Of a stretch of 64,000 nucleotides of DNA, positions 1-64,000 are shown one piece after another. The notes beneath the pieces are model-generated. The model was not told the origin of the DNA and did not search any database. It worked only from the letters and a program-made list of their open reading frames with translations. Source of the DNA: Agromyces larvae (GTDB taxonomy: Bacteria; Actinomycetota; Actinomycetes; Actinomycetales; Microbacteriaceae); NCBI RefSeq assembly GCF_022811705.1, contig NZ_CP094528.1, positions 434,001 through 498,000 on the forward strand, in the 5' to 3' direction. Position numbers and translations under genes: made by a program. The stretch's first letter is position 1. Every line of letters starts with the position of its first letter.

Positions 1-337
1 CGACGATCATGCGCGCGGGCTCGGCGTCGCCGCCGACCGCACCCGCATCGTGCTGCTGCTGGTCGCGGTCGCACTGGTCGCGCTCGCGACCGCTGCCGCG
101 GGCCCGATCGCGTTCGTGGCCCTCGTCGCCCCGGCGATCGCCCGCGCCCTCACCGGCGGGGGCGCCGCGCTCGCGGCGTCCGCGGCGACCGGTGCCGCGC
201 TCACGCTGACCGCCGACGTGATCGGCCAGTACGCCCTGCCCGGCATCGTGGCCCCCGTCGGCATCGTCACGGGCGTGATCGGTGCCCCCTACCTGCTGTG
301 GCTGCTGGCCACCACCGAGAGGAGGCGACGCGCATGA
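1..337 (+). CDS. Iron/siderophore ABC transporter permease, FecCD family (3' end only)
   Basis: Only the last 111 codons lie in the window; the frame is open from base 2 and ends in TGA at 335-337. The visible part begins with an ARGLGVAADRTR segment, which matches the conserved cytoplasmic coupling loop of FecCD/BtuC permeases. Hydrophobic helices rich in Ala, Val and Leu follow, then the usual last helix with a basic tail (TTERRRRA). The stop overlaps the ATG of the ATPase gene in ATGA, so the two are translationally coupled. The family moves ferric siderophores or haem across the membrane with two permease subunits and an ATPase. The substrate here is not visible, but the DtxR box at the binding-protein gene downstream points to iron. 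Confidence 0.88.
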   Translation, partial: DDHARGLGVAADRTRIVLLLVAVALVALATAAAGPIAFVALVAPAIARALTGGGAALAASAATGAALTLTADVIGQYALPGIVAPVGIVTGVIGAPYLLWLLATTERRRRA

Positions 338-1182
338 ACGCGAACGCCGAGTCATCCGCGCCCGCCTCTGACGGCGACCGCACCCTGCGCGCGCACGCCG
401 TCTCGATCGGGTACGACGGGCGCCGGGTGATCGAGGGGCTCGACCTCGAGATCCCCGAGGGCCGGGTCACCGTCATCGTCGGACCGAACGCGTGCGGCAA
501 GTCGACCCTGCTGCGCGGGCTCGCCGGGCTGCACCCGCTCGAGGCCGGGCGGGTCACGGTCGGCGGCGCCGATGCGCGGTCGCTCGGCCGGCGACGCTTC
601 GCGAAGCTCGTCGGCGTGCTGCCGCAGACCTCGGTCGCCCCCGACGGTGTGCGGGTCGCCGAACTCGTCGCCCGCGGTCGGTTCCCGCACCAGGGCTGGT
701 TCGGCCGGCACTCGAGCGACGACGACGCGGTGGTCGCCGAGGCGCTCGCCGCGACCGGGATCGCCGACCTCGCCGACCGCAGGCTCGAGGAGCTCTCGGG
801 CGGCCAGCGGCAGCGGGTCTGGATCGCGATGGTGCTCGCGCAGCAGACCGACATCGTGCTGCTGGACGAGCCGACCACCTACCTCGACCTCACGCACCAG
901 ATCGAACTGCTCGACCTGCTGCGCACGCTGAACCGCGAGCGCGGCACGACGGTCGTGATGGTGCTGCACGAGCTCAACCTCGCCGCCCGCTACGCCGACC
1001 GCATGGTCGTCATGTGCGAGGGGCGCGTGGTCGCCGAGGGGGCGCCTGCCGAGGTCATCACCGACCGTACGGTCGCCGACGCGTTCGGCCTCGAGGCGCA
1101 GATCGTCGTGGACCCGGTGAGCGGGTCGCCGCTCGTGGTGCCGGTCGGGCCGATCGCCGCGCAACGCGGCGTTCCCGCGTGA
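334..1182 (+). CDS. fepC: Iron/siderophore ABC transporter ATP-binding protein
   Basis: A 282-residue ABC ATPase that powers ferric-siderophore import. Walker A is GPNACGKST, the signature is LSGGQRQR, Walker B is IVLLDEPTT and the switch histidine lies in LHELN. The ATG at 334 is chosen over an upstream in-frame GTG at 298 because it overlaps the permease stop. The last 15 residues differ from what the ancestral gene probably encoded. A 29-bp stretch covering codons VVPVGPIAA is repeated perfectly at 2622-2650, and that second copy reads on through two further codons (LH) to a stop directly before the DtxR box. The present C-terminus (QRGVPA) therefore looks newly acquired when the reductase/regulator pair was inserted. 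The fepC symbol is by family resemblance only. Confidence 0.9.
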   Translation: MNANAESSAPASDGDRTLRAHAVSIGYDGRRVIEGLDLEIPEGRVTVIVGPNACGKSTLLRGLAGLHPLEAGRVTVGGADARSLGRRRFAKLVGVLPQTSVAPDGVRVAELVARGRFPHQGWFGRHSSDDDAVVAEALAATGIADLADRRLEELSGGQRQRVWIAMVLAQQTDIVLLDEPTTYLDLTHQIELLDLLRTLNRERGTTVVMVLHELNLAARYADRMVVMCEGRVVAEGAPAEVITDRTVADAFGLEAQIVVDPVSGSPLVVPVGPIAAQRGVPA

Positions 1183-1213
1183 ACCTCGCCCACCGGATCC
1201 GCTCGACCGGGGC

Positions 1214-2083
1214 TCAGCCGGCGATGCCGTCGAGCTCGCGCAGATCCTCTTCGACGAGGGTGAGCCGGGAGCCGGCGATGTTCTCGCGCAGGTGCGCGGT
1301 CGACGACGTGCCGGGGATGAGGAGGATGTTGGGGGAGCGGTGCAGCAGCCAGGCCAGCGCCACCGACAGCGGCGTGGATCCGAGCCGCGTCGCCACACCG
1401 CTGAGCGCGTCGGACTGCAGCGGGCTGAAGCCGCCCAGCGGGAAGAACGGGATGTACGCGATCCCCTTCGCAGCGAGGCGGTCGATCAGGTCGTCGTCAC
1501 CCCGGTTGGCGAGGTTGTACCGGTTCTGCACCGAGACGATCTGCGCGATCGACTGCGCCTGAGCGACCTGTTCCGCGGTGGCGTTGCTGACGCCGAGATG
1601 ACGGATGACTCCCTGTCGCTGCAGGTCGACGAGGGTGCCGAAGGCTTCCTCGATGTCCTCCGGCACGGTGCCGCTCGCGTCGCCCAGGCGCAGGTGCACC
1701 AGGTCGAGCGCGTCCAGGCCGAGGGTTTCGAGGTTGTCGTCGATCTGCCGGCGCAACTCGTCGGGCGTGCGTGCGGCCGGCCATCCTCCCTGTGCGTCAC
1801 GACGGCCGCCGACCTTCGTCGCGATGAGGAGATCGGCTGCGTAGGGGTGGAGCGCTTCGCGGATGAGGTCGTTGACGACGCGAGGTCCGTACGTCTCGGC
1901 GGTGTCGATATGGGTGATGCCGCTGTTCGCCGCTTCGCGCAGGACCGCCAGCGCTTCGTCGCGGTCTTTCGGCGGTCCCATCACCCAGGGGCCGGCGAGC
2001 TGCATGGCGCCGTAACCGAAGCGGGTCACGGTCCGGTCGCCGAGGGTCCAGGTGCCGCCGGGGAGGACGAGGGTCGAGCTCAT
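1214..2083 (-). CDS. Aldo/keto reductase
   Basis: A 289-residue NAD(P)H-dependent oxidoreductase of the AKR superfamily (TIM barrel), expected to reduce aldehydes or ketones in the cytoplasm. The catalytic tetrad is visible as D60 and Y65 (in DTAETYG), K90 (ATKVG) and H130 (LVHLRLG). The cofactor phosphate-binding end is LLIPGTSS followed by LREN. Start ATG at 2083 has a GAAAGG ribosome site; an in-frame ATG 14 codons upstream lacks one. It is divergent from an HxlR-type regulator that probably controls it, a common AKR/HxlR pairing for reactive electrophile or redox stress. The pair sits between the 29-bp direct repeats, so it was probably acquired as a unit. The substrate cannot be read from sequence. 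Confidence 0.9.
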   Translation of the reverse strand: MSSTLVLPGGTWTLGDRTVTRFGYGAMQLAGPWVMGPPKDRDEALAVLREAANSGITHIDTAETYGPRVVNDLIREALHPYAADLLIATKVGGRRDAQGGWPAARTPDELRRQIDDNLETLGLDALDLVHLRLGDASGTVPEDIEEAFGTLVDLQRQGVIRHLGVSNATAEQVAQAQSIAQIVSVQNRYNLANRGDDDLIDRLAAKGIAYIPFFPLGGFSPLQSDALSGVATRLGSTPLSVALAWLLHRSPNILLIPGTSSTAHLRENIAGSRLTLVEEDLRELDGIAG

Positions 2084-2153
2084 CTGAAGCCTTTCGTGAG
2101 GGGAACGGAATCGGATGACCTCCACTCTGGGCTCGCCGCTACCCTTTCGGAAG

Positions 2154-2177
2154 GAGTTACCTGAAGGTGCCTAACTC
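2154..2177. promoter_or_regulatory. Candidate HxlR operator (inverted repeat)
   Basis: GAGTTA (2154-2159) and TAACTC (2172-2177) form a perfect 6-bp inverted repeat with a 12-bp spacer. It lies in the divergent gap between the aldo/keto reductase and the HxlR gene, 20 bp before the regulator start. Position and symmetry suit a dimeric winged-helix regulator; binding is inferred. Confidence 0.4.
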
Positions 2178-2196
2178 TCGATTCGAGGAGCGCTCT

Positions 2197-2616
2197 GTGA
2201 CCACGACCACCGCCGCCGACCGACGCGCGCACGCCAAGACGCAGTACAACGCGTTCCTGGCCGCGTGCCCGAGCCAGCGGCTCCTCGCCCGCATCTCCGG
2301 CAAATGGGTCGCGCTCGTGCTCTCCGCCCTCGGCAGCGGCCCCGACTGCGACGGCGAGCCGCGTCCTCTGCGCAACTCCGAACTCGCCCGCATCTTGGCC
2401 GGCGTCAGCCCGAAGATGCTCTCCCAGACGCTCCGATCCCTCGAGCGCGACGGGCTCGTGACCCGAACCGTGACGCCGACGGTTCCGGTCACGGTCAGCT
2501 ACGAGCTCACCGATCTCGGGCTCTCCCTGCACCGCACCGTGCGAGAGTTGAAGCGCTGGGCCGAAGCCAATCGTGACGCCGTGACCGCGAACCAGCAGCG
2601 GTACGACGGCGCGTGA
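2197..2616 (+). CDS. HxlR-family winged-helix transcriptional regulator
   Basis: A 139-residue MarR-like regulator. The HxlR core is clear: CPSQRLLARISGKWVALVLSAL, then RNSELARILAGVSPKMLSQTLRSLERDGLVTRTV (recognition helix plus wing), then YELTDLGLSL. One cysteine occurs at the family's usual redox or electrophile-sensing position (AACPS). The GTG at 2197 is preferred over a GTG at 2167 because GAGGAG lies 6 bp before it. It is divergent from the aldo/keto reductase and likely represses or activates it by way of the inverted repeat at 2154-2177. It lies inside the segment bounded by the 29-bp direct repeats. Confidence 0.88.
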   Translation: MTTTTAADRRAHAKTQYNAFLAACPSQRLLARISGKWVALVLSALGSGPDCDGEPRPLRNSELARILAGVSPKMLSQTLRSLERDGLVTRTVTPTVPVTVSYELTDLGLSLHRTVRELKRWAEANRDAVTANQQRYDGA

Positions 2617-2667
2617 CCGGGCGTGGTGCCGGTCGGGCCGATCGCCGCGCTGCACTGATGCGATGAG

Positions 2668-2686
2668 TTAGGTTAGGCTTTCCTCA
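2668..2686 (+). promoter_or_regulatory. DtxR/IdeR iron box
   Basis: TTAGGTTAGGCTTTCCTCA matches 16 of 19 positions of the classical DtxR-family operator (TTAGGTTAGGCTAACCTAA). It is centred about 38 bp before the GTG of the binding-protein gene and ends 17 bp before its ribosome site. It predicts Fe(II)-dependent repression of siderophore uptake. Confidence 0.85.
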
Positions 2687-2714
2687 ATCCCAACTCTTCG
2701 AACAAGGAGCATCC

Positions 2715-3764
2715 GTGCGTCTTCGCCGATCCCTGACCGCCATCGCCGGCCTCGCCGCCGCCGCGACCCTGCTCACCGCGTGCGCCGGCACCGCCTCGGG
2801 CGACGACGCAGCCGCGCCCGAGTCGGGCGGGTTCACCACCACCGAGGCGACCGACGAGTTCCCGCTGGTGATCGAGCACGCGTTCGGCGAGACCGAGGTC
2901 GCCGAAGCGCCCGAGCGGGTCGCCACGTGGGGCTGGGGATCGACCGAAGCGGCCATCTCGGTCGGCGTCTACCCGGTCGCCGTCGCCGAGCAGAGCTGGA
3001 CGGTCGGCGAGGGCAACCTGCTGCCCTGGGTCGAAGAGGCCTACGACGAGGCCGGCATCCCGAAGCCCGCCGTGCTCACCGACGCCGACGGCGGCGCGAC
3101 CATGCCCTACGAGGAGTTCGTCGCGGCCGACCCCGACCTGATCGTCGCGCCGTATTCGGGCCTCACCGAAGAGCAGTACGACCTGCTGAGCGACATCGCC
3201 CCCGTGGTCGCGTACCCCGACGCGCCATGGACGACGAGCTGGCAGGACACCATCTCGATCACGGCGAACTCGCTCGGCCGCTCGGCCGCGGGCGACCAGG
3301 TGCTGCGCGACATCGAACAGGGCATCGCCGACGACGCGGCCGCCCACCCCGAGTTCGAGGGCGCGACCTTCGTCAGCATCTGGGACGGCGACGGCGTCGT
3401 CTCCGTCTACACCGAGGCCGATGCCCGGGTCTCGGTGCTCACCGGCCTCGGACTCGAGGTCGCGCCGTCCGTCGCCGAGCTCGACTCGAGCGACGGCGGC
3501 TTCTACTACGACCTCAGCTACGAGCAGGTCGACCAGCTCGACGCCGACTTCGTGATCCTCTTCGCCGCCAGCGAGGACGCGGCGGCGGCCTCGCTCGCCA
3601 AGCCGGAGCTCCAGGCGATCCCCGCGGTCGCGGCCGGCAAGGTCGTGCAGGTCGTCGACCCGGTCACCGTGTCGTCGGTCTCGCCGCCGACCGCGCTCAG
3701 CTTCGGCTGGCAGGCGGGGTGGCCCACGCTCGTCGCGGACATCGCCTCGGTGCTCGCGGGCTGA
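2715..3764 (+). CDS. Iron-siderophore ABC transporter substrate-binding lipoprotein
   Basis: A 349-residue periplasmic-type binding protein of the FepB/FhuD class that captures a ferric complex outside the membrane and delivers it to the FecCD permease. A signal peptide with lipobox LTAC puts the lipid-anchored cysteine at residue 23. Typical family segments are present: IEHAFGETEVAEAPERVATWGWGSTE near residues 53-77 and PDLIVAPYSGLTEEQYDLLSDIAPVVAYP in the middle. The GTG start has AAGGAG 5 bp upstream. A DtxR-type box 29 bp before the start predicts iron repression. Before the putative insertion of the AKR/HxlR pair this gene would have followed the ATPase gene directly. Confidence 0.92.
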   Translation: MRLRRSLTAIAGLAAAATLLTACAGTASGDDAAAPESGGFTTTEATDEFPLVIEHAFGETEVAEAPERVATWGWGSTEAAISVGVYPVAVAEQSWTVGEGNLLPWVEEAYDEAGIPKPAVLTDADGGATMPYEEFVAADPDLIVAPYSGLTEEQYDLLSDIAPVVAYPDAPWTTSWQDTISITANSLGRSAAGDQVLRDIEQGIADDAAAHPEFEGATFVSIWDGDGVVSVYTEADARVSVLTGLGLEVAPSVAELDSSDGGFYYDLSYEQVDQLDADFVILFAASEDAAAASLAKPELQAIPAVAAGKVVQVVDPVTVSSVSPPTALSFGWQAGWPTLVADIASVLAG

Positions 3765-3782
3765 CGCACCGCTCCGGTCAGC
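3760..3782. terminator. Weak candidate bidirectional hairpin between convergent genes
   Basis: GCTGAC (3760-3765) and GTCAGC (3777-3782) can pair across an 11-base loop, spanning the stops of the binding-protein gene and of the convergent minus-strand gene. There is no T-tract, so intrinsic termination is uncertain. Confidence 0.25.
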
Positions 3783-4191
3783 GGCGTCGCGGGCGGGCGG
3801 GAACCCTCGGGGTCCCGTCCGCCCGAACGTAGCCGCCGGCCTCGAGCCCGGCCTCGATCTCGAACCGGTTGCGCAACGGGTCGCGTCCGGCGGCCAGGTA
3901 CAGCAGCGGGAAGAGCATGCCGTACCGCTGCCACTGGCGCCGGTGCACCGCCTCATGGCCGAGCACCCGCTCGCCGGTGTTGCGGTCGGTGAGGTAGCAG
4001 CGGCCCACGCACGCCCCGCCGCGACCGAACGTCCACTTCGGCATCCCCGTGAACACGATGAGCCCGTGGCGCACCTCGATGCGACCGGTGCTCCACACGA
4101 ACCCCCACACGAAACCGACGGCGGTCGCCCACCAGTAGCCGACCCGGCTGATCCACGAGTCCAGCGGTCGCACGCGGACGGTGCGGTTCAT
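3778..4191 (-). CDS. Small HExxH protein, possible minimal metalloprotease
   Basis: A 137-residue protein of no certain function. It starts with an amphipathic or hydrophobic stretch (WISRVGYWWATAVGFVWGFVW, about 13-33). It then has two cysteines near C61 and C65 and a zincin-like HEAVH at 78-82 within LGHEAVHRRQWQRYG. Downstream RNRFEIEAG offers glutamates E110 and E112 where a gluzincin third ligand would lie. Proteins of this kind are often left as hypothetical or wrongly labelled Fe-S oxidoreductase. Its ATG overlaps the stop of the upstream flavoprotein gene (ATGA), so the two are co-translated. Proteolysis is inferred from the motif alone. Confidence 0.7.
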   Translation of the reverse strand: MNRTVRVRPLDSWISRVGYWWATAVGFVWGFVWSTGRIEVRHGLIVFTGMPKWTFGRGGACVGRCYLTDRNTGERVLGHEAVHRRQWQRYGMLFPLLYLAAGRDPLRNRFEIEAGLEAGGYVRADGTPRVPARPRRR

Positions 4192-5672
4192 GCGGCCGCG
4201 CCCTCGTCGGGGGCCGAAGCGCCCCGGTCGCCCGGAGCATCCGGTCGCCCGAGCGCTTCGAGCAGCCGCAACCAGATCTCGCTCACGGTCGGGAACGCGG
4301 GCACCGCGTGCCAGAGCCGACGGATCGGCACCTCGCCGACGATCGCGATCGTCGCGGCGTGCAGCAGTTCGGCGATATCCGGTCCCACGAACGTCGCGCC
4401 GATCACCGTCTCGCGATCACGGTCGACGACCAGGCGGGCTCGGCCGCCGGGGCCGTCGCCGTGGATGCCCGAGCCCGACGCCGAGCCGAGCGGCACGTCG
4501 AGCACCCGGGTGCGTCGCCCCGCCCGCTCGGCGGCGGCCTCGGTGAGCCCGACCGACGCGCACTCGGGTTCGGCGAACACGACCTGCGGCACCGCGGCAT
4601 GGTCGGCGGTGGCGACGTGCACGCCCCAGTCGGCGTCGTCGACCAGGCCGCCCGCGGCGCGCGCCGCGATCACGTCGCCCGCGGCGCGGGCCTGGTACTT
4701 GCCCTGGTGGGTGAGCAGGGCGCGGCGGTTCACGTCGCCGACCGCGTACAGCCAGCCGGCCTCGCCTGCGGGTTCGCCCGCGACGAGCAGGGTGTCGTCG
4801 ACCTCGATCCAGTCGCCCGGCGCGAGTCCGACCGTGTCGAGGCCGAGGTCCGCGGTGCGCGGTGCGCGGCCGGTCGCGACGAGCACCTCGTCGGCCACGA
4901 CGGGCTCGCCGCCTTCGACCTCGATCACCACCTGGTCGCGGTCGTCGCGCGCCGCCGAGACGAGTCGTGCGCCGAGATGCACGGATGCTCCGAGCCCCCG
5001 CAATCCGTCGGCCGCCGCCTCGCCGGCGAACGGCTCCATACCGCCGAGCAGGCTGCTGCGGGCGAGGACCGTCACCTCGGAGCCGAACCCCGCGTAGGCG
5101 GTCGCCATCTCGACCGCGACGACTCCGCCGCCGATGATCGCGAGCCGGGCGGGAGCGGTCTGGGCGCTGGTGGCCTCACGGCTCGTCCACGGCCGCGCGT
5201 CCGCGAGCCCGGGCAGATCGGGAACGGCGGCGTCGGTGCCGGTCGCGATCACCACGGCGTGCCGCGCGGCGAGCTCGGTCGTGGACCCGTCGGCGTGCTC
5301 GACCACGACACGGCGGAGCCCCGCGAGCCGCGCGTGCCCGCGCTCGAGCCCGATGCCCGCGCCGCGCAGCCACTCCTCGCCGCCCGCATCGCTCCAGTCG
5401 GAGACCCACTCGTTGCGTCGGCGGAGCACCGCGGCGACGTCGAGCTCGCCGGTCACCGCCTCGGCGGCCCCCGGCACCCGTTGCGCGGCGCGCAGTGCGG
5501 CGGCGCTGCGCAGCAGCGTCTTCGACGGCACGCACGCCCAGTACGAGCACTCGCCGCCGACGAGTTCGCGCTCGACGATCACCACGTCGAGCCCGCCGGC
5601 CTTCGCCCGGTCGGCGACGTTCTCGCCCACCGGCCCGGCTCCGATCACCACGACATCGACCTCGCGCACCAT
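4188..5672 (-). CDS. FAD-dependent pyridine nucleotide-disulfide oxidoreductase
   Basis: A 494-residue class I flavoprotein disulfide reductase related to dihydrolipoamide dehydrogenase and mercuric reductase. An N-terminal FAD dinucleotide fold (VVVIGAGPVGENVA) leads to the redox-active disulfide C42-x4-C47 in GGECSYWACVPSK. Next come a second NAD(P) fold (LAIIGGGVVAVEMA), the second FAD motif (WLYAVGDVN) and the C-terminal dimer domain ending LWHAVPAFPTVSE with the catalytic-base histidine. It likely passes NAD(P)H electrons to a thiol or quinone substrate that is not identifiable here. No lipoyl-complex genes are nearby. The ATG at 5672 has GGAAGGA upstream and is preferred to an ATG 18 codons earlier. 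The HExxH gene overlaps its end. Confidence 0.9.
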   Translation of the reverse strand: MVREVDVVVIGAGPVGENVADRAKAGGLDVVIVERELVGGECSYWACVPSKTLLRSAAALRAAQRVPGAAEAVTGELDVAAVLRRRNEWVSDWSDAGGEEWLRGAGIGLERGHARLAGLRRVVVEHADGSTTELAARHAVVIATGTDAAVPDLPGLADARPWTSREATSAQTAPARLAIIGGGVVAVEMATAYAGFGSEVTVLARSSLLGGMEPFAGEAAADGLRGLGASVHLGARLVSAARDDRDQVVIEVEGGEPVVADEVLVATGRAPRTADLGLDTVGLAPGDWIEVDDTLLVAGEPAGEAGWLYAVGDVNRRALLTHQGKYQARAAGDVIAARAAGGLVDDADWGVHVATADHAAVPQVVFAEPECASVGLTEAAAERAGRRTRVLDVPLGSASGSGIHGDGPGGRARLVVDRDRETVIGATFVGPDIAELLHAATIAIVGEVPIRRLWHAVPAFPTVSEIWLRLLEALGRPDAPGDRGASAPDEGAAA

Positions 5673-5714
5673 CACCCGTTCCTTCCCGACAGTCGCCCAC
5701 GCAGCCGCCGTCGC

Positions 5715-5720
5715 CAGCCT
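5715..5720 (-). promoter_or_regulatory. Candidate -10 element for the flavoprotein gene
   Basis: The minus strand reads TAGGCT here, 42 bp before the ATG at 5672. The same hexamer form precedes cysK in this window. No clear -35 is seen. Confidence 0.35.
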
Positions 5721-5792
5721 AGGCACCGGCTGCGACGGGGGACAGGCCTTGCGGGCACGACCAGTGCCCTGGTCTTCGGCCCCCGGGGCGAC

Positions 5793-6647
5793 TCAGCCCG
5801 TCGTCGCCTGCGGCGCCGACGAGAGCGCACCGACGATGCGCAGGATCGCGGGCAGATCGTCGCCCGCCGCGGCCGGCGAACCCGGCGCGAACCCGGCGAT
5901 CGCGGCCCCCGCGAGCGGGAATCGCCCCGTCACCGCGCGCAGCAGCGCGACGAGCTCGGGCGTGTCGACGCCGAAGGGAAGGGGGTACGACAGCCCGGCG
6001 AGGGCCGAGGGGTCGAGCACGTCGAGGTCGACGTGCACGAACACCCGGGCCGCTCCGGTCGCCTCGAGCGCGGCGATCACCGTGGCGGGGTCGCCGAGCT
6101 GGCCGACGGTGAGCGCGGCGATGCCGTGCTCGTCGATGAAGCGCCGTTCCTCGTCGTCGATCGACCTGGCGCCGCCGAGCACGATGCGCCCGGGTTCCAC
6201 GCGCTCATCGGGGCCGAGCGCGAGTCCATCGGCGCCCTCGCCCGTGACGGCGCGCAACGCCATGCCGCCGAAGTTGCCCGACGGCGAGGTCTCGGGGGTG
6301 TGCAGGTCGGGGTGCGCGTCGAGCCAGAGCACCGCGAGCGGGCCGTCGCCCGATCGTGCGGCGTGCGCGACGGCGGCGACCGCCGCCGCGCAGTCGCCGC
6401 CGATCGTGATCGCCAGCCCGGTGACGCCGGCCAGCGCCGCCTCGGTGCGCTCCCGGACGCGCCGCAGCGAGCTGTACCGCCGCACCCCGGTGCCGAGCGC
6501 CTCGCCCGCCTCGACGGGCACCTCGACCGCGATGGTCGCCGAGGCGGGCAGGTCGCCCTGGATGGCCGACGCCCCGTCGGCGTGACTCATCGCCCGCGCC
6601 GAACCCCCGCCCTGCCAGACCGGAACGACGATGAATCTCGCCGGCAT
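5793..6647 (-). CDS. Arginase/agmatinase-family (ureohydrolase) protein
   Basis: A 284-residue member of the binuclear-manganese ureohydrolase fold. Metal-ligand motifs are WLDAHPD (D110, H112, D114) and HVDLDVLDP (D207, D209). The first ligand motif, normally GGDH, reads GGDCA, so the usual histidine is Cys86. Such GGDC forms exist in poorly characterised actinobacterial arginase-like proteins and cast doubt on simple arginine or agmatine hydrolysis. The gene begins 7 bp after the pspA stop and is probably co-transcribed with pspA and the TPM gene. The ribosome site is weak, consistent with coupling to pspA. Confidence 0.82.
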   Translation of the reverse strand: MPARFIVVPVWQGGGSARAMSHADGASAIQGDLPASATIAVEVPVEAGEALGTGVRRYSSLRRVRERTEAALAGVTGLAITIGGDCAAAVAAVAHAARSGDGPLAVLWLDAHPDLHTPETSPSGNFGGMALRAVTGEGADGLALGPDERVEPGRIVLGGARSIDDEERRFIDEHGIAALTVGQLGDPATVIAALEATGAARVFVHVDLDVLDPSALAGLSYPLPFGVDTPELVALLRAVTGRFPLAGAAIAGFAPGSPAAAGDDLPAILRIVGALSSAPQATTG

Positions 6648-6654
6648 CCGCGGA

Positions 6655-7392
6655 TCAGCCGCCGATCGCGGACTGGCCCGCGTTGCCGGCCTTCAGCTCC
6701 GCGAGCCGCGCGTCGACCTCGGTGAGCTCGCCGAGGTCGTCGAGCTCGTTGAACTGCGCATCGAGGCTCGACGCCGCCAGCTCGGCCTGCCCGCGGGCCT
6801 TGGCCTCTTCGCGGCGGATCTTGTCCTCGAAGCGGCTGATCTCGCTGGTCGGGTCGAGGATGTCGACCGACTTCACCGCGTCGTGCACCTGCTGCTGCGC
6901 CTGCGCGGTCTTCGCGCGCGCGATGAGCTCGCTGCGCTTGCTCTTCAGCTGCTCGAGCTTCTCCTTCATGCCGTTGAGGCCGGCCTTCAGCTTGTCGACG
7001 ACCTCGGTCTGCGACGCGATCTGCGGCTCGGCCGCCTTCGCCTCACGCTCGGCGTCGATCTGACGGCCGAGCGCGACCTTGGCGAGGTTGTCGAACTTGT
7101 CGGCGTCGACCGTGTTGCCGGCGGCCCGCAGCTCGTCGGCCTTCCGGCTGGCCGCGACCGCCTTCTGCCCCCACTCGGCGGCGGCGTCGACGTCCTCGCG
7201 GTGGTCGTCCTCGAGGAGCCGCAGGTTGCCGATCGTCTCGGCGATGGCGGCCTCGGCGTCGGCGATCGAGTTGGTGTAGTCGCGCACCATCTGGTCGAGC
7301 ATCTTCTGCGGATCCTCGGCCTGATCGATGAGCGCGTTCACGTTCGCCCGCACGAGCTGCGAGATGCGCCCGAAGATGGACTGCTTTGCCAT
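6655..7392 (-). CDS. pspA: PspA/IM30 family membrane-stress protein
   Basis: A 245-residue, almost wholly helical coiled-coil protein of the PspA/IM30/Vipp1 (ESCRT-III-like) family that assembles on stressed membranes. The family N-terminus is clear: SIFGRISQLVRANVNALIDQ followed by EDPQKMLDQMVRDY, then long heptad-rich helices to about residue 210. A short tail ends SAIGG. ATG at 7392 has an AAAGGGA ribosome site. It lies 80 bp downstream of a TPM-domain membrane protein gene, a pairing seen in other actinobacteria, and 7 bp upstream of the arginase-family gene. An operon acting on envelope integrity is likely. Confidence 0.95.
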   Translation of the reverse strand: MAKQSIFGRISQLVRANVNALIDQAEDPQKMLDQMVRDYTNSIADAEAAIAETIGNLRLLEDDHREDVDAAAEWGQKAVAASRKADELRAAGNTVDADKFDNLAKVALGRQIDAEREAKAAEPQIASQTEVVDKLKAGLNGMKEKLEQLKSKRSELIARAKTAQAQQQVHDAVKSVDILDPTSEISRFEDKIRREEAKARGQAELAASSLDAQFNELDDLGELTEVDARLAELKAGNAGQSAIGG

Positions 7393-7472
7393 GGTGGTTC
7401 CCTTTCTTCGCTGGTCGTTCTGTGAGTCGTGACGTCGTGGGTCGTGCCGTCGCTCGAGTGGATGCGCGGCGG

Positions 7473-9503
7473 TCAGAACCTGCCGCCGCTGCCGCCGCTC
7501 CGCCGCCCGCGGGTGCTGCTGCCGCCGAAGCTGCCGGTGGACCGGCCGCCGCCGAAGCCGCCGGTGGACCGGCCGCCGCCGAATCCGCCGAAGCCGCCCC
7601 CCGAGCTGCGTCGCGAACCGCCGCCGCCGAGGCCGCCGAATCCGCCCCCGCCGCCGCCGAGCACCGAGTTGATGACGATGCCGCCGAGCACCGCGCCGAG
7701 CATGTCGCCGCCGCCGCTGCTGCGGCCCTGGGCGCCGCCGCCGAAGCCGGCGTCGAACCCGCCGACGTCCTGCTGGGCGAGCCGGCTCGCCTCGGCGGCC
7801 AGCTGCTCGGCCCGACGCGCCGATTGGAGCGCCGCCGCGGGGTCGGCCGCGCGCTGCTGCTCGGCCAGTGCGGCCAGGCGCGCCGCTTCGGCGAGTCGGG
7901 TGCGCGCCTCGGGGCCGACGGCGCCGCGACGGGCGGTCAGATACGATTCGGCGGCATCGACCTGGCTGCGGGCGCTGAGCAGGGCGCGGTCGAGTTCGGC
8001 GGCGGCGCGCGCGGCCCGCTCGGCGGCGTCGCGGGCGGCGCCGATGGCCTGGTCGATCGCGTCGTTCGCCTGCTTCAGGCGGGCGCCGAGCGCGAGCGGG
8101 TCGCGGCCCGGCTGCGCCAGGGCGGCGCCGAGCGCGGATGCCTCGGCCTGCGTCGCGTCGGCGATCGAGCCGAGATTCGCCGCGTCGAGCGACCGGGCGG
8201 TGCGCACGTCGGCGTCGAGGTCGGCGACGCCTGCGGCGATCGCCTGGTCGGCCTGCTCCAGGTCGGCGCCGAGCCGGTCGACGGCCTCGGCGAGCAGCTT
8301 CGCCTGATCGACCGCCTCCTCCGCGCCGCGGATCGCGACCGCGGCCGGCCCCGTCTCGCCCGCGTCGAGCGAGGCCCCGGCGCGGTCGACGGCCGCGAGC
8401 GCGAACGACACGCGCGCCGCCGCCTGGGCCGGGTTGTCGGCCACGGTGGACAGGGCGGATGCCGCGTACACGGCGCCGAGCGCGGTCAGCCGCTCGCCGA
8501 TCGCGGGAAGGGCGGCCTGCTGCTGTGCGGCGAGCCCCCGCACGCGCTCGAGCTCGGCCGGCGCGTTCTGCTCGAGCCCGCGCAGGTCGTCGAACCGGTC
8601 GGCCTGCTCGTCCAGCAGGGCATCGGCCTCGCCGGCGAGGGCGATGATGCGCCCGTACCACTCGCGGCGCTGCTCGTCGGTGTCGGGGTCGGCGTCGTCG
8701 AGCTTCTGCTGGAGCGTGAAGGCCTCGGCCACCTTCGCCTTCGCCTCAGCGAGCGCGGCCCGGAACGGTTCGGTGGCCTCGTCGCCGTAGGAGGCGACCG
8801 CGAAACCGAGTTCGTCCTCGCTGGTGCGCAGCGCGTCGTCGACGGCGACGAGCGCGCTGCCGGCCTGCCGGCGCAGTTCCTCGATCGACACCGGGGGAGC
8901 CCCGGTGCCCGCACCGCCGCCGCCGGACCCGCCCCGCTTGCGCCGCCGCGCGAGCACGATCACCACGACGACCACGATCGCCGCGGCGATGAGCAGGAAC
9001 CACACGAGCCCCCACGGGAAGCCGCCGCCGGCACCTCCGCCGATCGCGTCGGCCGCCGCGATCGCGGCGCCCGCCCAGTCCTCGTCGCGCAGGTGCGGCT
9101 CGATCACGTCCTGGCTGATGCGCTCGATCTCGCCCGCGGACAGCGACGCGTTGTCGTCTCGGGAGAGGAAGTACGCGCGACCGTCGACGGCGACGGCGAG
9201 CAGATAGTCCTCGGTGCCCATGTTGTTCGAGATCGCGGTGTCGGCGGCCCACTGGTCGGCCCGCTCGGGGTTCGTGAACTCCGATACGTACGCGACGAAC
9301 AGCTGGCGCCCGCTGCGGTCGGCCGCCTGGTCGATGGCCTGTTCGACCTCGTCGACGCGGTCGCCGAGCGCGCCGACGGTGTCGACGACGGGGGAGGACC
9401 CGAAATCGACCGGATCCTCGGCGGCGGCCGGCGTGCCGGCCCAGAGCACGGCACCGAGCACGAGTGCCACCACGACCGGAATCCGGTGTCGAACCGTCAG
9501 CAC
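7473..9503 (-). CDS. TPM-domain membrane protein with long coiled-coil and Gly-rich tail
   Basis: A 676-residue secreted or membrane protein. A signal peptide (cleavage near AAAE, residue 29) is followed by a TPM (YgcG/TLP18.3) domain at about 35-160, then a transmembrane helix near 175-198 and a basic RRRKRGG stop-transfer. A 400-residue Ala/Glu/Asp-rich helical region with alanine heptads follows, and the tail is about 70 residues of Gly/Ser/Arg (FGGFGGGRSTGG type). TPM domains occur in phosphatases of photosystem assembly and in envelope proteins of unknown role. The GTG start has GGGGGA nearby and a -10-like TAGACT 35 bp upstream. The adjacent pspA suggests a role in membrane stress; the function of the glycine tail is unknown. 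Confidence 0.87.
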   Translation of the reverse strand: MLTVRHRIPVVVALVLGAVLWAGTPAAAEDPVDFGSSPVVDTVGALGDRVDEVEQAIDQAADRSGRQLFVAYVSEFTNPERADQWAADTAISNNMGTEDYLLAVAVDGRAYFLSRDDNASLSAGEIERISQDVIEPHLRDEDWAGAAIAAADAIGGGAGGGFPWGLVWFLLIAAAIVVVVVIVLARRRKRGGSGGGGAGTGAPPVSIEELRRQAGSALVAVDDALRTSEDELGFAVASYGDEATEPFRAALAEAKAKVAEAFTLQQKLDDADPDTDEQRREWYGRIIALAGEADALLDEQADRFDDLRGLEQNAPAELERVRGLAAQQQAALPAIGERLTALGAVYAASALSTVADNPAQAAARVSFALAAVDRAGASLDAGETGPAAVAIRGAEEAVDQAKLLAEAVDRLGADLEQADQAIAAGVADLDADVRTARSLDAANLGSIADATQAEASALGAALAQPGRDPLALGARLKQANDAIDQAIGAARDAAERAARAAAELDRALLSARSQVDAAESYLTARRGAVGPEARTRLAEAARLAALAEQQRAADPAAALQSARRAEQLAAEASRLAQQDVGGFDAGFGGGAQGRSSGGGDMLGAVLGGIVINSVLGGGGGGFGGLGGGGSRRSSGGGFGGFGGGRSTGGFGGGRSTGSFGGSSTRGRRSGGSGGRF

Positions 9504-9537
9504 CAGCGCATCCCCCGTTCCAGCCCGGATGCTGCCG

Positions 9538-9543
9538 AGTCTA
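9538..9543 (-). promoter_or_regulatory. Candidate -10 element for the TPM-pspA operon
   Basis: The minus strand reads TAGACT, 34 bp before the GTG at 9503, leaving a leader of roughly 27 bases that contains the purine-rich ribosome site. No clear -35. Confidence 0.45.
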
Positions 9544-9615
9544 GGGGGAGTCCGCCACCTCGTCCACGCCGGGCCCGCCCGCCCCGGTGCCCGCCCGCCC
9601 CGGCGCCCGCCCGGC

Positions 9616-10395
9616 TCAGTTGCCCGCCCAGGCCACCGGCACCGCTGCGGACACGAGCCGCACCGGATTCACGCGCCCGTCGATCGCGACGTCGACCACG
9701 ACGACCACGTCGTACGCGCCGGGTGCGAGCGGTTCGTCGCCGGCGGTGCAGTCGGCCGCCTGCACCGGCACCGAGATCACGGCGGGCGACCCGGGCCGGA
9801 GCACGACCTCCTCGACCCCGGCGCCCGAGGCGAGCCACACGACCGACCCGTCGGCGGCGACCATCGCCGACGGGGCGCCCGAGATCCGCACCGTGCGGGC
9901 GGCGCCCAGCGCGGTGGACAGCTCGGCGGTGACCTCGCCGACGCCCTCGGCATCGAGCACGGCCGACGTCACGACGAGCTCGAGTCCGTCGACGCTCGCC
10001 GCCTGCGGCGCCGGACGACCGCACGCGGTCGCCTGCTCGAGGGTGCCGAGCGCGACGTCGCCCGGTTCGGGCCCGTCCTGCGGGGCGACCGCATCGGGGG
10101 CGGCATCGTCGCCGCGGTCGCCCGAGGCATCCGTCGCCGCTTCGCCGGTCGCGGTCTCCGACGCCGGGGCATCCGAGATGCTCGCCGTGCCGAAGCCCAG
10201 CGGCGGGCCCATCGCGATGCCGACGATCGCGACCAACGCGACCGCCGTGACCGAGCCGCCCACGATCGTGCGGCGGCGGCGACGCCTGGCCGCACGGCTG
10301 CCGGCCAGCACCGCGTCCAGGTCGATCGGCCGGGGCGCGGAGCGGTCGGCGTCGTGCCGCAGGGCTTCGCCGATGCGGTCGTCAGGATCGGACAT
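9616..10395 (-). CDS. Single-pass membrane protein, probable anti-sigma partner
   Basis: A 259-residue protein with a short cytoplasmic N-terminus ([38 protein letters not shown], about 5-42). One transmembrane helix follows at about 44-63, then an Ala/Asp/Gly-rich linker and a beta-rich extracytoplasmic domain with two cysteines. It overlaps the sigma-factor gene by 14 bp, so the two are coupled. That arrangement and topology fit an anti-sigma factor or sigma-associated envelope sensor, but no ZAS zinc motif is present. No recognised family for the outer domain. Confidence 0.7.
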   Translation of the reverse strand: MSDPDDRIGEALRHDADRSAPRPIDLDAVLAGSRAARRRRRRTIVGGSVTAVALVAIVGIAMGPPLGFGTASISDAPASETATGEAATDASGDRGDDAAPDAVAPQDGPEPGDVALGTLEQATACGRPAPQAASVDGLELVVTSAVLDAEGVGEVTAELSTALGAARTVRISGAPSAMVAADGSVVWLASGAGVEEVVLRPGSPAVISVPVQAADCTAGDEPLAPGAYDVVVVVDVAIDGRVNPVRLVSAAVPVAWAGN

Positions 10396-10912
10396 GATCG
10401 CCTCCCGTGGGCGTGCCGCCGTCGGCGGCGTCGAACTGGGCGGAGAGCGATCGCAGGGCGTCGCTGAGGTACCGCTTCACCGCGCCCGAGCTGATGCCGA
10501 GCGTGCGCGCGATCTGCTCGACCGGCAGGTCGTCGTAGTAGCGCAGCACGACGCAGGCCGCCTGCCGCGGCGACAGCGCGCGCACGCGCGCCGCGACGTC
10601 GATGCGGTCGTCGACGGCCCGGTCCGGTGCATCGGCGCGGTCGGGCTCGGCGACCAGGTGACGCACGTCGCGCCACCGGCCGTCGCGCCGCGAGCGGTCG
10701 ATCACCAGGTTCAGGATCGCGCGTCGCACGTACGCCTCGGCGCGCGGCAGCGTGAGCGACATCCGCGGTCGTCCGAAGGTGCGCACGAGCGCCTCCTGCA
10801 CCAGGTCGGCGGCGTCGTCGGCGCTGCCGGTGAGCAGGTAGGCGTACCGGTTCAGCGCGTCGCCGCGTTCGGCGACGAGCGTCGTCGCGATCGCGTCCCA
10901 GGTGCCGCTCAC
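10382..10912 (-). CDS. ECF-type (SigE-like) RNA polymerase sigma factor
   Basis: A 176-residue alternative sigma factor. Region 2 spans about 15-80 (LNRYAYLLTGSADDAADLVQEALVRTF, then AEAYVRRAILNLVIDRSRR). Region 4 is at the C-terminal third (LSPRQAACVVLRYYDDLPVEQIARTLGISSGAVKRYLSDAL). The lengthy asparagine-free linker between them is normal for this group. The GTG at 10912 is chosen because GGAGGAGG lies 6 bp before it; an in-frame ATG at 10948 lacks that spacing. It is co-translated with the membrane protein downstream, its likely regulator. Target promoters cannot be inferred. Confidence 0.88.
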   Translation of the reverse strand: MSGTWDAIATTLVAERGDALNRYAYLLTGSADDAADLVQEALVRTFGRPRMSLTLPRAEAYVRRAILNLVIDRSRRDGRWRDVRHLVAEPDRADAPDRAVDDRIDVAARVRALSPRQAACVVLRYYDDLPVEQIARTLGISSGAVKRYLSDALRSLSAQFDAADGGTPTGGDHVRS

Positions 10913-10998
10913 GTTCCTCCTCCGCGACGGCGCCGTCTGCGCCGTCATCTCTTCAGACGACCGACGCACCGATTCGGTTGGGGTCGCGGCGGTGCGAC

Positions 10999-11038
10999 GG
11001 AAAACGGCTGGATCCGCGTTGCCGCGGATCCAGCCGTT
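10999..11038 (-). terminator. Strong intrinsic terminator of tRNA-Arg
   Basis: A perfect 16-bp stem pairs 11003-11018 with 11023-11038 around a 4-base loop. Read on the minus strand it is followed by TTTT, 26 bp beyond the 3' end of the tRNA. This is the clearest intrinsic terminator in the window. Confidence 0.88.
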
Positions 11039-11063
11039 CGCGACGCCCTACGGCGTCGAAGCG

Positions 11064-11136
11064 TGCCCCCGGAGGGATTCGAACCCCCGACCTACGGTAC
11101 CGGAAACCGGCGCTCTATCCCCTGAGCTACGGAGGC
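11064..11136 (-). tRNA. tRNA-Arg, anticodon CCG
   Basis: A 73-base cloverleaf on the minus strand. The acceptor is GCCTCCG/CGGGGGC with one G-T pair, the D stem is GCTC/GAGC, and the T arm is GGGGG-TTCGAAT-CCCTC. The anticodon loop TTCCGGT gives CCG, which reads the arginine codon CGG. The anticodon stem has one C-T mismatch at its base. CCA is not encoded. It lies 740 bp from argS, which encodes the enzyme that charges it, and is followed by a strong terminator. Confidence 0.95.
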
Positions 11137-11148
11137 GCACAGCTAGAG

Positions 11149-11154
11149 ACACTA
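11149..11154 (-). promoter_or_regulatory. Candidate -10 element for tRNA-Arg
   Basis: The minus strand reads TAGTGT, 12 bp before the mature tRNA 5' end, a suitable distance for a short 5' leader removed by RNase P. Confidence 0.4.
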
Positions 11155-11182
11155 TCACTTCGGACTCGGTGCTCCGTGCGCG

Positions 11183-11812
11183 TCAGGCGGCCGGCAGATT
11201 GCCCAGCACCGAGCCGACGAGCGCGGTCGCATCGCCGGGTTCGAACAGCGCGTCCGACTCGACGACGACCCAGTACCGGCCCGAGAACACCTGCGCCGAG
11301 CCGGCCTGGCCCGAGCGGCCGAAGTACCCCTCCACGTCGGGCGGCGTGCCGTACGTGGGCACCGCCTGCAGTCGGCTCGCGGCGCCGTTCGCCGCCGCGG
11401 CGATCGCGGTGGCGGACGGCGTGGCCACGGCGACCTCGATGAGCTCGCCGCTGGTCTGGTTGAGCCACCCGCACGCGGTGCCGCCGGCGTCGACCACCGC
11501 GCGGATGCCCGCCGACGCCGGTTCGTAGCCGGGCGCCGCGCCGAAGTTCGGGTTGAACGCGTAGACCTGGTCGGGGGTGAGCAGCTCGTCGCACCCGATC
11601 GCGAACGGCGGCGAGGTCTCTTCGGGCGCGGTCGTCTCGCCCGGCGTCGGGTCCCCGGTCGCGGGGGTCGTCTCGGTCGGATGCTCCGTGGCCGACGCCG
11701 AGCCGGTCGGCGTCGGCGACGCGGGCGTGCAGCCGGCGAGCAGCATCGCGGCTCCGGCGGCCGCCGCGACGACCAGGGGCGGGCGGAGACGGCGACGGGC
11801 GGAGCGGAACAT
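11183..11812 (-). CDS. Secreted lipoprotein of unknown function
   Basis: A 209-residue lipoprotein. The signal peptide MFRSARRRLRPPLVV leads to lipobox LLAGC (Cys28). A Thr/Pro/Glu-rich linker follows to about residue 68 and then a compact domain containing two cysteines (IGCDELL, ACGWLNQ), likely disulfide bonded. The GCDELL...GxxxCGW arrangement recurs in small actinobacterial lipoproteins without assigned function. The gene is divergent from argS. The minus strand has TAGGGT ending 6 bp before the ATG, so the mRNA may be leaderless. No enzymatic motif seen. Confidence 0.75.
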   Translation of the reverse strand: MFRSARRRLRPPLVVAAAAGAAMLLAGCTPASPTPTGSASATEHPTETTPATGDPTPGETTAPEETSPPFAIGCDELLTPDQVYAFNPNFGAAPGYEPASAGIRAVVDAGGTACGWLNQTSGELIEVAVATPSATAIAAAANGAASRLQAVPTYGTPPDVEGYFGRSGQAGSAQVFSGRYWVVVESDALFEPGDATALVGSVLGNLPAA

Positions 11813-11818
11813 GCAGGC

Positions 11819-11824
11819 ACCCTA
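11819..11824 (-). promoter_or_regulatory. -10 element for a leaderless lipoprotein mRNA
   Basis: TAGGGT on the minus strand is followed by exactly six bases and then ATG (11812), placing the transcription start at or next to the start codon. No ribosome-binding sequence is present. Confidence 0.5.
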
Positions 11825-11864
11825 CCAACGGGCTCCGGCATCACCGGGCACCGGCACGCCCGGG

Positions 11865-11870
11865 TAGGAT
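11865..11870 (+). promoter_or_regulatory. -10 element for leaderless argS
   Basis: TAGGAT is followed by six bases and the GTG of argS at 11877. The spacing leaves no room for a 5' leader. Confidence 0.55.
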
Positions 11871-11876
11871 CGGGGA

Positions 11877-13550
11877 GTGACTCCAGCCGATCTCTCGCGT
11901 GCCCTGTTCGACCTCGTGACCGCCTCGGCGGAGCGGCGTCGCGCGTCCGGGGCATCCGTCTCGCTCGAGCTCGCACCCGACCAGATCGTCCTCGAGCGCC
12001 CGAAGCTGCGCGAGCACGGCGACTGGGCCTCGAGCATCGCACTGCGCATCGCGAAGCAGTTCGGCACGAACCCGCGCGAGCTCGCGGGCGAGCTCGCCGA
12101 GGGCCTCGCCGCCGTCGAGGGCGTCGCGAGCGCCGAGGTCGCCGGGCCCGGCTTCATCAACATCCGGCTGGATGCCGCGGCCGCGGGTGCGCTCGCGAAG
12201 ACCATCGTCGAGGCGGGCGACGCGTACGGCCACGGCACCACCCAGGCGGGCCGGCACATCAACCTCGAGTTCGTGTCGGCCAACCCCACCGGCCCGCTGC
12301 ACATCGGCCACACCCGGTGGGCGGCGCTCGGCGACGCCATGAGCCGTGTGCTCCGCGCGGCGGGCGCCGAGGTCGCGAACGAGTACTACATCAACGACGC
12401 CGGCACGCAGATGGACAACTTCGGGGCGTCGGTGCTCGCGGCCGCGAAGGGCGAGCCCACGCCCGAGAACGGCTACCCGGGGCAGTACGTCGCCGACCTC
12501 GCGCAGCGCGTGCTCGAGCGCGAGCCGCACCTGCTGGAGTTCCCCGACGAGGTGGCGCTGCACACCGCCAAAGAGATCGCGTACGAGCTGCAGCTCGCCG
12601 AGATCCGCGCATCGCTCGAGCGGTTCAACGTGCACTTCGACGTGTGGACGAGCGAACGCCGCCTGCAGCAGCGCGGCGACGACGGCCTCTCCGACGTGGA
12701 CACCGCGGTCGAACGGCTGCGCACGCAGGGGCACGTGTTCGACGCCGACGGCGCCGTGTGGGTGCGCACGACCGACTTCGGCGACGACAAGGACCGCGTG
12801 ATCCGTCGCAGCAACGGCGAGTACACGTACTTCGCCGCCGACGCCGCGTACTACCTCGACAAGAGCGACCGCGGGTTCACGCACAAGATCTACCTGCTCG
12901 GCGCCGACCACCACGGGTACGTGCACCGGCTGAAGGCGCTCGCGGGCGCCGCCGGAGACGACCCCGAGCGCGACATCGAGGTGCTCATCGGCCAGCTCGT
13001 GAGCATCAACGGCGCCAAGCTCTCCAAGCGCGCCGGCAACATCATCGAGCTCGACGACCTGCAGGCCTGGCTCGGCACCGACGCGCTGCGGTACACGCTC
13101 GCGCGGTATCCCGCCGACTCGCCGATCGCGATCGACCCCGAGATCCTGCAGCGCCGCACCAACGACAACCCCGTCTTCTACGTGCAGTACGCGCACGCGC
13201 GCACCGCCGCCGTCGACCGCAACGCGGCGTCCGTCGGCGTCGACCGCTCGAGCTTCGCCCCCGAGCTGCTCGAGCACGAGACCGAGTCGGCGCTGCTCGG
13301 CGCGCTGCAGGAGTTCCCCCGTATCGTGGCCCAGGCCGCCGAGCTGCTCGAGCCGCACCGCGTCGCCCGCTACATCGAAGAGCTCGCGGGCCTCTACCAC
13401 CGCTGGTACGACAACTGCCGGGTGCTGCCGCTCGGCGACGAGCCGATCGGCGACCTGCAGCGCACCCGGCTCTGGCTGAACGACGCCACCGGTCAGGTCA
13501 TCCGCAACGGCCTCGACCTGCTCGGCGTCTCCGCTCCCGAGCGGATGTGA
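11877..13550 (+). CDS. argS: Arginyl-tRNA synthetase
   Basis: A 557-residue class I aminoacyl-tRNA synthetase that charges tRNA-Arg with arginine. The N-terminal tRNA-recognition (Add-1) domain spans about 1-100 and ends GPGFINIRL. The HIGH motif is in NPTGPLHIGHTRWAALGD, and the KMSKS equivalent reads AKLSKRAGN. The C-terminal anticodon-binding domain ends with LGVSAPERM, typical of the family. The GTG start immediately follows a -10-like TAGGAT, so the mRNA is likely leaderless. A tRNA-Arg(CCG) gene lies close by on the other strand. It opens the conserved argS-lysA-hom-thrC-thrB run. Confidence 0.98.
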   Translation: MTPADLSRALFDLVTASAERRRASGASVSLELAPDQIVLERPKLREHGDWASSIALRIAKQFGTNPRELAGELAEGLAAVEGVASAEVAGPGFINIRLDAAAAGALAKTIVEAGDAYGHGTTQAGRHINLEFVSANPTGPLHIGHTRWAALGDAMSRVLRAAGAEVANEYYINDAGTQMDNFGASVLAAAKGEPTPENGYPGQYVADLAQRVLEREPHLLEFPDEVALHTAKEIAYELQLAEIRASLERFNVHFDVWTSERRLQQRGDDGLSDVDTAVERLRTQGHVFDADGAVWVRTTDFGDDKDRVIRRSNGEYTYFAADAAYYLDKSDRGFTHKIYLLGADHHGYVHRLKALAGAAGDDPERDIEVLIGQLVSINGAKLSKRAGNIIELDDLQAWLGTDALRYTLARYPADSPIAIDPEILQRRTNDNPVFYVQYAHARTAAVDRNAASVGVDRSSFAPELLEHETESALLGALQEFPRIVAQAAELLEPHRVARYIEELAGLYHRWYDNCRVLPLGDEPIGDLQRTRLWLNDATGQVIRNGLDLLGVSAPERM

Positions 13551-13554
13551 GCCG

Positions 13555-14376
13555 GTGGCTGCGACGAGCGACCCGAACGCCGGTGCCGCCGACACCGCGG
13601 TCATCCCCGACGGCTGGGGCGAGCCGAGCCCGAAACGGCCGCGCCGCGGCGCGAGGGCCGTCATCGTCGCGGCGGTCGTCGTCGTCGTGATCGCCGTGCT
13701 GCTCGCAGCGGCCGACGCGTTCGCGAGGTCGGCCACCGAGGCGCAGCTCGCCGAGACGATCGAGCGTCGGCTGCCCGCCACCGTGCAGGGCGACGTGCGG
13801 GCGCAGGTCGGCGGCGCGTCGGTGCTCTGGCAGCTCGTCACCGGCACCGCCACCGAGGTCGCGCTCACCTCCGAGGGGCTCACCGTGCAGGGCGCCCCCG
13901 TCGGAGTCGAGGTCGTCGCCCGCGGGGTGCCGCTGCGCGGCGAGGGCGTGATCGACACCGTCGATGCGACCCTCACGCTCGACGAGGACTCCTTGAACGC
14001 CCTCGTGCGGGCGCAGCACGCACCGGGCGGATTCTCGCTCGGCGACGGCACCGTCGGATACCGGGGCACGCTCGACGTGTTCGGCGTGACGGTGTCGTAC
14101 GAGGCGACCGCGCGGGCCGAGGCCGCGGGCGATCGCGTGCTGCTCACGCCCGTCGGCGTGGAGATCGGCGCCGGGGGAGTGTCCGTCGATGCCGGCGATC
14201 TCGTATCGCGCCTGCTGGGCGGTGATCCGCTGGAGGTCTGCGTGGCCGACCGGCTGCCCGAGGGCGCCAAGCTCACGAGCGTGCAGGTCACGCCCGAACG
14301 GGTGCGCATCGAGGCGTCGGCGGCCGATGTGCCGATGGCGGCCGAGTCGCTCGAACGCACGGGTGACTGCGGGTGA
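13555..14376 (+). CDS. LmeA-like (DUF2993) membrane-anchored lipid-binding protein
   Basis: A 273-residue protein with a short Pro/Arg-rich cytoplasmic segment, one transmembrane helix at about 35-52 (AVIVAAVVVVVIAVLLAAADAF) and a DUF2993 beta-rich domain. Recognisable strands are FARSATEAQLAETIERRL, LTSEGLTVQGAPVGVEVVARGVPL and a terminal RVRIEASAADVPM. In mycobacteria the DUF2993 protein LmeA binds phospholipid and supports lipomannan elongation; a similar envelope-lipid role here is inferred. Start GTG is 4 bp after the argS stop, so it is co-transcribed. The stop lies within a GTGACGTCAC palindrome ahead of lysA. Confidence 0.82.
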   Translation: MAATSDPNAGAADTAVIPDGWGEPSPKRPRRGARAVIVAAVVVVVIAVLLAAADAFARSATEAQLAETIERRLPATVQGDVRAQVGGASVLWQLVTGTATEVALTSEGLTVQGAPVGVEVVARGVPLRGEGVIDTVDATLTLDEDSLNALVRAQHAPGGFSLGDGTVGYRGTLDVFGVTVSYEATARAEAAGDRVLLTPVGVEIGAGGVSVDAGDLVSRLLGGDPLEVCVADRLPEGAKLTSVQVTPERVRIEASAADVPMAAESLERTGDCG

Positions 14377-14382
14377 CGTCAC
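14373..14382. promoter_or_regulatory. Perfect palindrome upstream of the lysA promoter
   Basis: GTGACGTCAC is a 10-bp perfect palindrome 28 bp before the lysA -10 hexamer (TAGAAT, 14411). It overlaps the stop codon of the preceding gene. It could bind a dimeric regulator near the -35 region, though a palindrome this short can also arise by chance. Confidence 0.25.
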
Positions 14383-14410
14383 GGATTCCCGCCCGCGCAT
14401 GACCCGCCGG

Positions 14411-14416
14411 TAGAAT
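14411..14416 (+). promoter_or_regulatory. -10 element for the lysA-hom-thrC-thrB operon
   Basis: TAGAAT matches the actinobacterial TANNNT -10. It predicts transcription from about 14423 and a leader of about 90 bases before lysA. No lysine riboswitch fold is recognisable in that leader. Confidence 0.5.
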
Positions 14417-14511
14417 CAGCCAGTCCGCTTCGGCGGATCCGCACAGGCTTCAGGAACCGACCCGGGTTCGCTCGCCGACTCGTGCTCCTCGACTCGTCCC
14501 GTGAGGTTCCC

Positions 14512-15951
14512 GTGGCATCCAACGTCTCCCGTCCATCGACGTCGGTCGCGCCCGACGACCCGCGCGCGACCGTCGATCCCGACGCGCTCGCCCCGGTCGT
14601 GTGGCCGGCCGGAGCGCACCGCGACGCCGCGGGCCGGCTCGTGATCGGCGGCGTCGACGCGACGGCGCTGGCCGAACGGTTCGGCACCCCGCTGTACGTC
14701 GTCGACGAATCCGTCGTGCGCGGGCGCGCCGCCCGCATCCGCGCGGCGTTCGAGCGCGCCGCCGCCGAGGCCGGCACCGAGGTCGCCGTGTACTACGCCG
14801 GCAAAGCGTTCCTCTCGGGTGCGATGGTGCGCTGGATGCGCGCCGAGGGCCTCGCGGTCGACGTGTGCACCGGCGGCGAACTGGCGGTGGCGCTCGCCGC
14901 GGGCGCCGAGCCGACCGCGCTCGGCTTCCACGGCAACAACAAGTCGGTCGCCGAGATCGAGCGCGCAGTCGCGGTCGGCGTCGGCACGATCGTCATCGAC
15001 AGCGAGATCGAGATCGAGCGGGTCGCGGATGCCGCGGCGCGCGCCGGGCGCATCCAGCGCGTGCGGCTCCGCGTGAACAGCGGGGTGCACGCGTCGACGC
15101 ACGACTTCCTCGCCACCTCGCACGAGGACCAGAAGTTCGGGCTGCCGCTCGCGCGCGCCGTCGAGCTCGGCGAACGGATCCGCTCGCACGCGTCGCTCGA
15201 GTTCGTCGGGCTGCACTGCCACATCGGGTCGCAGATCTTCGACGCATCCGGGTTCGCCGAATCGGCCGAGCGCCTGCTCGCCGCGCACGCCGAGCTCAGC
15301 CGCACCGCCCCGGTGCCCGAGCTCAACCTGGGCGGCGGGTTCGGCATCGCCTACACCGAGGCCGACGACCCCGACCCGATCGAGCAGATCGCCGAGCGCA
15401 TCGTGGGGCGGGTCGCCGAGACCTGCGCACGCCTCGGCGTGCCGGTGCCCAAGCTCGCGTTCGAGCCCGGCCGGTGGGTCATCGGCCCGGCGGGCGTCAC
15501 GCTCTACACCGTCGGCACAGTCAAGGCCGTGCCGATCGAGGGCGGCGAGCGGCGGTACGTGAGCGTCGACGGCGGCATGAGCGACAACGCGCGCACGGCG
15601 CTCTACGGCGCGGCGTACACGGCGCGCATCGCGTCCCGCAGCTCGGACGCCCCGGCCGCGCTGTCGCGCGTGGTCGGCAAGCACTGCGAGTCCGGCGATA
15701 TCGTCGTCGACCGCGAGCTGCTGCCCGCCGACACCGCACCCGGCGACCTGCTGGCGGTGGCCGCGACGGGCGCGTACTGCTGGTCCCTCGCCAGCAACTA
15801 CAACCACCAGCCGCGGCCCGCCGTGGTGGCGGTGCGCGATGCGCGGGCCCGCGTCATCGTGCGCGGCGAGACCGTCGACGATCTGCTGGCGCGCGACGCC
15901 GGCCTCGAGGCATCCGCCGACCACGACCCCACCGAAGGAGCCCACGCATGA
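14512..15951 (+). CDS. lysA: Diaminopimelate decarboxylase
   Basis: A 479-residue fold-type III PLP enzyme that decarboxylates meso-diaminopimelate to L-lysine, the last step of lysine synthesis. PLP lysine is K98 in YYAGKAF. The phosphate-binding site is the GGGFG stretch in [11 protein letters not shown], and the second-subunit catalytic cysteine is in [17 protein letters not shown] and FEPGRW are also intact. GTG at 14512 is chosen because TGAGG precedes it by 5 bp; a GTG ten codons earlier has no such site. The stop overlaps the hom ATG (ATGA). The enzyme also controls diaminopimelate supply for peptidoglycan, though this family may use lysine or ornithine in the cross-bridge. Confidence 0.97.
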
Positions 15952-17258
15952 TCGAGTACCGTGCCATCCGCGTCGCCCTGCTCGGAGCCGGCTCGGTGGG
16001 CTCGCAGGTCGCCCGGCTGCTGCTCGAGCACGGCGACGAGCTCGCCAAGCGCATCGGCGCGCCGATCGAACTGGTCGGCATCGCGGTGCGCGACCTCGAC
16101 GCGAAACGCGACGTCGACCTGCCCCGCGACCTCTTCACCGCCGACGCGGCCTCGCTGATCGTGAGCGCCGACATCGTCATCGAACTGATGGGCGGCATCG
16201 AACCGGCCCGCGAGTACGTGCTGCAGGCGATCAACTCGGGTGCCGACGTCGTCACCGGCAACAAGGCGCTGCTCGCCTCGCACGGCGCCGAGCTGTTCGC
16301 CGCCGCCGAGCAGGTCGGCGCGCAGCTCTCGTACGAGGCGGCCGTGGCCGGCGCGATCCCGATCATCCGGCCGCTGCGCGAGAGCCTCGCGGGCGACCGG
16401 GTCGAGCGCATCCTCGGCATCGTGAACGGCACCACCAACTTCATCCTCGACCGCATGGACTCCACCGGGGCGACCCTCGAGGACGCCCTGGCCACCGCCA
16501 CCGAGCTCGGCTACGCCGAAGCCGACCCGACCGCCGACATCGGCGGGTACGACGCGGCGCAGAAGGCGGCGATCCTCGCGAGCCTCGCCTTCCACACCAC
16601 CGTGCCCGTCGACGCCGTGCACCGCGAGGGCATCACCGGCGTCACCGCCGACCAGGTCGAGTCGGCCAAACGCGCCGGCTACGTCGTGAAGCTGCTCGCC
16701 ATCTGCGAACGGCTCGCCGACGCCGAGTCCGGCGCCGAGGGCGTCTCGGCCCGCGTCTACCCGGCGCTCGTCCCCCGCACGCACCCGCTCGCCGCGGTGC
16801 GCGGGGGGAACAACGCGGTCTTCGTCGAGGCGTCGGCGGCCGGCCCGCTCATGTTCTACGGCGCCGGCGCCGGCGGCGTGCAGACCGCCTCGGCCGTGCT
16901 CGGCGACCTCGTCGCGATCGCCCGCCGGCACGTCATCGGCGGACCGGGCACCAGCGAGTCGACCCACGCCGACCTGCCCCTGCTGCCCATCGGGCGCATC
17001 ACCACCCGCTACTCGGTGACCCTCGAGGTCACCGACGAGCCCGGCGTGCTCGAGACCGTCGCCCACGTGTTCGCCGAGCACGGCGTGTCGGTCGAGCAGC
17101 TCCAGCAGACGGTCGAGGCGTCGACCGGTCGGGCTACGCTGGTCATCGGAACGCACGAGGCGGCCGAGTCCGCCCTCGCGAACACCGTCGCATCCCTCGC
17201 CGAGAGCCCAGTCGTGGCATCCGTGGCATCCGTCCTCCGAATCGAAGGAGCAGTGTGA
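15948..17258 (+). CDS. hom: Homoserine dehydrogenase with ACT domain
   Basis: A 436-residue NAD(P)H enzyme reducing aspartate semialdehyde to homoserine, the branch to threonine and methionine. The N-terminal Rossmann motif is [12 protein letters not shown]. Catalytic-domain signatures are [11 protein letters not shown] and [23 protein letters not shown]-terminal ACT domain (about 355-436, [21 protein letters not shown]) supports allosteric inhibition by threonine as in corynebacterial Hom. GAAGGAG lies 8 bp before the ATG, which overlaps the lysA stop. The stop in turn overlaps the thrC GTG, giving tight coupling. Confidence 0.97.
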
Positions 17259-18352
17259 ACCACCCCGCACCCAAGACCGGTTCGCGCCAGTGGCGCGGCG
17301 TCATCCGCGAGTACGCCGACCGGCTCGACGTGACCGACGCGACGCCGGTCGTCACCCTCGGCGAGGGCGGCACACCGCTCATCCCCGCGCCCGCGCTGAA
17401 CCGTCGCACCGGCGCCGACGTGTGGGTGAAGTTCGAAGGCATGAACCCCACCGGTTCGTTCAAGGACCGCGGCATGACGATGGCGGTCACCAAGGCCGTC
17501 GAGCACGGCGCGAAGGTCGTGATCTGCGCCTCCACCGGCAACACCTCGGCCTCCGCCGCAGCGTACGCGACGCACGCGGGCATCGGCGCGGCCGTGCTCG
17601 TGCCCGAGGGCAAGATCGCGATGGGCAAGCTCAGCCAGGCCATCGCGCACAACGCGCAGCTCATCCAGGTGCAGGGCAACTTCGACGACTGCCTCGACCT
17701 GGCCCGCGAGCTCGCCGCGAACTACCCCGTGCACCTGGTCAACTCGGTGAACAACGACCGCATCGAGGGGCAGAAGACCGCCGCGTTCGAGGTCGTCGAG
17801 GTGCTCGGCGACGCACCCGACCTGCACTTCATCCCGGTCGGCAACGCCGGCAACTACACGGCGTACACCCGCGGCTACCGCGAAGACCTCGCGGCCGGCA
17901 ACTCGACGCGGATGCCCCGCATGCTCGGGTTCCAGGCGGCCGGGTCGGCGCCCATCGTGCGCGGCGAGCCCGTGAAGGACCCCGACACGATCGCGAGCGC
18001 GATCCGCATCGGCAACCCCGCGTCGTGGCAGCTCGCGCTCGAGGCGCGCGACGAGACCGACGGGTACTTCGGTGCGATCGACGATCAGAAGATCCTCGAG
18101 GCGCAGCGGATCCTCTCGGCCGAGGTCGGCGTGTTCGTCGAGCCGGCCTCGGCGATCTCGGTCGCCGGCCTGCTCGAGCGCGCCGAGGCCGGGGCGGTGC
18201 CCAAGGGTTCGCGCGTCGTGCTCACCGTCACCGGCCACGGCCTGAAGGACCCCCAGTGGGCGCTGCGCGGCGCCGACGGCGCCGACGTGCAGCCGACCGT
18301 GGTGCCCGTCGACACGGCCCAGGTGGCCGCGGTGCTCGGGCTCACGTCATGA
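17255..18352 (+). CDS. thrC: Threonine synthase
   Basis: A 365-residue PLP enzyme that converts O-phosphohomoserine to L-threonine. The PLP lysine is K70 in TGSFKDRG. The substrate and cofactor loop [13 protein letters not shown] and the glycine-rich [11 protein letters not shown] phosphate site are intact. The length is that of the short actinobacterial/Bacillus form without the long N-terminal domain. The GTG start overlaps the hom stop in GTGA and has GAAGGAG upstream; the stop overlaps the thrB ATG. Order hom-thrC-thrB is standard in this phylum. Confidence 0.97.
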
Positions 18353-19317
18353 CCGCGCAGGTCGCCGACCCCGCCATGAGCGCGGGGCCGGTGCCCGACC
18401 TGGTCGGCCGCCGGGTGCAGGTCAAGGTGCCCGCGACGAGCGCCAACCTCGGCCCCGGCTTCGACACGCTCGGGCTCGCGCTGGCGCGCTACGACGAGCT
18501 CGAGGTCGAGGTGCTGCCCGGCGGTGCGCTCGAGGTCGAGGTGCACGGCGTCGGCGAAGGCCAGGTGCCGCTGGATGCCTCGCACCTCGTGGTCCGCTCG
18601 ATCGCGCACACCTTCGCGCGCCGCGGTCTCGGGCTGCCCGGGCTGCGGCTCGTGGCCCGCAACGCGATCCCGCACGGGCGCGGCCTCGGGTCCTCGGGCG
18701 CGGCGATCGTCGCGGGCGTGATGATCGCCAAGGGCCTGCTCGAGGGGGTCGAGGCGTTCGACGCCGACGACCTGCTCGAGCTCGCGACCGAACTCGAGGG
18801 TCACCCCGACAACGTGGCGCCCGCGCTGTTCGGCGGCCTCACGATCGCGTGGGTCACGCCCGAGGGGCCGCGGCACAAGAAGCTCATCGTGCACCGGGGC
18901 GTCTCGCCGCTCGTGCTCGTGCCCGAGCACGAGATGTCGACCGCGCTCGCCAGGTCGCTGCAGCCCGAGTCGGTGCCGCACTCCGACGCGGTGTTCAACG
19001 TGTCGCGCTCGGCGCTGCTCGTCGCCGCACTGGTGCAGTCGCCCGAGCTGCTGCTCGCCGCCACCGAGGACAAGCTGCACCAGGCGTACCGGGCCGCGGC
19101 GATGCCCGAGACCGATCGGCTGATCCGCGCGCTGCGCGCCGCGGGCCACCCCGCGGTCGTGTCGGGCGCCGGGCCGTCGATCCTCGTGCTCGCCAGCGAC
19201 CCCAGCGAGCGGGCCGACGCGGTGCGGCTCGTCGAGGCCGAGGCCGAGACGGTATGGCAGGCGCTTCCGCTCGCGGTCGACTTCAAGGGCGCGACGGTCG
19301 CCCCGGTCGACGGATGA
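18349..19317 (+). CDS. thrB: Homoserine kinase
   Basis: A 322-residue GHMP kinase that phosphorylates homoserine for threonine synthase. Motif 1 is [21 protein letters not shown], motif 2 (ATP loop) is [13 protein letters not shown], and motif 3 is [11 protein letters not shown]. The ATG overlaps the thrC stop (ATGA). Length and motif spacing are normal for ThrB. It closes the lysine/threonine operon. The next 290 bp contain no gene but hold two near-identical palindromes and the rho promoter. Confidence 0.97.
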
Positions 19318-19342
19318 CGCGACCCGCGCCGGCACGCGGCTC

Positions 19343-19395
19343 GTGACATCCGGGTCATGCACGCGACGCTCGTGTGCGTGACATCCGTGTCATGC
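19343..19395. repeat. Two tandem operator-like palindromes upstream of rho
   Basis: GTGACATCCGGGTCATGC (19343-19360) and GTGACATCCGTGTCATGC (19378-19395) differ at one base and repeat at 35 bp. The second contains a perfect palindrome TGACA-TCCG-TGTCA; the first retains TGAC/GTCA. They lie 26-78 bp before the rho -10 element, a position suited to a regulator acting on rho, or to a repeat family at the end of the thrB operon. Confidence 0.55.
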
Positions 19396-19415
19396 GGGCA
19401 TTCGTCGGCTGACGC

Positions 19416-19426
19416 GGTGTTAGACT
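19416..19426 (+). promoter_or_regulatory. Candidate extended -10 promoter of rho
   Basis: TAGACT (19421-19426) is preceded by TGT, an extended -10 form. It predicts a transcript from about 19433 and an untranslated leader near 175 bases before the rho GTG, long enough for leader-based control such as Rho autoregulation. Confidence 0.4.
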
Positions 19427-19607
19427 GGCCGCGCACCCGGTAGACGACGCATCGAACGCGTCACTGCCCATTGTGCGATTCCCAGCAGTTCAATGCTCTC
19501 GCCCTGCGCGGGCCCGCGCGCTCGTCGCGCGTTCATTCCCAGCGCCGGGCGACCAGCTCTCCTGGCCGGTACCCCCGATGTTCGCCAGGGGAAAGGACCA
19601 CATCCCA

Positions 19608-21851
19608 GTGACCAACGCACCCGAACACGTCGAGGGAGCGCTCGATTCCGCGCGCCTCGGCACCCTGAAGGTCGCCGAGCTCCAGGAGCTCGCCGCCACC
19701 CTCGGCATCGCCGGCGCCGCGAAGCGCCGAAAAGGCGAACTCGTCGAGTTGATCTCCGCGCACCAGGCCGCCGCCGCCGAATCCGGTGCCGTCGAGTCGG
19801 CCGAGCCCGCCGCCGCACCGGCCGCGGATGCCGAGGCCGAGTCGGCGTCGCCCGAGTCGGCCTCGCCCGAGTCGGCCTCGCCCGAGTCGGCGGCAGCCGT
19901 CGAATCGGCGCTCGACGAGGCATCCGCTCCGTCCGAGCCGGTCGCACCGACCGCCGAACCGACGCCCGGTGACGCCTCCGAGCCCGACGCGCCCGCCGCA
20001 GCGGCCGAGCCGGTGGCCGACGCACCCGTCGCGCCGGCCCGTCGCGGCCGTCAGCCGCGTCGCGCCACGAGCGCGTCGACCGCCGCCGCGCAGCACGTGA
20101 ACGGCGCCGGAGCCGGCGTCGCGCTCGTGCCCGCGGCCGACGAGAGCCGCGACGAAGCCCGCGAGGCCGCGCGCGCCGCAGTGCGCGAAGAGCTCGCCGC
20201 GGCGACCGGCGAGGCGCCGCGTCGCGCCGACGCCGAGCAGCCCGAGACGCCGTCGAACGACGAGCCGCGCCAGGGCGGCCGCAACCGTCGTGGCCGCCGC
20301 GGCGGCAACGGCGGCAACGGCGACCGCGAAGCGCAGAAGTCCGACAACGGTCAGGACGCCGGCCGTCGCCAGGGCGACGACCGCAAGGTCGACGACCGCA
20401 AGGCGGATGACCGCAAGGCGGATGACCGCAAGTCCGACGAGCGCAAGTCCGACGAGCGCAAGTCCGACGAGCGCAAGGGCGACGAGCGCCGCGGCGACGT
20501 CGAGACCGATGCGGAGCGCCAGGGCGGTCGCCAGAACCAGTCCCGCGACGGCCAGCAGCCCCGCGACGGCCAGCAGGCCGAGGGCGAGGGCGGCCGCCGC
20601 AGCCGCTACCGCGACCGCAAGCGCCGCGGTCAGGGCGGCCCGACCGACGAGGTCGAGCCCGAGATCCTCGACGACGACGTGCTCATCCCGATCGCGGGCA
20701 TCCTCGACGTCCTCGACAACTACGCGTTCGTGCGCACCACCGGGTACCTGCCCGGCCCGAGCGACGTGTACGTCTCGCTCGGCCAGGTGAAGAAGTACCA
20801 CCTGCGCAAGGGCGACGCGGTCGTCGGCTCGATCAAGCAGCCGCGCGACGGCGAGCAGCCCGGTCGGCAGAAGTACAACGCGCTGGTGAAGATCGACTCG
20901 ATCAACGGCCAGACCCCCGACGAGGCGCAGACGCGCGTCGAGTTCCAGAAGCTCACGCCGCTCTACCCGCAGGACCGCCTGCGCCTCGAGACCGAGCCCA
21001 CCAAGCTCACGCAGCGCATCATCGACCTGGTCGCCCCGATCGGCAAGGGCCAGCGCGGCCTCATCGTCGCGCCGCCCAAGGCCGGCAAGACGATCGTGCT
21101 GCAGCAGATCGCGAACGCCATCTCGATCAACAACCCCGAGGTGCACCTCATGGTCGTGCTCGTCGACGAGCGCCCCGAAGAGGTCACCGACATGGAGCGC
21201 ACGGTGAAGGGCGAGGTCATCGCCTCGACCTTCGACCGCCCGGCCGAAGACCACACCACGGTCGCCGAGCTGGCGATCGAGCGGGCGAAGCGTCTCGTCG
21301 AGCTCGGCCACGACGTGGTCGTGCTGCTCGACTCGATCACCCGCCTCGGCCGCGCGTACAACCTCGCGGCACCGGCCTCGGGCCGCGTGCTGTCGGGCGG
21401 TGTCGACGCGTCGGCGCTCTACCCGCCGAAGCGCTTCTTCGGCGCCGCGCGCAACATCGAGAACGGCGGTTCGCTCACCATCCTCGCCACCGCGCTCGTC
21501 GAGACCGGCTCGAAGATGGACGAGGTGATCTTCGAGGAGTTCAAGGGCACCGGCAACAGCGAGCTGCGCCTCAGCCGCCAGCTCGCCGACAAGCGGATCT
21601 TCCCGGCGGTCGACGTGAACGCGTCGAGCACGCGCCGTGAAGAGATGCTGCTCTCGCCCGACGAGGTCAAGATCACCTGGAAGCTGCGTCGTGCGCTCGC
21701 CGGCCTCGAGCCGCAGCAGGCGCTCGAAGCCGTGCTCGGGCGCCTCCGCGAGACGCAGTCGAACACCGAGTTCCTGCTGCTCATGCAGAAGTCGGCGCCC
21801 GTGGGCGGCAACGGCCACGGCGGGCACGCGCACGAGTCCGACCACCGCTGA
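19608..21851 (+). CDS. rho: Transcription termination factor Rho with long disordered insertion
   Basis: A 747-residue hexameric RNA helicase that ends transcription. The Rho N-terminal helix bundle is at about 15-45 (LKVAELQELAATLGIAGAAKRRKGELVELI). It is followed by about 280 residues of low-complexity acidic, then Arg/Asp/Glu-rich sequence, including tandem five-residue units DDRKA and DERKS. The RNA-binding OSB fold begins near 350 (GILDVLDNYAFVR). The ATPase has Walker A PPKAGKT at about 489-495 and Walker B VVLLDSITRL. E. coli Rho is 419 residues; the extension is a known high-GC actinobacterial feature thought to bind RNA. GTG at 19608 has GAAAGGA upstream. The prfA start is 4 bp beyond the stop. 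Confidence 0.96.
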   Translation: MTNAPEHVEGALDSARLGTLKVAELQELAATLGIAGAAKRRKGELVELISAHQAAAAESGAVESAEPAAAPAADAEAESASPESASPESASPESAAAVESALDEASAPSEPVAPTAEPTPGDASEPDAPAAAAEPVADAPVAPARRGRQPRRATSASTAAAQHVNGAGAGVALVPAADESRDEAREAARAAVREELAAATGEAPRRADAEQPETPSNDEPRQGGRNRRGRRGGNGGNGDREAQKSDNGQDAGRRQGDDRKVDDRKADDRKADDRKSDERKSDERKSDERKGDERRGDVETDAERQGGRQNQSRDGQQPRDGQQAEGEGGRRSRYRDRKRRGQGGPTDEVEPEILDDDVLIPIAGILDVLDNYAFVRTTGYLPGPSDVYVSLGQVKKYHLRKGDAVVGSIKQPRDGEQPGRQKYNALVKIDSINGQTPDEAQTRVEFQKLTPLYPQDRLRLETEPTKLTQRIIDLVAPIGKGQRGLIVAPPKAGKTIVLQQIANAISINNPEVHLMVVLVDERPEEVTDMERTVKGEVIASTFDRPAEDHTTVAELAIERAKRLVELGHDVVVLLDSITRLGRAYNLAAPASGRVLSGGVDASALYPPKRFFGAARNIENGGSLTILATALVETGSKMDEVIFEEFKGTGNSELRLSRQLADKRIFPAVDVNASSTRREEMLLSPDEVKITWKLRRALAGLEPQQALEAVLGRLRETQSNTEFLLLMQKSAPVGGNGHGGHAHESDHR
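19839..19898 (+). repeat. 15-bp tandem repeat in the rho insertion (ESASP units)
   Basis: Four consecutive 15-bp units of the type GAGTCGGCCTCGCCC encode repeated Glu-Ser-Ala-Ser-Pro. They lie in the acidic part of the Rho insertion and are likely length-variable between strains. Confidence 0.8.
20376..20495 (+). repeat. 15-bp tandem repeat in the rho insertion (DDRKA/DERKS units)
   Basis: Eight in-frame 15-bp units encode DDRKV, DDRKA, DDRKA, DDRKS, DERKS, DERKS, DERKG and DERRG. The central units are nearly identical at DNA level (TCCGACGAGCGCAAG), showing recent expansion or homogenisation. Confidence 0.85.
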
Positions 21852-21854
21852 GCC

Positions 21855-22934
21855 GTGTTCGAATCCGTCCGGTCCCTGATCGCGGAGCACGGCGAGCTCC
21901 AGGAGGAGCTCGCCGACCCCGCGCTCCACGCCGACGCCGCGCGCGCCAAGAAGGTCAACCGCCGCTACGCCGAGCTCAGCCGCATCGTGCACGCGCACGA
22001 GGTCTGGGTGCAGGCGGGCGACGACCTCGAGGCGGCGCGTGAGCTCGCGAAAGAGGACGACGCGTTCGCGGAGGAGATCCCCGCGCTGGAGGAGCAGCTC
22101 GCCGCCGCCCAGGAGAAGCTGCGGCGGCTGCTCATCCCGCGCGACCCCGACGACGGCCGCGACGTGATCATGGAGATCAAGGGCGGCGAGGGCGGCGCCG
22201 AGTCGGCGCTCTTCGCGGCCGACCTGCTGCGCATGTACATCCAGTACGCGCAGTCGAAGGGCTGGAAGACCGAGCTGCTCGAGCGCGACGAGAGCGACCT
22301 CGGCGGCTACAAGAACGTGCAGGTCGCGATCAAGTCGAACGCCACCGATCCGTCGCAGGGCGTGTGGGCGCACCTGAAGTACGAGGGCGGCGTGCACCGC
22401 GTGCAGCGCGTGCCCGTCACCGAGACGCAGGGGCGCATCCACACGTCGACCACGGGCGTGCTCGTCTTCCCCGAGGTCGACGAGCCCGAAGAGGTCGAGA
22501 TCAACCAGAACGACCTGAAGATCGACGTGTACCGCTCGAGCGGCCCCGGCGGCCAGTCGGTGAACACCACCGACTCGGCGGTGCGCATCACGCACGTGCC
22601 GACGGGCATCGTGGTGTCGATGCAGAACGAGAAGTCGCAGCTGCAGAACCGCGAGGCGGCGATGCGGGTGCTCCGCGCGCGCCTGCTGGCGCGTCAGCAG
22701 GAAGAGCTGGATGCCGCGGCATCCGACGCCCGGAAGTCGCAGATCCGCTCGATGGACCGCTCCGAGCGCATCCGCACGTACAACTTCCCCGAGAACCGCA
22801 TCGCCGACCACCGCACCGGGTACAAGGCGTACAACCTCGACGCCGTGATGAACGGCGCGCTCGATCCGATCATCGAGTCGGCGATCCGCGCCGACGAGGA
22901 AGCGCGCCTGGCCGCCGTCGGCGACGACGCGTAG
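21855..22934 (+). CDS. prfA: Peptide chain release factor 1
   Basis: A 359-residue class I release factor that hydrolyses peptidyl-tRNA at UAA and UAG. The GGQ catalytic motif is [10 protein letters not shown]. The stop-codon tripeptide region reads [14 protein letters not shown], a PxT form diagnostic of RF1 rather than the SPF of RF2. The N-terminal coiled region and the C-terminal [17 protein letters not shown] block are intact. GTG start 4 bp after rho. In many actinobacteria prmC, the methylase of its GGQ glutamine, follows directly. Here prmC is 3.1 kb away, beyond an accessory patch and cysK-cysE. Confidence 0.98.
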
Positions 22935-22971
22935 GCGCGCGCGAGCGCGCTGCGCGCGTGCGCACCGCGCA

Positions 22972-23042
22972 CATGCACTCCTCCCCACGCGCTGCGCCCG
23001 TCCGCACCGCGCGCGCATGCACTCCTCCCCACGCGCTGCGCC
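22972..23042. repeat. Two 27-bp direct repeats, 44-bp period
   Basis: Bases 22972-22998 and 23016-23042 are identical (each begins CATGCACTCC and ends GCTGCGCC). A looser relative with CATGACTCCTCCTCCCC occurs at about 23107. The second copy runs into the palindromic element. Confidence 0.75.
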
Positions 23043-23098
23043 ACTTCGGCGCCCTCCGCACCAGCTCGACTGGCGCGGGCGTCGCCGAACTGGCGCAG
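23036..23098. repeat. 63-bp palindromic element, copy 1
   Basis: A 16-base arm CTGCGCCACTTCGGCG (23036-23051) pairs, with one mismatch, with CGCCGAACTGGCGCAG (23083-23098). The 31-base interior forms a smaller CCAG/CTGG hairpin. The same design, same arm and same total length recur at 24242-24304 on the other side of the AbiEi-like gene. Confidence 0.75.
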
Positions 23099-23204
23099 CG
23101 GCGCAGCATGACTCCTCCTCCCCAGCGAGCGGATGCGTCGTCGCCGACCACGTCGGCCCGGGTCGGCGACCGGGCGCGGCGCAGAGCGACGCGAAGCTGC
23201 TCGT

Positions 23205-24179
23205 ATGGACCTCGATTCGTTGCCACGCAGTGCCGGTGGCCTCATCACCTTCGGCCGCTCACGTGAGATCGGTATGGCGGCGTCGCTGCTTACCGCGCGG
23301 GACGCGGGCGACCTCGTCGCGGTGCGCCGAGGGGTCTACCTCGAATCCTCGCGGCATGCCCGGCTCACCCACGTCGAGCGGCACCGCAGCCAGGCGTTCG
23401 CGGTGGCCGAGCAACGGCCCGGTGTCGTCTTCGCCGGGATCACCGCCGCGATCCTGCTCGGGCTTCCGGTCGTCGGCCGGGTTCCCGACGAGATCGTCGT
23501 CCTCGCGCCGGCGACCTCAGGCCGACGCCGCAACGGAGTGAAGGAGATCGTGCGGCGTACCGCCGAACCCGACGTCACGGCCGATGGCATCGCGACGACA
23601 TCGCTGATCGATACGCTCATCGAGGTGGCACGCACGCTGCCCGTGCTGACGGCGCTCACGATGGTCGACGCGGCGCTGTACGTTCCACGGTTCGACACCG
23701 CGACGGCGATGTGCACGCTCGACGAGCTCCGAGAGCGGTTCGACGCGCTGCTGCCGTTCCCCGGCAGTCGGCGGGTCTCGGTCGTGATCGAGCGGGCGAC
23801 GCATCTCGCGGAGACCCCCCTCGAAACACTGAGCCGGATCCGCATCGACGAACTCGGCTTCCCGCAGCCCGAACTGCAGGTGGAAGTGGTGCGGCCGCGG
23901 ACGGGCCGAATCGCGCACCTCGATTTCGCGTGGCGCGAGTACGGGGTCTGGGGCGAGGCGGACGGTGATGGCAAGTACCTCGGCAACGCGAGACGCAACG
24001 GTGATCGGCGCTCCGTCGCCGAGATCGTGCACGACGAGAAGCAACGAGAGAACGAGGTGCGCGCCGCGACGAAATGGGCCTGCGCGCGATGGGACTGGCT
24101 CGAGGCGTGGCGCACGGCACCGCTTCGCGCGACCCTCCTGGAGGCGGGCCTGCCGATCGTCCGCAGGCGTCGGCGCTGA
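23205..24179 (+). CDS. AbiEi-like antitoxin-domain protein with DUF559-type nuclease fold, orphan
   Basis: A 324-residue protein seen singly in many actinobacteria. The N-terminal part (about 10-60) resembles the AbiEi winged-helix antitoxin domain: LLTARDAGDLVAVRRGVYLE. The C-terminal part resembles the DUF559/Vsr endonuclease fold, with D240 in HLDFAW, then E251 and K257 in GEADGDGKY, a plausible PD-(D/E)xK core. A closing block EKQRENEVRAATKWACARWDW follows. No AbiEii-like nucleotidyltransferase toxin is adjacent, so a classical type IV toxin-antitoxin pair is absent. ATG at 23205 is chosen over a longer upstream frame with Arg-rich coding. The gene is flanked by the two 63-bp palindromic elements and interrupts prfA-prmC. 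Its function is unknown; nuclease activity is inferred. Confidence 0.75.
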   Translation: MDLDSLPRSAGGLITFGRSREIGMAASLLTARDAGDLVAVRRGVYLESSRHARLTHVERHRSQAFAVAEQRPGVVFAGITAAILLGLPVVGRVPDEIVVLAPATSGRRRNGVKEIVRRTAEPDVTADGIATTSLIDTLIEVARTLPVLTALTMVDAALYVPRFDTATAMCTLDELRERFDALLPFPGSRRVSVVIERATHLAETPLETLSRIRIDELGFPQPELQVEVVRPRTGRIAHLDFAWREYGVWGEADGDGKYLGNARRNGDRRSVAEIVHDEKQRENEVRAATKWACARWDWLEAWRTAPLRATLLEAGLPIVRRRRR

Positions 24180-24241
24180 CGCCGGCACGCCTGCGCGGCG
24201 CCCGTGCTGCTGCATCGGCGGGCATCGTCTGCGCGTCCCTC

Positions 24242-24304
24242 CTGCGCCACTTCGGCGTCGTCTGCGCCAGTCGCGCTGGCGCACAGCGCGCCGAGGTGGC
24301 GTAG
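24242..24304. repeat. 63-bp palindromic element, copy 2
   Basis: The arm CTGCGCCACTTCGGCG (24242-24257) is identical to that of copy 1. It pairs with CGCCGAGGTGGCGTAG (24289-24304). The interior holds a perfect hairpin TGCGCCAG/CTGGCGCA. Length and layout match copy 1 exactly. Confidence 0.75.
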
Positions 24305-24332
24305 CGGGAGGGGGAGCGGGGCGCGGCAGGCG

Positions 24333-24348
24333 CGCCGAGGTGGCGCAG
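24333..24348. repeat. Half-copy of the palindromic element
   Basis: CGCCGAGGTGGCGCAG repeats the right arm of the 63-bp element (one base different from copy 2), without a partner arm nearby. Confidence 0.6.
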
Positions 24349-24378
24349 CGCCAGGGGCAAGGGCGCGGCAGGCCCGGC

Positions 24379-24963
24379 TCAGATCACCCAGTGCCAGTCG
24401 TGCACGCCGCGGGCGGCGTCGGCGGTCGCGTGCGACAGCGGCTTCACGATGGCGGGAACGCCGACGAGCAGCGAGTGCGCCGGCGCGCTCTTCGTGACCA
24501 CCGCGTTCGCGCCGACGGCGCTCCATGCGCCGACCGTGATGTCGCCGAGGATCTTCGCTCCGGCGCCGACCGTGACGCCGTCGTCGAGCGTCGGGTGCCG
24601 CTTGGTGCCGGGCGGGGTGTTGCGCGGCGCCTTCCCGCCGAGGGTGACCCCGTGGTAGAGCATCACGTCGTCGCCGACGACGGCCGTCTCGCCGACGACG
24701 ACGCCCATGCCGTGGTCGATGAAGAACCGACGGCCGATGGTCGCGCCGGGGTGGATCTCGATCCCGGTCAGGAACCGCGCGACCTGCGAGATCAGCCGTG
24801 CGGGCAACCGGAACCCCGCCCGCCAGAGCCGGTGCGTCAGCCGGTACGTCCAGATCGCGTGCAGCCCCGAATACGCGAGGAAGACCTCGAGTCCGCTGCG
24901 CGCGGCAGGATCGTGCGCGCGTGCGGTCGCGAGGTCTTCCTTCAGGCGGGAGAGGATCGGCAC
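24379..24963 (-). CDS. cysE: Serine O-acetyltransferase
   Basis: A 194-residue enzyme that acetylates L-serine with acetyl-CoA for cysteine synthesis. An N-terminal helical region ([38 protein letters not shown]) precedes a left-handed beta helix of hexapeptide repeats ([42 protein letters not shown]). The active-site loop HGVTLGG is intact. Length is that of the short bacterial form. GTG at 24963 is the best available start; the ribosome site is weak. It lies 44 bp downstream of cysK, and the two enzymes normally form the cysteine synthase complex. Confidence 0.95.
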
Positions 24964-25007
24964 CCGACCAGTCAACCAGACGAACGGCCGATCATCGGAT
25001 CGGACGA

Positions 25008-25943
25008 TCAGCCGAGCAGGCCTTCGTACAGCACCGTGGAGAGGTACCGCTCGCCGTAGCTGGCGACGATGACGACGATCGTCTTGCCGGCGTTCTCGGG
25101 GCGCTTCGCGAGCTCGAGCGCCGCGTACACCGTCGCACCCGACGAGATGCCGCCGAGGATGCCCTCTTCGGTGCCGAGGCGGCGCGCGGTGGCGACGGCC
25201 TGGTCGATGTTGACGTCGATGATCTCGTCGTAGACGTCGCGGTCGAGGATCTCGGGGACGAAGTTCGCGCCGATGCCCTGGATCTTGTGGGGGCCGGGTG
25301 CGCCGCCGTTCAGGATCGGCGACTCCGCCGGCTCGACGCCGACGACCTGCACCTCGGGCTTGCGCTCCTTCAGCACCTGACCGGTGCCGGTCAGCGTGCC
25401 GCCGGTGCCGATGCCCGACACGAAGATGTCGACGCCGCCGTCGGTGTCGTTCCAGACCTCTTCCGCGGTGGTGCGGCGGTGGATGTCGACGTTCGCCTGG
25501 TTCTCGAACTGGCGGGCGAGGATCGCGCCGGGGGTCTCGGCGGCGATCTGCTCGGCGCGCGCGACCGCGCCCTTCATGCCCTCGGAGCCGGGGGTGAGCA
25601 CGAGCTCGGCGCCGTACGCCTTCAGCAGCGACTTGCGCTCGGCCGACATGGTCTCGGGCATCGCGAGGATGACCTTGTAGCCGCGCGCGGCGCCGATGGC
25701 GGCGAGCGCGATGCCGGTGTTGCCGCTCGTGCCCTCGACGATGGTGCCGCCGGGCTGCAGCGCGCCGGATGCTTCTGCGGCGTCGACGATGCCGACGCCG
25801 AGGCGGTCCTTCACGCTCGCGGTCGGGTTGTAGAACTCGAGCTTGGCCAGCACGGTCGCGCCGGCCCCTTCGGTGAGACGGTTGAGCCGCACCAGCGGCG
25901 TGCGCCCGAAGGCTCGGGTGATGTCGTCGAAGATCTGCGCCAT
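25008..25943 (-). CDS. cysK: Cysteine synthase A (O-acetylserine sulfhydrylase)
   Basis: A 311-residue fold-type II PLP enzyme that makes cysteine from O-acetylserine and sulfide. PLP lysine is K45 in NPTASVKDR. The substrate loop is [12 protein letters not shown], the phosphate-binding loop [12 protein letters not shown], and the product loop [16 protein letters not shown] at 25943 is preferred to an upstream frame because GAGGAGG precedes it. A minus-strand TAGGCT (25985-25990) gives a plausible -10 and a leader near 35 bases. Divergent from prmC. Confidence 0.97.
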
Positions 25944-25984
25944 GAGCGGGACCCCTCCTCGGGTCGGAGCGTGCAAGTCCCCTC

Positions 25985-25990
25985 AGCCTA
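25985..25990 (-). promoter_or_regulatory. Candidate -10 element for cysK-cysE
   Basis: Minus-strand TAGGCT, 42 bp before the cysK ATG, the same hexamer and distance as seen for the flavoprotein gene at 5715. No convincing -35. Confidence 0.45.
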
Positions 25991-26021
25991 GGAGCGGCGG
26001 CCGGACGCGGCGACGGTGCGT

Positions 26022-26043
26022 TACATTCCATTTCATGAATGGA
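26022..26043 (+). promoter_or_regulatory. Leaderless prmC promoter (-10 TACATT) overlapping an inverted repeat
   Basis: TACATT (26022-26027) is followed by seven bases and the prmC ATG (26035), so the mRNA is probably leaderless. TCCATT (26027-26032) and AATGGA (26038-26043) form a 6-bp inverted repeat across the start codon, a possible operator. Confidence 0.4.
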
Positions 26044-26931
26044 TCGGATGCCGCGGGCCCGCGCCGTGACGAAGGGATTCCCCTGCGCACGGCGCTGGCC
26101 GAGGCATCCGGTCGGTTGCGCGAGGCGGGGGTGCCCGATCCCGACGTCGATGCCGAGCTGCTCGCCGCGCATGTGCTCGACCTGTCCCGCGGGGGAGTGC
26201 AGGCGAAGGTCGTGCTGGGCGCGGTCATCGATGCGGCGGATGCTGCGGAGCTCGCCGCCCTCGTCGCGCGTCGCGCGGCGCGCGAGCCCCTGCAGCATGT
26301 GACGGGGCGTGCGCCGTTCCGCTCGCTCGAGCTGCTCGTGGGGCCGGGCGTGCTGGTGCCGCGCCCCGAGACCGAGCTCGTGGCCCAGCTGGCGATCGAC
26401 GCGCTGCGCGCGGTGCCCGAACCCGAACCGGTCGCGGTCGATCTCGGCACCGGCAGCGGCGCGATCGCGCTCGCCCTGGCCACCGAGGTGCCGCATGCGC
26501 GGGTCTTCGGCGTCGAGCTCTCGCCCGAGGCGCTGGGGTGGGCGCGCCGCAACGCCGAGCGGGTGGGGGCCGCGAATCTCGAGCTCGTCGAGGGCGATCT
26601 CGCCGACGCGCTGCCCGAACTCGACCGGCGGGTCGCGGTCGTGGTCTCGAATCCGCCGTACGTGCCGGCCGCGATGGTGCCGGCCGACCCCGAGGTGCAC
26701 CGGTTCGACCCGGCGGTCGCGCTGTACGGCGGTGAGGACGGGCTGGACGTGATCCGGGTGCTGTCGCGTCGCGCGTTCGTGCTCGCCCGGCCCGGCGGGG
26801 CGCTCGTCGTCGAGCACGCCGAGCACCAGTCGGCCGCGATCGCCGCGCTGCTGCGCGCCGACGGATGGCGCGCTGTGGCGCACCATCGCGACCTGACGGG
26901 TCGCGACCGCGCCACGACCGCGCTGCGCTGA
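26035..26931 (+). CDS. prmC: Release factor glutamine methyltransferase
   Basis: A 298-residue SAM-dependent enzyme that methylates the glutamine of the GGQ motif in release factors. The N-terminal helical domain precedes [39 protein letters not shown] motif I is [15 protein letters not shown], and the catalytic NPPY is in [13 protein letters not shown]. The usual substrate gene prfA lies 3.1 kb upstream, separated by the AbiEi-like gene and the oppositely oriented cysK-cysE. The ATG at 26035 sits 7 bp after a TACATT -10, with no Shine-Dalgarno. Confidence 0.95.
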
Positions 26932-27045
26932 GCCGGGCGCGCCGGCGCCGGCGCCGGCGCCCAGCGCGCGGCCGCGGTGCGCACGGGGGTGCGCCCGGCG
27001 CACGGCCGAGGTGCGCGCGGGGTGCGCGCGCTGCCCGGGCGGCTC

Positions 27046-28008
27046 TTACTCGCCCGTCGCCCGCCGCTTCGCGCGCGCTGCGCGGATCGCCTGCCGCTCG
27101 ACCTTTCGGGCGTCGCGCAGCCGTTTCTCGGCCTCGCGGATCCCCTTGCGCGCCTCGCGCACGTTGCGGTCGTCGGCGACGTCGGCGTCGGGTTCGGACA
27201 GCGGCGGCGGGGCGGGGGTGCCGTCGCGGTGTGTCGACACGTACTCGGCGATGCCGTCGAGCACCCGCTCGAAGCCGAATGCGAGCGGGTCGTCGCCCTC
27301 GCGGAACACGCCGGCGTCGACGGCGCGGCGCAGCGACGGGAACTCGTCGGCGGTGACGAGGGCGTCGAGGATCGCGTCGCGGGCGTCGTCGATCTGCTGC
27401 GGGTCGACGCCCGCGGCACCCGCGGCGTCGCGGTAGGAGCGCTCGATGATGCCCTGCCAGCGCACCTGGCCCGTGATGAGCAGCATGATCGCGACGCGCT
27501 CGTCTTCGCGGAGGGGGAGCGGGGCGAGGGTTTCGAGCATCGCGTCCATCCACGCGAGGTTGTTGGGGGTCACGGGGGTGCCCTCGATCGGGATGTCGAG
27601 CAGCCAGGGGTGCGCCGCCGACTGGGCGAGCTGCGCCCGGGCGACGTGCCGGATGCGCCCGCGCCAGTCGTCGGGCGCCAGGTCGGCGTCGGGCTCGGGC
27701 GGCAGGGCGGTGCCGTGCTCCTGCATGAGCGTGATGAGGTCGTCTTTCGCGGTGACGTACCGGTAGAGCGACATCGTCGTGTAGCCGAGCGCCTGGGCGA
27801 CGCGGCTCATCGACACGGCGGCCAATCCTTCGGCGTCGGCGATCTCGACCGCGGCTTCGACGATGCGTTCGATGCTGAGCTCGCGCTTCGGGCCGCGCTG
27901 GGGGTTCGCGGCGATGCCCCACGCGAGGGCCACGCCGCGCGGCAGCTCCAGCTCGGCGGACGGCTCGGCGCCTGCGGTGCTGCGTTCGGCGGGGGAGTCG
28001 GCGCTCAT
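27046..28008 (-). CDS. TetR-family regulator with basic C-terminal extension
   Basis: A 320-residue repressor. The helix-turn-helix is at about 45-90: ELSIERIVEAAVEIADAEGLAAVSMSRVAQALGYTTMSLYRYVTAKDDL. The ligand domain resembles TetR_C_1, with VRWQGIIERSYRD and FGFERVLDGIAEYV. Typical TetR proteins are near 200-230 residues; here about 55 extra C-terminal residues form a charged helix (NVREARKGIREAEKRLRDARKVERQAIRAARAKRR) that could be coiled coil or DNA-binding. ATG at 28008 has GAGAGG upstream. It is divergent from the ABC exporter pair and probably represses it. Confidence 0.9.
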   Translation of the reverse strand: MSADSPAERSTAGAEPSAELELPRGVALAWGIAANPQRGPKRELSIERIVEAAVEIADAEGLAAVSMSRVAQALGYTTMSLYRYVTAKDDLITLMQEHGTALPPEPDADLAPDDWRGRIRHVARAQLAQSAAHPWLLDIPIEGTPVTPNNLAWMDAMLETLAPLPLREDERVAIMLLITGQVRWQGIIERSYRDAAGAAGVDPQQIDDARDAILDALVTADEFPSLRRAVDAGVFREGDDPLAFGFERVLDGIAEYVSTHRDGTPAPPPLSEPDADVADDRNVREARKGIREAEKRLRDARKVERQAIRAARAKRRATGE

Positions 28009-28056
28009 CCGGGTCCTCTCGACGGATCGGCGGTGGGGCGTTGCATCCCATCCTAG

Positions 28057-28099
28057 AACTGTGTATTACTTAAACCGTGTGTGGATGCCATATACAGTT
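28057..28099. promoter_or_regulatory. AT-rich divergent promoter/operator between tetR and the ABC exporter
   Basis: AACTGTGTA (28057-28065) and TATACAGTT (28091-28099) are inverted repeats matching at 8 of 9 positions. They flank a conspicuously AT-richer stretch with TTACTTAAAC and a TATACA that could be a plus-strand -10. Likely binding region of the adjacent TetR protein. Confidence 0.45.
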
Positions 28100-28126
28100 T
28101 ACGACCTACACGAGACAGGCGCGCCC

Positions 28127-29083
28127 ATGACCCTCGCGATCGACGCGCGCGGCCTCGGCAAGCGATTCGGGAAGGCCGACGTCCTCGACGGACTCGACCT
28201 CGCCGTCGCCGAAGGCAGCGTGTTCGCCCTGCTCGGGCCGAACGGCTCGGGCAAGACCACGACCATCAACATCCTCACGACGCTCGTGCGGCCCGATCGC
28301 GGCACCGCAACCGTCGCCGGTCGCGATGTGGTGCGCGACCCGGACGGCGTGCGGGCGCGCATCAGCCTCACCGGCCAGTCGGCCGCGGTCGACGAGGCCC
28401 TCACCGGCCGCGAGAACCTCGTGATGCTCGCCCGGCTCTCGGGGCTCTCGGCTCGCGCCGCGAGACGACGCGCCGACGAACTGCTCGAACGGTTCGAGCT
28501 CGTCGACGCGGCGGGCAGGCGCGTGGCCGCCTACTCGGGCGGCATGCGACGCCGGCTCGACCTCGGGCTCAGCCTCGTCGTGCCGACGCCGGTGGTGTTC
28601 CTCGACGAGCCGACGACCGGACTCGACCCGCACAGCCGGCTCGAGCTCTGGGCGGTGATCGGCGAGATCGCCGCGGCCGGCACGACCGTCTTCCTCACCA
28701 CGCAGTACCTCGAGGAGGCCGACCGGCTCGCCGAGCGCATCGCCGTGCTGGACGGCGGCCGCATCGTCGCCGAGGGCACCGCGGCCGAGCTCAAGTCGCG
28801 GATCGGCGGCGATGTCGTCGAGCTGCGCGGCGCCGACGACGAACTGCTCGCCGAACTGCCCACCGACGGCAGCGTGCACGGCCTGCGCGCCGCCGTCGAC
28901 GAGCTCGACCGGCTCGAGGCATCCGGTCGCACCGGGTCGTACGTGGCGATCCGGCGCCCGAGCCTCGACGACGTCTTCCTCGCCATCACCGGCTCCGGCG
29001 GGCGCGCGGCGGAGGCGGGCGCCGCCCGCGGCGCCGCCCGCGGCGCCGCCCGCGATGCCGATCTCGTCGGAACGAAGGGCTGA
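28127..29083 (+). CDS. Daunorubicin-resistance-type ABC exporter, ATP-binding protein (DrrA-like)
   Basis: A 318-residue ATPase of a two-gene drug or lipid exporter. Walker A GPNGSGKTT, Q-loop SLTGQSAAVDEALTGRENL, signature YSGGMRRRLDLG and Walker B VVFLDEPTTGLDPHSR are present; the H-loop position reads TTQYLEEADRL, with Gln in place of His as is common in DrrA. The C-terminal DUF4162-like segment (LRGADDELLAELP, then PSLDDVFLAITG) is intact. The last residues are a three-fold GAAR repeat. The permease starts 3 bp later. The upstream TetR regulator suggests induction by a toxic substrate. Confidence 0.93.
   Translation: MTLAIDARGLGKRFGKADVLDGLDLAVAEGSVFALLGPNGSGKTTTINILTTLVRPDRGTATVAGRDVVRDPDGVRARISLTGQSAAVDEALTGRENLVMLARLSGLSARAARRRADELLERFELVDAAGRRVAAYSGGMRRRLDLGLSLVVPTPVVFLDEPTTGLDPHSRLELWAVIGEIAAAGTTVFLTTQYLEEADRLAERIAVLDGGRIVAEGTAAELKSRIGGDVVELRGADDELLAELPTDGSVHGLRAAVDELDRLEASGRTGSYVAIRRPSLDDVFLAITGSGGRAAEAGAARGAARGAARDADLVGTKG
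29018..29053 (+). repeat. 12-bp tandem triplication at the 3' end of the ABC ATPase gene
   Basis: Three perfect copies of GGCGCCGCCCGC encode Gly-Ala-Ala-Arg three times just before the stop region. A slippage-prone coding repeat in an expected disordered tail. Confidence 0.85.
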
Positions 29084-29086
29084 CCC

Positions 29087-29914
29087 ATGACCACGGTAAC
29101 CACCGCCGCCGTCGCGGCCGCCGCCTCCCGCACCGACCCCGCCCCGCGGCGGCGCCCGCGCGCGCTCACCGCCGAGTCGGTGTTCATCCGCCGCAGCCTG
29201 CTGCACTCGCTGCGCGACGGCGAGGCGCTGCTGATGGCGATCCTGCTGCCGACGATGCTGATGCTGCTGTTCACGTTCGTGTTCGGCGGCGCGCTCGACC
29301 CGTCGGGCGGTTATGTCGACTACGTGGTGCCCGGCATCATCCTGCTCTGCGCCGGCTTCGGCGCGAGCTCGACCGCCGTCTACGTCGCCCGCGACATGTC
29401 GACCGGCATCATCGACCGGTTCCGGACGATGCCGCTGCGGGCGGGATCGGTGCTCACCGGGCATGTCGTCGCGAGCCTCGCCCGCAACCTGCTCGCGACC
29501 GCGGTCGTGATCGTCGTCGCCCTGCTCGTCGGCTTCCGCCCGACCGCGGGCTTCGGCGAGTGGCTCGCGGCGATCGGGCTCATCGCGCTGTACATCTTCG
29601 CGATCACCTCTCTGTTCGCGGCGATCGGGCTCGCGGCCGGCAGCCCGGACGCGGCGAGCGGCTACGGTTTCGTCCTGCTGTTCCTGCCGTACCTGTCGAG
29701 CGCGTTCGTGCCGGTGGACACCCTGCCCGACTGGCTGCAGTGGGTCGCCGAGCACCAGCCGATCACGCCGATCATCGAGGCGATCCGCGGGTTCCTGATG
29801 GGCACTCCGCTGGGCGATTCGCTGTGGTGGGCGCTCGGCTGGTGCGCGCTGATCATCGCGTTCTCGGCGTGGTGGGGCGCGTGGCTCTTCCGCCGCAAGG
29901 CGGGTCGCCGATAG
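29087..29914 (+). CDS. ABC-2 type exporter permease (DrrB-like)
   Basis: A 275-residue ABC-2 membrane protein with six predicted helices (first near 50-68, MAILLPTMLMLLFTFVFG). The central GIIDRFRTMPLRAGSVLTGHVVASLARN segment is the family signature linking helix 2 and 3 to the ATPase. FVPVDTLPDWLQWVAEHQPITPIIEAIRG is the conserved loop before the last helix. It starts 3 bp after the ATPase stop with no separate promoter. The pair likely exports a hydrophobic toxin or antibiotic; the substrate is unknown. Confidence 0.92.
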   Translation: MTTVTTAAVAAAASRTDPAPRRRPRALTAESVFIRRSLLHSLRDGEALLMAILLPTMLMLLFTFVFGGALDPSGGYVDYVVPGIILLCAGFGASSTAVYVARDMSTGIIDRFRTMPLRAGSVLTGHVVASLARNLLATAVVIVVALLVGFRPTAGFGEWLAAIGLIALYIFAITSLFAAIGLAAGSPDAASGYGFVLLFLPYLSSAFVPVDTLPDWLQWVAEHQPITPIIEAIRGFLMGTPLGDSLWWALGWCALIIAFSAWWGAWLFRRKAGRR

Positions 29915-29934
29915 CGATCGGATGCCACGGACCG

Positions 29935-29971
29935 CGGATGCCCCGAGCGACCTCGTCGCCCGGGGCATCCG
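29935..29971 (+). terminator. Candidate terminator hairpin after the ABC exporter
   Basis: CGGATGCCCCG (29935-29945) and CGGGGCATCCG (29961-29971) make a perfect 11-bp stem with a 15-base loop, 21 bp after the permease stop. No T-tract follows. The arms carry the GGATGC/GCATCC word frequent in this genome. Confidence 0.5.
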
Positions 29972-30008
29972 TCGCCCCGCCGTCCCGGGGCAGCGCAGGG
30001 CCGGGGGC

Positions 30009-30014
30009 TAGAAT
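30009..30014 (+). promoter_or_regulatory. -10 element for (near-)leaderless tsaC
   Basis: TAGAAT ends nine bases before the ATG at 30024. The start site should fall within a few bases of the start codon, leaving no ribosome-binding leader. Confidence 0.5.
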
Positions 30015-30023
30015 CGCGTGGTC

Positions 30024-30854
30024 ATGACTGCGATCTACGACTGCGCCGACGAGTCCGCGCTGCTCAGGGGGATGCGTCTCGCGCGCGGTGCGATCGGCCG
30101 CGGCGAGCTCGTCGTCATCCCGACCGACACCGTCTACGGGCTCGCCGCCGACGCGTTCAGCGCGACTGCGGTGCAGCGGCTGCTCGACGCCAAGGGCCGC
30201 GACCGCACCGCACCGCCGCCGGTGCTCATCCCGGGCCTGCCGACGCTCGACGCGCTCGCCACCGAGGTGCCCGATGCGGTGCGGGCGCTCGTGGCCGAGT
30301 TCTGGCCGGGCGGGCTCACGGTGGTGCTGCGCGCGCAGCCGTCGCTGCAGTGGGATCTCGGCGAGACGCGCGGCACCGTCGCGCTGCGGATGCCCGATCA
30401 CCGCATCGCGCTCGAGCTGCTGAGCGAGACCGGCCCGCTCGCGGTCTCGTCGGCGAACCTGTCGGGCCTGCCCGCGGCGACGACCGCCGCCGACGCGCAC
30501 GAGATGCTCGGCGAATCGGTCGCGGTGTACCTCGACGGCGGCCCCGCCGGCGACGGCTACGAGGCAGTCGGCGAGCGGCCCGGCGACCGCTCGTCGACGA
30601 TCGTCGACGCCACCGCGGTCGGCTCCGGCGGCGGGCTGCGGATCCTGCGCGCCGGCGTCATCACGCGCGCCGAGCTCGAGCGGGTGGTCGGGGCGGAGGC
30701 GTTCCAGCCGGATGCCGCGGCGAACGTCGTCGACGGAGCATCCGGTTCGCCCGAGGCATCCGAGGCATCCGATCCGTCCGAGGCATCCGCCCGTACCGTG
30801 GCGACCGCCTCTCCCGAGGCGACCGACGCCGGAGCGGAGCGCACCGCGCCATGA
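30024..30854 (+). CDS. tsaC: Threonylcarbamoyl-AMP synthase (Sua5/TsaC)
   Basis: A 276-residue YrdC-domain enzyme that makes threonylcarbamoyl-AMP from threonine, bicarbonate and ATP for the t6A modification of ANN-decoding tRNAs. Core segments are VVIPTDTVYGLAADAF, EFWPGGLTVVLR, GTVALRMPDH, and PLAVSSANLSGLPA followed by STIVDAT. The last 60 residues are an Ala/Ser/Glu-rich tail (with repeated EASD/EASA units) not needed for catalysis and unlike the Sua5 C-terminal domain. ATG at 30024 follows a TAGAAT -10 by nine bases. The stop overlaps the ATG of the next gene. Position between prmC and the atp operon is conserved in actinobacteria. Confidence 0.94.
   Translation: MTAIYDCADESALLRGMRLARGAIGRGELVVIPTDTVYGLAADAFSATAVQRLLDAKGRDRTAPPPVLIPGLPTLDALATEVPDAVRALVAEFWPGGLTVVLRAQPSLQWDLGETRGTVALRMPDHRIALELLSETGPLAVSSANLSGLPAATTAADAHEMLGESVAVYLDGGPAGDGYEAVGERPGDRSSTIVDATAVGSGGGLRILRAGVITRAELERVVGAEAFQPDAAANVVDGASGSPEASEASDPSEASARTVATASPEATDAGAERTAP
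30738..30795 (+). repeat. GCATCCGA-rich low-complexity coding tract in the tsaC tail
   Basis: GCATCC recurs every 9-18 bp, encoding alternating Ala-Ser-Glu/Asp. An almost equivalent tract lies at the 3' end of the next gene (32038-32085). Confidence 0.6.
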
Positions 30855-32143
30855 CCCTGTTCATCGCGCTCGCGCTGCTCGCTGCACTCGTGAGCTTCGT
30901 GGGCTCGATCGCCGTCTGGCGGCTGAGCCTGAAGTACCGGCTGTACCCGAAGATCCGCGAACGCGACGTGCACACCCGCCCCACCCCGAGGCTCGGCGGC
31001 ATCGCGATGTTCGTCGGCATCCTCGTCGCCTTCGGCGCGGCCTGGGTGGTCTCCTCGTTCGGGTCCACCCGGTTCTCGATCATCGCGATCATCTTCGAGA
31101 ACCCGGCGCAGGTGCTCTCCATCCTCGGAGCGGCGCTGCTCATCGTGCTGCTCGGCGTGGCCGACGACCTGTGGGACCTCGACTGGATGACCAAGCTCGC
31201 CGGCCAGTTCATCGCGGCCGGCTTGATCGCGTGGCAGGGCGTGTCGATCGTCTCGCTGCCGATCGGGGGCATCACCGTCGGCTCGTCGTGGATGAGCGCC
31301 ACGATCACCGTGTTCACGATCGTGCTCGTGATGAACGCCGTGAACTTCATCGACGGCCTCGACGGCTTGGTCGCCGGCGTCGCGCTCATCGCCAACGGCA
31401 CCTTCTTCATCTACAGCTACCTGCTCGTGCAGCAGACCTCGCCGTTCAACTACTTCAACCTCGCCTCGCTCATCGCGGTCGTGCTGGTCGGCGCGCTCGC
31501 CGGGTTCCTGCCCCTGAACTGGCATCCGGCGAAGCTGTTCATGGGCGACGCGGGGGCGCTCCTCGTCGGCCTGCTGATGGCGACGTCGGCGATCGCGGTG
31601 ACGGGCCAGATCAACCCCGGCGCGGTCGGCTTCAACCAGCTCTTCGCCGCGTTCATGCCGATCATCCTGCCGTTCGCGATCCTGATCATCCCGCTGCTCG
31701 ACTTCGGCCTCGCGGTCATCCGGCGGCTGCGCGCCGGCAAGTCGCCGTTCTCCGCCGACCGCAAGCACCTGCACCACCGGCTGCTCGACATGGGGCACTC
31801 GCACCTGAACGCGGTGCTCATCTTCTACGGGTGGACGGCGGTGGTGTCGATCGGGTGCCTGCTCACCTACGTCTTCCCGGTCTATCTCGGCACCAGCGCC
31901 CGGTGGGCGTTCCTGCTGATGGGCATCGGGTTCGTGGTGTGCGCCGCGCTCACGCTGGCCCCGCTCGGGCGGCGCAAGCGCCTCACCGTGGCCGCCGAGG
32001 AGCGGCCCAGGGTCGAAGGGTCGACCGCCGACGAGCTCTCCGACGCATCCGAAGCATCCGACCCGTCCGCGGCATCCGCCCTCGCCGCCGGTGCCCAGCC
32101 CCCCTCGGTAGACTCGACCGAGCCGACCTCAGGAGCCCGATGA
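30851..32143 (+). CDS. Undecaprenyl-phosphate GlcNAc-1-phosphate transferase (WecA/TagO type)
   Basis: A 430-residue polytopic PNPT-family enzyme that moves a sugar-phosphate from a UDP-sugar to undecaprenyl phosphate, starting wall teichoic acid, teichuronic acid or polysaccharide synthesis. About ten to eleven helices are visible. Catalytic landmarks are GVADDLWDLDW (DD pair), NAVNFIDGLDGLVAG, KLFMGDAGALLVG and ADRKHLHHRLLDMGHSH. About 60 residues of Ala/Ser/Asp/Glu-rich cytoplasmic tail follow. Coupled to tsaC by an ATGA overlap. The neighbour upstream of atpI is the usual one in actinobacteria (often named rfe or tagO). Confidence 0.93.
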   Translation: MTLFIALALLAALVSFVGSIAVWRLSLKYRLYPKIRERDVHTRPTPRLGGIAMFVGILVAFGAAWVVSSFGSTRFSIIAIIFENPAQVLSILGAALLIVLLGVADDLWDLDWMTKLAGQFIAAGLIAWQGVSIVSLPIGGITVGSSWMSATITVFTIVLVMNAVNFIDGLDGLVAGVALIANGTFFIYSYLLVQQTSPFNYFNLASLIAVVLVGALAGFLPLNWHPAKLFMGDAGALLVGLLMATSAIAVTGQINPGAVGFNQLFAAFMPIILPFAILIIPLLDFGLAVIRRLRAGKSPFSADRKHLHHRLLDMGHSHLNAVLIFYGWTAVVSIGCLLTYVFPVYLGTSARWAFLLMGIGFVVCAALTLAPLGRRKRLTVAAEERPRVEGSTADELSDASEASDPSAASALAAGAQPPSVDSTEPTSGAR

Positions 32144-32619
32144 CCGAGCCGACCCCCACCCCTGCCGACCGGACGCCGACGTCGAACCCGGTGCTCCGCC
32201 GCGCCCTGCTCTGGGGTGCGCTGCTGGCCGGGGTGATCCTCGTCGTCGCCGGCATCCTCGGCCTCGTGTTCGCCGGCGTCGAAGGGCTCGTGAGCGCCGT
32301 CATCGGCACGCTCATCGCGGTGGTGTTCATGGGCATCACGGCCGCGAGCATCCTGCTGGCCAACCGGTTCTCGAACAGCGACCTGTTCGTCGGCGTGTTC
32401 TTCGGCATCGTCCTCGGCGGCTGGCTGGCGAAGTTCGTCGTGTTCATCGTGCTCGTGCTGGTGCTGCGCGACGTCGACTGGCTGAACGGCACCGTGCTGT
32501 TCCTCAGCATCGTCGCGGGCGTGCTCGCGTCGCTCGTGGTCGACGTGCTCGTCGTCGCACGGTCGCGGCTGCCGTACGCGAGCGACGTGCAACTGCCCCC
32601 CGCGCCCAGCGACGACTGA
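32140..32619 (+). CDS. AtpI-like small membrane protein
   Basis: A 159-residue four-helix membrane protein preceding the ATP synthase genes. Helices lie at about 25-47, 50-72, 84-105 and 117-138. It starts 4 bp before the end of the glycosyltransferase gene with AGGAG 5 bp upstream. It occupies the atpI/uncI position, whose products help c-ring assembly or cation supply. Sequence identity to classical AtpI is not evident by eye, so the name rests mainly on position, size and topology. Confidence 0.75.
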   Translation: MTEPTPTPADRTPTSNPVLRRALLWGALLAGVILVVAGILGLVFAGVEGLVSAVIGTLIAVVFMGITAASILLANRFSNSDLFVGVFFGIVLGGWLAKFVVFIVLVLVLRDVDWLNGTVLFLSIVAGVLASLVVDVLVVARSRLPYASDVQLPPAPSDD

Positions 32620-32677
32620 CCCCGTGCTCGGCTGAGACCGACGGCGCGGAGCCGAATTCGTCCGCGCGTAGAAGTCT

Positions 32678-32686
32678 TGCTAGAGT
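32678..32686 (+). promoter_or_regulatory. Candidate extended -10 promoter of the atp operon
   Basis: TAGAGT (32681-32686) preceded by TGC forms an extended -10. It predicts a start near 32693 and a leader of about 44 bases before the atpB GTG at 32737. Confidence 0.45.
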
Positions 32687-32736
32687 ACTCGTGATCCCCG
32701 ACGGTTTCCGCGCTCGTCCGCGCTGGGCGGAGACCT

Positions 32737-33606
32737 GTGCCGATATCCGTCGACGCGAGAGCCCTGCTCGACGCCCCGATTCAGGAGATAGCGCTGCTAG
32801 CGAACGCTGTGAACCTGCTGGTTCAGACTGCAACCGATGATGGTGGCTTCCACGCTCCGTCGATCTTCGAATTCTTCCCCGACGTGGTGCTGTTCGAGGG
32901 CACGCCGTTCGCGATCAACCGCATCATGCTGGTGCGCTTCGTCGCGGTCATCGCCCTCCTGCTGATCTTCTGGCTGGGCACCCGCCGCATGAAGGTGGTG
33001 CCGGGTCGCTTCCAGAGCGTCGTGGAGTTCGGCCTCGACTTCGTGCGCGTGCAGATCGCCGAAGACCTGCTCGGCAAGAAGGACGGCAAGCGATTCCTGC
33101 CGATCCTCATGACGATGTTCTTCATGATCCTGTTCATGAACCTGACGGGTGTCATCCCGGGGCTGAACATCGCCGGCACCTCGGTCATCGGCGTGCCGCT
33201 CGTGCTGGCGGTGGTCTCGTACGTCACCTTCATCTACGCCGGCATCAAGAAGAGCCCCGCCGGCTTTTTCAAGAACGCGCTGTTCCCGTCGGGCGTGCCG
33301 GTCTTCGTGCTGCCGATCGTGGCGATCATCGAGCTCATCTCGACCTTCATCCTGCGGCCGGTCACGCTGACCCTCCGACTCCTGATGAACATGATCGTCG
33401 GGCACCTCCTGCTCGTGCTGTTCTTCTCGGCGACGCACTTCTTCCTCTTCGGCCTCGGCGGCTGGTGGTCGGCGCTGGCCGCGGGCAGCTTCGCCTTCGG
33501 CTTCGCCTTCACCCTGTTCGAGATCCTGGTCGCACTGCTCCAGGCCTACGTCTTCACGCTCCTCACCGCGGTCTACATCCAGCTCGCGGTCGCCGAGGAG
33601 CACTGA
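32737..33606 (+). CDS. atpB: ATP synthase subunit a
   Basis: A 289-residue membrane subunit forming the two proton half-channels against the c-ring. The essential arginine is in VTLTLRLLMNMIVGH (family R-L-x-x-N...GH). Other conserved segments are FGLDFVRVQIAEDLLG and LLQAYVFTLLTAVYIQLAV at the C-terminus. GTG at 32737 is chosen because GGCGGAGA precedes it by 5 bp; an internal GTG at 32809 has no close site. First gene of the canonical atpBEFHAGDC order. Confidence 0.97.
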   Translation: MPISVDARALLDAPIQEIALLANAVNLLVQTATDDGGFHAPSIFEFFPDVVLFEGTPFAINRIMLVRFVAVIALLLIFWLGTRRMKVVPGRFQSVVEFGLDFVRVQIAEDLLGKKDGKRFLPILMTMFFMILFMNLTGVIPGLNIAGTSVIGVPLVLAVVSYVTFIYAGIKKSPAGFFKNALFPSGVPVFVLPIVAIIELISTFILRPVTLTLRLLMNMIVGHLLLVLFFSATHFFLFGLGGWWSALAAGSFAFGFAFTLFEILVALLQAYVFTLLTAVYIQLAVAEEH

Positions 33607-33637
33607 GCCCGGGCATCCGCCCGAACCCGTCCCCTAA

Positions 33638-33889
<252 letters not shown>

Positions 33890-33917
33890 TCCGCCCGCTC
33901 CAACCGAGGAGGCAATC

Positions 33918-34484
33918 GTGCTTCACGCAGTCCTGAGCGCTGCAACCGAGGGGGAGGCGGAGGCGAACCCCAACCCGCTGATTCCCGAGGTCTACGACCT
34001 CGTGTGGTCGACGGTCATCTTCGCCATCCTGCTCGTCTTCTTCTGGATCTACGTGCTTCCGCGACTCCAGAAGCTGCTCGACGAGCGTGCCGAGGCCATC
34101 GAGGGCAACATCGCGAAGGCCGACGAAGCGCAGCGCAAGGCCGAGGCGGCCCTCGAGGAGTACACCGCCCAGCTCGCCGACGCGCGCGCCGAAGCCGGTC
34201 GCATCCGCGAGGTCGCCCGCGAGGACGGCAAGAAGATCGTGACCGAGGCGAAAGACCAGGCGGTCGCCGAGGCCGCCCGGGTCACCGCCAGCGCGCAGGC
34301 GCAGATCGAGGCCGAGCGTCAGTCGGCGCTGGTGTCGCTGCGCAGCGAGGTCGGCACGATCGCGATCGACCTCGCGTCGGGCGTGGTGGGCGAGACCCTC
34401 ACCGACGACGCGAAGGCGAAGGCCGTGGTCGACCGCTTCCTCGCCGACCTCGAGGCCGCCGACGCCGCCGGAGGGAAGAAGTAG
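33918..34484 (+). CDS. atpF: ATP synthase subunit b
   Basis: A 188-residue peripheral stalk subunit. One transmembrane helix lies at about 29-47 (LVWSTVIFAILLVFFWIYVL) followed by a long charged helix to about 160. GTG at 33918 has GAGGAGG upstream. The acidic N-terminal segment before the membrane (EGEAEANPNPLIPEVYD) is usual for actinobacterial b subunits. atpH starts 4 bp after the stop. Confidence 0.97.
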   Translation: MLHAVLSAATEGEAEANPNPLIPEVYDLVWSTVIFAILLVFFWIYVLPRLQKLLDERAEAIEGNIAKADEAQRKAEAALEEYTAQLADARAEAGRIREVAREDGKKIVTEAKDQAVAEAARVTASAQAQIEAERQSALVSLRSEVGTIAIDLASGVVGETLTDDAKAKAVVDRFLADLEAADAAGGKK

Positions 34485-34487
34485 TCC

Positions 34488-35279
34488 ATGGGTAGCGCCA
34501 CGAGAGAGGCCCTGGCCGCATCGCGATCCGCGATCGGCCAGGCCGGTTCCGCCGACCTGGCGGTCGCGAGCGACCTGCTCGCCGCGGTCCGCGTGATCGG
34601 TGCGACGGCGCAGCTGCGCAGCGCGCTCACCGACAACGAGGCGGATGCTCCGCGCAAGCGCGCACTCGTCGAGTCGGTGTTCGGCGGGCGCATCGCGCCG
34701 GCCGCCGCGAGCCTGCTGGTGGCGGCTTCGTCGAACCGCTGGTCGAGCGCCGAGGACTTCCTCGACGGCGTCGAGCAGCTGGGTCTGCGCGTGGCGGCCG
34801 ACTCGGCGGGTGACGCCGACATCGACGCCGAGCTGTTCGCGTTCGAGCGCACCGTCGCCTCCGACTCCGGGCTGGAACTCGCGCTCGGTTCGAAGCTGGG
34901 CTCGCCCGAGGCGAAGGTCGGCATCGTCGATCGGCTCCTCGCCGGGAAGGCGCAGCCGGCGACGGTCGCGATCGTGCGGCACCTCGTGCAGAACCCGCGG
35001 GGCCGTCGCATCGGCGAGATGCTCCGCGACGCGGCATCCGTCGTCGCCGACCAGCGCGGCTTCGACGTGGCGACCGTGACCACCGCCGTGCCGCTCAGCG
35101 CCGACCAGCTCGCGCGCCTCGAGCGGGGCCTCGCGGCCCAGGCCGGCCGGCGCATCCGCTTCGACACCATCGTCGATCCCGCCCTGGTGGGCGGGGTCCG
35201 CGTGCAGATCGGCGACGACGTCATCGACGGCAGCGTCGCCAGCCGTCTCAGCTCGCTGAGGCAGAAGCTTGCCGGCTGA
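34488..35279 (+). CDS. atpH: ATP synthase subunit delta
   Basis: A 263-residue peripheral stalk subunit joining b to the alpha subunits. An extended N-terminal half compared with the 177-residue E. coli protein is normal for actinobacteria. The conserved C-terminal segment [33 protein letters not shown] is intact. ATG 4 bp after the atpF stop, with GGAAG ahead. A 77-bp gap with a hairpin separates it from atpA. Confidence 0.96.
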
Positions 35280-35325
35280 CGCCGGACGACAACGACCGGC
35301 GTCCTGCGCCGCGACACACCCGTAG

Positions 35326-35342
35326 CTGTACAAGCGGTACAG
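35326..35342 (+). promoter_or_regulatory. Hairpin directly before the atpA ribosome site
   Basis: CTGTAC (35326-35331) and GTACAG (35337-35342) pair perfectly around a 5-base loop. The ribosome site AAAAGGAAAG starts 1-2 bases beyond. It could act as an RNA-processing or translation-tuning element inside the operon. Confidence 0.4.
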
Positions 35343-35356
35343 AAAAGGAAAGAACC

Positions 35357-36997
35357 ATGGCAGAACTCTCCATCAGCCCCGATGAGATCCGTTCGGCTCT
35401 CTCGGAGTTCGCCCAGGCCTACGAGCCGGGCGCGGCGCAGAAGACCGAGGTCGGGTACGTCACCGACGCGGCCGACGGCATCGCCCACGTCGAGGGTCTG
35501 CCCTCGGTCATGGCCAACGAGCTCGTGCGGTTCGCCGACGGCACGCTGGGCCTCGCACTGAACCTCGACGAGGACGAGATCGGCGTCGTGGTGCTCGGCG
35601 AGTTCACCGGCATCGAAGAGGGCATGGAGGTGACCCGCACGGGCGAGGTCCTCTCGGTGCCCGTCGGCGAGGGGTACCTCGGCCGCGTGGTCGACCCGCT
35701 CGGCAACCCGATCGACGGTCTCGGCGAGATCACCGGCATCGAGGGCCGCCGCGCCCTCGAGCTGCAGGCGCCGGGCGTCATGCAGCGCAAGAGCGTGCAC
35801 GAGCCGCTGCAGACCGGCATCAAGGCGATCGACGCCATGATCCCCGTCGGCCGCGGTCAGCGTCAGCTCATCATCGGCGACCGCCAGACCGGCAAGACCG
35901 CGATCGCGATCGACACGATCATCAACCAGAAGGCGAACTGGGAGTCGGGCGACCCGAACAAGCAGGTCCGCTGCATCTACGTCGCGATCGGCCAGAAGGG
36001 CTCGACCATCGCCTCGGTGAAGGGCGCCCTCGAGGACGCCGGCGCGATGGAGTACACCACCATCGTCGCCGCACCGGCCTCCGACCCGGCCGGCTTCAAG
36101 TACCTCGCGCCGTACACCGGCTCGGCCATCGGCCAGCACTGGATGTACGACTCGAAGCACGTGCTCATCATCTTCGACGACCTGTCGAAGCAGGCCGAGG
36201 CCTACCGTGCCGTCTCGCTGCTGCTGCGCCGTCCGCCGGGCCGCGAGGCGTACCCCGGCGACGTGTTCTACCTGCACTCGCGGCTGCTCGAGCGCTGCGC
36301 GAAGCTGAGCGACGAGCTCGGCGCCGGTTCGATGACGGGTCTGCCGATCATCGAGACCAAGGCGAACGACGTCTCGGCGTACATCCCGACCAACGTGATC
36401 TCGATCACCGACGGCCAGATCTTCCTCCAGTCCGACCTGTTCAACGCCAACCAGCGCCCCGCGGTCGACGTCGGCATCTCGGTGTCCCGAGTCGGCGGTG
36501 ACGCTCAGGTCAAGTCGATCAAGAAGGTCTCGGGCACGCTGAAGCTCGAACTGGCGCAGTACCGCTCGCTCGAGGCGTTCGCGATGTTCGCGTCCGACCT
36601 CGACGCGGCCAGCCGTCGCCAGCTCGCTCGCGGCGCCCGCCTGACCGAGCTGCTCAAGCAGCCGCAGTACTCGCCGTACCCCGTCGAGGAGCAGGTCGTC
36701 TCGATCTGGGCCGGCACCAACGGCAAGCTCGACGAGGTGCCCGTCGAGGACATCCTGCGCTTCGAGCGCGAGTTCCTCGACTACCTCGGCCGCAACACCG
36801 ACGTGCTGACCGTGCTGCGCGACACCAACGTGCTCGACGACGACACCGTCGCCAAGCTCGAGAGCGGTGTCGACGCGTTCAAGCTCGAGTTCCAGACCGG
36901 CGAGGGCAAGCCGCTCGCCTCGGTCGGTCGCGAGGAGTTCGCGGCGATCGCCGAAGAGGACGTCAACCAGGAGAAGATCGTCAAGGGCCGCCGCTGA
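35357..36997 (+). CDS. atpA: ATP synthase subunit alpha
   Basis: A 546-residue non-catalytic nucleotide-binding subunit of F1. Walker A is [15 protein letters not shown] at about 174; the segment [15 protein letters not shown] carries Walker B. The signature [14 protein letters not shown] ends the nucleotide domain. About 35 extra residues at the C-terminus relative to E. coli are typical of actinobacteria; in mycobacteria such an extension restrains ATP hydrolysis. ATG with AAAAGGAAAG upstream. Confidence 0.98.
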
Positions 36998-37040
36998 GGC
37001 GGCTGCGACGGTCAGCTGACTCCAGGGATACAGGAGAGAC

Positions 37041-39420
<2,380 letters not shown>

Positions 39421-39422
39421 AC

Positions 39423-39683
39423 ATGGCCGGTCTCAACGTGAGTGTCGTCTCGGCCGACCAGGAAGTCTGGTCGGGCGAGGCCACCATGGTGGTGGCGCGG
39501 ACGGTCGAGGGCGAGATCGGAATCCTGCCGGGTCACGAGCCGATGCTCGCGATCCTCGCCGGCGGCGAGGTTCGCGTCACCCTCGCGGGCGGTGAGAAGA
39601 TCACCGCGGACGCCGAGGACGGCTTCCTCTCGGTCCAGGACGACGTCGTGCAGGTCGTCGCGTCGCGCGCGACGCTGGCCTGA
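39423..39683 (+). CDS. atpC: ATP synthase subunit epsilon (short form)
   Basis: An 86-residue subunit consisting of the N-terminal beta sandwich only (LNVSVVSADQEVWSGEATMVVARTVEGEIGILPGHEPMLAILAGG). The C-terminal helical domain that inhibits ATPase in E. coli is absent, as in many actinobacteria where the helical part is short or missing. ATG at 39423 is 2 bp after the atpD stop; a longer frame from 39390 overlaps atpD and is rejected. Confidence 0.95.
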   Translation: MAGLNVSVVSADQEVWSGEATMVVARTVEGEIGILPGHEPMLAILAGGEVRVTLAGGEKITADAEDGFLSVQDDVVQVVASRATLA

Positions 39684-39696
39684 ACGGAGCGGACGG

Positions 39697-40272
39697 ATGC
39701 CGGGGGAGCAGCCGATCGATCGCCAGTTCGGCGATCTGAGCGTCACCAGACTCATCGTGATGGCCGGGCTCCCGGGCGCGGGCAAATCGACGATCGGAGA
39801 GATCGTCGGTGCGCGTCTCGGGGCCGCGGTCGTCTCGGTCGACCCGATCGAGTCGGCGATTCTGACCGCCGGCATCGACGCCGACCAGCCCACCGGCCTC
39901 GCGGCCTACCTGGTCGCCGAGACGATGGCCGAGGCGGTGCTGCAGGCTGGAAAATCGGTGATCGTCGACGCGGTCAACGCCGTCGAGGGCGCCCGGTTGC
40001 AGTGGCGCGATCTCGCCGACCGCACCGGCGCCGTGCTGCGGGTGGTCGAGGTGGTCTGCACCGATGAAGACCTGCACAAGGAGCGGCTCGCGAAGCGGGT
40101 GCGCGACCTGCCGCACCTCGACGAGCTCACCTGGCGGGCGGTCGAGCAGAGCGTCGAGGGCTACGAACGGTGGGTCGGTTCCACGGCGGCGATGCCTCGC
40201 GTGACGCTCGACAGCATCGAGCCGCTCGGCGTGAACGTCGACGCGGCCGTGCGGTTCATCACGGGCTCGTAG
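39697..40272 (+). CDS. P-loop AAA-family kinase
   Basis: A 191-residue nucleoside/small-molecule kinase-like protein. Walker A is GLPGAGKST at about 28-36. SVDPIESAIL follows, then SVIVDAVNAVEGARLQWRDLADRTGA, typical of zeta-toxin-like/AAA_33 kinases, and an Arg-rich lid segment KERLAKRVRDLPHLDELTW. The substrate is unknown. It begins 13 bp after atpC and shares one base with yaaA, so it is probably transcribed from the atp operon or a weak local promoter. Confidence 0.8.
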   Translation: MPGEQPIDRQFGDLSVTRLIVMAGLPGAGKSTIGEIVGARLGAAVVSVDPIESAILTAGIDADQPTGLAAYLVAETMAEAVLQAGKSVIVDAVNAVEGARLQWRDLADRTGAVLRVVEVVCTDEDLHKERLAKRVRDLPHLDELTWRAVEQSVEGYERWVGSTAAMPRVTLDSIEPLGVNVDAAVRFITGS

Positions 40273-41027
40273 TGCTGGTGCTGCTGCCGCCCTCCGAGAC
40301 GAAGCGCGAGGGCGGCGCCGGGGAGCCGCTTCGCGTCGACGCCCTGTCGTTCGGTTCGTTGGGCGCGATCCGAGACCGCCTGGTCGACGACGTGATCGAG
40401 CTCGCCGGCGATGCGGATGCCGCGTTCCATGCGCTGCGCCTCGGGCCACGCCAGGCCGCCGAGGTGGAGCGCGACCGGAGGCTGCGCACGTCGCCCACGA
40501 TGCCGGCGCTGGACCGCTACACCGGCGTGCTGTACGACGCACTCGATGCCGCCACGCTCGATGCGCAGGCCCGCGCCTACGCCCACCGGCACGTGGCGAT
40601 CCATTCGGCGCTGTTCGGACTCGTCGGCGCGCTGGACCCGGTGCCCGCCTACCGGCTGTCGCACGATTCCCGGATTCCCGGCGTTCGGCTGAAGGCGCTC
40701 TGGCGTGAGGCCATCGCGCGGGAACTGGACGCCCGCACCGGACTCATCGTCGATCTGCGCAGCGAGGGCTATGCCGAGCTCGGCCCGGTGCCCGATCGCG
40801 ACGACGCGGTGTTCGTGCGGGTGGTCTCGGTCGACGAGAACGGGCGCCGCAGAGCGCTCAATCATTTCAACAAACGGGCGAAGGGTCTCTTCGTGCGAGC
40901 GCTGCTGCTGGCCCGGCCGGACGGGCTCACCACCCTGCCCGATCTCATCGACTGGGCGGCCTCACACGGATTCGTGCTCACTGCTGCGGCCGCCGATCGG
41001 CCGGGTGAGCTCGAACTCGTCGCCTGA
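40272..41027 (+). CDS. yaaA: YaaA-family peroxide-stress protein
   Basis: A 251-residue DUF328 protein. The N-terminal LVLLPPSETKREGG is diagnostic, followed by RYTGVLYDALD, HSALFGLVGALDPVPAYRLSH and the C-terminal NHFNKRAKGLFVRALL. In E. coli YaaA lowers free iron under hydrogen peroxide stress and binds DNA with a helix-hairpin-helix element. GTG at 40272 overlaps the previous stop by one base (TAGTG) and yields a start right at the family N-terminus. Ends 6 bp from the convergent tag gene. Confidence 0.92.
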   Translation: MLVLLPPSETKREGGAGEPLRVDALSFGSLGAIRDRLVDDVIELAGDADAAFHALRLGPRQAAEVERDRRLRTSPTMPALDRYTGVLYDALDAATLDAQARAYAHRHVAIHSALFGLVGALDPVPAYRLSHDSRIPGVRLKALWREAIARELDARTGLIVDLRSEGYAELGPVPDRDDAVFVRVVSVDENGRRRALNHFNKRAKGLFVRALLLARPDGLTTLPDLIDWAASHGFVLTAAAADRPGELELVA

Positions 41028-41033
41028 GCCCGC

Positions 41034-41639
41034 TCAGCCCGTCGGCGCGTCGCCTCTGCCGGCCCGCCAGCACCCTTCGAGGTGGTCGTCGACCATGCCG
41101 CACGCCTGCATGAGCGCGTACATCGTGGTGGGCCCGACGAAGCGGTACCCGCGGCGGCGCAGCTCGCGGCTGAGCGCGGTGGACTCGGGGGTGGTCGCCG
41201 GCACCTCTGCGAACGACGTCGGACGCTCGTCGCGGGGTTCGGGAGCGAACGACCACAGCAGTCGGTCGAGCGGGGGATCGAGTTCGCGGGTGACCCGGGC
41301 GTTGCCGATCGCGGCCTCGATCTTGCCGCGGTGCCGGATGATGCGGGCGTCGCCCAGCAGCCGCTCGACGTCGGCGTGGTCCATCGCGGCGACCCTGTCG
41401 GGGTCGAAGCCGTGGAAGACCTCGCGGAACGCGGTCCGTCGACGCAGGATGGTGATCCAGCTGAGGCCCGCTTGGAACCCCTCGAGGCACAGCTTCTCGA
41501 ACAGGCGCACCGGATCGTGCTGGGGCACGCCCCACTCCTCGTCGTGGTACCGCAGGTACTCGGGATCGCGCGCGCCCCACGCGCATCGCGCGCGGCCGTC
41601 TTCGCCGACGACGAGGTCGGGTCGGGGGACGACGCTCAC
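41034..41639 (-). CDS. tag: DNA-3-methyladenine glycosylase I
   Basis: A 201-residue helix-hairpin-helix glycosylase that removes 3-methyladenine from alkylated DNA. Signatures are RCAWGARDPEYLRYHDEEWGVP, LFEKLCLEGFQAGLSWITILRRR, and YRFVGPTTMYALMQACGMVDDHLEGCWR. The Cys/His residues that bind structural zinc are present. GTG at 41639 overlaps the ogt stop (GTGA), so the two alkylation-repair genes are co-translated. Confidence 0.96.
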   Translation of the reverse strand: MSVVPRPDLVVGEDGRARCAWGARDPEYLRYHDEEWGVPQHDPVRLFEKLCLEGFQAGLSWITILRRRTAFREVFHGFDPDRVAAMDHADVERLLGDARIIRHRGKIEAAIGNARVTRELDPPLDRLLWSFAPEPRDERPTSFAEVPATTPESTALSRELRRRGYRFVGPTTMYALMQACGMVDDHLEGCWRAGRGDAPTG

Positions 41640-42127
41640 GCGGCGAACCCGATGCGCTCGTGGCCGAGCAGCCACACCTTGGTCGGCACGCCCTCGCCGC
41701 CCGAGTACCCGGTGATGCGCCCGTCGGACGCGAGCACCCGGTGGCAGCCGATGATGATCGGCACGGGGTTGGCGCCCACGGCGCCGCCGATGGCGCGCGC
41801 GGCGCCCGGTCGGCCGACGGCATCGGCGAGGGCGCCGTACGAGATCGCCTCGCCCCAGCCGAGGCGGGCGAGCTGCTGCCACACCGCCTGCTGGAACGGC
41901 GTGCCGCCGGGACGCACCGGCAGATCGAACTCGGTGCGCTCGCCCGAGAAGTACTCGGCCAACTGGATGCGTGCGGCGTCGAGGACCGCATTCGTGCGTT
42001 CGGGCAGGTCGTCGTGGGGGAGCGCACCGTTGCGCTCGATGCTGAGGGCGGTGATCGCGGACTCGTCGGCGACGAGCTCGAGCCGCCCGATGGGGCTGTC
42101 GATACGGGTGAGGAACACGTCGGTCAT
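41636..42127 (-). CDS. ogt: Methylated-DNA-protein cysteine methyltransferase
   Basis: A 163-residue suicide protein that transfers methyl groups from O6-methylguanine to its own cysteine. The DNA-binding helix is FQQAVWQQLARLGWGEAISYGALADAVGRPGAARAIGGAVGANP. The active cysteine is C128 in IIGCHRVLASDG; the usual PCHRV reads GCHRV, which some homologues share. A TAGCCT -10 lies exactly six bases before the ATG, so the tag-ogt mRNA is probably leaderless. Confidence 0.95.
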   Translation of the reverse strand: MTDVFLTRIDSPIGRLELVADESAITALSIERNGALPHDDLPERTNAVLDAARIQLAEYFSGERTEFDLPVRPGGTPFQQAVWQQLARLGWGEAISYGALADAVGRPGAARAIGGAVGANPVPIIIGCHRVLASDGRITGYSGGEGVPTKVWLLGHERIGFAA

Positions 42128-42133
42128 GCTGCG

Positions 42134-42139
42134 AGGCTA
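42134..42139 (-). promoter_or_regulatory. -10 element for leaderless ogt-tag
   Basis: The minus strand reads TAGCCT, six bases, then the ogt ATG at 42127. No ribosome-binding sequence is present. Confidence 0.5.
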
Positions 42140-42206
42140 CCCGTGGCCGCCGACACGCACCGGCGGGAATCGGACATCGGGGCGAGTGCTCGCCGAGACG
42201 GGGCCT

Positions 42207-42235
42207 GGGGAGGAGGGGACGGTCTCCTCCTCCCC
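42207..42235. other. Hairpin in the ogt/DUF4192 divergent region
   Basis: GGGGAGGAG (42207-42215) and CTCCTCCCC (42227-42235) are perfectly complementary across 11 bases. The rest of this 189-bp gap shows no gene. Confidence 0.5.
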
Positions 42236-42316
42236 AATCACGGCAGCGCGCGGGGTGTCCACATCCGGTGCCGCCCGGCACGCCGAAGGCGGCGGCGGTC
42301 GCGGCACCCTGTCGGC

Positions 42317-43654
42317 ATGACCGAGATCATCCGCGCCGGATCGGCGCACGAATTCCTCGCCCTCGTTCCTGCGATCGCCGGGTACCGGCCCGAGCGCTCG
42401 CTGGTCTGCGTGGCGTTCCGGGGCAACCGCACCGCGGGCCTGCTGCGGCTCGACCTGCCCACGCGCATCGCCGACCACGACTCCGTCGCCGGGCAGGTGA
42501 TCGGCACGCTGTGCCGCATGCCCGGGGTCGATGCGCTGGTACCCGTCGTCTACACGTCGAGCGGCTACGCCTCGACGAGGGCGCGCCGCGAGCAGCGGCT
42601 GCTCGATCGCATTCTGCGCGACGCCGAGGACGCGGGCTTCGAGGTGCGCGATGCGCTGCGCGTGGCCCGCGACGGGTGGGGCTCCGTCCTCGACTCCGAG
42701 ACGCCCGAGTCGGGGCATCCGCTCGCGCTCATCGAGCCCGCCGGGCGGGCGCGGGGCGCGACCGCTGCGCGGATCGCGGACGGCGCTGTGCTGCCGAGGT
42801 CCGACGCTCGGTATCGGCGTGCGGTGGGGGAGGCGATCGACACGTTCGCCGAGCTCGGCCGCCGCGATGCGTTCGGGCGGCACGGCACCGGGCGCCGGCT
42901 CGAAGCCGCGCTCGACGCCCTCGGCGAGTCCGCCGATCCGGTGGTGCTGGTCGAGCAGCTCGCGCGGGTGCGGCTCGAGGCCGACGGCGAGCCGCCCGAG
43001 GCGCTGCTGATCGGTTGGCTGGTGCACCTCGCCGAGGTGCCGAGGTACCGCGACGCCATGATGCTGCAGTTCGCATTCGGCGCGCTCGCCGGCGAGGCCG
43101 CGTTCGAGTTCGGGCTCGACGGCCTCGACGCCGAGCCGCGGGGGCGGTACGACGACGACGTCGACGAGCAGGCCGAGGGCGCCTCCGGCCCCGACCGCTC
43201 GTCGCCGCTCGGCGACCCGATGCCCGCCCGGCTGCTGCTCGGGCTCAGCACGGTGCGTCCCGACGTCGATCGCGTCGAACGCGCGCTCGCGGTGCTGCGC
43301 CTGGCGCTCGCGCATGTCGAACCGGCCAGGCGCGCCGGGCTCGCGTGCATGGCGGCCTGGCTGTCGTGGGCGCTGGGCCGGGGGTCGGCGGCAGCGGTGT
43401 TCCTGGACCTGGCCGACCGAGGAGATCCGGGATGCACCATGGCGGGGCTGTTGCGCACCTTCTTCGGCACGGGCGCCCTTCCGGAGTGGGCCTTCCACGA
43501 CGAGCTCGACCCGCGCGACGCGTCGCGGCATGACCGGTCCGCTGCGGGCGCCGCGGTGCCGGACACGACCGCCGACGGGCCGACCGCCGACGGGCCGACC
43601 GCCGACGGGCCGGGTGCGCCCGATGTCGGCGCTCGGGGGCTCAGTGCCCGGTGA
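42317..43654 (+). CDS. DUF4192 domain protein
   Basis: A 445-residue actinobacterial protein of unknown function. The DUF4192 opening is clear: FLALVPAIAGYRPERSLVCVAFRGNRTAGLLRLDLP. A second family block is RRLEAALDALGESADPVVLVEQLARV and the helical C-terminal part contains ACMAAWLSWALGRGSAAAVFLDLADR. The last 45 residues are low complexity and include three tandem TADGP units. No catalytic motif is recognised. CACCCT ends six bases before the ATG, hinting at a leaderless start. Confidence 0.85.
   Translation: MTEIIRAGSAHEFLALVPAIAGYRPERSLVCVAFRGNRTAGLLRLDLPTRIADHDSVAGQVIGTLCRMPGVDALVPVVYTSSGYASTRARREQRLLDRILRDAEDAGFEVRDALRVARDGWGSVLDSETPESGHPLALIEPAGRARGATAARIADGAVLPRSDARYRRAVGEAIDTFAELGRRDAFGRHGTGRRLEAALDALGESADPVVLVEQLARVRLEADGEPPEALLIGWLVHLAEVPRYRDAMMLQFAFGALAGEAAFEFGLDGLDAEPRGRYDDDVDEQAEGASGPDRSSPLGDPMPARLLLGLSTVRPDVDRVERALAVLRLALAHVEPARRAGLACMAAWLSWALGRGSAAAVFLDLADRGDPGCTMAGLLRTFFGTGALPEWAFHDELDPRDASRHDRSAAGAAVPDTTADGPTADGPTADGPGAPDVGARGLSAR
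43568..43612 (+). repeat. 15-bp tandem triplication in the DUF4192 gene
   Basis: Three perfect copies of ACCGCCGACGGGCCG encode Thr-Ala-Asp-Gly-Pro repeats in the C-terminal tail. Confidence 0.9.
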
Positions 43655-45101
43655 GCGGGCCGATGGCGCGCGCGATGAGCGACGGGCGGCCGGTGAGGCG
43701 CTCCTCGCGGTCGGCGAGCCCCGTGCCGAGGATGCCGAGGTTCGCGCCGACCCAGCGCAGGGGCTCGGGTTCCCACAGCGGAGAGCGGTGCTGCACCCAC
43801 GGAAGGGCGGTCAGCTCCGAGGTGCGGCCGAGGACGAGATCGGCGAGGGTGCGTCCGGCGAGGTTCGTGGTCGAGAGGCCGTCGCCGACGTAGCCGCCTG
43901 CGAAGCCGACGCCGGTGCGCGGGTTGTAGCTCACGGTCGGGTGCCAGTCGCGGGCGATGCCGAGCGGGCCGCCCCAGCGGTGCGTGATGCGGGCATCGCC
44001 CACCGCCGGGAACAGGTCGCGGAGCGTCGACGCGAGGTGGGCGAACACCCGGTCGTCCTGCTCGAATCGGGGGTCGACGGCGCTCGCCCAGTGGTAGCGG
44101 GCGCCGCGGCCGCCGAACGCGATGCGGTCGTCGGCGGTGCGCTGCCCGTAGACGAGCAGATGCCGGTAGTCGCTGAACGTCTCGCCGTGTGTCAGGCCGA
44201 TCCGGTTCCAGACCTCGGGCGGGAGCGGTTCGGTGGCGATCATCAGCGAGAAGATCGGCAGGATGCGACGCCGCGCCCTCGGCAGACGCGGACTGTAGCC
44301 CTCGGTGGCGACGAGCACGTGCCGGGCCGACACCGTCCCGGTCGCGCCGCTGCCGTCGAGCGCGCGGAACCGCACCCGCCCGGCCGACCAGTCGAGCACC
44401 TCGGTGCGTTCGAAGATCGCCACGCCGAGACGCTCGACCGCTCGGGCGAGGCCGCGCACCAGTTTCGCCGGATGCACCCGGGCGCACGCGGGATCGTAGA
44501 CCGCGGCAGGGGTGCGGTCGTCCGCCCCGCTCACGTCGAACCGCTCGGCGACCCGCCGTTCGTCCCAGTACTCGAGGCGATCGACGCCGTAGCGGGCCGA
44601 CTCCTCGACCTCGGCCCGTGCGGCGCTGCGCTGCGCGTCGCTGCGCGCGAAGACGACGGTGCCGCCGCGCACGAAGTCGCAGTCGATCCCCTCGGCGGCG
44701 GTGATGCGGCCGACCTCGTCGACGGTGTCGATCATCGCGCGGCGCATCGCGATCGCCGCCTCGCGGCCGTGCGTGCGCTCCAGCGATGCGGTCGAGCGAG
44801 GGAACAGGGCCGAACACCAGCCGCCGTTGCGTCCCGATGCGCCGAATCCGGCGATCTCTCGCTCGAGCACGGCCACCCGCAGGGTCGGGTCGGCCCGCAT
44901 CAGCGAGTACGCGGTCCACAGGGCGGTCAGTCCGCCGCCGATCAGGCACACGTCGAACCAGGCGTTCGCGGTGAGCGCGGTACGGGGCCGCAGCGGGTCC
45001 GCCCCGGATTCCGCCAGCGAATCGAGCCAGAAGCTCGCCCGCCGTGCGGCGTCGGACGTGGCCTGGCCGCGGGCCGCGCGCCGCGTCAGAGCCGGCTCCA
45101 C
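43641..45101 (-). CDS. FAD-dependent amine/amino acid oxidase (DAO family)
   Basis: A 486-residue flavoprotein resembling gamma-glutamylputrescine or D-amino acid oxidases. The FAD fold is FDVCLIGGGLTALWTAYSL, followed by the ASGRNGGWCSALFP motif typical of PuuB-like enzymes. A central TVVFAR strand and the C-terminal FAD motif GVGFAGGYVGDGLSTTNLAGRTLADL are present. GTG at 45101 overlaps the aminotransferase end by 16 bp, implying coupling; no ATG is available. The C-terminus overlaps the end of the convergent DUF4192 gene by 14 bp. With the aminotransferase and Lrp regulator it likely oxidises an amine such as putrescine; the true substrate is inferred from context. Confidence 0.85.
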   Translation of the reverse strand: MEPALTRRAARGQATSDAARRASFWLDSLAESGADPLRPRTALTANAWFDVCLIGGGLTALWTAYSLMRADPTLRVAVLEREIAGFGASGRNGGWCSALFPRSTASLERTHGREAAIAMRRAMIDTVDEVGRITAAEGIDCDFVRGGTVVFARSDAQRSAARAEVEESARYGVDRLEYWDERRVAERFDVSGADDRTPAAVYDPACARVHPAKLVRGLARAVERLGVAIFERTEVLDWSAGRVRFRALDGSGATGTVSARHVLVATEGYSPRLPRARRRILPIFSLMIATEPLPPEVWNRIGLTHGETFSDYRHLLVYGQRTADDRIAFGGRGARYHWASAVDPRFEQDDRVFAHLASTLRDLFPAVGDARITHRWGGPLGIARDWHPTVSYNPRTGVGFAGGYVGDGLSTTNLAGRTLADLVLGRTSELTALPWVQHRSPLWEPEPLRWVGANLGILGTGLADREERLTGRPSLIARAIGPLTGH

Positions 45102-46483
45102 GCCTCGGTGAGGACGCCGCGCAGGATCTGCTCGATCTCGGTGAACTCGGCCGGGCCGATCGTCAGCGGCGGTGCCAGCTGGATCACGGGGTCGCCGCGG
45201 TCGTCGGCACGGCAGTACAAGCCGGCGTCGAACAGCGCCTTCGACAGGAATCCGCGCAGCAGGCGCTCGGACTCGTCGTCGTCGAAGGTCTCGCGGGTCG
45301 CCTTGTCCTTCACGAGCTCGATGCCGAAGAAGTACCCGTCGCCGCGCACATCGCCGACGATCGGCAGGTCGAGCAGCTTCTCGAGCTCGGCGCGGAACAG
45401 CGGGGAGTGCTCGCGCACTCGCTCGTTCAGCCCCTCCTCGTCGAAGATCGCGAGGTTCTCCAGCGCGACCGCCGCCGAGACCGGGTGCCCGCCGAAGGTG
45501 TACCCGTGGGAGAACGACGTGTTGCCGTGCGCGAAGGGCTCGTAGAGGCGATCCGAGACGATGGTCGCCCCGATCGGCGAGTAGCCGCTCGTCATCGCCT
45601 TCGCGCAGGTGATCATGTCGGGCACGTACCCGTACGCGTCGCACGCGAACGTGCGGCCGAGCCGCCCGAACGCGCAGATCACCTCGTCGCTGACCAGCAG
45701 CACGTCGTGCCGGTCGCAGATCTCGCGCACGCGCTGGAAGTACCCGGGCGGGGGCGGGAAGCATCCGCCCGAGTTCTGCACCGGCTCGAGGAAGACCGCA
45801 GCCACCGTCTCGGGGCCTTCGAACAGGATCATCTCCTCGATGCGGTCGGCCGCCCAGCGGCCGAACGCCTCGAGGTCGTCGGCGGGCGCGCCCATCTCGG
45901 CGGCGCGGTAGAAGTTCGTGTTCGGCACCCGGAACCCGCCGGGCGTCACCGGCTCGAACATCTCCTTCATCGCCGGGATGCCCGTGATCGCGAGGGCGCC
46001 CTGCGGCGTGCCGTGGTACGCGACCGACCGCGAGATGACCTTGTGCTTGGTGGGCCGGCCCTGCAGCTTCCAGTAGTACTTCGCGAGCTTGAACGCCGTC
46101 TCGACCGCTTCACCGCCGCCCGTCGAGAAGAACACGTGGTTCAGGTCGCCGGGCGCCTCCTCGGCGAGCCGATCGGCGAGCATGATCGCCGCGGGGTGCG
46201 CGTACGACCAGATCGGGAAGAACGCGAGCTCGGAGGCCTGCTTCGCGGCCGCTTCGGCGAGCCGGCGACGACCGTGCCCGGCGTTCACCACGAACAGGCC
46301 GGCGAGCCCGTCGATGTAGCGCCGGCCCTCGATGTCCCAGATGTGGTGCCCTTCGCCCTTGACGATGACGGGCACGCCCTGCTCCATCGTCGACTGGCGC
46401 GAGAAGTGCATCCAGAGATGGTCTTTGGCCTGCTGCTGGAGCAGCGCGGCGTCGAGGCGGGCCTCGGTGCTGACATCGGTCAT
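45086..46483 (-). CDS. Class III PLP-dependent aminotransferase
   Basis: A 465-residue omega-aminotransferase. The N-terminal LWMHFSRQSTMEQGVPVIVKGEGHHIWDIEGRRYIDGLAGLFVVNAGHGR is characteristic of the putrescine/beta-alanine-pyruvate group. Cofactor features are STGGGEAVETAFKLA, VISRSVAYHGTPQGALAITG, SDEVICAFGRLG and the PLP lysine in CAKAMTSGY. It probably moves an amino group from a diamine or omega-amino acid to pyruvate. The ATG overlaps the lrp stop, and the FAD oxidase starts inside its 3' end, giving a three-gene operon. Confidence 0.93.
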   Translation of the reverse strand: MTDVSTEARLDAALLQQQAKDHLWMHFSRQSTMEQGVPVIVKGEGHHIWDIEGRRYIDGLAGLFVVNAGHGRRRLAEAAAKQASELAFFPIWSYAHPAAIMLADRLAEEAPGDLNHVFFSTGGGEAVETAFKLAKYYWKLQGRPTKHKVISRSVAYHGTPQGALAITGIPAMKEMFEPVTPGGFRVPNTNFYRAAEMGAPADDLEAFGRWAADRIEEMILFEGPETVAAVFLEPVQNSGGCFPPPPGYFQRVREICDRHDVLLVSDEVICAFGRLGRTFACDAYGYVPDMITCAKAMTSGYSPIGATIVSDRLYEPFAHGNTSFSHGYTFGGHPVSAAVALENLAIFDEEGLNERVREHSPLFRAELEKLLDLPIVGDVRGDGYFFGIELVKDKATRETFDDDESERLLRGFLSKALFDAGLYCRADDRGDPVIQLAPPLTIGPAEFTEIEQILRGVLTEAWSRL

Positions 46484-46974
46484 GATTCTCGGTTCCTCAC
46501 GGTTCCCCAGTTGTAGAACTGCTTCTGCAGCATCAGGTAGACGAACGACTCGGTCGACTGCACGCCCGGGATCGAGCGGATGCGCTCGTTCAGCAGCGCG
46601 ATCAGCTGCGCGTCGTCCTCGCAGACCACCTCGGCGAGCACGTCGAAGCTGCCGGCGGTCAGCACCACGTAGTCGATCTCGGGGATCTCGGCCAGCCGTG
46701 CGGCCACCTCGCGGGTGTCGCCCGAGGCGCGCACGCCGATCATCGCCTGCCGGGTGAAGCCCAGCTGCATCGGGTCGGTGACCGCGACGATCTGCATCAC
46801 GCCCGACTCGGTGAGCTTCTGCACGCGCTGGCGGACCGCGGCCTCGCTCAACCCCACGGCCTTGCCGATGTCGGCGTAGGAACGCCGACCGTCGACCTGG
46901 AGCTGCTCGATGATCGCCTTGGACACCTCGTCGAGCTGCACCGGGCGCGCGGGCGATCGGCCGGTGTTGGTCAT
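46480..46974 (-). CDS. Lrp/AsnC-family transcriptional regulator
   Basis: A 164-residue regulator. The N-terminal helix-turn-helix is VSKAIIEQLQVDGRRSYADIGKAVGLSEAAVRQRVQKLTESGVMQIV. The C-terminal RAM ligand/oligomer domain is PEIDYVVLTAGSFDVLAEVVCEDDAQLIALLNERIRSIPGVQSTESFVYLMLQKQFYNW. It probably senses an amine or amino acid and controls the operon it heads. Minus-strand CACAAT ends six bases before the ATG, suggesting a leaderless mRNA. A 28-bp-spaced inverted repeat upstream is a candidate operator. Confidence 0.94.
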   Translation of the reverse strand: MTNTGRSPARPVQLDEVSKAIIEQLQVDGRRSYADIGKAVGLSEAAVRQRVQKLTESGVMQIVAVTDPMQLGFTRQAMIGVRASGDTREVAARLAEIPEIDYVVLTAGSFDVLAEVVCEDDAQLIALLNERIRSIPGVQSTESFVYLMLQKQFYNWGTVRNRES

Positions 46975-46980
46975 GCGTCG

Positions 46981-46986
46981 ATTGTG
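46981..46986 (-). promoter_or_regulatory. -10-like element for leaderless lrp
   Basis: The minus strand reads CACAAT, then six bases, then the ATG at 46974, the same register as ogt, argS and the 11812 lipoprotein. Confidence 0.4.
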
Positions 46987-47011
46987 GCAGTTCCGGATGC
47001 CTCGGGCAAGT

Positions 47012-47047
47012 GATTCCGTAGATGAACGGGTTTCCTGCGACGGAATC
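47012..47047. promoter_or_regulatory. Candidate Lrp operator: 8-bp inverted repeat
   Basis: GATTCCGT (47012-47019) and ACGGAATC (47040-47047) are perfectly complementary, 28 bp apart centre to centre, just upstream of the lrp -10. This lies in the otherwise gene-free 207-bp divergent gap. Spacing of about three helical turns would suit an Lrp oligomer. Confidence 0.45.
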
Positions 47048-47169
47048 CATCGTGAACGGCGTCAACGGCGGAGCATCCGATCGGCCCGACCCGACCTACC
47101 GGACGCGTCCGCTCCGTGCGCGCCCCGGCACGGCCCCGCCGGCGGTGACCGAGGCTCGCCGAGCGGTGG

Positions 47170-47175
47170 CAGACT
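47170..47175 (+). promoter_or_regulatory. -10-like element for the FHA-kinase cluster
   Basis: CAGACT, six bases (GGCGGG), then ATG at 47182. The identical string GACTGGCGGGATG starts the FtsK-like gene at the other end of the cluster. Confidence 0.35.
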
Positions 47176-47181
47176 GGCGGG

Positions 47182-48171
47182 ATGGTCGACGGTCGGATCC
47201 GGGTCGCGCGCGAGCGCGGGCGCCCCGAATGGGAGGTGATCGCGGGGGTCAGGTTCGTCGTGGCGCTCGAGGCGCCCGCGCAGCCGGCCGCGGTCCGGGC
47301 GTTCATCCTCGCCGCCGGTGATCGCGACGCCACCCTCGAACAGCTCATCGCGGCCACGCCGCTGGCGGGCGAGGCGGGTGAGGGATTCGTGCTCGCGTGG
47401 TGGCCGCCCGGGACGGATCCGCTGCCCGACGTGACCGTCGTGGCGCGCGGGGCGGCCGTGGTCGACCTCGCCTCCCCGGGCGGATCCCGGCGGTTCGAGG
47501 CGCGCGAGGTCCGCCCGTGGCATCTCGCCGAGTTCGGCGACGTCGAACGGATCCGCATCAGCGGTCGCGGCGCTCCGCTCGACGGCGACGCATCGGGCGA
47601 ACTCCTCGGCGACGACGGTCGCGCCGCCGGGGTCACCACGGTCGAGTGGCGGGCCTCGCAGCACGCCCTCGAGGCCGCGCGGGCGCACGCGTGGGCCTCG
47701 CCCGAGGATGCGGCCGACACCAGCCTGCTCGCGCACGCCGCGCCGGGAACGACCGACCCGACCGACCCGGTCGAGGCGATCGAGGCGCGCACCGAACCCG
47801 TCGCGCGATTCCGGATCGGGCAGGGCCCGCCCCGGGACATCCGCTCCCGCATCGTGCTCGGCCGTCGCCCCGCCGCGCCGCGCCTGCCCGGCGACCCCGT
47901 CGAACTGGTGCGCGTGGAGGACGACCGGCGCGTGGTCTCGGCATCGCACCTCGAACTGCGCGCCGAGGGCGGGCGGGTCGTGGCGACCGATCTTCGCTCC
48001 ACGAACGGCACGATCGTCGAGTCGACCGCGCGCAGCCACCGGATGCGGGCCGGAGAGTCGATCGTGGTGCGACCGGGCACCCGGCTTCGGCTCGGAGGGG
48101 ATACCATCGTCGAGATCCTCCCTCCCCGGATCGACCGTCCCAGCGGTCTCGACAGACAGGCCCCCGCGTGA
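47182..48171 (+). CDS. FHA-domain protein heading the envelope/secretion cluster
   Basis: A 329-residue cytoplasmic protein. The N-terminal two thirds have no recognised fold (LEAPAQPAAVRAFILAAGDRDATLEQL, then WHLAEFGDVERIRISGRG). The C-terminal FHA domain (about 205-320) has SRIVLGRRPAAP, then VVSASHLELRAEGGRVVATDLRSTNGTIV, carrying the SxxH and STNGT residues that read phosphothreonine. It likely docks a partner phosphorylated by the kinase two genes downstream. The stop overlaps the GTG of the phosphatase gene. It reappears as a pattern in type VII and cell-wall regulatory loci. Confidence 0.85.
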   Translation: MVDGRIRVARERGRPEWEVIAGVRFVVALEAPAQPAAVRAFILAAGDRDATLEQLIAATPLAGEAGEGFVLAWWPPGTDPLPDVTVVARGAAVVDLASPGGSRRFEAREVRPWHLAEFGDVERIRISGRGAPLDGDASGELLGDDGRAAGVTTVEWRASQHALEAARAHAWASPEDAADTSLLAHAAPGTTDPTDPVEAIEARTEPVARFRIGQGPPRDIRSRIVLGRRPAAPRLPGDPVELVRVEDDRRVVSASHLELRAEGGRVVATDLRSTNGTIVESTARSHRMRAGESIVVRPGTRLRLGGDTIVEILPPRIDRPSGLDRQAPA

Positions 48172-48953
48172 CCCAGATCGGCAACGCCAACACGCGTCAT
48201 CGAATGACGCTGCCGGGTGGTGCGACGGTCACGCTCTCGTGGGCGGCCGAGACGCACGTGGGCCACCGCCGGGTCGTGAACGAGGACAGCTTCGTCGCGC
48301 AGGCGCCGGTGTTCGCGGTCGCCGACGGGATGGGCGGGCATGCGGCCGGCGACTTCGCGAGCGCCGCGGTCGTCACCCGCCTCGCCGAGCACGGCGGGCA
48401 GACCGTCATCGGCACGCCGGAGGTCGATCACGCGCTGCGCCTCGCGGTGCAGGACATGGGCCGCAGCACCGGGGTGACCGACGAGGGCAGCGGCACGACG
48501 GTCACCGGCGTCGGGCTGACCGAGATCTCCGGCGAACCCGCGTGGATCGTCTTCAACATCGGCGACTCGCGGGTGTACCGGCTCATCGGGGGCGTGCTCG
48601 AGCAGCTCACCGTCGACCACTCGATCGTGCAGGAGCTCGTCGACGCCGGCCAGATCACCCGCGACGAAGCCGACACGCACCCGCACTCGAACGTGATCAC
48701 GCGCGCGGTCGGGTTCCACGAGACCCCGCTGCCCGACTACCGGGCCATCGCCGTCGAGGCGGGCATGCGGCTGCTGATCTGCTCCGACGGGCTCACGAAG
48801 GAGCTGACGTCGTACGGCATCCGGCACTTCCTGATGGCCAGCCGCCGGCCCGAGCGCTCGGCGCGCGACCTGCTCGACGCGGCGCTCGGCAACGGCGGGC
48901 GCGACAATGTGACGGTCGTCGTCGTCGACGTGGTCGCGGTCGACCGCGACTGA
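48168..48953 (+). CDS. PP2C-family Ser/Thr protein phosphatase
   Basis: A 261-residue metal-dependent phosphatase. All PP2C motifs are present: RVVNEDSFV, FAVADGMGGHAAGDFAS, GSGTTVTGVGL, IVFNIGDSRVYRL, LTVDHSIVQELVDAG, LLICSDGLTKEL and GGRDNVTVVVVD. No membrane segment, unlike PstP. GTG at 48168 overlaps the FHA gene stop (GTGA). It presumably reverses phosphorylation by the adjacent kinase and sets the state of FHA-bound proteins. Confidence 0.95.
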   Translation: MTQIGNANTRHRMTLPGGATVTLSWAAETHVGHRRVVNEDSFVAQAPVFAVADGMGGHAAGDFASAAVVTRLAEHGGQTVIGTPEVDHALRLAVQDMGRSTGVTDEGSGTTVTGVGLTEISGEPAWIVFNIGDSRVYRLIGGVLEQLTVDHSIVQELVDAGQITRDEADTHPHSNVITRAVGFHETPLPDYRAIAVEAGMRLLICSDGLTKELTSYGIRHFLMASRRPERSARDLLDAALGNGGRDNVTVVVVDVVAVDRD

Positions 48954-49018
48954 GCGGGGGAGCACGCCCGCCCCGGAACCGCGATGAAACCGAGACCGGG
49001 GCTCGCAGGCGGCGTACC

Positions 49019-49024
49019 TACAAT
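49019..49024 (+). promoter_or_regulatory. Candidate -10 element upstream of the kinase gene
   Basis: TACAAT in the gap after the phosphatase stop, 70 bp before the GTG at 49095. It supports that start over an ATG at 48984 that would lie upstream of the promoter. Confidence 0.45.
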
Positions 49025-49094
49025 GGGGCGTACCGGGCCGAGGCCGGCCCCGCACGCCGTGACCCCCGGGCCCGCTGGAGTGCGTGGGAGGATC

Positions 49095-50495
49095 GTGAAC
49101 AGGCGACTGCCGTCGACGCCGCCCACCCTGCCGGGGTTCGTCTTCGTGCGCGCGCTCGGATCGGGCGGGTTCGCCGACGTGTTCTGCTACGAGCAGGACA
49201 TGCCCCGTCGGGTGGTCGCGGTGAAGGTGCTGCTCGCCGAGCTGGTCAACGACGAGGTGCGACGGATGTTCCGTGCCGAGGCCGACCTCATGGCGCAGCT
49301 GTCGAGTCATCCGTCGATCCTCACCGTCTACCAGGCCGGCGTCGCCGCCGACGGCCGGCCCTACCTCGTCATGGAGTACTGCTCGTCGACCCTCGCCGAG
49401 CGATATCGATCGGCGCCGCTGCCGATCAGCGAGGTGCTGGCCATCGGCGTCCGCATCTCGAGCGCCGTCGAGGCCGCGCACCGGCAGGGCGTGCTGCACC
49501 GCGACATCAAGCCGTCGAACATCCTCACCACCGCCTACGGGCACCCGGTGCTGGGCGACTTCGGCATCGCCGCCAGCGTGGTCGAGGGCGAGCACGGCGC
49601 GGCCGGGGTCTCGATCCCGTGGTCGGCACCCGAGGTGCTCGCCGACGATCGCGCCTCGGTGGCGAGCGAGGTCTGGTCGCTCGGCGCGACGGTGTACTCG
49701 CTGCTCGCGGGCCGGAGCCCGTTCGAGGTGCCGGGCGGGGCGAACGGGTCGGCGGCGCTCATCGCCCGCATCGAGAAGGCGCGGCTCAACCCGACGGGTC
49801 GCGCCGACGTGCCCGAACGGCTCGAGCAGGTGCTCGCCCGCGCGATGAGCCGCCGACCCGCGGAGCGCCAGGCCAGCGCGCTCGAGCTGCTCCGCGACCT
49901 GCAGGCGGTGGAGGAGGAGCTGGGGCTCTCGCAGACGCCGGGCGACCTCGAGGTGCAGGAGTGGGCGTCCGCTCCGCTCGCCGACCCCGTCGATCCCGTC
50001 GACCGGACCCGGCTGGCGCCCGCAGCCGAGCCCGGCGAGGCCGGGGGGCGGCGCGCCGAGTCGCGCGGGGCGCGGCGCTGGGTCTCCGACGGACCGGCGG
50101 ACGCGTCGATCGGCGTGCCCGCCCCGCCGTCCCGCCGCCGGCTCGGCTGGGGGGTCGCCGCGGCCCTGGCGATGCTCGTCGGGGTGATCGCCGCCGGGGC
50201 CGGGTTCTGGCTCGCGCTCGGCAGCGACGACCCGATCCCCGTGGTCGCCGACCTGCGCGCCGACGTCGACGGCACGATCGTCACGTTCGCCTGGGACGAC
50301 CCCGGCATCGACGAACGCGAGGCGTTCCTCGTGCGCGTCGAAGGACAGGACACCCCCGCCCGGCGCGAGACCGCCCTCGACGTCCCCGCCCGCGCCGGCG
50401 AGCGGCTCTGCGCGACGGTGCGGGTCACGCGCGACGGGCGCAGCGGGGCGCCGAGCGCCGAGCGCTGCGTCGAGGTCGAGGAGTCGGGCGGATGA
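49095..50495 (+). CDS. Transmembrane Ser/Thr protein kinase
   Basis: A 466-residue Hanks-type kinase. The glycine loop GSGGFADV is at 22-29, catalytic-site lysine K44 in VAVKVL, catalytic loop HRDIKPSN at 135-142 and DFG at 155-157; the APE motif reads SAPEV. The kinase domain ends near 275. A Pro/Ala-rich linker, one transmembrane helix (about 352-372) and an 85-residue extracellular domain resembling a single FN3 module follow. No PASTA repeats, so it is not PknB. It probably senses the envelope and phosphorylates FHA partners of the cluster. GTG at 49095 has GGGAGG close by; its stop overlaps the next ATG. Confidence 0.93.
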   Translation: MNRRLPSTPPTLPGFVFVRALGSGGFADVFCYEQDMPRRVVAVKVLLAELVNDEVRRMFRAEADLMAQLSSHPSILTVYQAGVAADGRPYLVMEYCSSTLAERYRSAPLPISEVLAIGVRISSAVEAAHRQGVLHRDIKPSNILTTAYGHPVLGDFGIAASVVEGEHGAAGVSIPWSAPEVLADDRASVASEVWSLGATVYSLLAGRSPFEVPGGANGSAALIARIEKARLNPTGRADVPERLEQVLARAMSRRPAERQASALELLRDLQAVEEELGLSQTPGDLEVQEWASAPLADPVDPVDRTRLAPAAEPGEAGGRRAESRGARRWVSDGPADASIGVPAPPSRRRLGWGVAAALAMLVGVIAAGAGFWLALGSDDPIPVVADLRADVDGTIVTFAWDDPGIDEREAFLVRVEGQDTPARRETALDVPARAGERLCATVRVTRDGRSGAPSAERCVEVEESGG

Positions 50496-53400
50496 GATCG
50501 CCCCGGATGCTCCGCGGCCGCCGTTCCGCCGTGCTCACCGCGACGGCCGTGCTCGTGGTGGTCGGCGCGGTCAGCGGCGCCGCGGTGGCGTCGTCCGGCT
50601 ATCGCGAGCAGGAGGTCGATCTCGGCGACGCGAGCGTCTGGGTCGTCAATGACGAACTCGGCGCGGTGGGGCGCGCCGGGACGGCGGTGGGCGAACTGGT
50701 CTCGCTCGTCGACGCCGGCGGCGATGACTCCGAGATCGTCCAGCGCGGTGCCACGGTGCTCGTGGTGGATCGGGAGAAGTCGGGCGTGGGCGTACTGGAC
50801 CCGGCCAACGCGGCCATCGTCACCACGGTGCCGCTGCCGCCCGGGCAGGCGGAGGTGAGCCTGGCGGCCGGCCGGGTGGTGGTGGTCAGCGGCGGCGCGG
50901 TCTGGTGGACCTCGATCGCCGGGTTCGCCGACTTCGATGCCGACACCGATCCGATGCTCTCGTTCGGCGCCGACGCGCAGATCAGCGTGGACGAGGCGGG
51001 CGGGCTGTTCGCGTACACGCCCTCCACCGGGCAGGTGGTCCGGGTCGACGTCACCGCGGGTGCGACGGTGACCGACACCTGGCAGCTCGACCCCGTGGAC
51101 GGCACGCCCGACGTGCAGATCAGCTCGATCGCCGACCGGTGGGTCGTCCTCGACCGGTCGGCGTCGGTCCTGCGCACCGCCGACGGGGCCGTCGACCTGG
51201 CCGAGACCGTTCGGCCGGGCGACGGGGCGGTGCTGCAACTGCCGTCGACCGTCGGCGACGCGGTCGCGGTGGCCACGCGCGAGCACCTGGTCGCCGTGCC
51301 CCTCGACGGGCAGGCCGTGCGGACGCTCGTCGCCGACCGGTCCGGGACGCCGGCGCGCCCGATCCGGCACGACGGATGCCTCCACGCGGCGTGGGCCGGC
51401 GGATCCGCCTGGCGATCGTGCGGCGACGGCGCGGTCGATCTGCCCGGCGGCGTCGAATCGGGTGCGCAGCTTTCGTTCCGCACGAACGGCCGGGCCCTCG
51501 TGTTGAACGACGCGCACTCCGGACGCAGCTGGGCCGCGGCATCCGACTACGAGCTGATCGACAACTGGGACGAGCTCGCCGACGCCATCCGCGACGACAC
51601 CACGATCGAGCAGAACGATCCCGACGTGGACCCCACCGTCGAGAAGGAGCAGCAGCCGCCGAAGGCCGAGCCCGACCGATTCGGCGCCCGGCCCGGCCGG
51701 GCGACCCTGCTGCCGGTGCTGCTCAACGACCAGGACGCGAACGCGGATGTGCTGGTGATCGACGCGATCCAGGGGGTGCTGCCCGAGGGGGCGACCGTGG
51801 TGCCGGTGCAGTCGCGTCAGCTCCTGCAGCTGCAGCTCGGCGAGGCCGTGCGCGGGGAGTTCGCCTTCGGGTACACGATCAGCGACGGGCGCGGGGCGAC
51901 CGCCTCGGCCGAGGTGACCATCACCGTGCGCGGCCCCGACGAGAACGGGCCGCCCGTGCAGGTGCGTCGCGCCGACGCCGTCGTGCAGGCCGGCGGTCGC
52001 CTGAGCCAGGCGGTCCTCGGCGAATGGATGGACCCCGACGGCGATCCGATCTACCTGCGCGAGGCGACGACGGACGCGCCCGACCGGGTCTCCTCGACCC
52101 CCGAGGGCGCGGTCGTGTTCGACGCGGACGGCGGTGCGGCGGGCTCGAAGCGCGTCGGCCTGGTCGTCTCCGACGGACGCGACGAGGGGGTGGGCGAGCT
52201 GCGCGTCGACGTGCGGGACGCGGGCGACGTCCTGCTCGTCGCCGACCCGTTCGTGGCGCTCGCGACGGCCGGCGAGGAGATCGTGCTCGAGCCGCTGCGG
52301 CACGTGCGGGGCGGGTCGGGGCATCCGCAGCTGACCGCGGTGCCCGCCAGGCCCGACGCGCGGGTCCTCGCCGACTTCGACGGCGGCACCGTGCGGTTCT
52401 CCAGCGCGACCGCGGGCACCCACTACCTCGAGTACACCGTCGTCGACGGCGATCGCACCGCGACCGGGGTCATCCGAGTCGAGGTCTCGCCGCCGCCCGA
52501 ACGCGACACCACGCCGATCACGGTGCCGCACACGGCGTTCCTGCAGACCGGGCGGGCCGGCGAGGTCGACGTGCTCGCGACCGACATCGATCCGACCGGC
52601 GGCGTGCTCGTGCTCACCACGCTGACCGCGACCGCCGAGGATCAGGGCGTGCGCGTCGAGATCGTCGACCACCGGATCCTGCGCGTCACCCTGCTGCGTC
52701 CCCTCGAAACCGGGTCGGCCGAGCTGCGCTATCGCGTGAGCAACGGCCTCGCCGACGCCGAGGGGCGGGTGGCGCTGCTCGAGGTGCCGCCGCCGCGGGT
52801 GCCCGAGCCGCCGGTCGCCGACGACGACCGGGTGTCGGCGCGGGTGGGCGACGTGGTCGACATCGACGTGCTCGCGAACGACGAGCATCCCGACGGCGAG
52901 ACGCTCACCCTCGACCCCGAGCTCGTCGTGGAGCCCGACGCCGGGCTGCTGTTCGTCTCGGGCGACCGGCTGCGCTACTTCGCCCCCGGCGAGCCCGGGC
53001 AGTACCGCGCGTCGTACAAGGTGAGCGGCCCCGACGGCCAGTTCGCGACCGCCTGGGTCGATCTGACCGTGCGAGTCGCCGATCCCGACACGAACACGAA
53101 GCCCGTGCCGCGCGAGGTCACCGCCCGCGCGTTCGCCGGCGAGACCGTTCGGATCCCCATCCCGCTGTCCGGCGTGGATCCCGACGGCGACTCGGTGGAG
53201 CTGCTCGGCCAGGTCTCGAACCCCGAGCGCGGCACGGTCGTCGAGCGCGGCGCCGGATGGCTCGACTACCGCGCCGGCGAATACTCCTCCGGCACCGACG
53301 TGTTCAGGTACGCGGTCGTCGACGCGCTCGGCGGACGCGCCGAAGGGCAGGTGCGGGTCGGCATCGCCGAACGACCCAGCGTTCCCGACCGGCCGGTCGC

Positions 53401-56371
53401 CGTCGAGGACTCCGTGCTCGTGCGGCCCGGACGCACGGTCGCCGTCCGGGTCCTCGCGAACGATTCCGATCCGGGCGGCTCGCCGCTGGTGCTCACCGGC
53501 GTCTCCGCACTGGATCCCGACACCACGGCGCGGCTCGACGGCGAGAGCCTGGTCGTGCGGCTTCCCGATCGCGAGGGGGTGTTCGGGTTCGAGTACTCGC
53601 TGCGCAACGCGAACTGGTCGACCGCGTCGGGCCATCTCACCGTGGAGACCCGGGAGGACGCGGCGCCCGCCAGGCCCGAGGCATCCGATGTCGTGCTCAC
53701 CCTGAACGACATCGTCGACCGCGACGAGGTCGATGTCGACGTGAAGGAGCAGGTGTTCCTCGCGGACGCCTCCCTCGCGCGGATGCCGGTGCGCCTGGTG
53801 CCCGGCTACGACGACGCCGCCGAGGTGCTGCCCGACGGGCGGGTCCGGGTGCAGGTGGGCGATCAGCGGCAGATCATCCCGTACGAGGTCGTGCACCCCG
53901 ACGACCCGTCGATCGGCGCATACGCGTTCATCTGGGTGCCCGGCTGCGACGACGCCATCCCGCAGCTGCGCACGGACGCACCCGAGGTGCGCGTCCAGAG
54001 CGGCGAGGAGGTGCGGATCGAGCTCGCCGACCACGTGATCGCCGCGTCCGGCCGGCCGGTGCAGGTCGCCGACCGGGCCGGGGTCCGCGCGGTGCACGGC
54101 GACGGGACCGACCTCGTGGTCGACGCGGACACCCTGCGCTACCGATCCGAGGAGGGGTACTTCGGGCCGGCGTCGATCTCGCTGACGGTGACCGACGGCG
54201 ACGGCCCCGACGACCCGACGGCCCGGACCGGGACGATCGTGATCCCGATCGTCGTCGAACCCGTCGAGGGGCAGCCGCCGTCGTTCGTCGGGCAGGTGCT
54301 CGACCTCGAGCCCGGCCAGCCGAAGACCATCGACCTGGTGCGGCTCACCACGCATCCGTACGCCCGCACGGGGGAGGGGCTGTCGTACCGCGTGATCGAC
54401 GCCTCCGAGGATTTCTCGGTGTCGCTCTCGGGGAGCCGACTGGTGATCCAGGCCGCGTCGCAGGCCGCCACCGGCACGTCGGGCCGGGTCACGATCGGCG
54501 TCTCGGCCGGCCAGGTGGCCGGAACGCCGGGCGTGATCGAACTGCACGTGGTGCCGTCCACGCGCCCGCTCGCGCGTCCCGCCGACGACGTGGCCGTCGT
54601 GGTGCGCGGCGCGACCACCCAGGTGGACGTCCTGGCCAACGACCAGCCGGGCAACCCGTTCCCGCGCGAACCGCTGCGCGTGGTCGGGCTGAGCGGCCTC
54701 GACGCGACCAACCTGCCGCGCGGCGTGCACGTGCAGCCGAGCGACGACCGGGCCACGCTCACCGTACGGGTGGACGGCGACGCCGCCCCCGGGGACACCA
54801 CGATCGGATACGTCGTCGAGGATGCCACGGGCGACCCCGCCCGTCGCGCCTGGGCGAACGTGCGCATCTCGGTCCAGGATCGCCCCGCGCCCGTCGCCGA
54901 CCTGCGGATGACCGGATTCGGCGACCGCCGCATCGACCTCGCGTTCGCGGCCGGCGTGGCGAACAACTCGCCGATCACCGGCTACCGGGTCGACCTGATC
55001 GACGTCGACACCCGCGAGCGCATCGGCGGATCGCTCTGCGAGGCGACCACCTGTTCGGCCGCGACCGCGGGCAACGGCGCCGCGAACGCGGTGATCGTGC
55101 GGGTGACGGCCCGAAACGCGATCGGCGACTCCGCACCGGTCGAGCTCGGCGGAGCGGTCTGGTCGGACGTCGTGCCGGCGGCGCCGACCGGGCTCGTCGC
55201 CCAGCCGCGCGACGGGCGGCTGCTCATCGCGTGGTCGCCCGTCGCGGTGCGCGGCGGCAGCGCGGTCAGGTCGTACGTGGTCACCGTCGCCGGGGTTCCC
55301 GTCGAGGTCGCCGCGACGGCCGCGTGCACGGCGTCGGCATGCTCGATCGAGTCGCAGGCGCTCGCGAACGGGAGCGTGGTGCCGTTCGCGGTGAGCGCAC
55401 GCAACGACGCGTACCCGGCGCTCGCGCAGTGGAGCGAGGCGAGCGGCGTCGGCACCCCGTTCGGGCGGCCGGTGGCCGCCGCCGCGAGCGCGGTCGCCGA
55501 CGATGCGAGCGGCACGGTGACGGTGTCGTGGCCGGGCTTCGAGGGCAACGGCGATCCGGTGCTCGGCTACTTCGTGCAGCGCCTCGTCTCGCCCGACGCG
55601 GTGCCGACGGGCGCCCAGACCTGCTCGGTCACGGCGCCGGCTCCGGGCACGGTGGTGCGGCCGACGAACGGAGGCGCGGTCGCCGAGACGATCGAGACCG
55701 ACGGCGCCACGCGCAGCGTCGCGTTCAGCGGTGCGGTCGGCGCACCGGGTCGGTACGGCTTCGTGGTGTGGGGCTGGAACCGGGCGGGGTGCGTGCGCGG
55801 CGACGTGGTGCAGGCGACCGTCCGCCCGGCGCCCGGCCCGGTCGGCGAGGTGTCGAGCCGGATGGACTGGCTCGCCGTGAACGACACCTGGGACCGCCGC
55901 ATCGACTCGGTGCAGGCCGGCGGCTCGCTGCTCGAGATCGTCGCGGTCGACGATCGCGGCGTGCAGATCGGCGCGCCCCGGTCGTTCGCCGGCTCGGGCT
56001 GGCTGCGCGAACTCCTGCAGCGGCCGTTCGGCGAGACCGCCCGCTTCCAGGTGCGCGCCTGCACGGTGTGGGGCAGCTGCGGACCCTGGTCGGATCCGCT
56101 GCCGACGGGGTCGTCGCCCTCGCTCACGTTCGCCCTCCCCGGCCTCACCGTGTCGGGCGACGGCCCGAGGGGCGGGGTCGTGTGGCGCTGGTCGGGCGAC
56201 CCCGGCAACTCGGGACTGCCGGCCGCGTACCGGTGCGGCGCCGAGGGCGACGACGTCGGTCGGCCGGCGCAGGGCCCGGTATCGTGCCGGATCGACGGCG
56301 CGCGTGCGAACGACCGGGTCTGGTTGGATGTCGAAGTGGCCGGCGTGACGGCGCGCAAGTGGAACCGGTGA
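50492..56371 (+). CDS. Giant Ig-like/fibronectin type III surface protein
   Basis: A 1,959-residue envelope protein. A basic N-terminus and one membrane segment (about 14-34, SAVLTATAVLVVVGAVSGAAV) serve as signal anchor. Residues about 45-370 contain repeated short beta motifs (VLVVDREKSGVGVLDP, VLRTADGAVDLAE) that suggest a beta-propeller. An acidic linker near 375-400 leads to five or six tandem Ig/cadherin-like repeats with the cue VDVLANDxDPDG (near 409, 692, 790, 985, 1377). Three or so FN3 modules follow from about 1466 (PITGYRVDLI, PAAPTGLVAQP, GNGDPVLGYFVQR). Several Cys pairs occur only in the FN3 part. Overlaps the kinase stop (ATGA); a MoxR gene follows 11 bp later. Likely a secreted scaffold or adhesin served by the cluster. 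Confidence 0.88.
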   Translation: MRSPRMLRGRRSAVLTATAVLVVVGAVSGAAVASSGYREQEVDLGDASVWVVNDELGAVGRAGTAVGELVSLVDAGGDDSEIVQRGATVLVVDREKSGVGVLDPANAAIVTTVPLPPGQAEVSLAAGRVVVVSGGAVWWTSIAGFADFDADTDPMLSFGADAQISVDEAGGLFAYTPSTGQVVRVDVTAGATVTDTWQLDPVDGTPDVQISSIADRWVVLDRSASVLRTADGAVDLAETVRPGDGAVLQLPSTVGDAVAVATREHLVAVPLDGQAVRTLVADRSGTPARPIRHDGCLHAAWAGGSAWRSCGDGAVDLPGGVESGAQLSFRTNGRALVLNDAHSGRSWAAASDYELIDNWDELADAIRDDTTIEQNDPDVDPTVEKEQQPPKAEPDRFGARPGRATLLPVLLNDQDANADVLVIDAIQGVLPEGATVVPVQSRQLLQLQLGEAVRGEFAFGYTISDGRGATASAEVTITVRGPDENGPPVQVRRADAVVQAGGRLSQAVLGEWMDPDGDPIYLREATTDAPDRVSSTPEGAVVFDADGGAAGSKRVGLVVSDGRDEGVGELRVDVRDAGDVLLVADPFVALATAGEEIVLEPLRHVRGGSGHPQLTAVPARPDARVLADFDGGTVRFSSATAGTHYLEYTVVDGDRTATGVIRVEVSPPPERDTTPITVPHTAFLQTGRAGEVDVLATDIDPTGGVLVLTTLTATAEDQGVRVEIVDHRILRVTLLRPLETGSAELRYRVSNGLADAEGRVALLEVPPPRVPEPPVADDDRVSARVGDVVDIDVLANDEHPDGETLTLDPELVVEPDAGLLFVSGDRLRYFAPGEPGQYRASYKVSGPDGQFATAWVDLTVRVADPDTNTKPVPREVTARAFAGETVRIPIPLSGVDPDGDSVELLGQVSNPERGTVVERGAGWLDYRAGEYSSGTDVFRYAVVDALGGRAEGQVRVGIAERPSVPDRPVAVEDSVLVRPGRTVAVRVLANDSDPGGSPLVLTGVSALDPDTTARLDGESLVVRLPDREGVFGFEYSLRNANWSTASGHLTVETREDAAPARPEASDVVLTLNDIVDRDEVDVDVKEQVFLADASLARMPVRLVPGYDDAAEVLPDGRVRVQVGDQRQIIPYEVVHPDDPSIGAYAFIWVPGCDDAIPQLRTDAPEVRVQSGEEVRIELADHVIAASGRPVQVADRAGVRAVHGDGTDLVVDADTLRYRSEEGYFGPASISLTVTDGDGPDDPTARTGTIVIPIVVEPVEGQPPSFVGQVLDLEPGQPKTIDLVRLTTHPYARTGEGLSYRVIDASEDFSVSLSGSRLVIQAASQAATGTSGRVTIGVSAGQVAGTPGVIELHVVPSTRPLARPADDVAVVVRGATTQVDVLANDQPGNPFPREPLRVVGLSGLDATNLPRGVHVQPSDDRATLTVRVDGDAAPGDTTIGYVVEDATGDPARRAWANVRISVQDRPAPVADLRMTGFGDRRIDLAFAAGVANNSPITGYRVDLIDVDTRERIGGSLCEATTCSAATAGNGAANAVIVRVTARNAIGDSAPVELGGAVWSDVVPAAPTGLVAQPRDGRLLIAWSPVAVRGGSAVRSYVVTVAGVPVEVAATAACTASACSIESQALANGSVVPFAVSARNDAYPALAQWSEASGVGTPFGRPVAAAASAVADDASGTVTVSWPGFEGNGDPVLGYFVQRLVSPDAVPTGAQTCSVTAPAPGTVVRPTNGGAVAETIETDGATRSVAFSGAVGAPGRYGFVVWGWNRAGCVRGDVVQATVRPAPGPVGEVSSRMDWLAVNDTWDRRIDSVQAGGSLLEIVAVDDRGVQIGAPRSFAGSGWLRELLQRPFGETARFQVRACTVWGSCGPWSDPLPTGSSPSLTFALPGLTVSGDGPRGGVVWRWSGDPGNSGLPAAYRCGAEGDDVGRPAQGPVSCRIDGARANDRVWLDVEVAGVTARKWNR

Positions 56372-56382
56372 GGAGCCGCTCG

Positions 56383-57354
56383 ATGACGATGACCCCCGAT
56401 GAGGCTGCAGCGTTCGCCGCCGATCTCGACCGGCTCGTGGGCGCGGTCGAGGACGTGCTGCTCGGCAAGAACCGCATCGTGCGGCTCGCGTTCATCGCGC
56501 TGCTGAGCGAGGGGCACCTGCTGCTGGAGGATGTGCCGGGCACCGGCAAGACGTCGCTCGCGCGGGCCATGGCCCAGTCCGTGGCGGGCACGAGCAACCG
56601 CGTGCAGTTCACGCCCGACCTGCTGCCGGGCGACATCACGGGCGTCACCGTGTACGACCAGCGCACCGGTCGATTCGACTTCCACCCCGGCCCGGTCTTC
56701 GCGAACATCGTGCTCGCCGACGAGATCAACCGGGCCAGCCCGAAGACGCAGTCGGCCCTGCTCGAGGTGATGGAGGAGGGACAGGTCACCGTCGACGGCC
56801 AGACGCATGCGGTGGGGCATCCGTTCATGGTCATCGCGACCCAGAACCCGATCGAGCAGGCCGGCACCTACCGGCTGCCCGAGGCCCAGCTCGACCGGTT
56901 CCTGATGCGCTCGTCGATCGGCTACCCCGACCACGCGTCGACCATCCGCATCCTCGAGGGAGCCGACCAGCGCGCCCACGCCCACATCGTCGAGCCGCAG
57001 CTCGACGCCGAGCACGTCGTGGACATGGCCGCCGCCGCACGCACGGTGTTCGTCGACCCGACGATCCACGACTACGTGTCCCGGCTGGTCGAGGGCACGC
57101 GCTCCGCGCGCGAGGTGCGGCTCGGCGTCAGCGTGCGCGGCGCGCTGGCGCTGATCCGCGCGGCGAAGACGCATGCGGCCTCCCGGGGGCGTCACTACGT
57201 GGTGCCCGACGACGTCAAGGCGCTCGCCGAGCCCGTGCTCGCGCACCGGCTCATCCTCGATCCCGAGGCCGAGTTCGACGGGGTGACGACCTCGAACGTG
57301 GTGGCCCAGGTGCTCATCGAGACGGCGCCGCCATCCACGAGGCAGGCGATGTGA
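56383..57354 (+). CDS. MoxR-family AAA+ ATPase
   Basis: A 323-residue AAA+ chaperone-like ATPase. Walker A GTGKTS (K56) is in LLLEDVPGTGKTSLARAMA, Walker B in IVLADEINRASPKTQSALLEVMEE, sensor 1 in MVIATQNPIEQAGTYRLPEAQLDRF. MoxR proteins act on metal-binding or VWA/DUF58 partners during assembly. The classic MoxR-DUF58-transglutaminase trio is intact here. ATG at 56383 is chosen since AGGAG lies 7 bp before it; the stop overlaps the DUF58 GTG. Confidence 0.95.
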   Translation: MTMTPDEAAAFAADLDRLVGAVEDVLLGKNRIVRLAFIALLSEGHLLLEDVPGTGKTSLARAMAQSVAGTSNRVQFTPDLLPGDITGVTVYDQRTGRFDFHPGPVFANIVLADEINRASPKTQSALLEVMEEGQVTVDGQTHAVGHPFMVIATQNPIEQAGTYRLPEAQLDRFLMRSSIGYPDHASTIRILEGADQRAHAHIVEPQLDAEHVVDMAAAARTVFVDPTIHDYVSRLVEGTRSAREVRLGVSVRGALALIRAAKTHAASRGRHYVVPDDVKALAEPVLAHRLILDPEAEFDGVTTSNVVAQVLIETAPPSTRQAM

Positions 57355-58655
57355 GCCACGCCCCGACCCCGGCCGGCCCGCGCGATCGGGCGCGCGAGGG
57401 CGCGCTCGCGGCGGGCATCGCGGCCGCGGTCGGGGGCGGACGGCGCCTGACGGCCGGCGCGGTGCGCGGTGGGCGGTGGGTGCGCGGCGTGGTCACGCCG
57501 GTCGGCTGGGCGGTCGCGGGCGCAGCCGTCGTGGCGCTCGTGGTCGGCTACCTGTTCGGATGGCTCGAGCCGGTGCTGATCGGCTGGGGGCTCGCGGTGG
57601 CGGCCGCGGTGGCGTCGCTGTGGCTCATCGGCCGCGGTGCGGCGTCGATCCGGCTCGAGCTGTCGACCCCGAGGGTCGCGGTCGGCGAGGCCGCCTCGGC
57701 GCGCCTGGTCGCCGAGAACCCCGCCGGGCGGCGGCTGATCGGGTTGATCGTCGAGGTGCCGGTCGGCGGGCGGATCGTCGAGCGCGTGCTGCCGGCGCTC
57801 AGTCGCGGCGGTCGGTTCGACGAGACATTCCCCATCCCGACCGAGCGCCGCGGGGTCGTGGCGGTGGGTCCGGTTCGCACCGTGCGCGCCGACCCGCTGG
57901 CCCTCGTCCGACGGGAGATCGTGTGGAGCGACCCCGAGGTGCTGCACGTGCATCCGCGGATCGCGCCGGTCGAGGCGCTCTCCAGCGGACTCATCCGCGA
58001 CCTCGAGGGCGCGCCGACCCGCGACCTGACGTCGAGCGACATCGCGTTCCACGCGCTGCGCGAGTACCAGCCGGGAGACGATCGACGGCACATCCACTGG
58101 CGCAGCTCGGCGAAGACCGGCACGTTCATGGTGCGCCAGTTCGAGCAGACGCGGCGCAGCCGCCTGCTGGTGCTGCTCGACCTGGATCGGTCGGCGTACC
58201 GCGACGACGCCGAGTTCGAGCTCGCGGTGAGCGTCGCGGGGTCGGTCGGGGTGCGTGCGATCCGCGACGCGCGCACCGTCGCCTTCGTGGTGTCGGCGGC
58301 CCGCACGGGCGGGGGCGCCTTCGACGAGCTGCCCACCGTGTCGCGCGATCGGCTGCTGGACGCCCTCTGCCTCGTCGAGGCCGACGATCGGGCGGCGCCG
58401 TTGCCCGACGTCGCCCGCGCCGTCGGCGAGGGGCTGCACGGGCTGTCGCTGGCGATCATCGCCACCGGGTCCGCGCGCGGCGTGGCGGCGGTGCGCCAGG
58501 CCGCGGTGCGGCTGCCCTCCGGCATCGAGTCGATCGGCGTGCTGTGCACCGCCGACGGCACGCCCTCGGCGCGCCAGGTGGGCGCGCTCACCGTGTTCCG
58601 AGTCGGCCGGCTCGACGACCTGCGCTCGATGCTCGCCAGATCGGCGGCGGCATGA
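57351..58655 (+). CDS. DUF58 membrane protein
   Basis: A 434-residue partner of MoxR. Two transmembrane helices lie at about 50-66 and 72-92 near the N-terminus. The DUF58 block is LREYQPGDDRRHIHWRSSAKTGTFMVRQFE at about 236-265, leading into a VWA-like fold (RLLVLLDLDRSAYRDDAEFELAVSVAGSV) with a partial MIDAS (DxDxS). GTG start overlaps the MoxR stop; its own stop overlaps the next ATG. The pairing is well known, the biochemical role is not. Confidence 0.93.
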   Translation: MSHAPTPAGPRDRAREGALAAGIAAAVGGGRRLTAGAVRGGRWVRGVVTPVGWAVAGAAVVALVVGYLFGWLEPVLIGWGLAVAAAVASLWLIGRGAASIRLELSTPRVAVGEAASARLVAENPAGRRLIGLIVEVPVGGRIVERVLPALSRGGRFDETFPIPTERRGVVAVGPVRTVRADPLALVRREIVWSDPEVLHVHPRIAPVEALSSGLIRDLEGAPTRDLTSSDIAFHALREYQPGDDRRHIHWRSSAKTGTFMVRQFEQTRRSRLLVLLDLDRSAYRDDAEFELAVSVAGSVGVRAIRDARTVAFVVSAARTGGGAFDELPTVSRDRLLDALCLVEADDRAAPLPDVARAVGEGLHGLSLAIIATGSARGVAAVRQAAVRLPSGIESIGVLCTADGTPSARQVGALTVFRVGRLDDLRSMLARSAAA

Positions 58656-61006
58656 GCTCCCGGCATCCGCGGCAGGCGGCAGCGGCGGCAGCGGCGGCGC
58701 GGTCGCGGGTGCGCGCCGCTCCGCGGCAGGGCGCCGGCGCGATCACCGTCGAGGTGCTGCTCATCGCCGGCATGATCGCGGCGGCCGCGATCCCGTGGTG
58801 GCCGGTCTACGAGAGCCCCGCGTTCGCGGTGGCGGTCGCGGTGGCGGCGGGCGCGGGTCTCGCGATCGGCGTCGCCGGTGCGCTGGCACGGTGGCCGGCC
58901 TGGCTCGTCGTAACGTCGGTCGCCGGGGCCTTCCTCGTGCTGGGCGTGCCGGCCGCCATCCCCGGTCTCGCGTTCGCGACGGTGCTGCCGAGCCCGCAGG
59001 GGCTCGTCGAGCTCGTGGTCGCGACGTGGGCGTCGTGGAAGCAGCTGGTCACCGTGGCCGTCCCGGTCGGCTCGTACCAGTCGCTGCTCGTACCGCCGTT
59101 CCTGCTGGCGCTGATCGCGGCCGCGGCCGCGGCCACGATCGCCCTGCGGTCCCGCTTCCCGGGTGCGGCGGTGCTGCCTCCGGCGGGCCTGCTCGTGGTC
59201 GGCATCGCGTTCGGCACGGTGCACGGCGAGGCGGCGTTCGAGACCGGGATCGCCTTCCTGCTGCTCGCCGGGGCCTGGCTGGTGCGGCTGTCGATCGCCC
59301 GACGGCGCGCGCTCGGGGTCGACCGGCGCTCGGTGGCGGTGATCGCCGACGCGCGCCGGGTGCTCGGTGCGGTGGCGATCGGGGCCGTGGCGGTGACGGG
59401 TGCGGGGCTCGCGGCGGCAGCGGTGCCGGCGGGTCCCCGCCAGGTGGTGCGCGCCGACCTGCAGCCGGTGTTCGATCCGCGCGATCTGCTGAGCCCGCTG
59501 GCCGCGTTCCGCACCGCGTTCGAGCCCGCGGTCGCCGACCGCCCGATGCTCGACGTGCAGGGGCTGCCCGAGGGATGGGGTCTGCGGCTCGCCTCGCTCG
59601 ACAGCTACGACGGGGTCGTGTACTCGGTCGGCGCGGGTTCGAGCGGGGCATCCGGTCGGTTCGCCCGCCTGCCGTACCGGCTCGACCAGTCGGACACGCC
59701 CGGCGACCCGGTGCGACTCGACGTGCTCGTGCGCGAGTACGACGACGTCTGGGTGCCGGGGGTCGGGCGGCTCGAACGCATCGACTTCGACGGCCCGCGC
59801 GCGGTCGAGCTCACCCAGCGGTTCGCCTACAACGACACCACCGGGACATCCGCGCTCGTGGGCGGGCTGCGTGCGGGGGACCGGTACACCGCCGAGTCGA
59901 TCGCGGCGGCGCCGCTCACCGCGGTGTCGGGATACAAGCCGGGCACCGCGGTGGTGGCGTCGGGCCCCGATCTGCCCGACTCGCTGCGCCGTGCGCTCGA
60001 GGAGTGGGCCCCGTCCACGCTGACCGAGGGGGAACGGCTCGCGGCGCTCATCGCCGGCATCCGGCGCGACGGGTACGTGAGCCACGGCCTGCCCGACGAA
60101 CCGGCGAGCCGGCCGGGCCATTCGCTCGACCGCCTCGAGGAGCTGGTGTCCGAACGGCCGATGGTCGGCGACGGCGAGCAGTACGCGGTGCTCGCGGCGC
60201 TGCTCGCTCGCGAGATCGGGTTCCCGACGCGGGTGGCGGTCGGGTACCTGGCCGCGGACGCCACGGATGCTTCGGCTCCCACGGATGCTTCGGATGCCAC
60301 GACCACGCTCGTCGCCTCCGACCTGCGGGCGTGGATCGAGGTGCAGACCTCCGACGGCGGCTGGCGCCAGGTCGACCCGAACCCCGACGCGCGCGACATC
60401 CCCGAGCGCAGCCCCGACGAGCCGACCGTCGTCTCGCGTCCGCAGTCGGTGCTCCCGCCGCCCGAGCGCCGCACGCCCGTCGAGGACCTCGACATCGATC
60501 CCGAGGGCGCCCGCGACGAGGGCGACGAGGGCGTCGACCCCTGGCCGGCCATCGCCGGGCGGATCGCCGCCGGCACGGGCATCGTGCTGCTCGCGGGGAT
60601 GTTCGTCGCCAGTCCGTTCGCGGCGATCCTCATCGCCAAGGCGCGCCGGCGACGCATCCGCCGTTCCGCCGCCGATCCCGTGAGCCGCATCGAGGGCGCG
60701 TGGGAGGAGTTCGCCGACACCGCGGTCGACCACGGCTACCTGCTGCCGCAGGGCGGCACTCGAGCCGAGCAGGCGGCCACCGTCGGCGGGCTGCTGCCGC
60801 TCGCGCTCGCGTCGGCGGTCGACCGGGCGGTGTTCGCGCCGGCCGCCGAGGTGGCCGACACGCAGGCGACCGAGGTCTGGTCGGCGGTCGACCGGCTGCG
60901 CACGGGCCTCGAACGCGACCGCGGTCGCGGTGCTCGGCTGCGAGCGCGCGTCTCCCTGCGCTCGCTCGGCGGGTACGCTGTCCCGCGGAGAGGAGGCCGC
61001 GCGTGA
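58652..61006 (+). CDS. TgpA-like transmembrane transglutaminase homologue, catalytically degenerate
   Basis: A 784-residue membrane protein with about six N-terminal helices (30-255), an extracellular segment, a transglutaminase-like domain (about 440-590), one more helix near 633-655 and a cytoplasmic DUF4129-like tail. In active family members the triad is Cys-His-Asp (G-x-C...HAW...DPT). Here the Cys position reads Gly508 (VGDGEQYAVLAALL), the His position reads Arg559 (LRAWIEV), and only Asp575 (VDPNPD) remains. The fold landmarks (FPTRVAVGYL, GGWRQVDP) are otherwise kept, so it looks like a pseudoenzyme rather than a decayed gene. An Ala/Thr/Asp insertion lies between the two sites. Coupled to its neighbours on both sides. 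Confidence 0.88.
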   Translation: MSSRHPRQAAAAAAAARSRVRAAPRQGAGAITVEVLLIAGMIAAAAIPWWPVYESPAFAVAVAVAAGAGLAIGVAGALARWPAWLVVTSVAGAFLVLGVPAAIPGLAFATVLPSPQGLVELVVATWASWKQLVTVAVPVGSYQSLLVPPFLLALIAAAAAATIALRSRFPGAAVLPPAGLLVVGIAFGTVHGEAAFETGIAFLLLAGAWLVRLSIARRRALGVDRRSVAVIADARRVLGAVAIGAVAVTGAGLAAAAVPAGPRQVVRADLQPVFDPRDLLSPLAAFRTAFEPAVADRPMLDVQGLPEGWGLRLASLDSYDGVVYSVGAGSSGASGRFARLPYRLDQSDTPGDPVRLDVLVREYDDVWVPGVGRLERIDFDGPRAVELTQRFAYNDTTGTSALVGGLRAGDRYTAESIAAAPLTAVSGYKPGTAVVASGPDLPDSLRRALEEWAPSTLTEGERLAALIAGIRRDGYVSHGLPDEPASRPGHSLDRLEELVSERPMVGDGEQYAVLAALLAREIGFPTRVAVGYLAADATDASAPTDASDATTTLVASDLRAWIEVQTSDGGWRQVDPNPDARDIPERSPDEPTVVSRPQSVLPPPERRTPVEDLDIDPEGARDEGDEGVDPWPAIAGRIAAGTGIVLLAGMFVASPFAAILIAKARRRRIRRSAADPVSRIEGAWEEFADTAVDHGYLLPQGGTRAEQAATVGGLLPLALASAVDRAVFAPAAEVADTQATEVWSAVDRLRTGLERDRGRGARLRARVSLRSLGGYAVPRRGGRA

Positions 61007-61545
61007 GGTGTCGGATCTGCACGGCCGATCTGCCCGCCGGGGCGATGTTCTGCGGTGAGTGCGGCAGTTCGACGAGCGCGACCCCCGAGTCGCGCCGCCT
61101 CGTCGATCCGCGACCGGGCGACACCACGATCCTGCACCGTTCGCCGTCCGGCGTGGTGAGCGTGTCGCTGCCGTCCACCGCCCCCGACCCGGTTGCGGTC
61201 GCGCCGCCGGCTCGGCCCGGCACGACGTTCACCCTGCGGTTCTCGACCGGCGAAGTGCGCACCGTGTTCGGCACGGGGCTGGTGGGCCGCAATCCGCTGC
61301 CGCAGCCGGGCGAGGCGTTCGATCATCTCGTGCAGATCGCCGACCGCACGCTGTCGGTGTCGAAGACGCACCTCGAGTTCGGCCAGCACGACGGCGACCT
61401 GTGGGTGGCCGACCGGTTCTCGGGCAACGGCACGATCCTGCGGCGCGGGCCCGACGGCGCGGTGCGCTGCGAGCCCGGGCGCCGGTACCTCGTGCCGCGC
61501 GGCGGGCTCGTGCAACTGGCCGAGCAGTCGTTCGAGGTGTCGTAG
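61003..61545 (+). CDS. Zinc-ribbon FHA-domain protein
   Basis: A 180-residue cytoplasmic protein. The N-terminal zinc ribbon uses C3-x2-C6 and C17-x2-C20 (CRIC, CGEC). A Pro/Thr/Val-rich linker follows, then an FHA domain at about 85-180: LVGRNPLPQPGEAFDHLVQIADRTLSVSKTHLEFGQHDGDLWVADRFSGNGTILRR, with phosphothreonine-binding Arg, SKTH and NGT. GTG at 61003 overlaps the previous stop and has AGAGGAGG 5 bp upstream. In EssC of type VIIb secretion systems FHA domains are fused to the ATPase; here FHA is a separate gene directly before the FtsK/EccC-like ATPase. Confidence 0.92.
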   Translation: MRCRICTADLPAGAMFCGECGSSTSATPESRRLVDPRPGDTTILHRSPSGVVSVSLPSTAPDPVAVAPPARPGTTFTLRFSTGEVRTVFGTGLVGRNPLPQPGEAFDHLVQIADRTLSVSKTHLEFGQHDGDLWVADRFSGNGTILRRGPDGAVRCEPGRRYLVPRGGLVQLAEQSFEVS

Positions 61546-61628
61546 CCGACTCCTCCTGCACAGCGTCGCGATCGGGCCGAGTGTCCACAGCGGGGCCGGG
61601 CGGCGTCGGGTCGGGCGGGCGGCGCCGG

Positions 61629-61634
61629 TTGACT
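61629..61634 (+). promoter_or_regulatory. -10-like element before the FtsK/EccC-like gene
   Basis: TTGACT, six bases GGCGGG, then ATG at 61641, the same GACTGGCGGGATG string as at the first gene of the cluster. It may drive a leaderless transcript, or GGCGGG may be a coincidence of local GC content. Confidence 0.3.
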
Positions 61635-61640
61635 GGCGGG

Positions 61641-64000
61641 ATGCCACGTCGACGAGCCCACTCCAACGCGGATGCGGCGACGCCCGCCGCGCTCTCGGCC
61701 GTGCCGCGCGCCGCAGGCACGCTCGCGACCGTGCCGTCGCTCGCGGCCGAGCCCGTGCTGTCGCTGCCCGCGCCGGTGCCCGAGGCGCCTCGCGCCGGGT
61801 TCCCGGTGCTCGCCACGCTCGCGCCGATCGGCGGCGCCGGAGTGCTCTGGGCGCTGACGGGGTCGACGTTCGCGCTGGTGTTCGCTGCGCTCGGGCCGCT
61901 CGCGGCGGTCGCGTCGCTGCTCGACGGGCGCCGGCAGCGGCGACGCACGCTGCGCCGCGCCGCACTCGAACGGGCGACCGCGTTCGCCGAACTCGACGAA
62001 CGCGTCCGGGCGGGGCACGACGCCGAGCGCGCCGAGGCGTGGCGGCGCGCCGGTTCGGCGCGCACCGTGCTGGCGGCGCCGCCCGGGTCCGACTGGCGCC
62101 ACCGCGACGCGGGCAGCGCGGTGCTCGGGCGAGCGGCCGGGCGCAGTGCGCTGCGGCTCGACGGCACCCCCTCGGACGACCTCGATCGTGCCGCGCTCGC
62201 GCGCGCCGCGATCTGCGACGACCTGCCGTTGGCGGCGCCCGTCGGCGACGGCATCGGATTCGTCGGGCCGATCGCGCTCGCCCGCTCGGCCGCCCGTGCC
62301 GCACTCGTGCAGGCGGCGCACCGGGCGGCGCCGGGCGCGGTGACGGTCGACCTGCCCCGCGACGGATGGTCGTGGGCGCGTGCATTGCCGCATCGCCGCG
62401 GAGACCGGCGGATCCTCGTCGTCGACGCGGCATCGCACGGGGCCGGTGCCGCCGGCGTCGGCGCGACCCTCGGCGCGACCCTCGGCGCCGGCGGCGGCGA
62501 TGCCGGCTGCATCGCCGTCGCGCCGACCGAAGCGGGCCTGCCGCCGGGTCTCGCCACCGTCCTCCGGCTGGAGTCGCCCACCGCGGCGGTGCTCGTCCGG
62601 CACGCCGGATTCGCCGATCATCGCCCGGTGGTGCCCCACCTGGTGAGCGAACGCGAGGCGGCCGAGTGGGCCCGTGCGGTCGGTCGGGCGGCCGCGACCG
62701 CCGCATCGCCCGCCGAGCCGCCCCAGTCGGTGCACTGGGGCTCCCTGCCGCAGCCGGCGGGGGAGCTCGACGGCCGCGCGCGGCTGCGAGCCGTGGTCGG
62801 ACGCAGCGCCGACGACACGGTCGAACTCGACCTGGTCGCCGACGGCCCCCACGCGCTCGTCGCGGGCACGACCGGCAGCGGCAAGAGCGAGTTCCTGCTC
62901 GCCTGGGTCGCCGCGCTCGCCGCCGCCTATCCGCCCGAGGCGGTCGCGTTCCTCCTCGTCGACTTCAAGGGCGGTGCGGCGTTCGCCCCGCTCATCGGCC
63001 TGCCGCATGTCACGGGCGTGGTCACCGACCTCGACGAGAGCGAGGCGCGGCGCGCGGTCGCGAGCCTGCGCGCCGAGCTCCGCCATCGCGAGCAGGTGCT
63101 CACGACGGCCGGGGCGCGCGACCTCACGTCGCTCGGGGCGACCACGACCCTGCCCCGGCTCGTCGTCGTGGTCGACGAGTACCAGGCGATGATCGAACGC
63201 TTCCCCGCACTCGGCGAGGTGATCGCCGACCTCGCGGCACGGGGCAGATCGCTCGGCGTGCACCTGGTGCTCGCCGCCCAGCGCCCGAACGGCGTGGTGC
63301 GCGAGGCGATCACCGCGAACTGCCCGCTGCGCATCTCGCTGCGGGTGCTCGCGGCCGCCGACAGCACCGCCGTCATCGGATCCGATCTCGCCGCCCGCCT
63401 GCCCGCCGAGGTGCCGGGCCGCGCGGTGCTGGTGCGCGGCGACGGCCGGCCGACGCCGTTCCAGTCGGCGCTCGCCGACGCGGCAGCACTCGAACGTCTG
63501 CACCTGCGTCGCGCCGGGGCCGCGCCCGCGCGCCGGCCGTGGCTGGCGCCGCTGCCGCACCGGCTCCCGGCCGATCACCCAGAGCTCGTCGCAGTGCGCC
63601 GCAGCGCCGACGGCTCCGTCGTGTTCGGTCTCGCCGACGACCCCGGCCGCCAGCGCCGGGTCGCCGCCGGATGGCACCCCGATCGCGACGGCAACCTGCT
63701 CGTCGTCGGAGCGCCGGGGTCGGGCCGCACCGGCGCCCTCGACGCGGTCGCGGACGCGTGGCGGCGCGATCGTCCCGGCGGCGAGGTCGTCGTGCTCGGC
63801 GGCCCGCGGAGCCGGCAGTGGGACACCCTGCGGAGCGAACTCGACGCGGCACGCTCGGGCGGCGGCGCCGATCGACTGCTCGTCATCGACGACCTCGACC
63901 TGCGCTTCCGCGCCTGGCCCGAACCGTACCGGCTCGAGGCGGCCGACCTCGTCGAATCCCTCACCCGGGAGGGGCGCGGGGGCGGGCTCGCCGTCGCCGC
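61641..64000 (+). CDS. FtsK/SpoIIIE (EccC/EssC-like) ATPase, 3' end outside window
   Basis: At least 786 residues are visible with no stop before the window ends. An Ala/Pro-rich N-terminus leads to two close transmembrane helices at about 53-93 (FPVLATLAPIGGAGVLWALTG, then FALVFAALGPLAAVASLL). A helical, EccC/EssC-like cytosolic segment follows with SARTVLAAPPGSDWRHRDAG. The first ATPase domain has Walker A GTTGSGKS at 409-416, the EccC/EssC hallmark VDFKGGAAF around D441, Walker B VVVVDEYQ (D512, E513) and LAAQRP. A second ATPase begins near 690 with GAPGSGRT, where the Walker lysine is Arg, so it is degenerate, as secondary ATPases in EccC/EssC often are. This points to protein export rather than DNA pumping. 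Not listed as a closed reading frame because the stop is off the window. Confidence 0.9.
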   Translation, partial: MPRRRAHSNADAATPAALSAVPRAAGTLATVPSLAAEPVLSLPAPVPEAPRAGFPVLATLAPIGGAGVLWALTGSTFALVFAALGPLAAVASLLDGRRQRRRTLRRAALERATAFAELDERVRAGHDAERAEAWRRAGSARTVLAAPPGSDWRHRDAGSAVLGRAAGRSALRLDGTPSDDLDRAALARAAICDDLPLAAPVGDGIGFVGPIALARSAARAALVQAAHRAAPGAVTVDLPRDGWSWARALPHRRGDRRILVVDAASHGAGAAGVGATLGATLGAGGGDAGCIAVAPTEAGLPPGLATVLRLESPTAAVLVRHAGFADHRPVVPHLVSEREAAEWARAVGRAAATAASPAEPPQSVHWGSLPQPAGELDGRARLRAVVGRSADDTVELDLVADGPHALVAGTTGSGKSEFLLAWVAALAAAYPPEAVAFLLVDFKGGAAFAPLIGLPHVTGVVTDLDESEARRAVASLRAELRHREQVLTTAGARDLTSLGATTTLPRLVVVVDEYQAMIERFPALGEVIADLAARGRSLGVHLVLAAQRPNGVVREAITANCPLRISLRVLAAADSTAVIGSDLAARLPAEVPGRAVLVRGDGRPTPFQSALADAAALERLHLRRAGAAPARRPWLAPLPHRLPADHPELVAVRRSADGSVVFGLADDPGRQRRVAAGWHPDRDGNLLVVGAPGSGRTGALDAVADAWRRDRPGGEVVVLGGPRSRQWDTLRSELDAARSGGGADRLLVIDDLDLRFRAWPEPYRLEAADLVESLTREGRGGGLAVA

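Follow-up and report, generated by a model that had tools for sequence, protein, structure and literature searches.

We put at about 0.6 the probability that a nine-gene cluster of Agromyces larvae encodes a reduced, phosphorylation-switched type VII-like machine, related to T7SSd, with a relocated WXG100 substrate gene and a pseudo-transglutaminase. The window analysed is a stretch of 64,000 nucleotides (contig NZ_CP094528.1, positions 434,001 to 498,000), and its last part holds the following genes (coordinates within the window, with the evidence for each assignment in parentheses):

47182..48171, plus strand: FHA1 (Pfam FHA, 2.7e-7; sequence)
48168..48953, plus strand: PP2C-type Ser/Thr phosphatase, Stp1-like (Pfam PP2C_2; NCBIfam Stp1; motif reading)
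49023..50495, plus strand: membrane Ser/Thr kinase (Pfam Pkinase, 7.8e-40; motifs; hydropathy)
50492..56371, plus strand: Ig/cadherin-like/weak FN3 protein of 1,959 aa (Big_9, 2.9e-64; hydropathy)
56389..57354, plus strand: MoxR AAA+ ATPase (AAA_3, 3.1e-63)
57351..58655, plus strand: DUF58 membrane protein (PF01882, 1.5e-12)
58652..61006, plus strand: TgpA-like membrane protein, very probably a pseudo-transglutaminase (Pfam TgpA_N and Transglut_core; alignments; PDB 6g49)
61003..61545, plus strand: zinc-ribbon and FHA protein, ZnFHA (PDB profile match; predicted fold; motif)
61641..64000, plus strand, continuing to 64766 in the genome: compact EccC/EssC-type ATPase (profiles, tree, model)

All nine plus-strand genes listed in the preliminary description proved real (47182-64766, by sequence reading and Pfam), and their domains are backed by Pfam except for the second FHA domain, which was assigned by profile and predicted fold. 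The stop/start overlaps it reported were found at five joins (FHA/PP2C, kinase/Ig, MoxR/DUF58, DUF58/transglutaminase-like and transglutaminase-like/second FHA); the Ig/MoxR join also overlaps if MoxR starts at 56368. Alternative starts are present at 56368 and 56383 for MoxR and at 48984 (ATG) for the kinase. The ATPase gene stops 766 bp beyond the window, giving a full length of 1,041 aa, and has a polyamine ABC transporter as its next neighbour, with an asparaginase-like gene farther along (names by sequence reading). Export substrates had been suspected past the window edge; no WXG100, LXG, EccB, EccD or YukD gene follows the ATPase, and we rejected the idea of WXG100 or ESX genes just outside the window, the polyamine transporter being there instead.

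The ATPase is of the EccC/EssC type, not FtsK, and is compact, without an N-terminal FHA domain, according to profiles, tree and fold; the type VII-like motor proposed earlier is thus borne out. It scores 225 bits with the EssC profile, 206 with EccCa and 67 with FtsK, and the control, nine FtsK proteins of family genomes, gave 384-426 bits with FtsK and 106-118 with EssC. An EccC/EssC/FtsK tree had been suggested, and in the careful tree that we built (46 rows) the compact-ATPase clade (support 100/99) lies apart from the clade of DNA-translocating FtsK proteins (100/100). The PDB entry closest to the AF2 model (pLDDT 85.0) is T. curvata EccC; EccC of ESX-3/ESX-5 and B. subtilis T7bCU+DUF rank lower, and FtsK motor folds match as well. 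The protein consists of a TM region, an EccC-like N-terminal domain, motor domains D1 and D2 and a degenerate end, with the D1 motor motifs (GTTGSGKS / DE) intact. Pfam reports FtsK_SpoIIIE, only FtsK/AAA-type matches and no FHA, and 14 compact ATPases have 2-93 residues ahead of the TM region when upstream ORF extensions are counted.

T7SSd, as described in the text of PMC11217815 (Garrett, Higginson, Palmer 2024), combines an EccC/EssC-type ATPase, a membrane Ser/Thr kinase, a large Ig-like exported protein and FHA domains in Actinomycetota. The cluster shares the ATPase type, the membrane kinase (TsdD), a very large Ig-like protein, FHA domains with intact phospho-threonine (pThr) residues and an actinomycetotal host. 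The same source lists TsdC (ATPase with N-terminal FHA), TsdA (WXG100), TsdH (small single-TM protein) and TsdI (large Ig-like protein with a signal peptide and a C-terminal TM). Whereas TsdC carries its FHA at the N-terminus, the cluster ATPase has none, its locus having FHA domains on other proteins instead; the T7SSd locus has TsdA, whereas the cluster locus has no WXG100 gene. No TsdH-like small single-TM gene is found at the locus, the nine genes leaving no room for one between them. The cluster Ig protein, TsdI-like, has Ig repeats and an N-terminal signal/TM segment; simple hydropathy shows no C-terminal TM. Beyond T7SSd, the cluster has a PP2C, two FHA proteins and a MoxR-DUF58-transglutaminase-like trio; the main text of PMC11217815 makes no mention of MoxR, DUF58 or transglutaminase. 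EccB, EccD and MycP of T7SSa (ESX) are absent at the cluster locus. The PFNA operon of bifidobacteria has the order kinase-fn3-aaa-duf58-tgm (PMC8430577, PMC6803598) and is read in these papers as host immune sensing. Judged by gene order from the papers' descriptions, operon and cluster share the five-gene order kinase-FN3/Ig-MoxR-DUF58-transglutaminase-like, plus PP2C and FHA genes. The main texts of both papers make no mention of FtsK, type VII or WXG100, nor that of PMC8430577 of EccC, and T7SSd and the PFNA operon are handled separately in the texts of PMC11217815, PMC8430577 and PMC6803598.

The likely partner of the cluster is an unlinked WXG100 gene between a sensor kinase gene and groL in the same genome (G000:C1:1898061-1898345). 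The order response regulator-sensor kinase-WXG100-groL was found in 20/20 contexts (L089-L108), and the YxxxE motif is invariant in all 20 aligned WXG100 proteins. Among 120 genomes of the family, 84 have both the compact ATPase and the groL-type WXG100, one has only the ATPase (G061, 75% complete), two have only the WXG100 (G066, 97% complete; G039, 83%) and 33 have neither, so that both occur in 84 of the 87 genomes that have at least one of them, a raw genome tally uncorrected for kinship. The compact-ATPase rule behind this tally was hand-made: a top match scoring 239 bits or more (67 genomes), another 12 ORFs of 564-1,114 aa judged compact by hand, and 6 small-genome ORFs of ~320-710 aa that were added with the WXG100 data already in view, three of them at just 26-45 bits. 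The count is weakened by these late-called ATPases and because the WXG100 profile's own rows, drawn from 20 of the 86 WXG100-positive genomes, are counted; if the ATPase rule is applied strictly, the WXG100 is left without a called ATPase in 19 genomes. An FtsK tree of 23 genomes gave 2 well-supported independent pairs, too few for a kinship correction, and the co-occurrence could reflect few evolutionary events. In 20 genomes a long type VII ATPase query retrieves nothing but the compact ATPase at 1e-30 (these genomes were chosen for having one ATPase match, and a distant ESX-type EccC could escape this query), and each of them holds a single WXG100 above the cut-off. The groL WXG100 could instead work with the two additional T7-type loci present in the A. 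larvae genome; at 3.68-3.70 Mb an EccB scores over its cut-off and an EccD-like protein reaches 23.1 bits, under the cut-off of 30.

It is rather unlikely that the EccC-like ATPase has been repurposed for phospho-regulated envelope assembly (e.g. to transport or energise parts of the cell wall or surface) without exporting any WXG100, and that the groL-linked gene is a separate ancestral one. Such a role would fit a locus without a WXG100 gene, an Ig protein and a MoxR trio that suggest envelope work, and the two genomes that hold the WXG100 without the ATPase. Against it are the co-occurrence above, the single WXG100 kept in all 20 compact-only genomes, and six small genomes (G010, G092, G067, G027, G030, G104) that keep ATPase and WXG100 though the envelope genes are gone from the ATPase locus.

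The nine genes are in the same order at 10 of 18 Microbacteriaceae loci, hand-picked from the compact-ATPase matches (mostly top scorers, not a random sample), and the recurrence of this order in other genomes argues that the arrangement is not due to chance. In a second locus set, the Ig, MoxR, DUF58 and transglutaminase-like genes lie upstream of the ATPase in 20/46 compact loci. Synteny between the FHA/kinase half and the MoxR-ATPase half is thus conserved in related genomes, and the idea of four modules tied together holds in this respect, but not as inseparability, since in many relatives the locus has lost kinase, Ig protein and trio but keeps PP2C and ATPase. Erosion within Microbacteriaceae runs from nine genes through PP2C-ATPase (Microbacterium) to the ATPase alone. 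PP2C and ATPase alone, within 10 kb upstream, were seen at 21 loci in all (about 20 from Microbacterium, 19 by title, one from Plantibacter and one from a Mycetocola MAG); kinase, Ig protein and trio must therefore be dispensable there, unless the genome carries them at another site. Elsewhere in the order, in other families, a long FHA-bearing ATPase is flanked by the same genes, including the trio, with WXG100-like genes alongside at several of these loci; the trio beside a type VII-like motor, earlier taken as the closest thing to an undescribed system, is therefore not peculiar to this cluster. When the N-terminal regions of six long ATPases were searched with Pfam for a YukD-like domain fused to them, a single match came up, below threshold (15.9 bits, cut-off 27). 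That a kinase/Ig/MoxR envelope cluster merely abuts a functionally unrelated PP2C-ATPase pair would agree with the reduced, mostly Microbacterium loci, but is improbable given the joint order at 10/18 loci and the same gene families beside long T7-like ATPases (L069, L073, L075, L079, L081, L083, L128). We rejected an FtsK/SpoIIIE-type DNA translocase as extremely unlikely despite the Pfam name and the FtsK motor folds matching the model, because the ATPase neither groups with FtsK in the tree nor scores best as FtsK (positive control included), has EccC-type N-terminal matches, and coexists with a separate FtsK gene elsewhere in the 9 family genomes examined.

By reading, FHA1 has the pThr-binding motif residues (GRRP, SASH, STNG), with an N-terminal part of no assigned fold ahead of the FHA domain, and the PP2C has the DGMGGH and RDN motifs; the latter scores 191.7 bits with NCBIfam Stp1, under the model cut-off of 230. 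The kinase has the motifs VAVK, HRDIKPSN and DFG and a single TM segment (residues 381-399, by hydropathy). ZnFHA had no Pfam match at 1e-3; its profile matched ArnA best in PDB (~7e-11) and also OdhI (0.0042), and the fold predicted for it is that of an FHA domain, with OdhI and GarA among the fold matches. ArnA, an archaellum regulator, has the same zinc ribbon and FHA layout in a different context, there being no vWA partner gene at the cluster. In GarA and OdhI, the phosphorylated Thr of an ETTS-type motif is bound in cis by the protein's own FHA domain. ZnFHA likewise carries a conserved Thr motif ahead of an FHA domain whose pThr site is intact, and has an N-terminal zinc ribbon in addition. 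The motif, DTTIL, lies 19 residues past the ribbon; DTxx[ILV] occurs in 28/36 ZnFHA linkers (1.3 expected from shuffles), the full motif is missing from the other 8, and the pThr-site residues are intact in 17/17 FHA domains. Gating of the ATPase by FHA binding, as the preliminary description suggested, is plausible.

The transglutaminase-like protein has TgpA_N and Transglut_core, as does TgpA (PDB 6g49), but the catalytic Cys and His are replaced, with Gly508 where the Cys is expected and Arg559 at the His position. In an alignment of 42 sequences (at least one of them a repeat, because the two locus sets overlap by one genome or more; L065, L159), the Cys is found in 0/42, the His in 4/42 and the Asp in 38/42. 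An alignment of 120 close homologues agrees on the Cys/His replacement, and so does the alignment to 6g49, although this match is weak (E 0.089). It is very unlikely that this protein acts as an enzyme, and an active transglutaminase that cross-links surface proteins is a weakened candidate, the catalytic Cys missing in 42/42. We note that degeneracy extends to the transglutaminase-like protein of an Actinokineospora trio, which starts ~2.4 kb downstream of a long T7-type ATPase, so these clusters may not be alone in showing the trait. As for the surface protein described as Ig-like/FN3, its size and Ig repeats hold, and FN3 is only weak and towards the C-terminus: Pfam finds mainly Big_9 and cadherin-like repeats, with fn3 under its cut-off. 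Simple hydropathy places a signal/TM segment at its N-terminus, and a 358-aa N-terminal stretch of it had no match among PDB sequences.

We infer secretion, the kinase-substrate pairs, the switch, the role of the trio and the ATPase-WXG100 contact as follows. The compact ATPase would be the motor and the WXG100 protein encoded beside groL its export substrate. The kinase would write and the PP2C erase phospho-threonine, probably on the DTxx[ILV] Thr of ZnFHA; once phosphorylated, ZnFHA would have its FHA domain occupied, in cis or in trans, and its contact with the motor altered. The Ig-repeat protein may span or decorate the envelope, and MoxR, DUF58 and the pseudo-transglutaminase may form a remodelling or assembly scaffold for membrane or surface parts.

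More tentatively, at slightly under even odds, Microbacteriaceae as a whole may carry an overlooked type VII branch with a compact motor, a WXG100 gene fixed at groL, the FHA moved to a GarA-like switch and a MoxR-DUF58-pseudo-transglutaminase scaffold. If true, T7SSd, the bifidobacterial PFNA operon and this branch would be one kind of machine, and genomes declared type VII-free (e.g. Pontimonas salivibrio) would carry such a system. The compact ATPase and the groL-linked WXG100 offer a testable partner pair, and the system can escape T7SS searches that go by locus in Microbacteriaceae, where a reduction series from nine genes down to the motor alone is visible. The cluster also points to a specific phospho-switch, and the PFNA operon and the 'transglutaminases' of such trios can be read anew in its light.

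All nine plus-strand genes of the cluster at 47182..64000 (FHA1, a PP2C phosphatase, a kinase, the Ig/FN3 protein IG, MoxR, DUF58, the transglutaminase-like protein TGL, the zinc-ribbon/FHA protein ZnFHA and an ATPase) are present as the preliminary description had them, in a 4.0 Mb genome on a single contig, of which the window is G000:C1:434001-498000. Agromyces supplies the closest named relatives among the matches listed for both TGL and the ATPase (A. intestinalis shows 86% identity across TGL). By sequence reading, a minus-strand aminotransferase gene lies 5' of the cluster, and a polyamine ABC transporter and, further out, an asparaginase-like gene lie 3' of the ATPase gene, which ends at 64766 (window numbering). 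WXG100, LXG, EccB, EccD or YukD genes, which were to be looked for past the window edge, are not adjacent there.

The proposal of a type VII-like motor held: checked by tree and profiles, compact ATPases (∼1,000 aa) fall apart from FtsK. The cluster ATPase scores 225 bits as EssC, 206 as EccCa, 155 as EccCb and 67 as FtsK (NCBIfam; each under its full-length cut-off), and nine FtsK proteins of family genomes, used as control, score 384–426 bits as FtsK and 106–118 as EssC. In a careful 46-row tree, the nine FtsK proteins form a clade of their own (100/100), and 12 compact ATPases form a single clade (100/99) that falls within the actinobacterial type VII-like ATPases, though the tree does not settle which branch there is its closest. 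A PDB sequence search ranks 4nh0 from T. curvata (EccC per structure title) first and EccC5 next. The AF2 model (786 ATPase residues within the window; pLDDT 85.0) has its best PDB match in T. curvata EccC, with EccC of ESX-3 and ESX-5 and the B. subtilis T7b core ranked lower and FtsK motors among the matches too. Motor D1 motifs are intact in 14/14 and 22/22 aligned rows.

The genome (G000) encodes three T7-type ATPases, the other two at these loci:

L049, G000:C1:2168001-2188000: second T7-type locus, with a 1,450-aa ATPase (weak FHA-like N-terminal match), a zinc-ribbon/FHA protein and WXG100 genes
L050, G000:C1:3681001-3701000: third, ESX-type locus, with WXG100 genes, EccB, a 1,326-aa EccC and an EccD-like protein that scores under the cut-off

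Six WXG100 matches above cut-off fall at three sites: three at 2.178 Mb (L049 has at least two WXG100 genes), two at 3.687 Mb within the ESX-type locus, and a lone gene at 1.898 Mb. L049 also has a polymorphic-toxin-like gene (1,789 aa; Ntox15 and Gln_amidase domains).

The ATPase has a match at 1e-20 in 112 of 120 Microbacteriaceae genomes, the matches being of two types, compact and long (∼1,500 aa). The joining of an FHA/kinase half to a MoxR-ATPase half is borne out by synteny, as all nine genes occur in order in 10 of 18 compact loci with upstream DNA (hand-chosen, not random). One further locus has eight genes and one has six until the fetched piece ends; six are reduced, to FHA1-PP2C-ZnFHA-ATPase (1), PP2C-ZnFHA-ATPase (1) or PP2C-ATPase (4). 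By sequence reading, an aminotransferase and an asparaginase-like gene also bound one reduced locus, L054, as they do the cluster in the window, pointing to gene loss in situ. Of 80 named loci returned (flank up to 10 kb), 46 were judged compact: 20 contain IG-MoxR-DUF58-TGL, 17 of these with ZnFHA; 21 have PP2C only (Microbacterium, plus one Plantibacter and one Mycetocola MAG), three have PP2C and ZnFHA (Cryobacterium), and of two on short contigs one has TGL and ZnFHA and the other none of these genes. Some small genomes keep the ATPase alone or ZnFHA and ATPase, and one (G059) keeps the kinase-to-ATPase part.

A candidate partner is an unlinked WXG100 gene near groL. Exactly one WXG100 above cut-off was found in each of 20 compact-only genomes, selected for a single ATPase match in the family search; there the compact ATPase is the sole match to a long-ATPase query at 1e-30, a threshold that a distant ESX EccC could escape. 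Response regulator, sensor kinase, WXG100 and convergent groL are found in 20/20 contexts (L089–L108; 15 of the compact-only genomes, the window's genome and four that carry additional T7 ATPases) and in 8/10 small-genome contexts, the exceptions being G030 (no groL match) and G067 (no regulator or kinase match). The arrangement was not seen in eight WXG100 contexts from seven genomes without the compact ATPase; G066 and G039 have all four genes, and no compact ATPase was found in them. In L089 (3407-6352) the regulator and kinase genes, a two-component pair with a possible role in controlling the system, directly precede the groL-linked WXG100. Tyr83 and Glu87 are invariant in 20/20 aligned rows of the groL-type profile (A2); YxxxD/E is an export motif.

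Scores of this profile, whose rows came from 20 of the 86 positive genomes, are bimodal over the 120 genomes (86 at ≥98.5 bits, next 59.7). Compact ATPase and groL-type WXG100 occur together in 84 genomes, the ATPase only in one (G061, 75% complete), the WXG100 only in two (G066 and G039, the latter 83% complete) and neither in 33, counting six smallest ATPases that were added once the WXG100 data were known (three rest on weak matches, 26–45 bits); under a strict ATPase rule the numbers are 67, 0, 19 and 34, respectively. Fisher values for this co-occurrence ignore kinship, and the sole kinship-aware attempt was uninformative. G039 also has no FtsK match, so the region may be missing from its assembly. 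In G030 the compact ATPase and groL-type WXG100 occur along with a ZnFHA-like gene. PMC6106888 states that Pontimonas salivibrio (genome 1,760,810 bp) has no type VII systems.

The trio (MoxR-DUF58-TGL) beside a type VII-like motor, singled out earlier, is present here, but it is not confined to this cluster. Cluster gene families adjoin a long ATPase in seven loci, six outside Microbacteriaceae but within its order (L069, L073, L075, L079, L081, L083) and one from Microbacteriaceae (L128), arranged as IG-MoxR-DUF58-TGL-ATPase or DUF58/TGL-ZnFHA-PP2C-FHA-kinase-ATPase; by reading, small WXG100-like ORFs adjoin the ATPase in L073, L075, L079, L081 and L083. Since 14 of 20 order-level loci show no trio within the 20 kb fetched, the trio recurs next to such motors but does not always accompany them. 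A long T7-type ATPase is followed, after ∼2.4 kb, by a trio (13211-17405) in Actinokineospora enzanensis (L225). The literature searched yielded no trio/type VII-like motor link, and T7SSd (Garrett et al. 2024, PMC11217815) and the bifidobacterial PFNA operon (PMC8430577, PMC6803598) are treated separately in the consulted passages of their papers.

In 42 cluster TGL proteins (at least one genome represented twice), the catalytic Cys position holds A, G, Q, D or E and never Cys (0/42), with His at 4/42 and Asp at 38/42 of the other triad positions. Gly replaces Cys in all 120 homologues listed of 317 found, the window protein included (all close; Agromyces wherever the source is named), and solved TgpA has Cys and His at those positions (weak alignment, E 0.089). 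The name 'transglutaminase' is thus probably misleading for these proteins. The L225 protein lacks both residues too.

The FHA signature residues of ZnFHA are invariant (17/17), and a DTxx[ILV] Thr motif lies within 40 residues past the zinc ribbon in 28/36 proteins (1.3 expected from shuffled linkers; the proteins are related, hence this indicates conservation only). Profile matches (ArnA, ∼7e-11; OdhI, 0.0042) and predicted-fold matches (FhaA, ArnA, OdhI, GarA) point to a regulatory FHA. The kinase and phosphatase retain their catalytic motifs by sequence reading.

The cluster ATPase has no Pfam FHA match. FHA is above cut-off in four of six scanned long non-ESX ATPases (L075, L079, L081, L083), weak in L049 and absent among the 25 families listed for L078, a locus that lacks the trio and whose gene order reads like that of T7SSd in Garrett et al. 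(kinase, then a small TM protein, a large protein, ATPase, FHA and a WXG100-like gene). One of the six N-termini has a weak YukD (ubiquitin-like) match under cut-off (L079:9975-10334, 15.9 bits). The 'missing' ubiquitin-like partner may thus be fused to the ATPase in T7SSd-like systems. Unlike T7SSd as defined, the cluster has no FHA on its ATPase and no WXG100 or TsdH at the locus, and therefore we do not count it as a member. By anatomy the nine-gene cluster looks like a type VII system, and we infer for it secretion, a phospho-gate and contact of the ATPase with WXG100.
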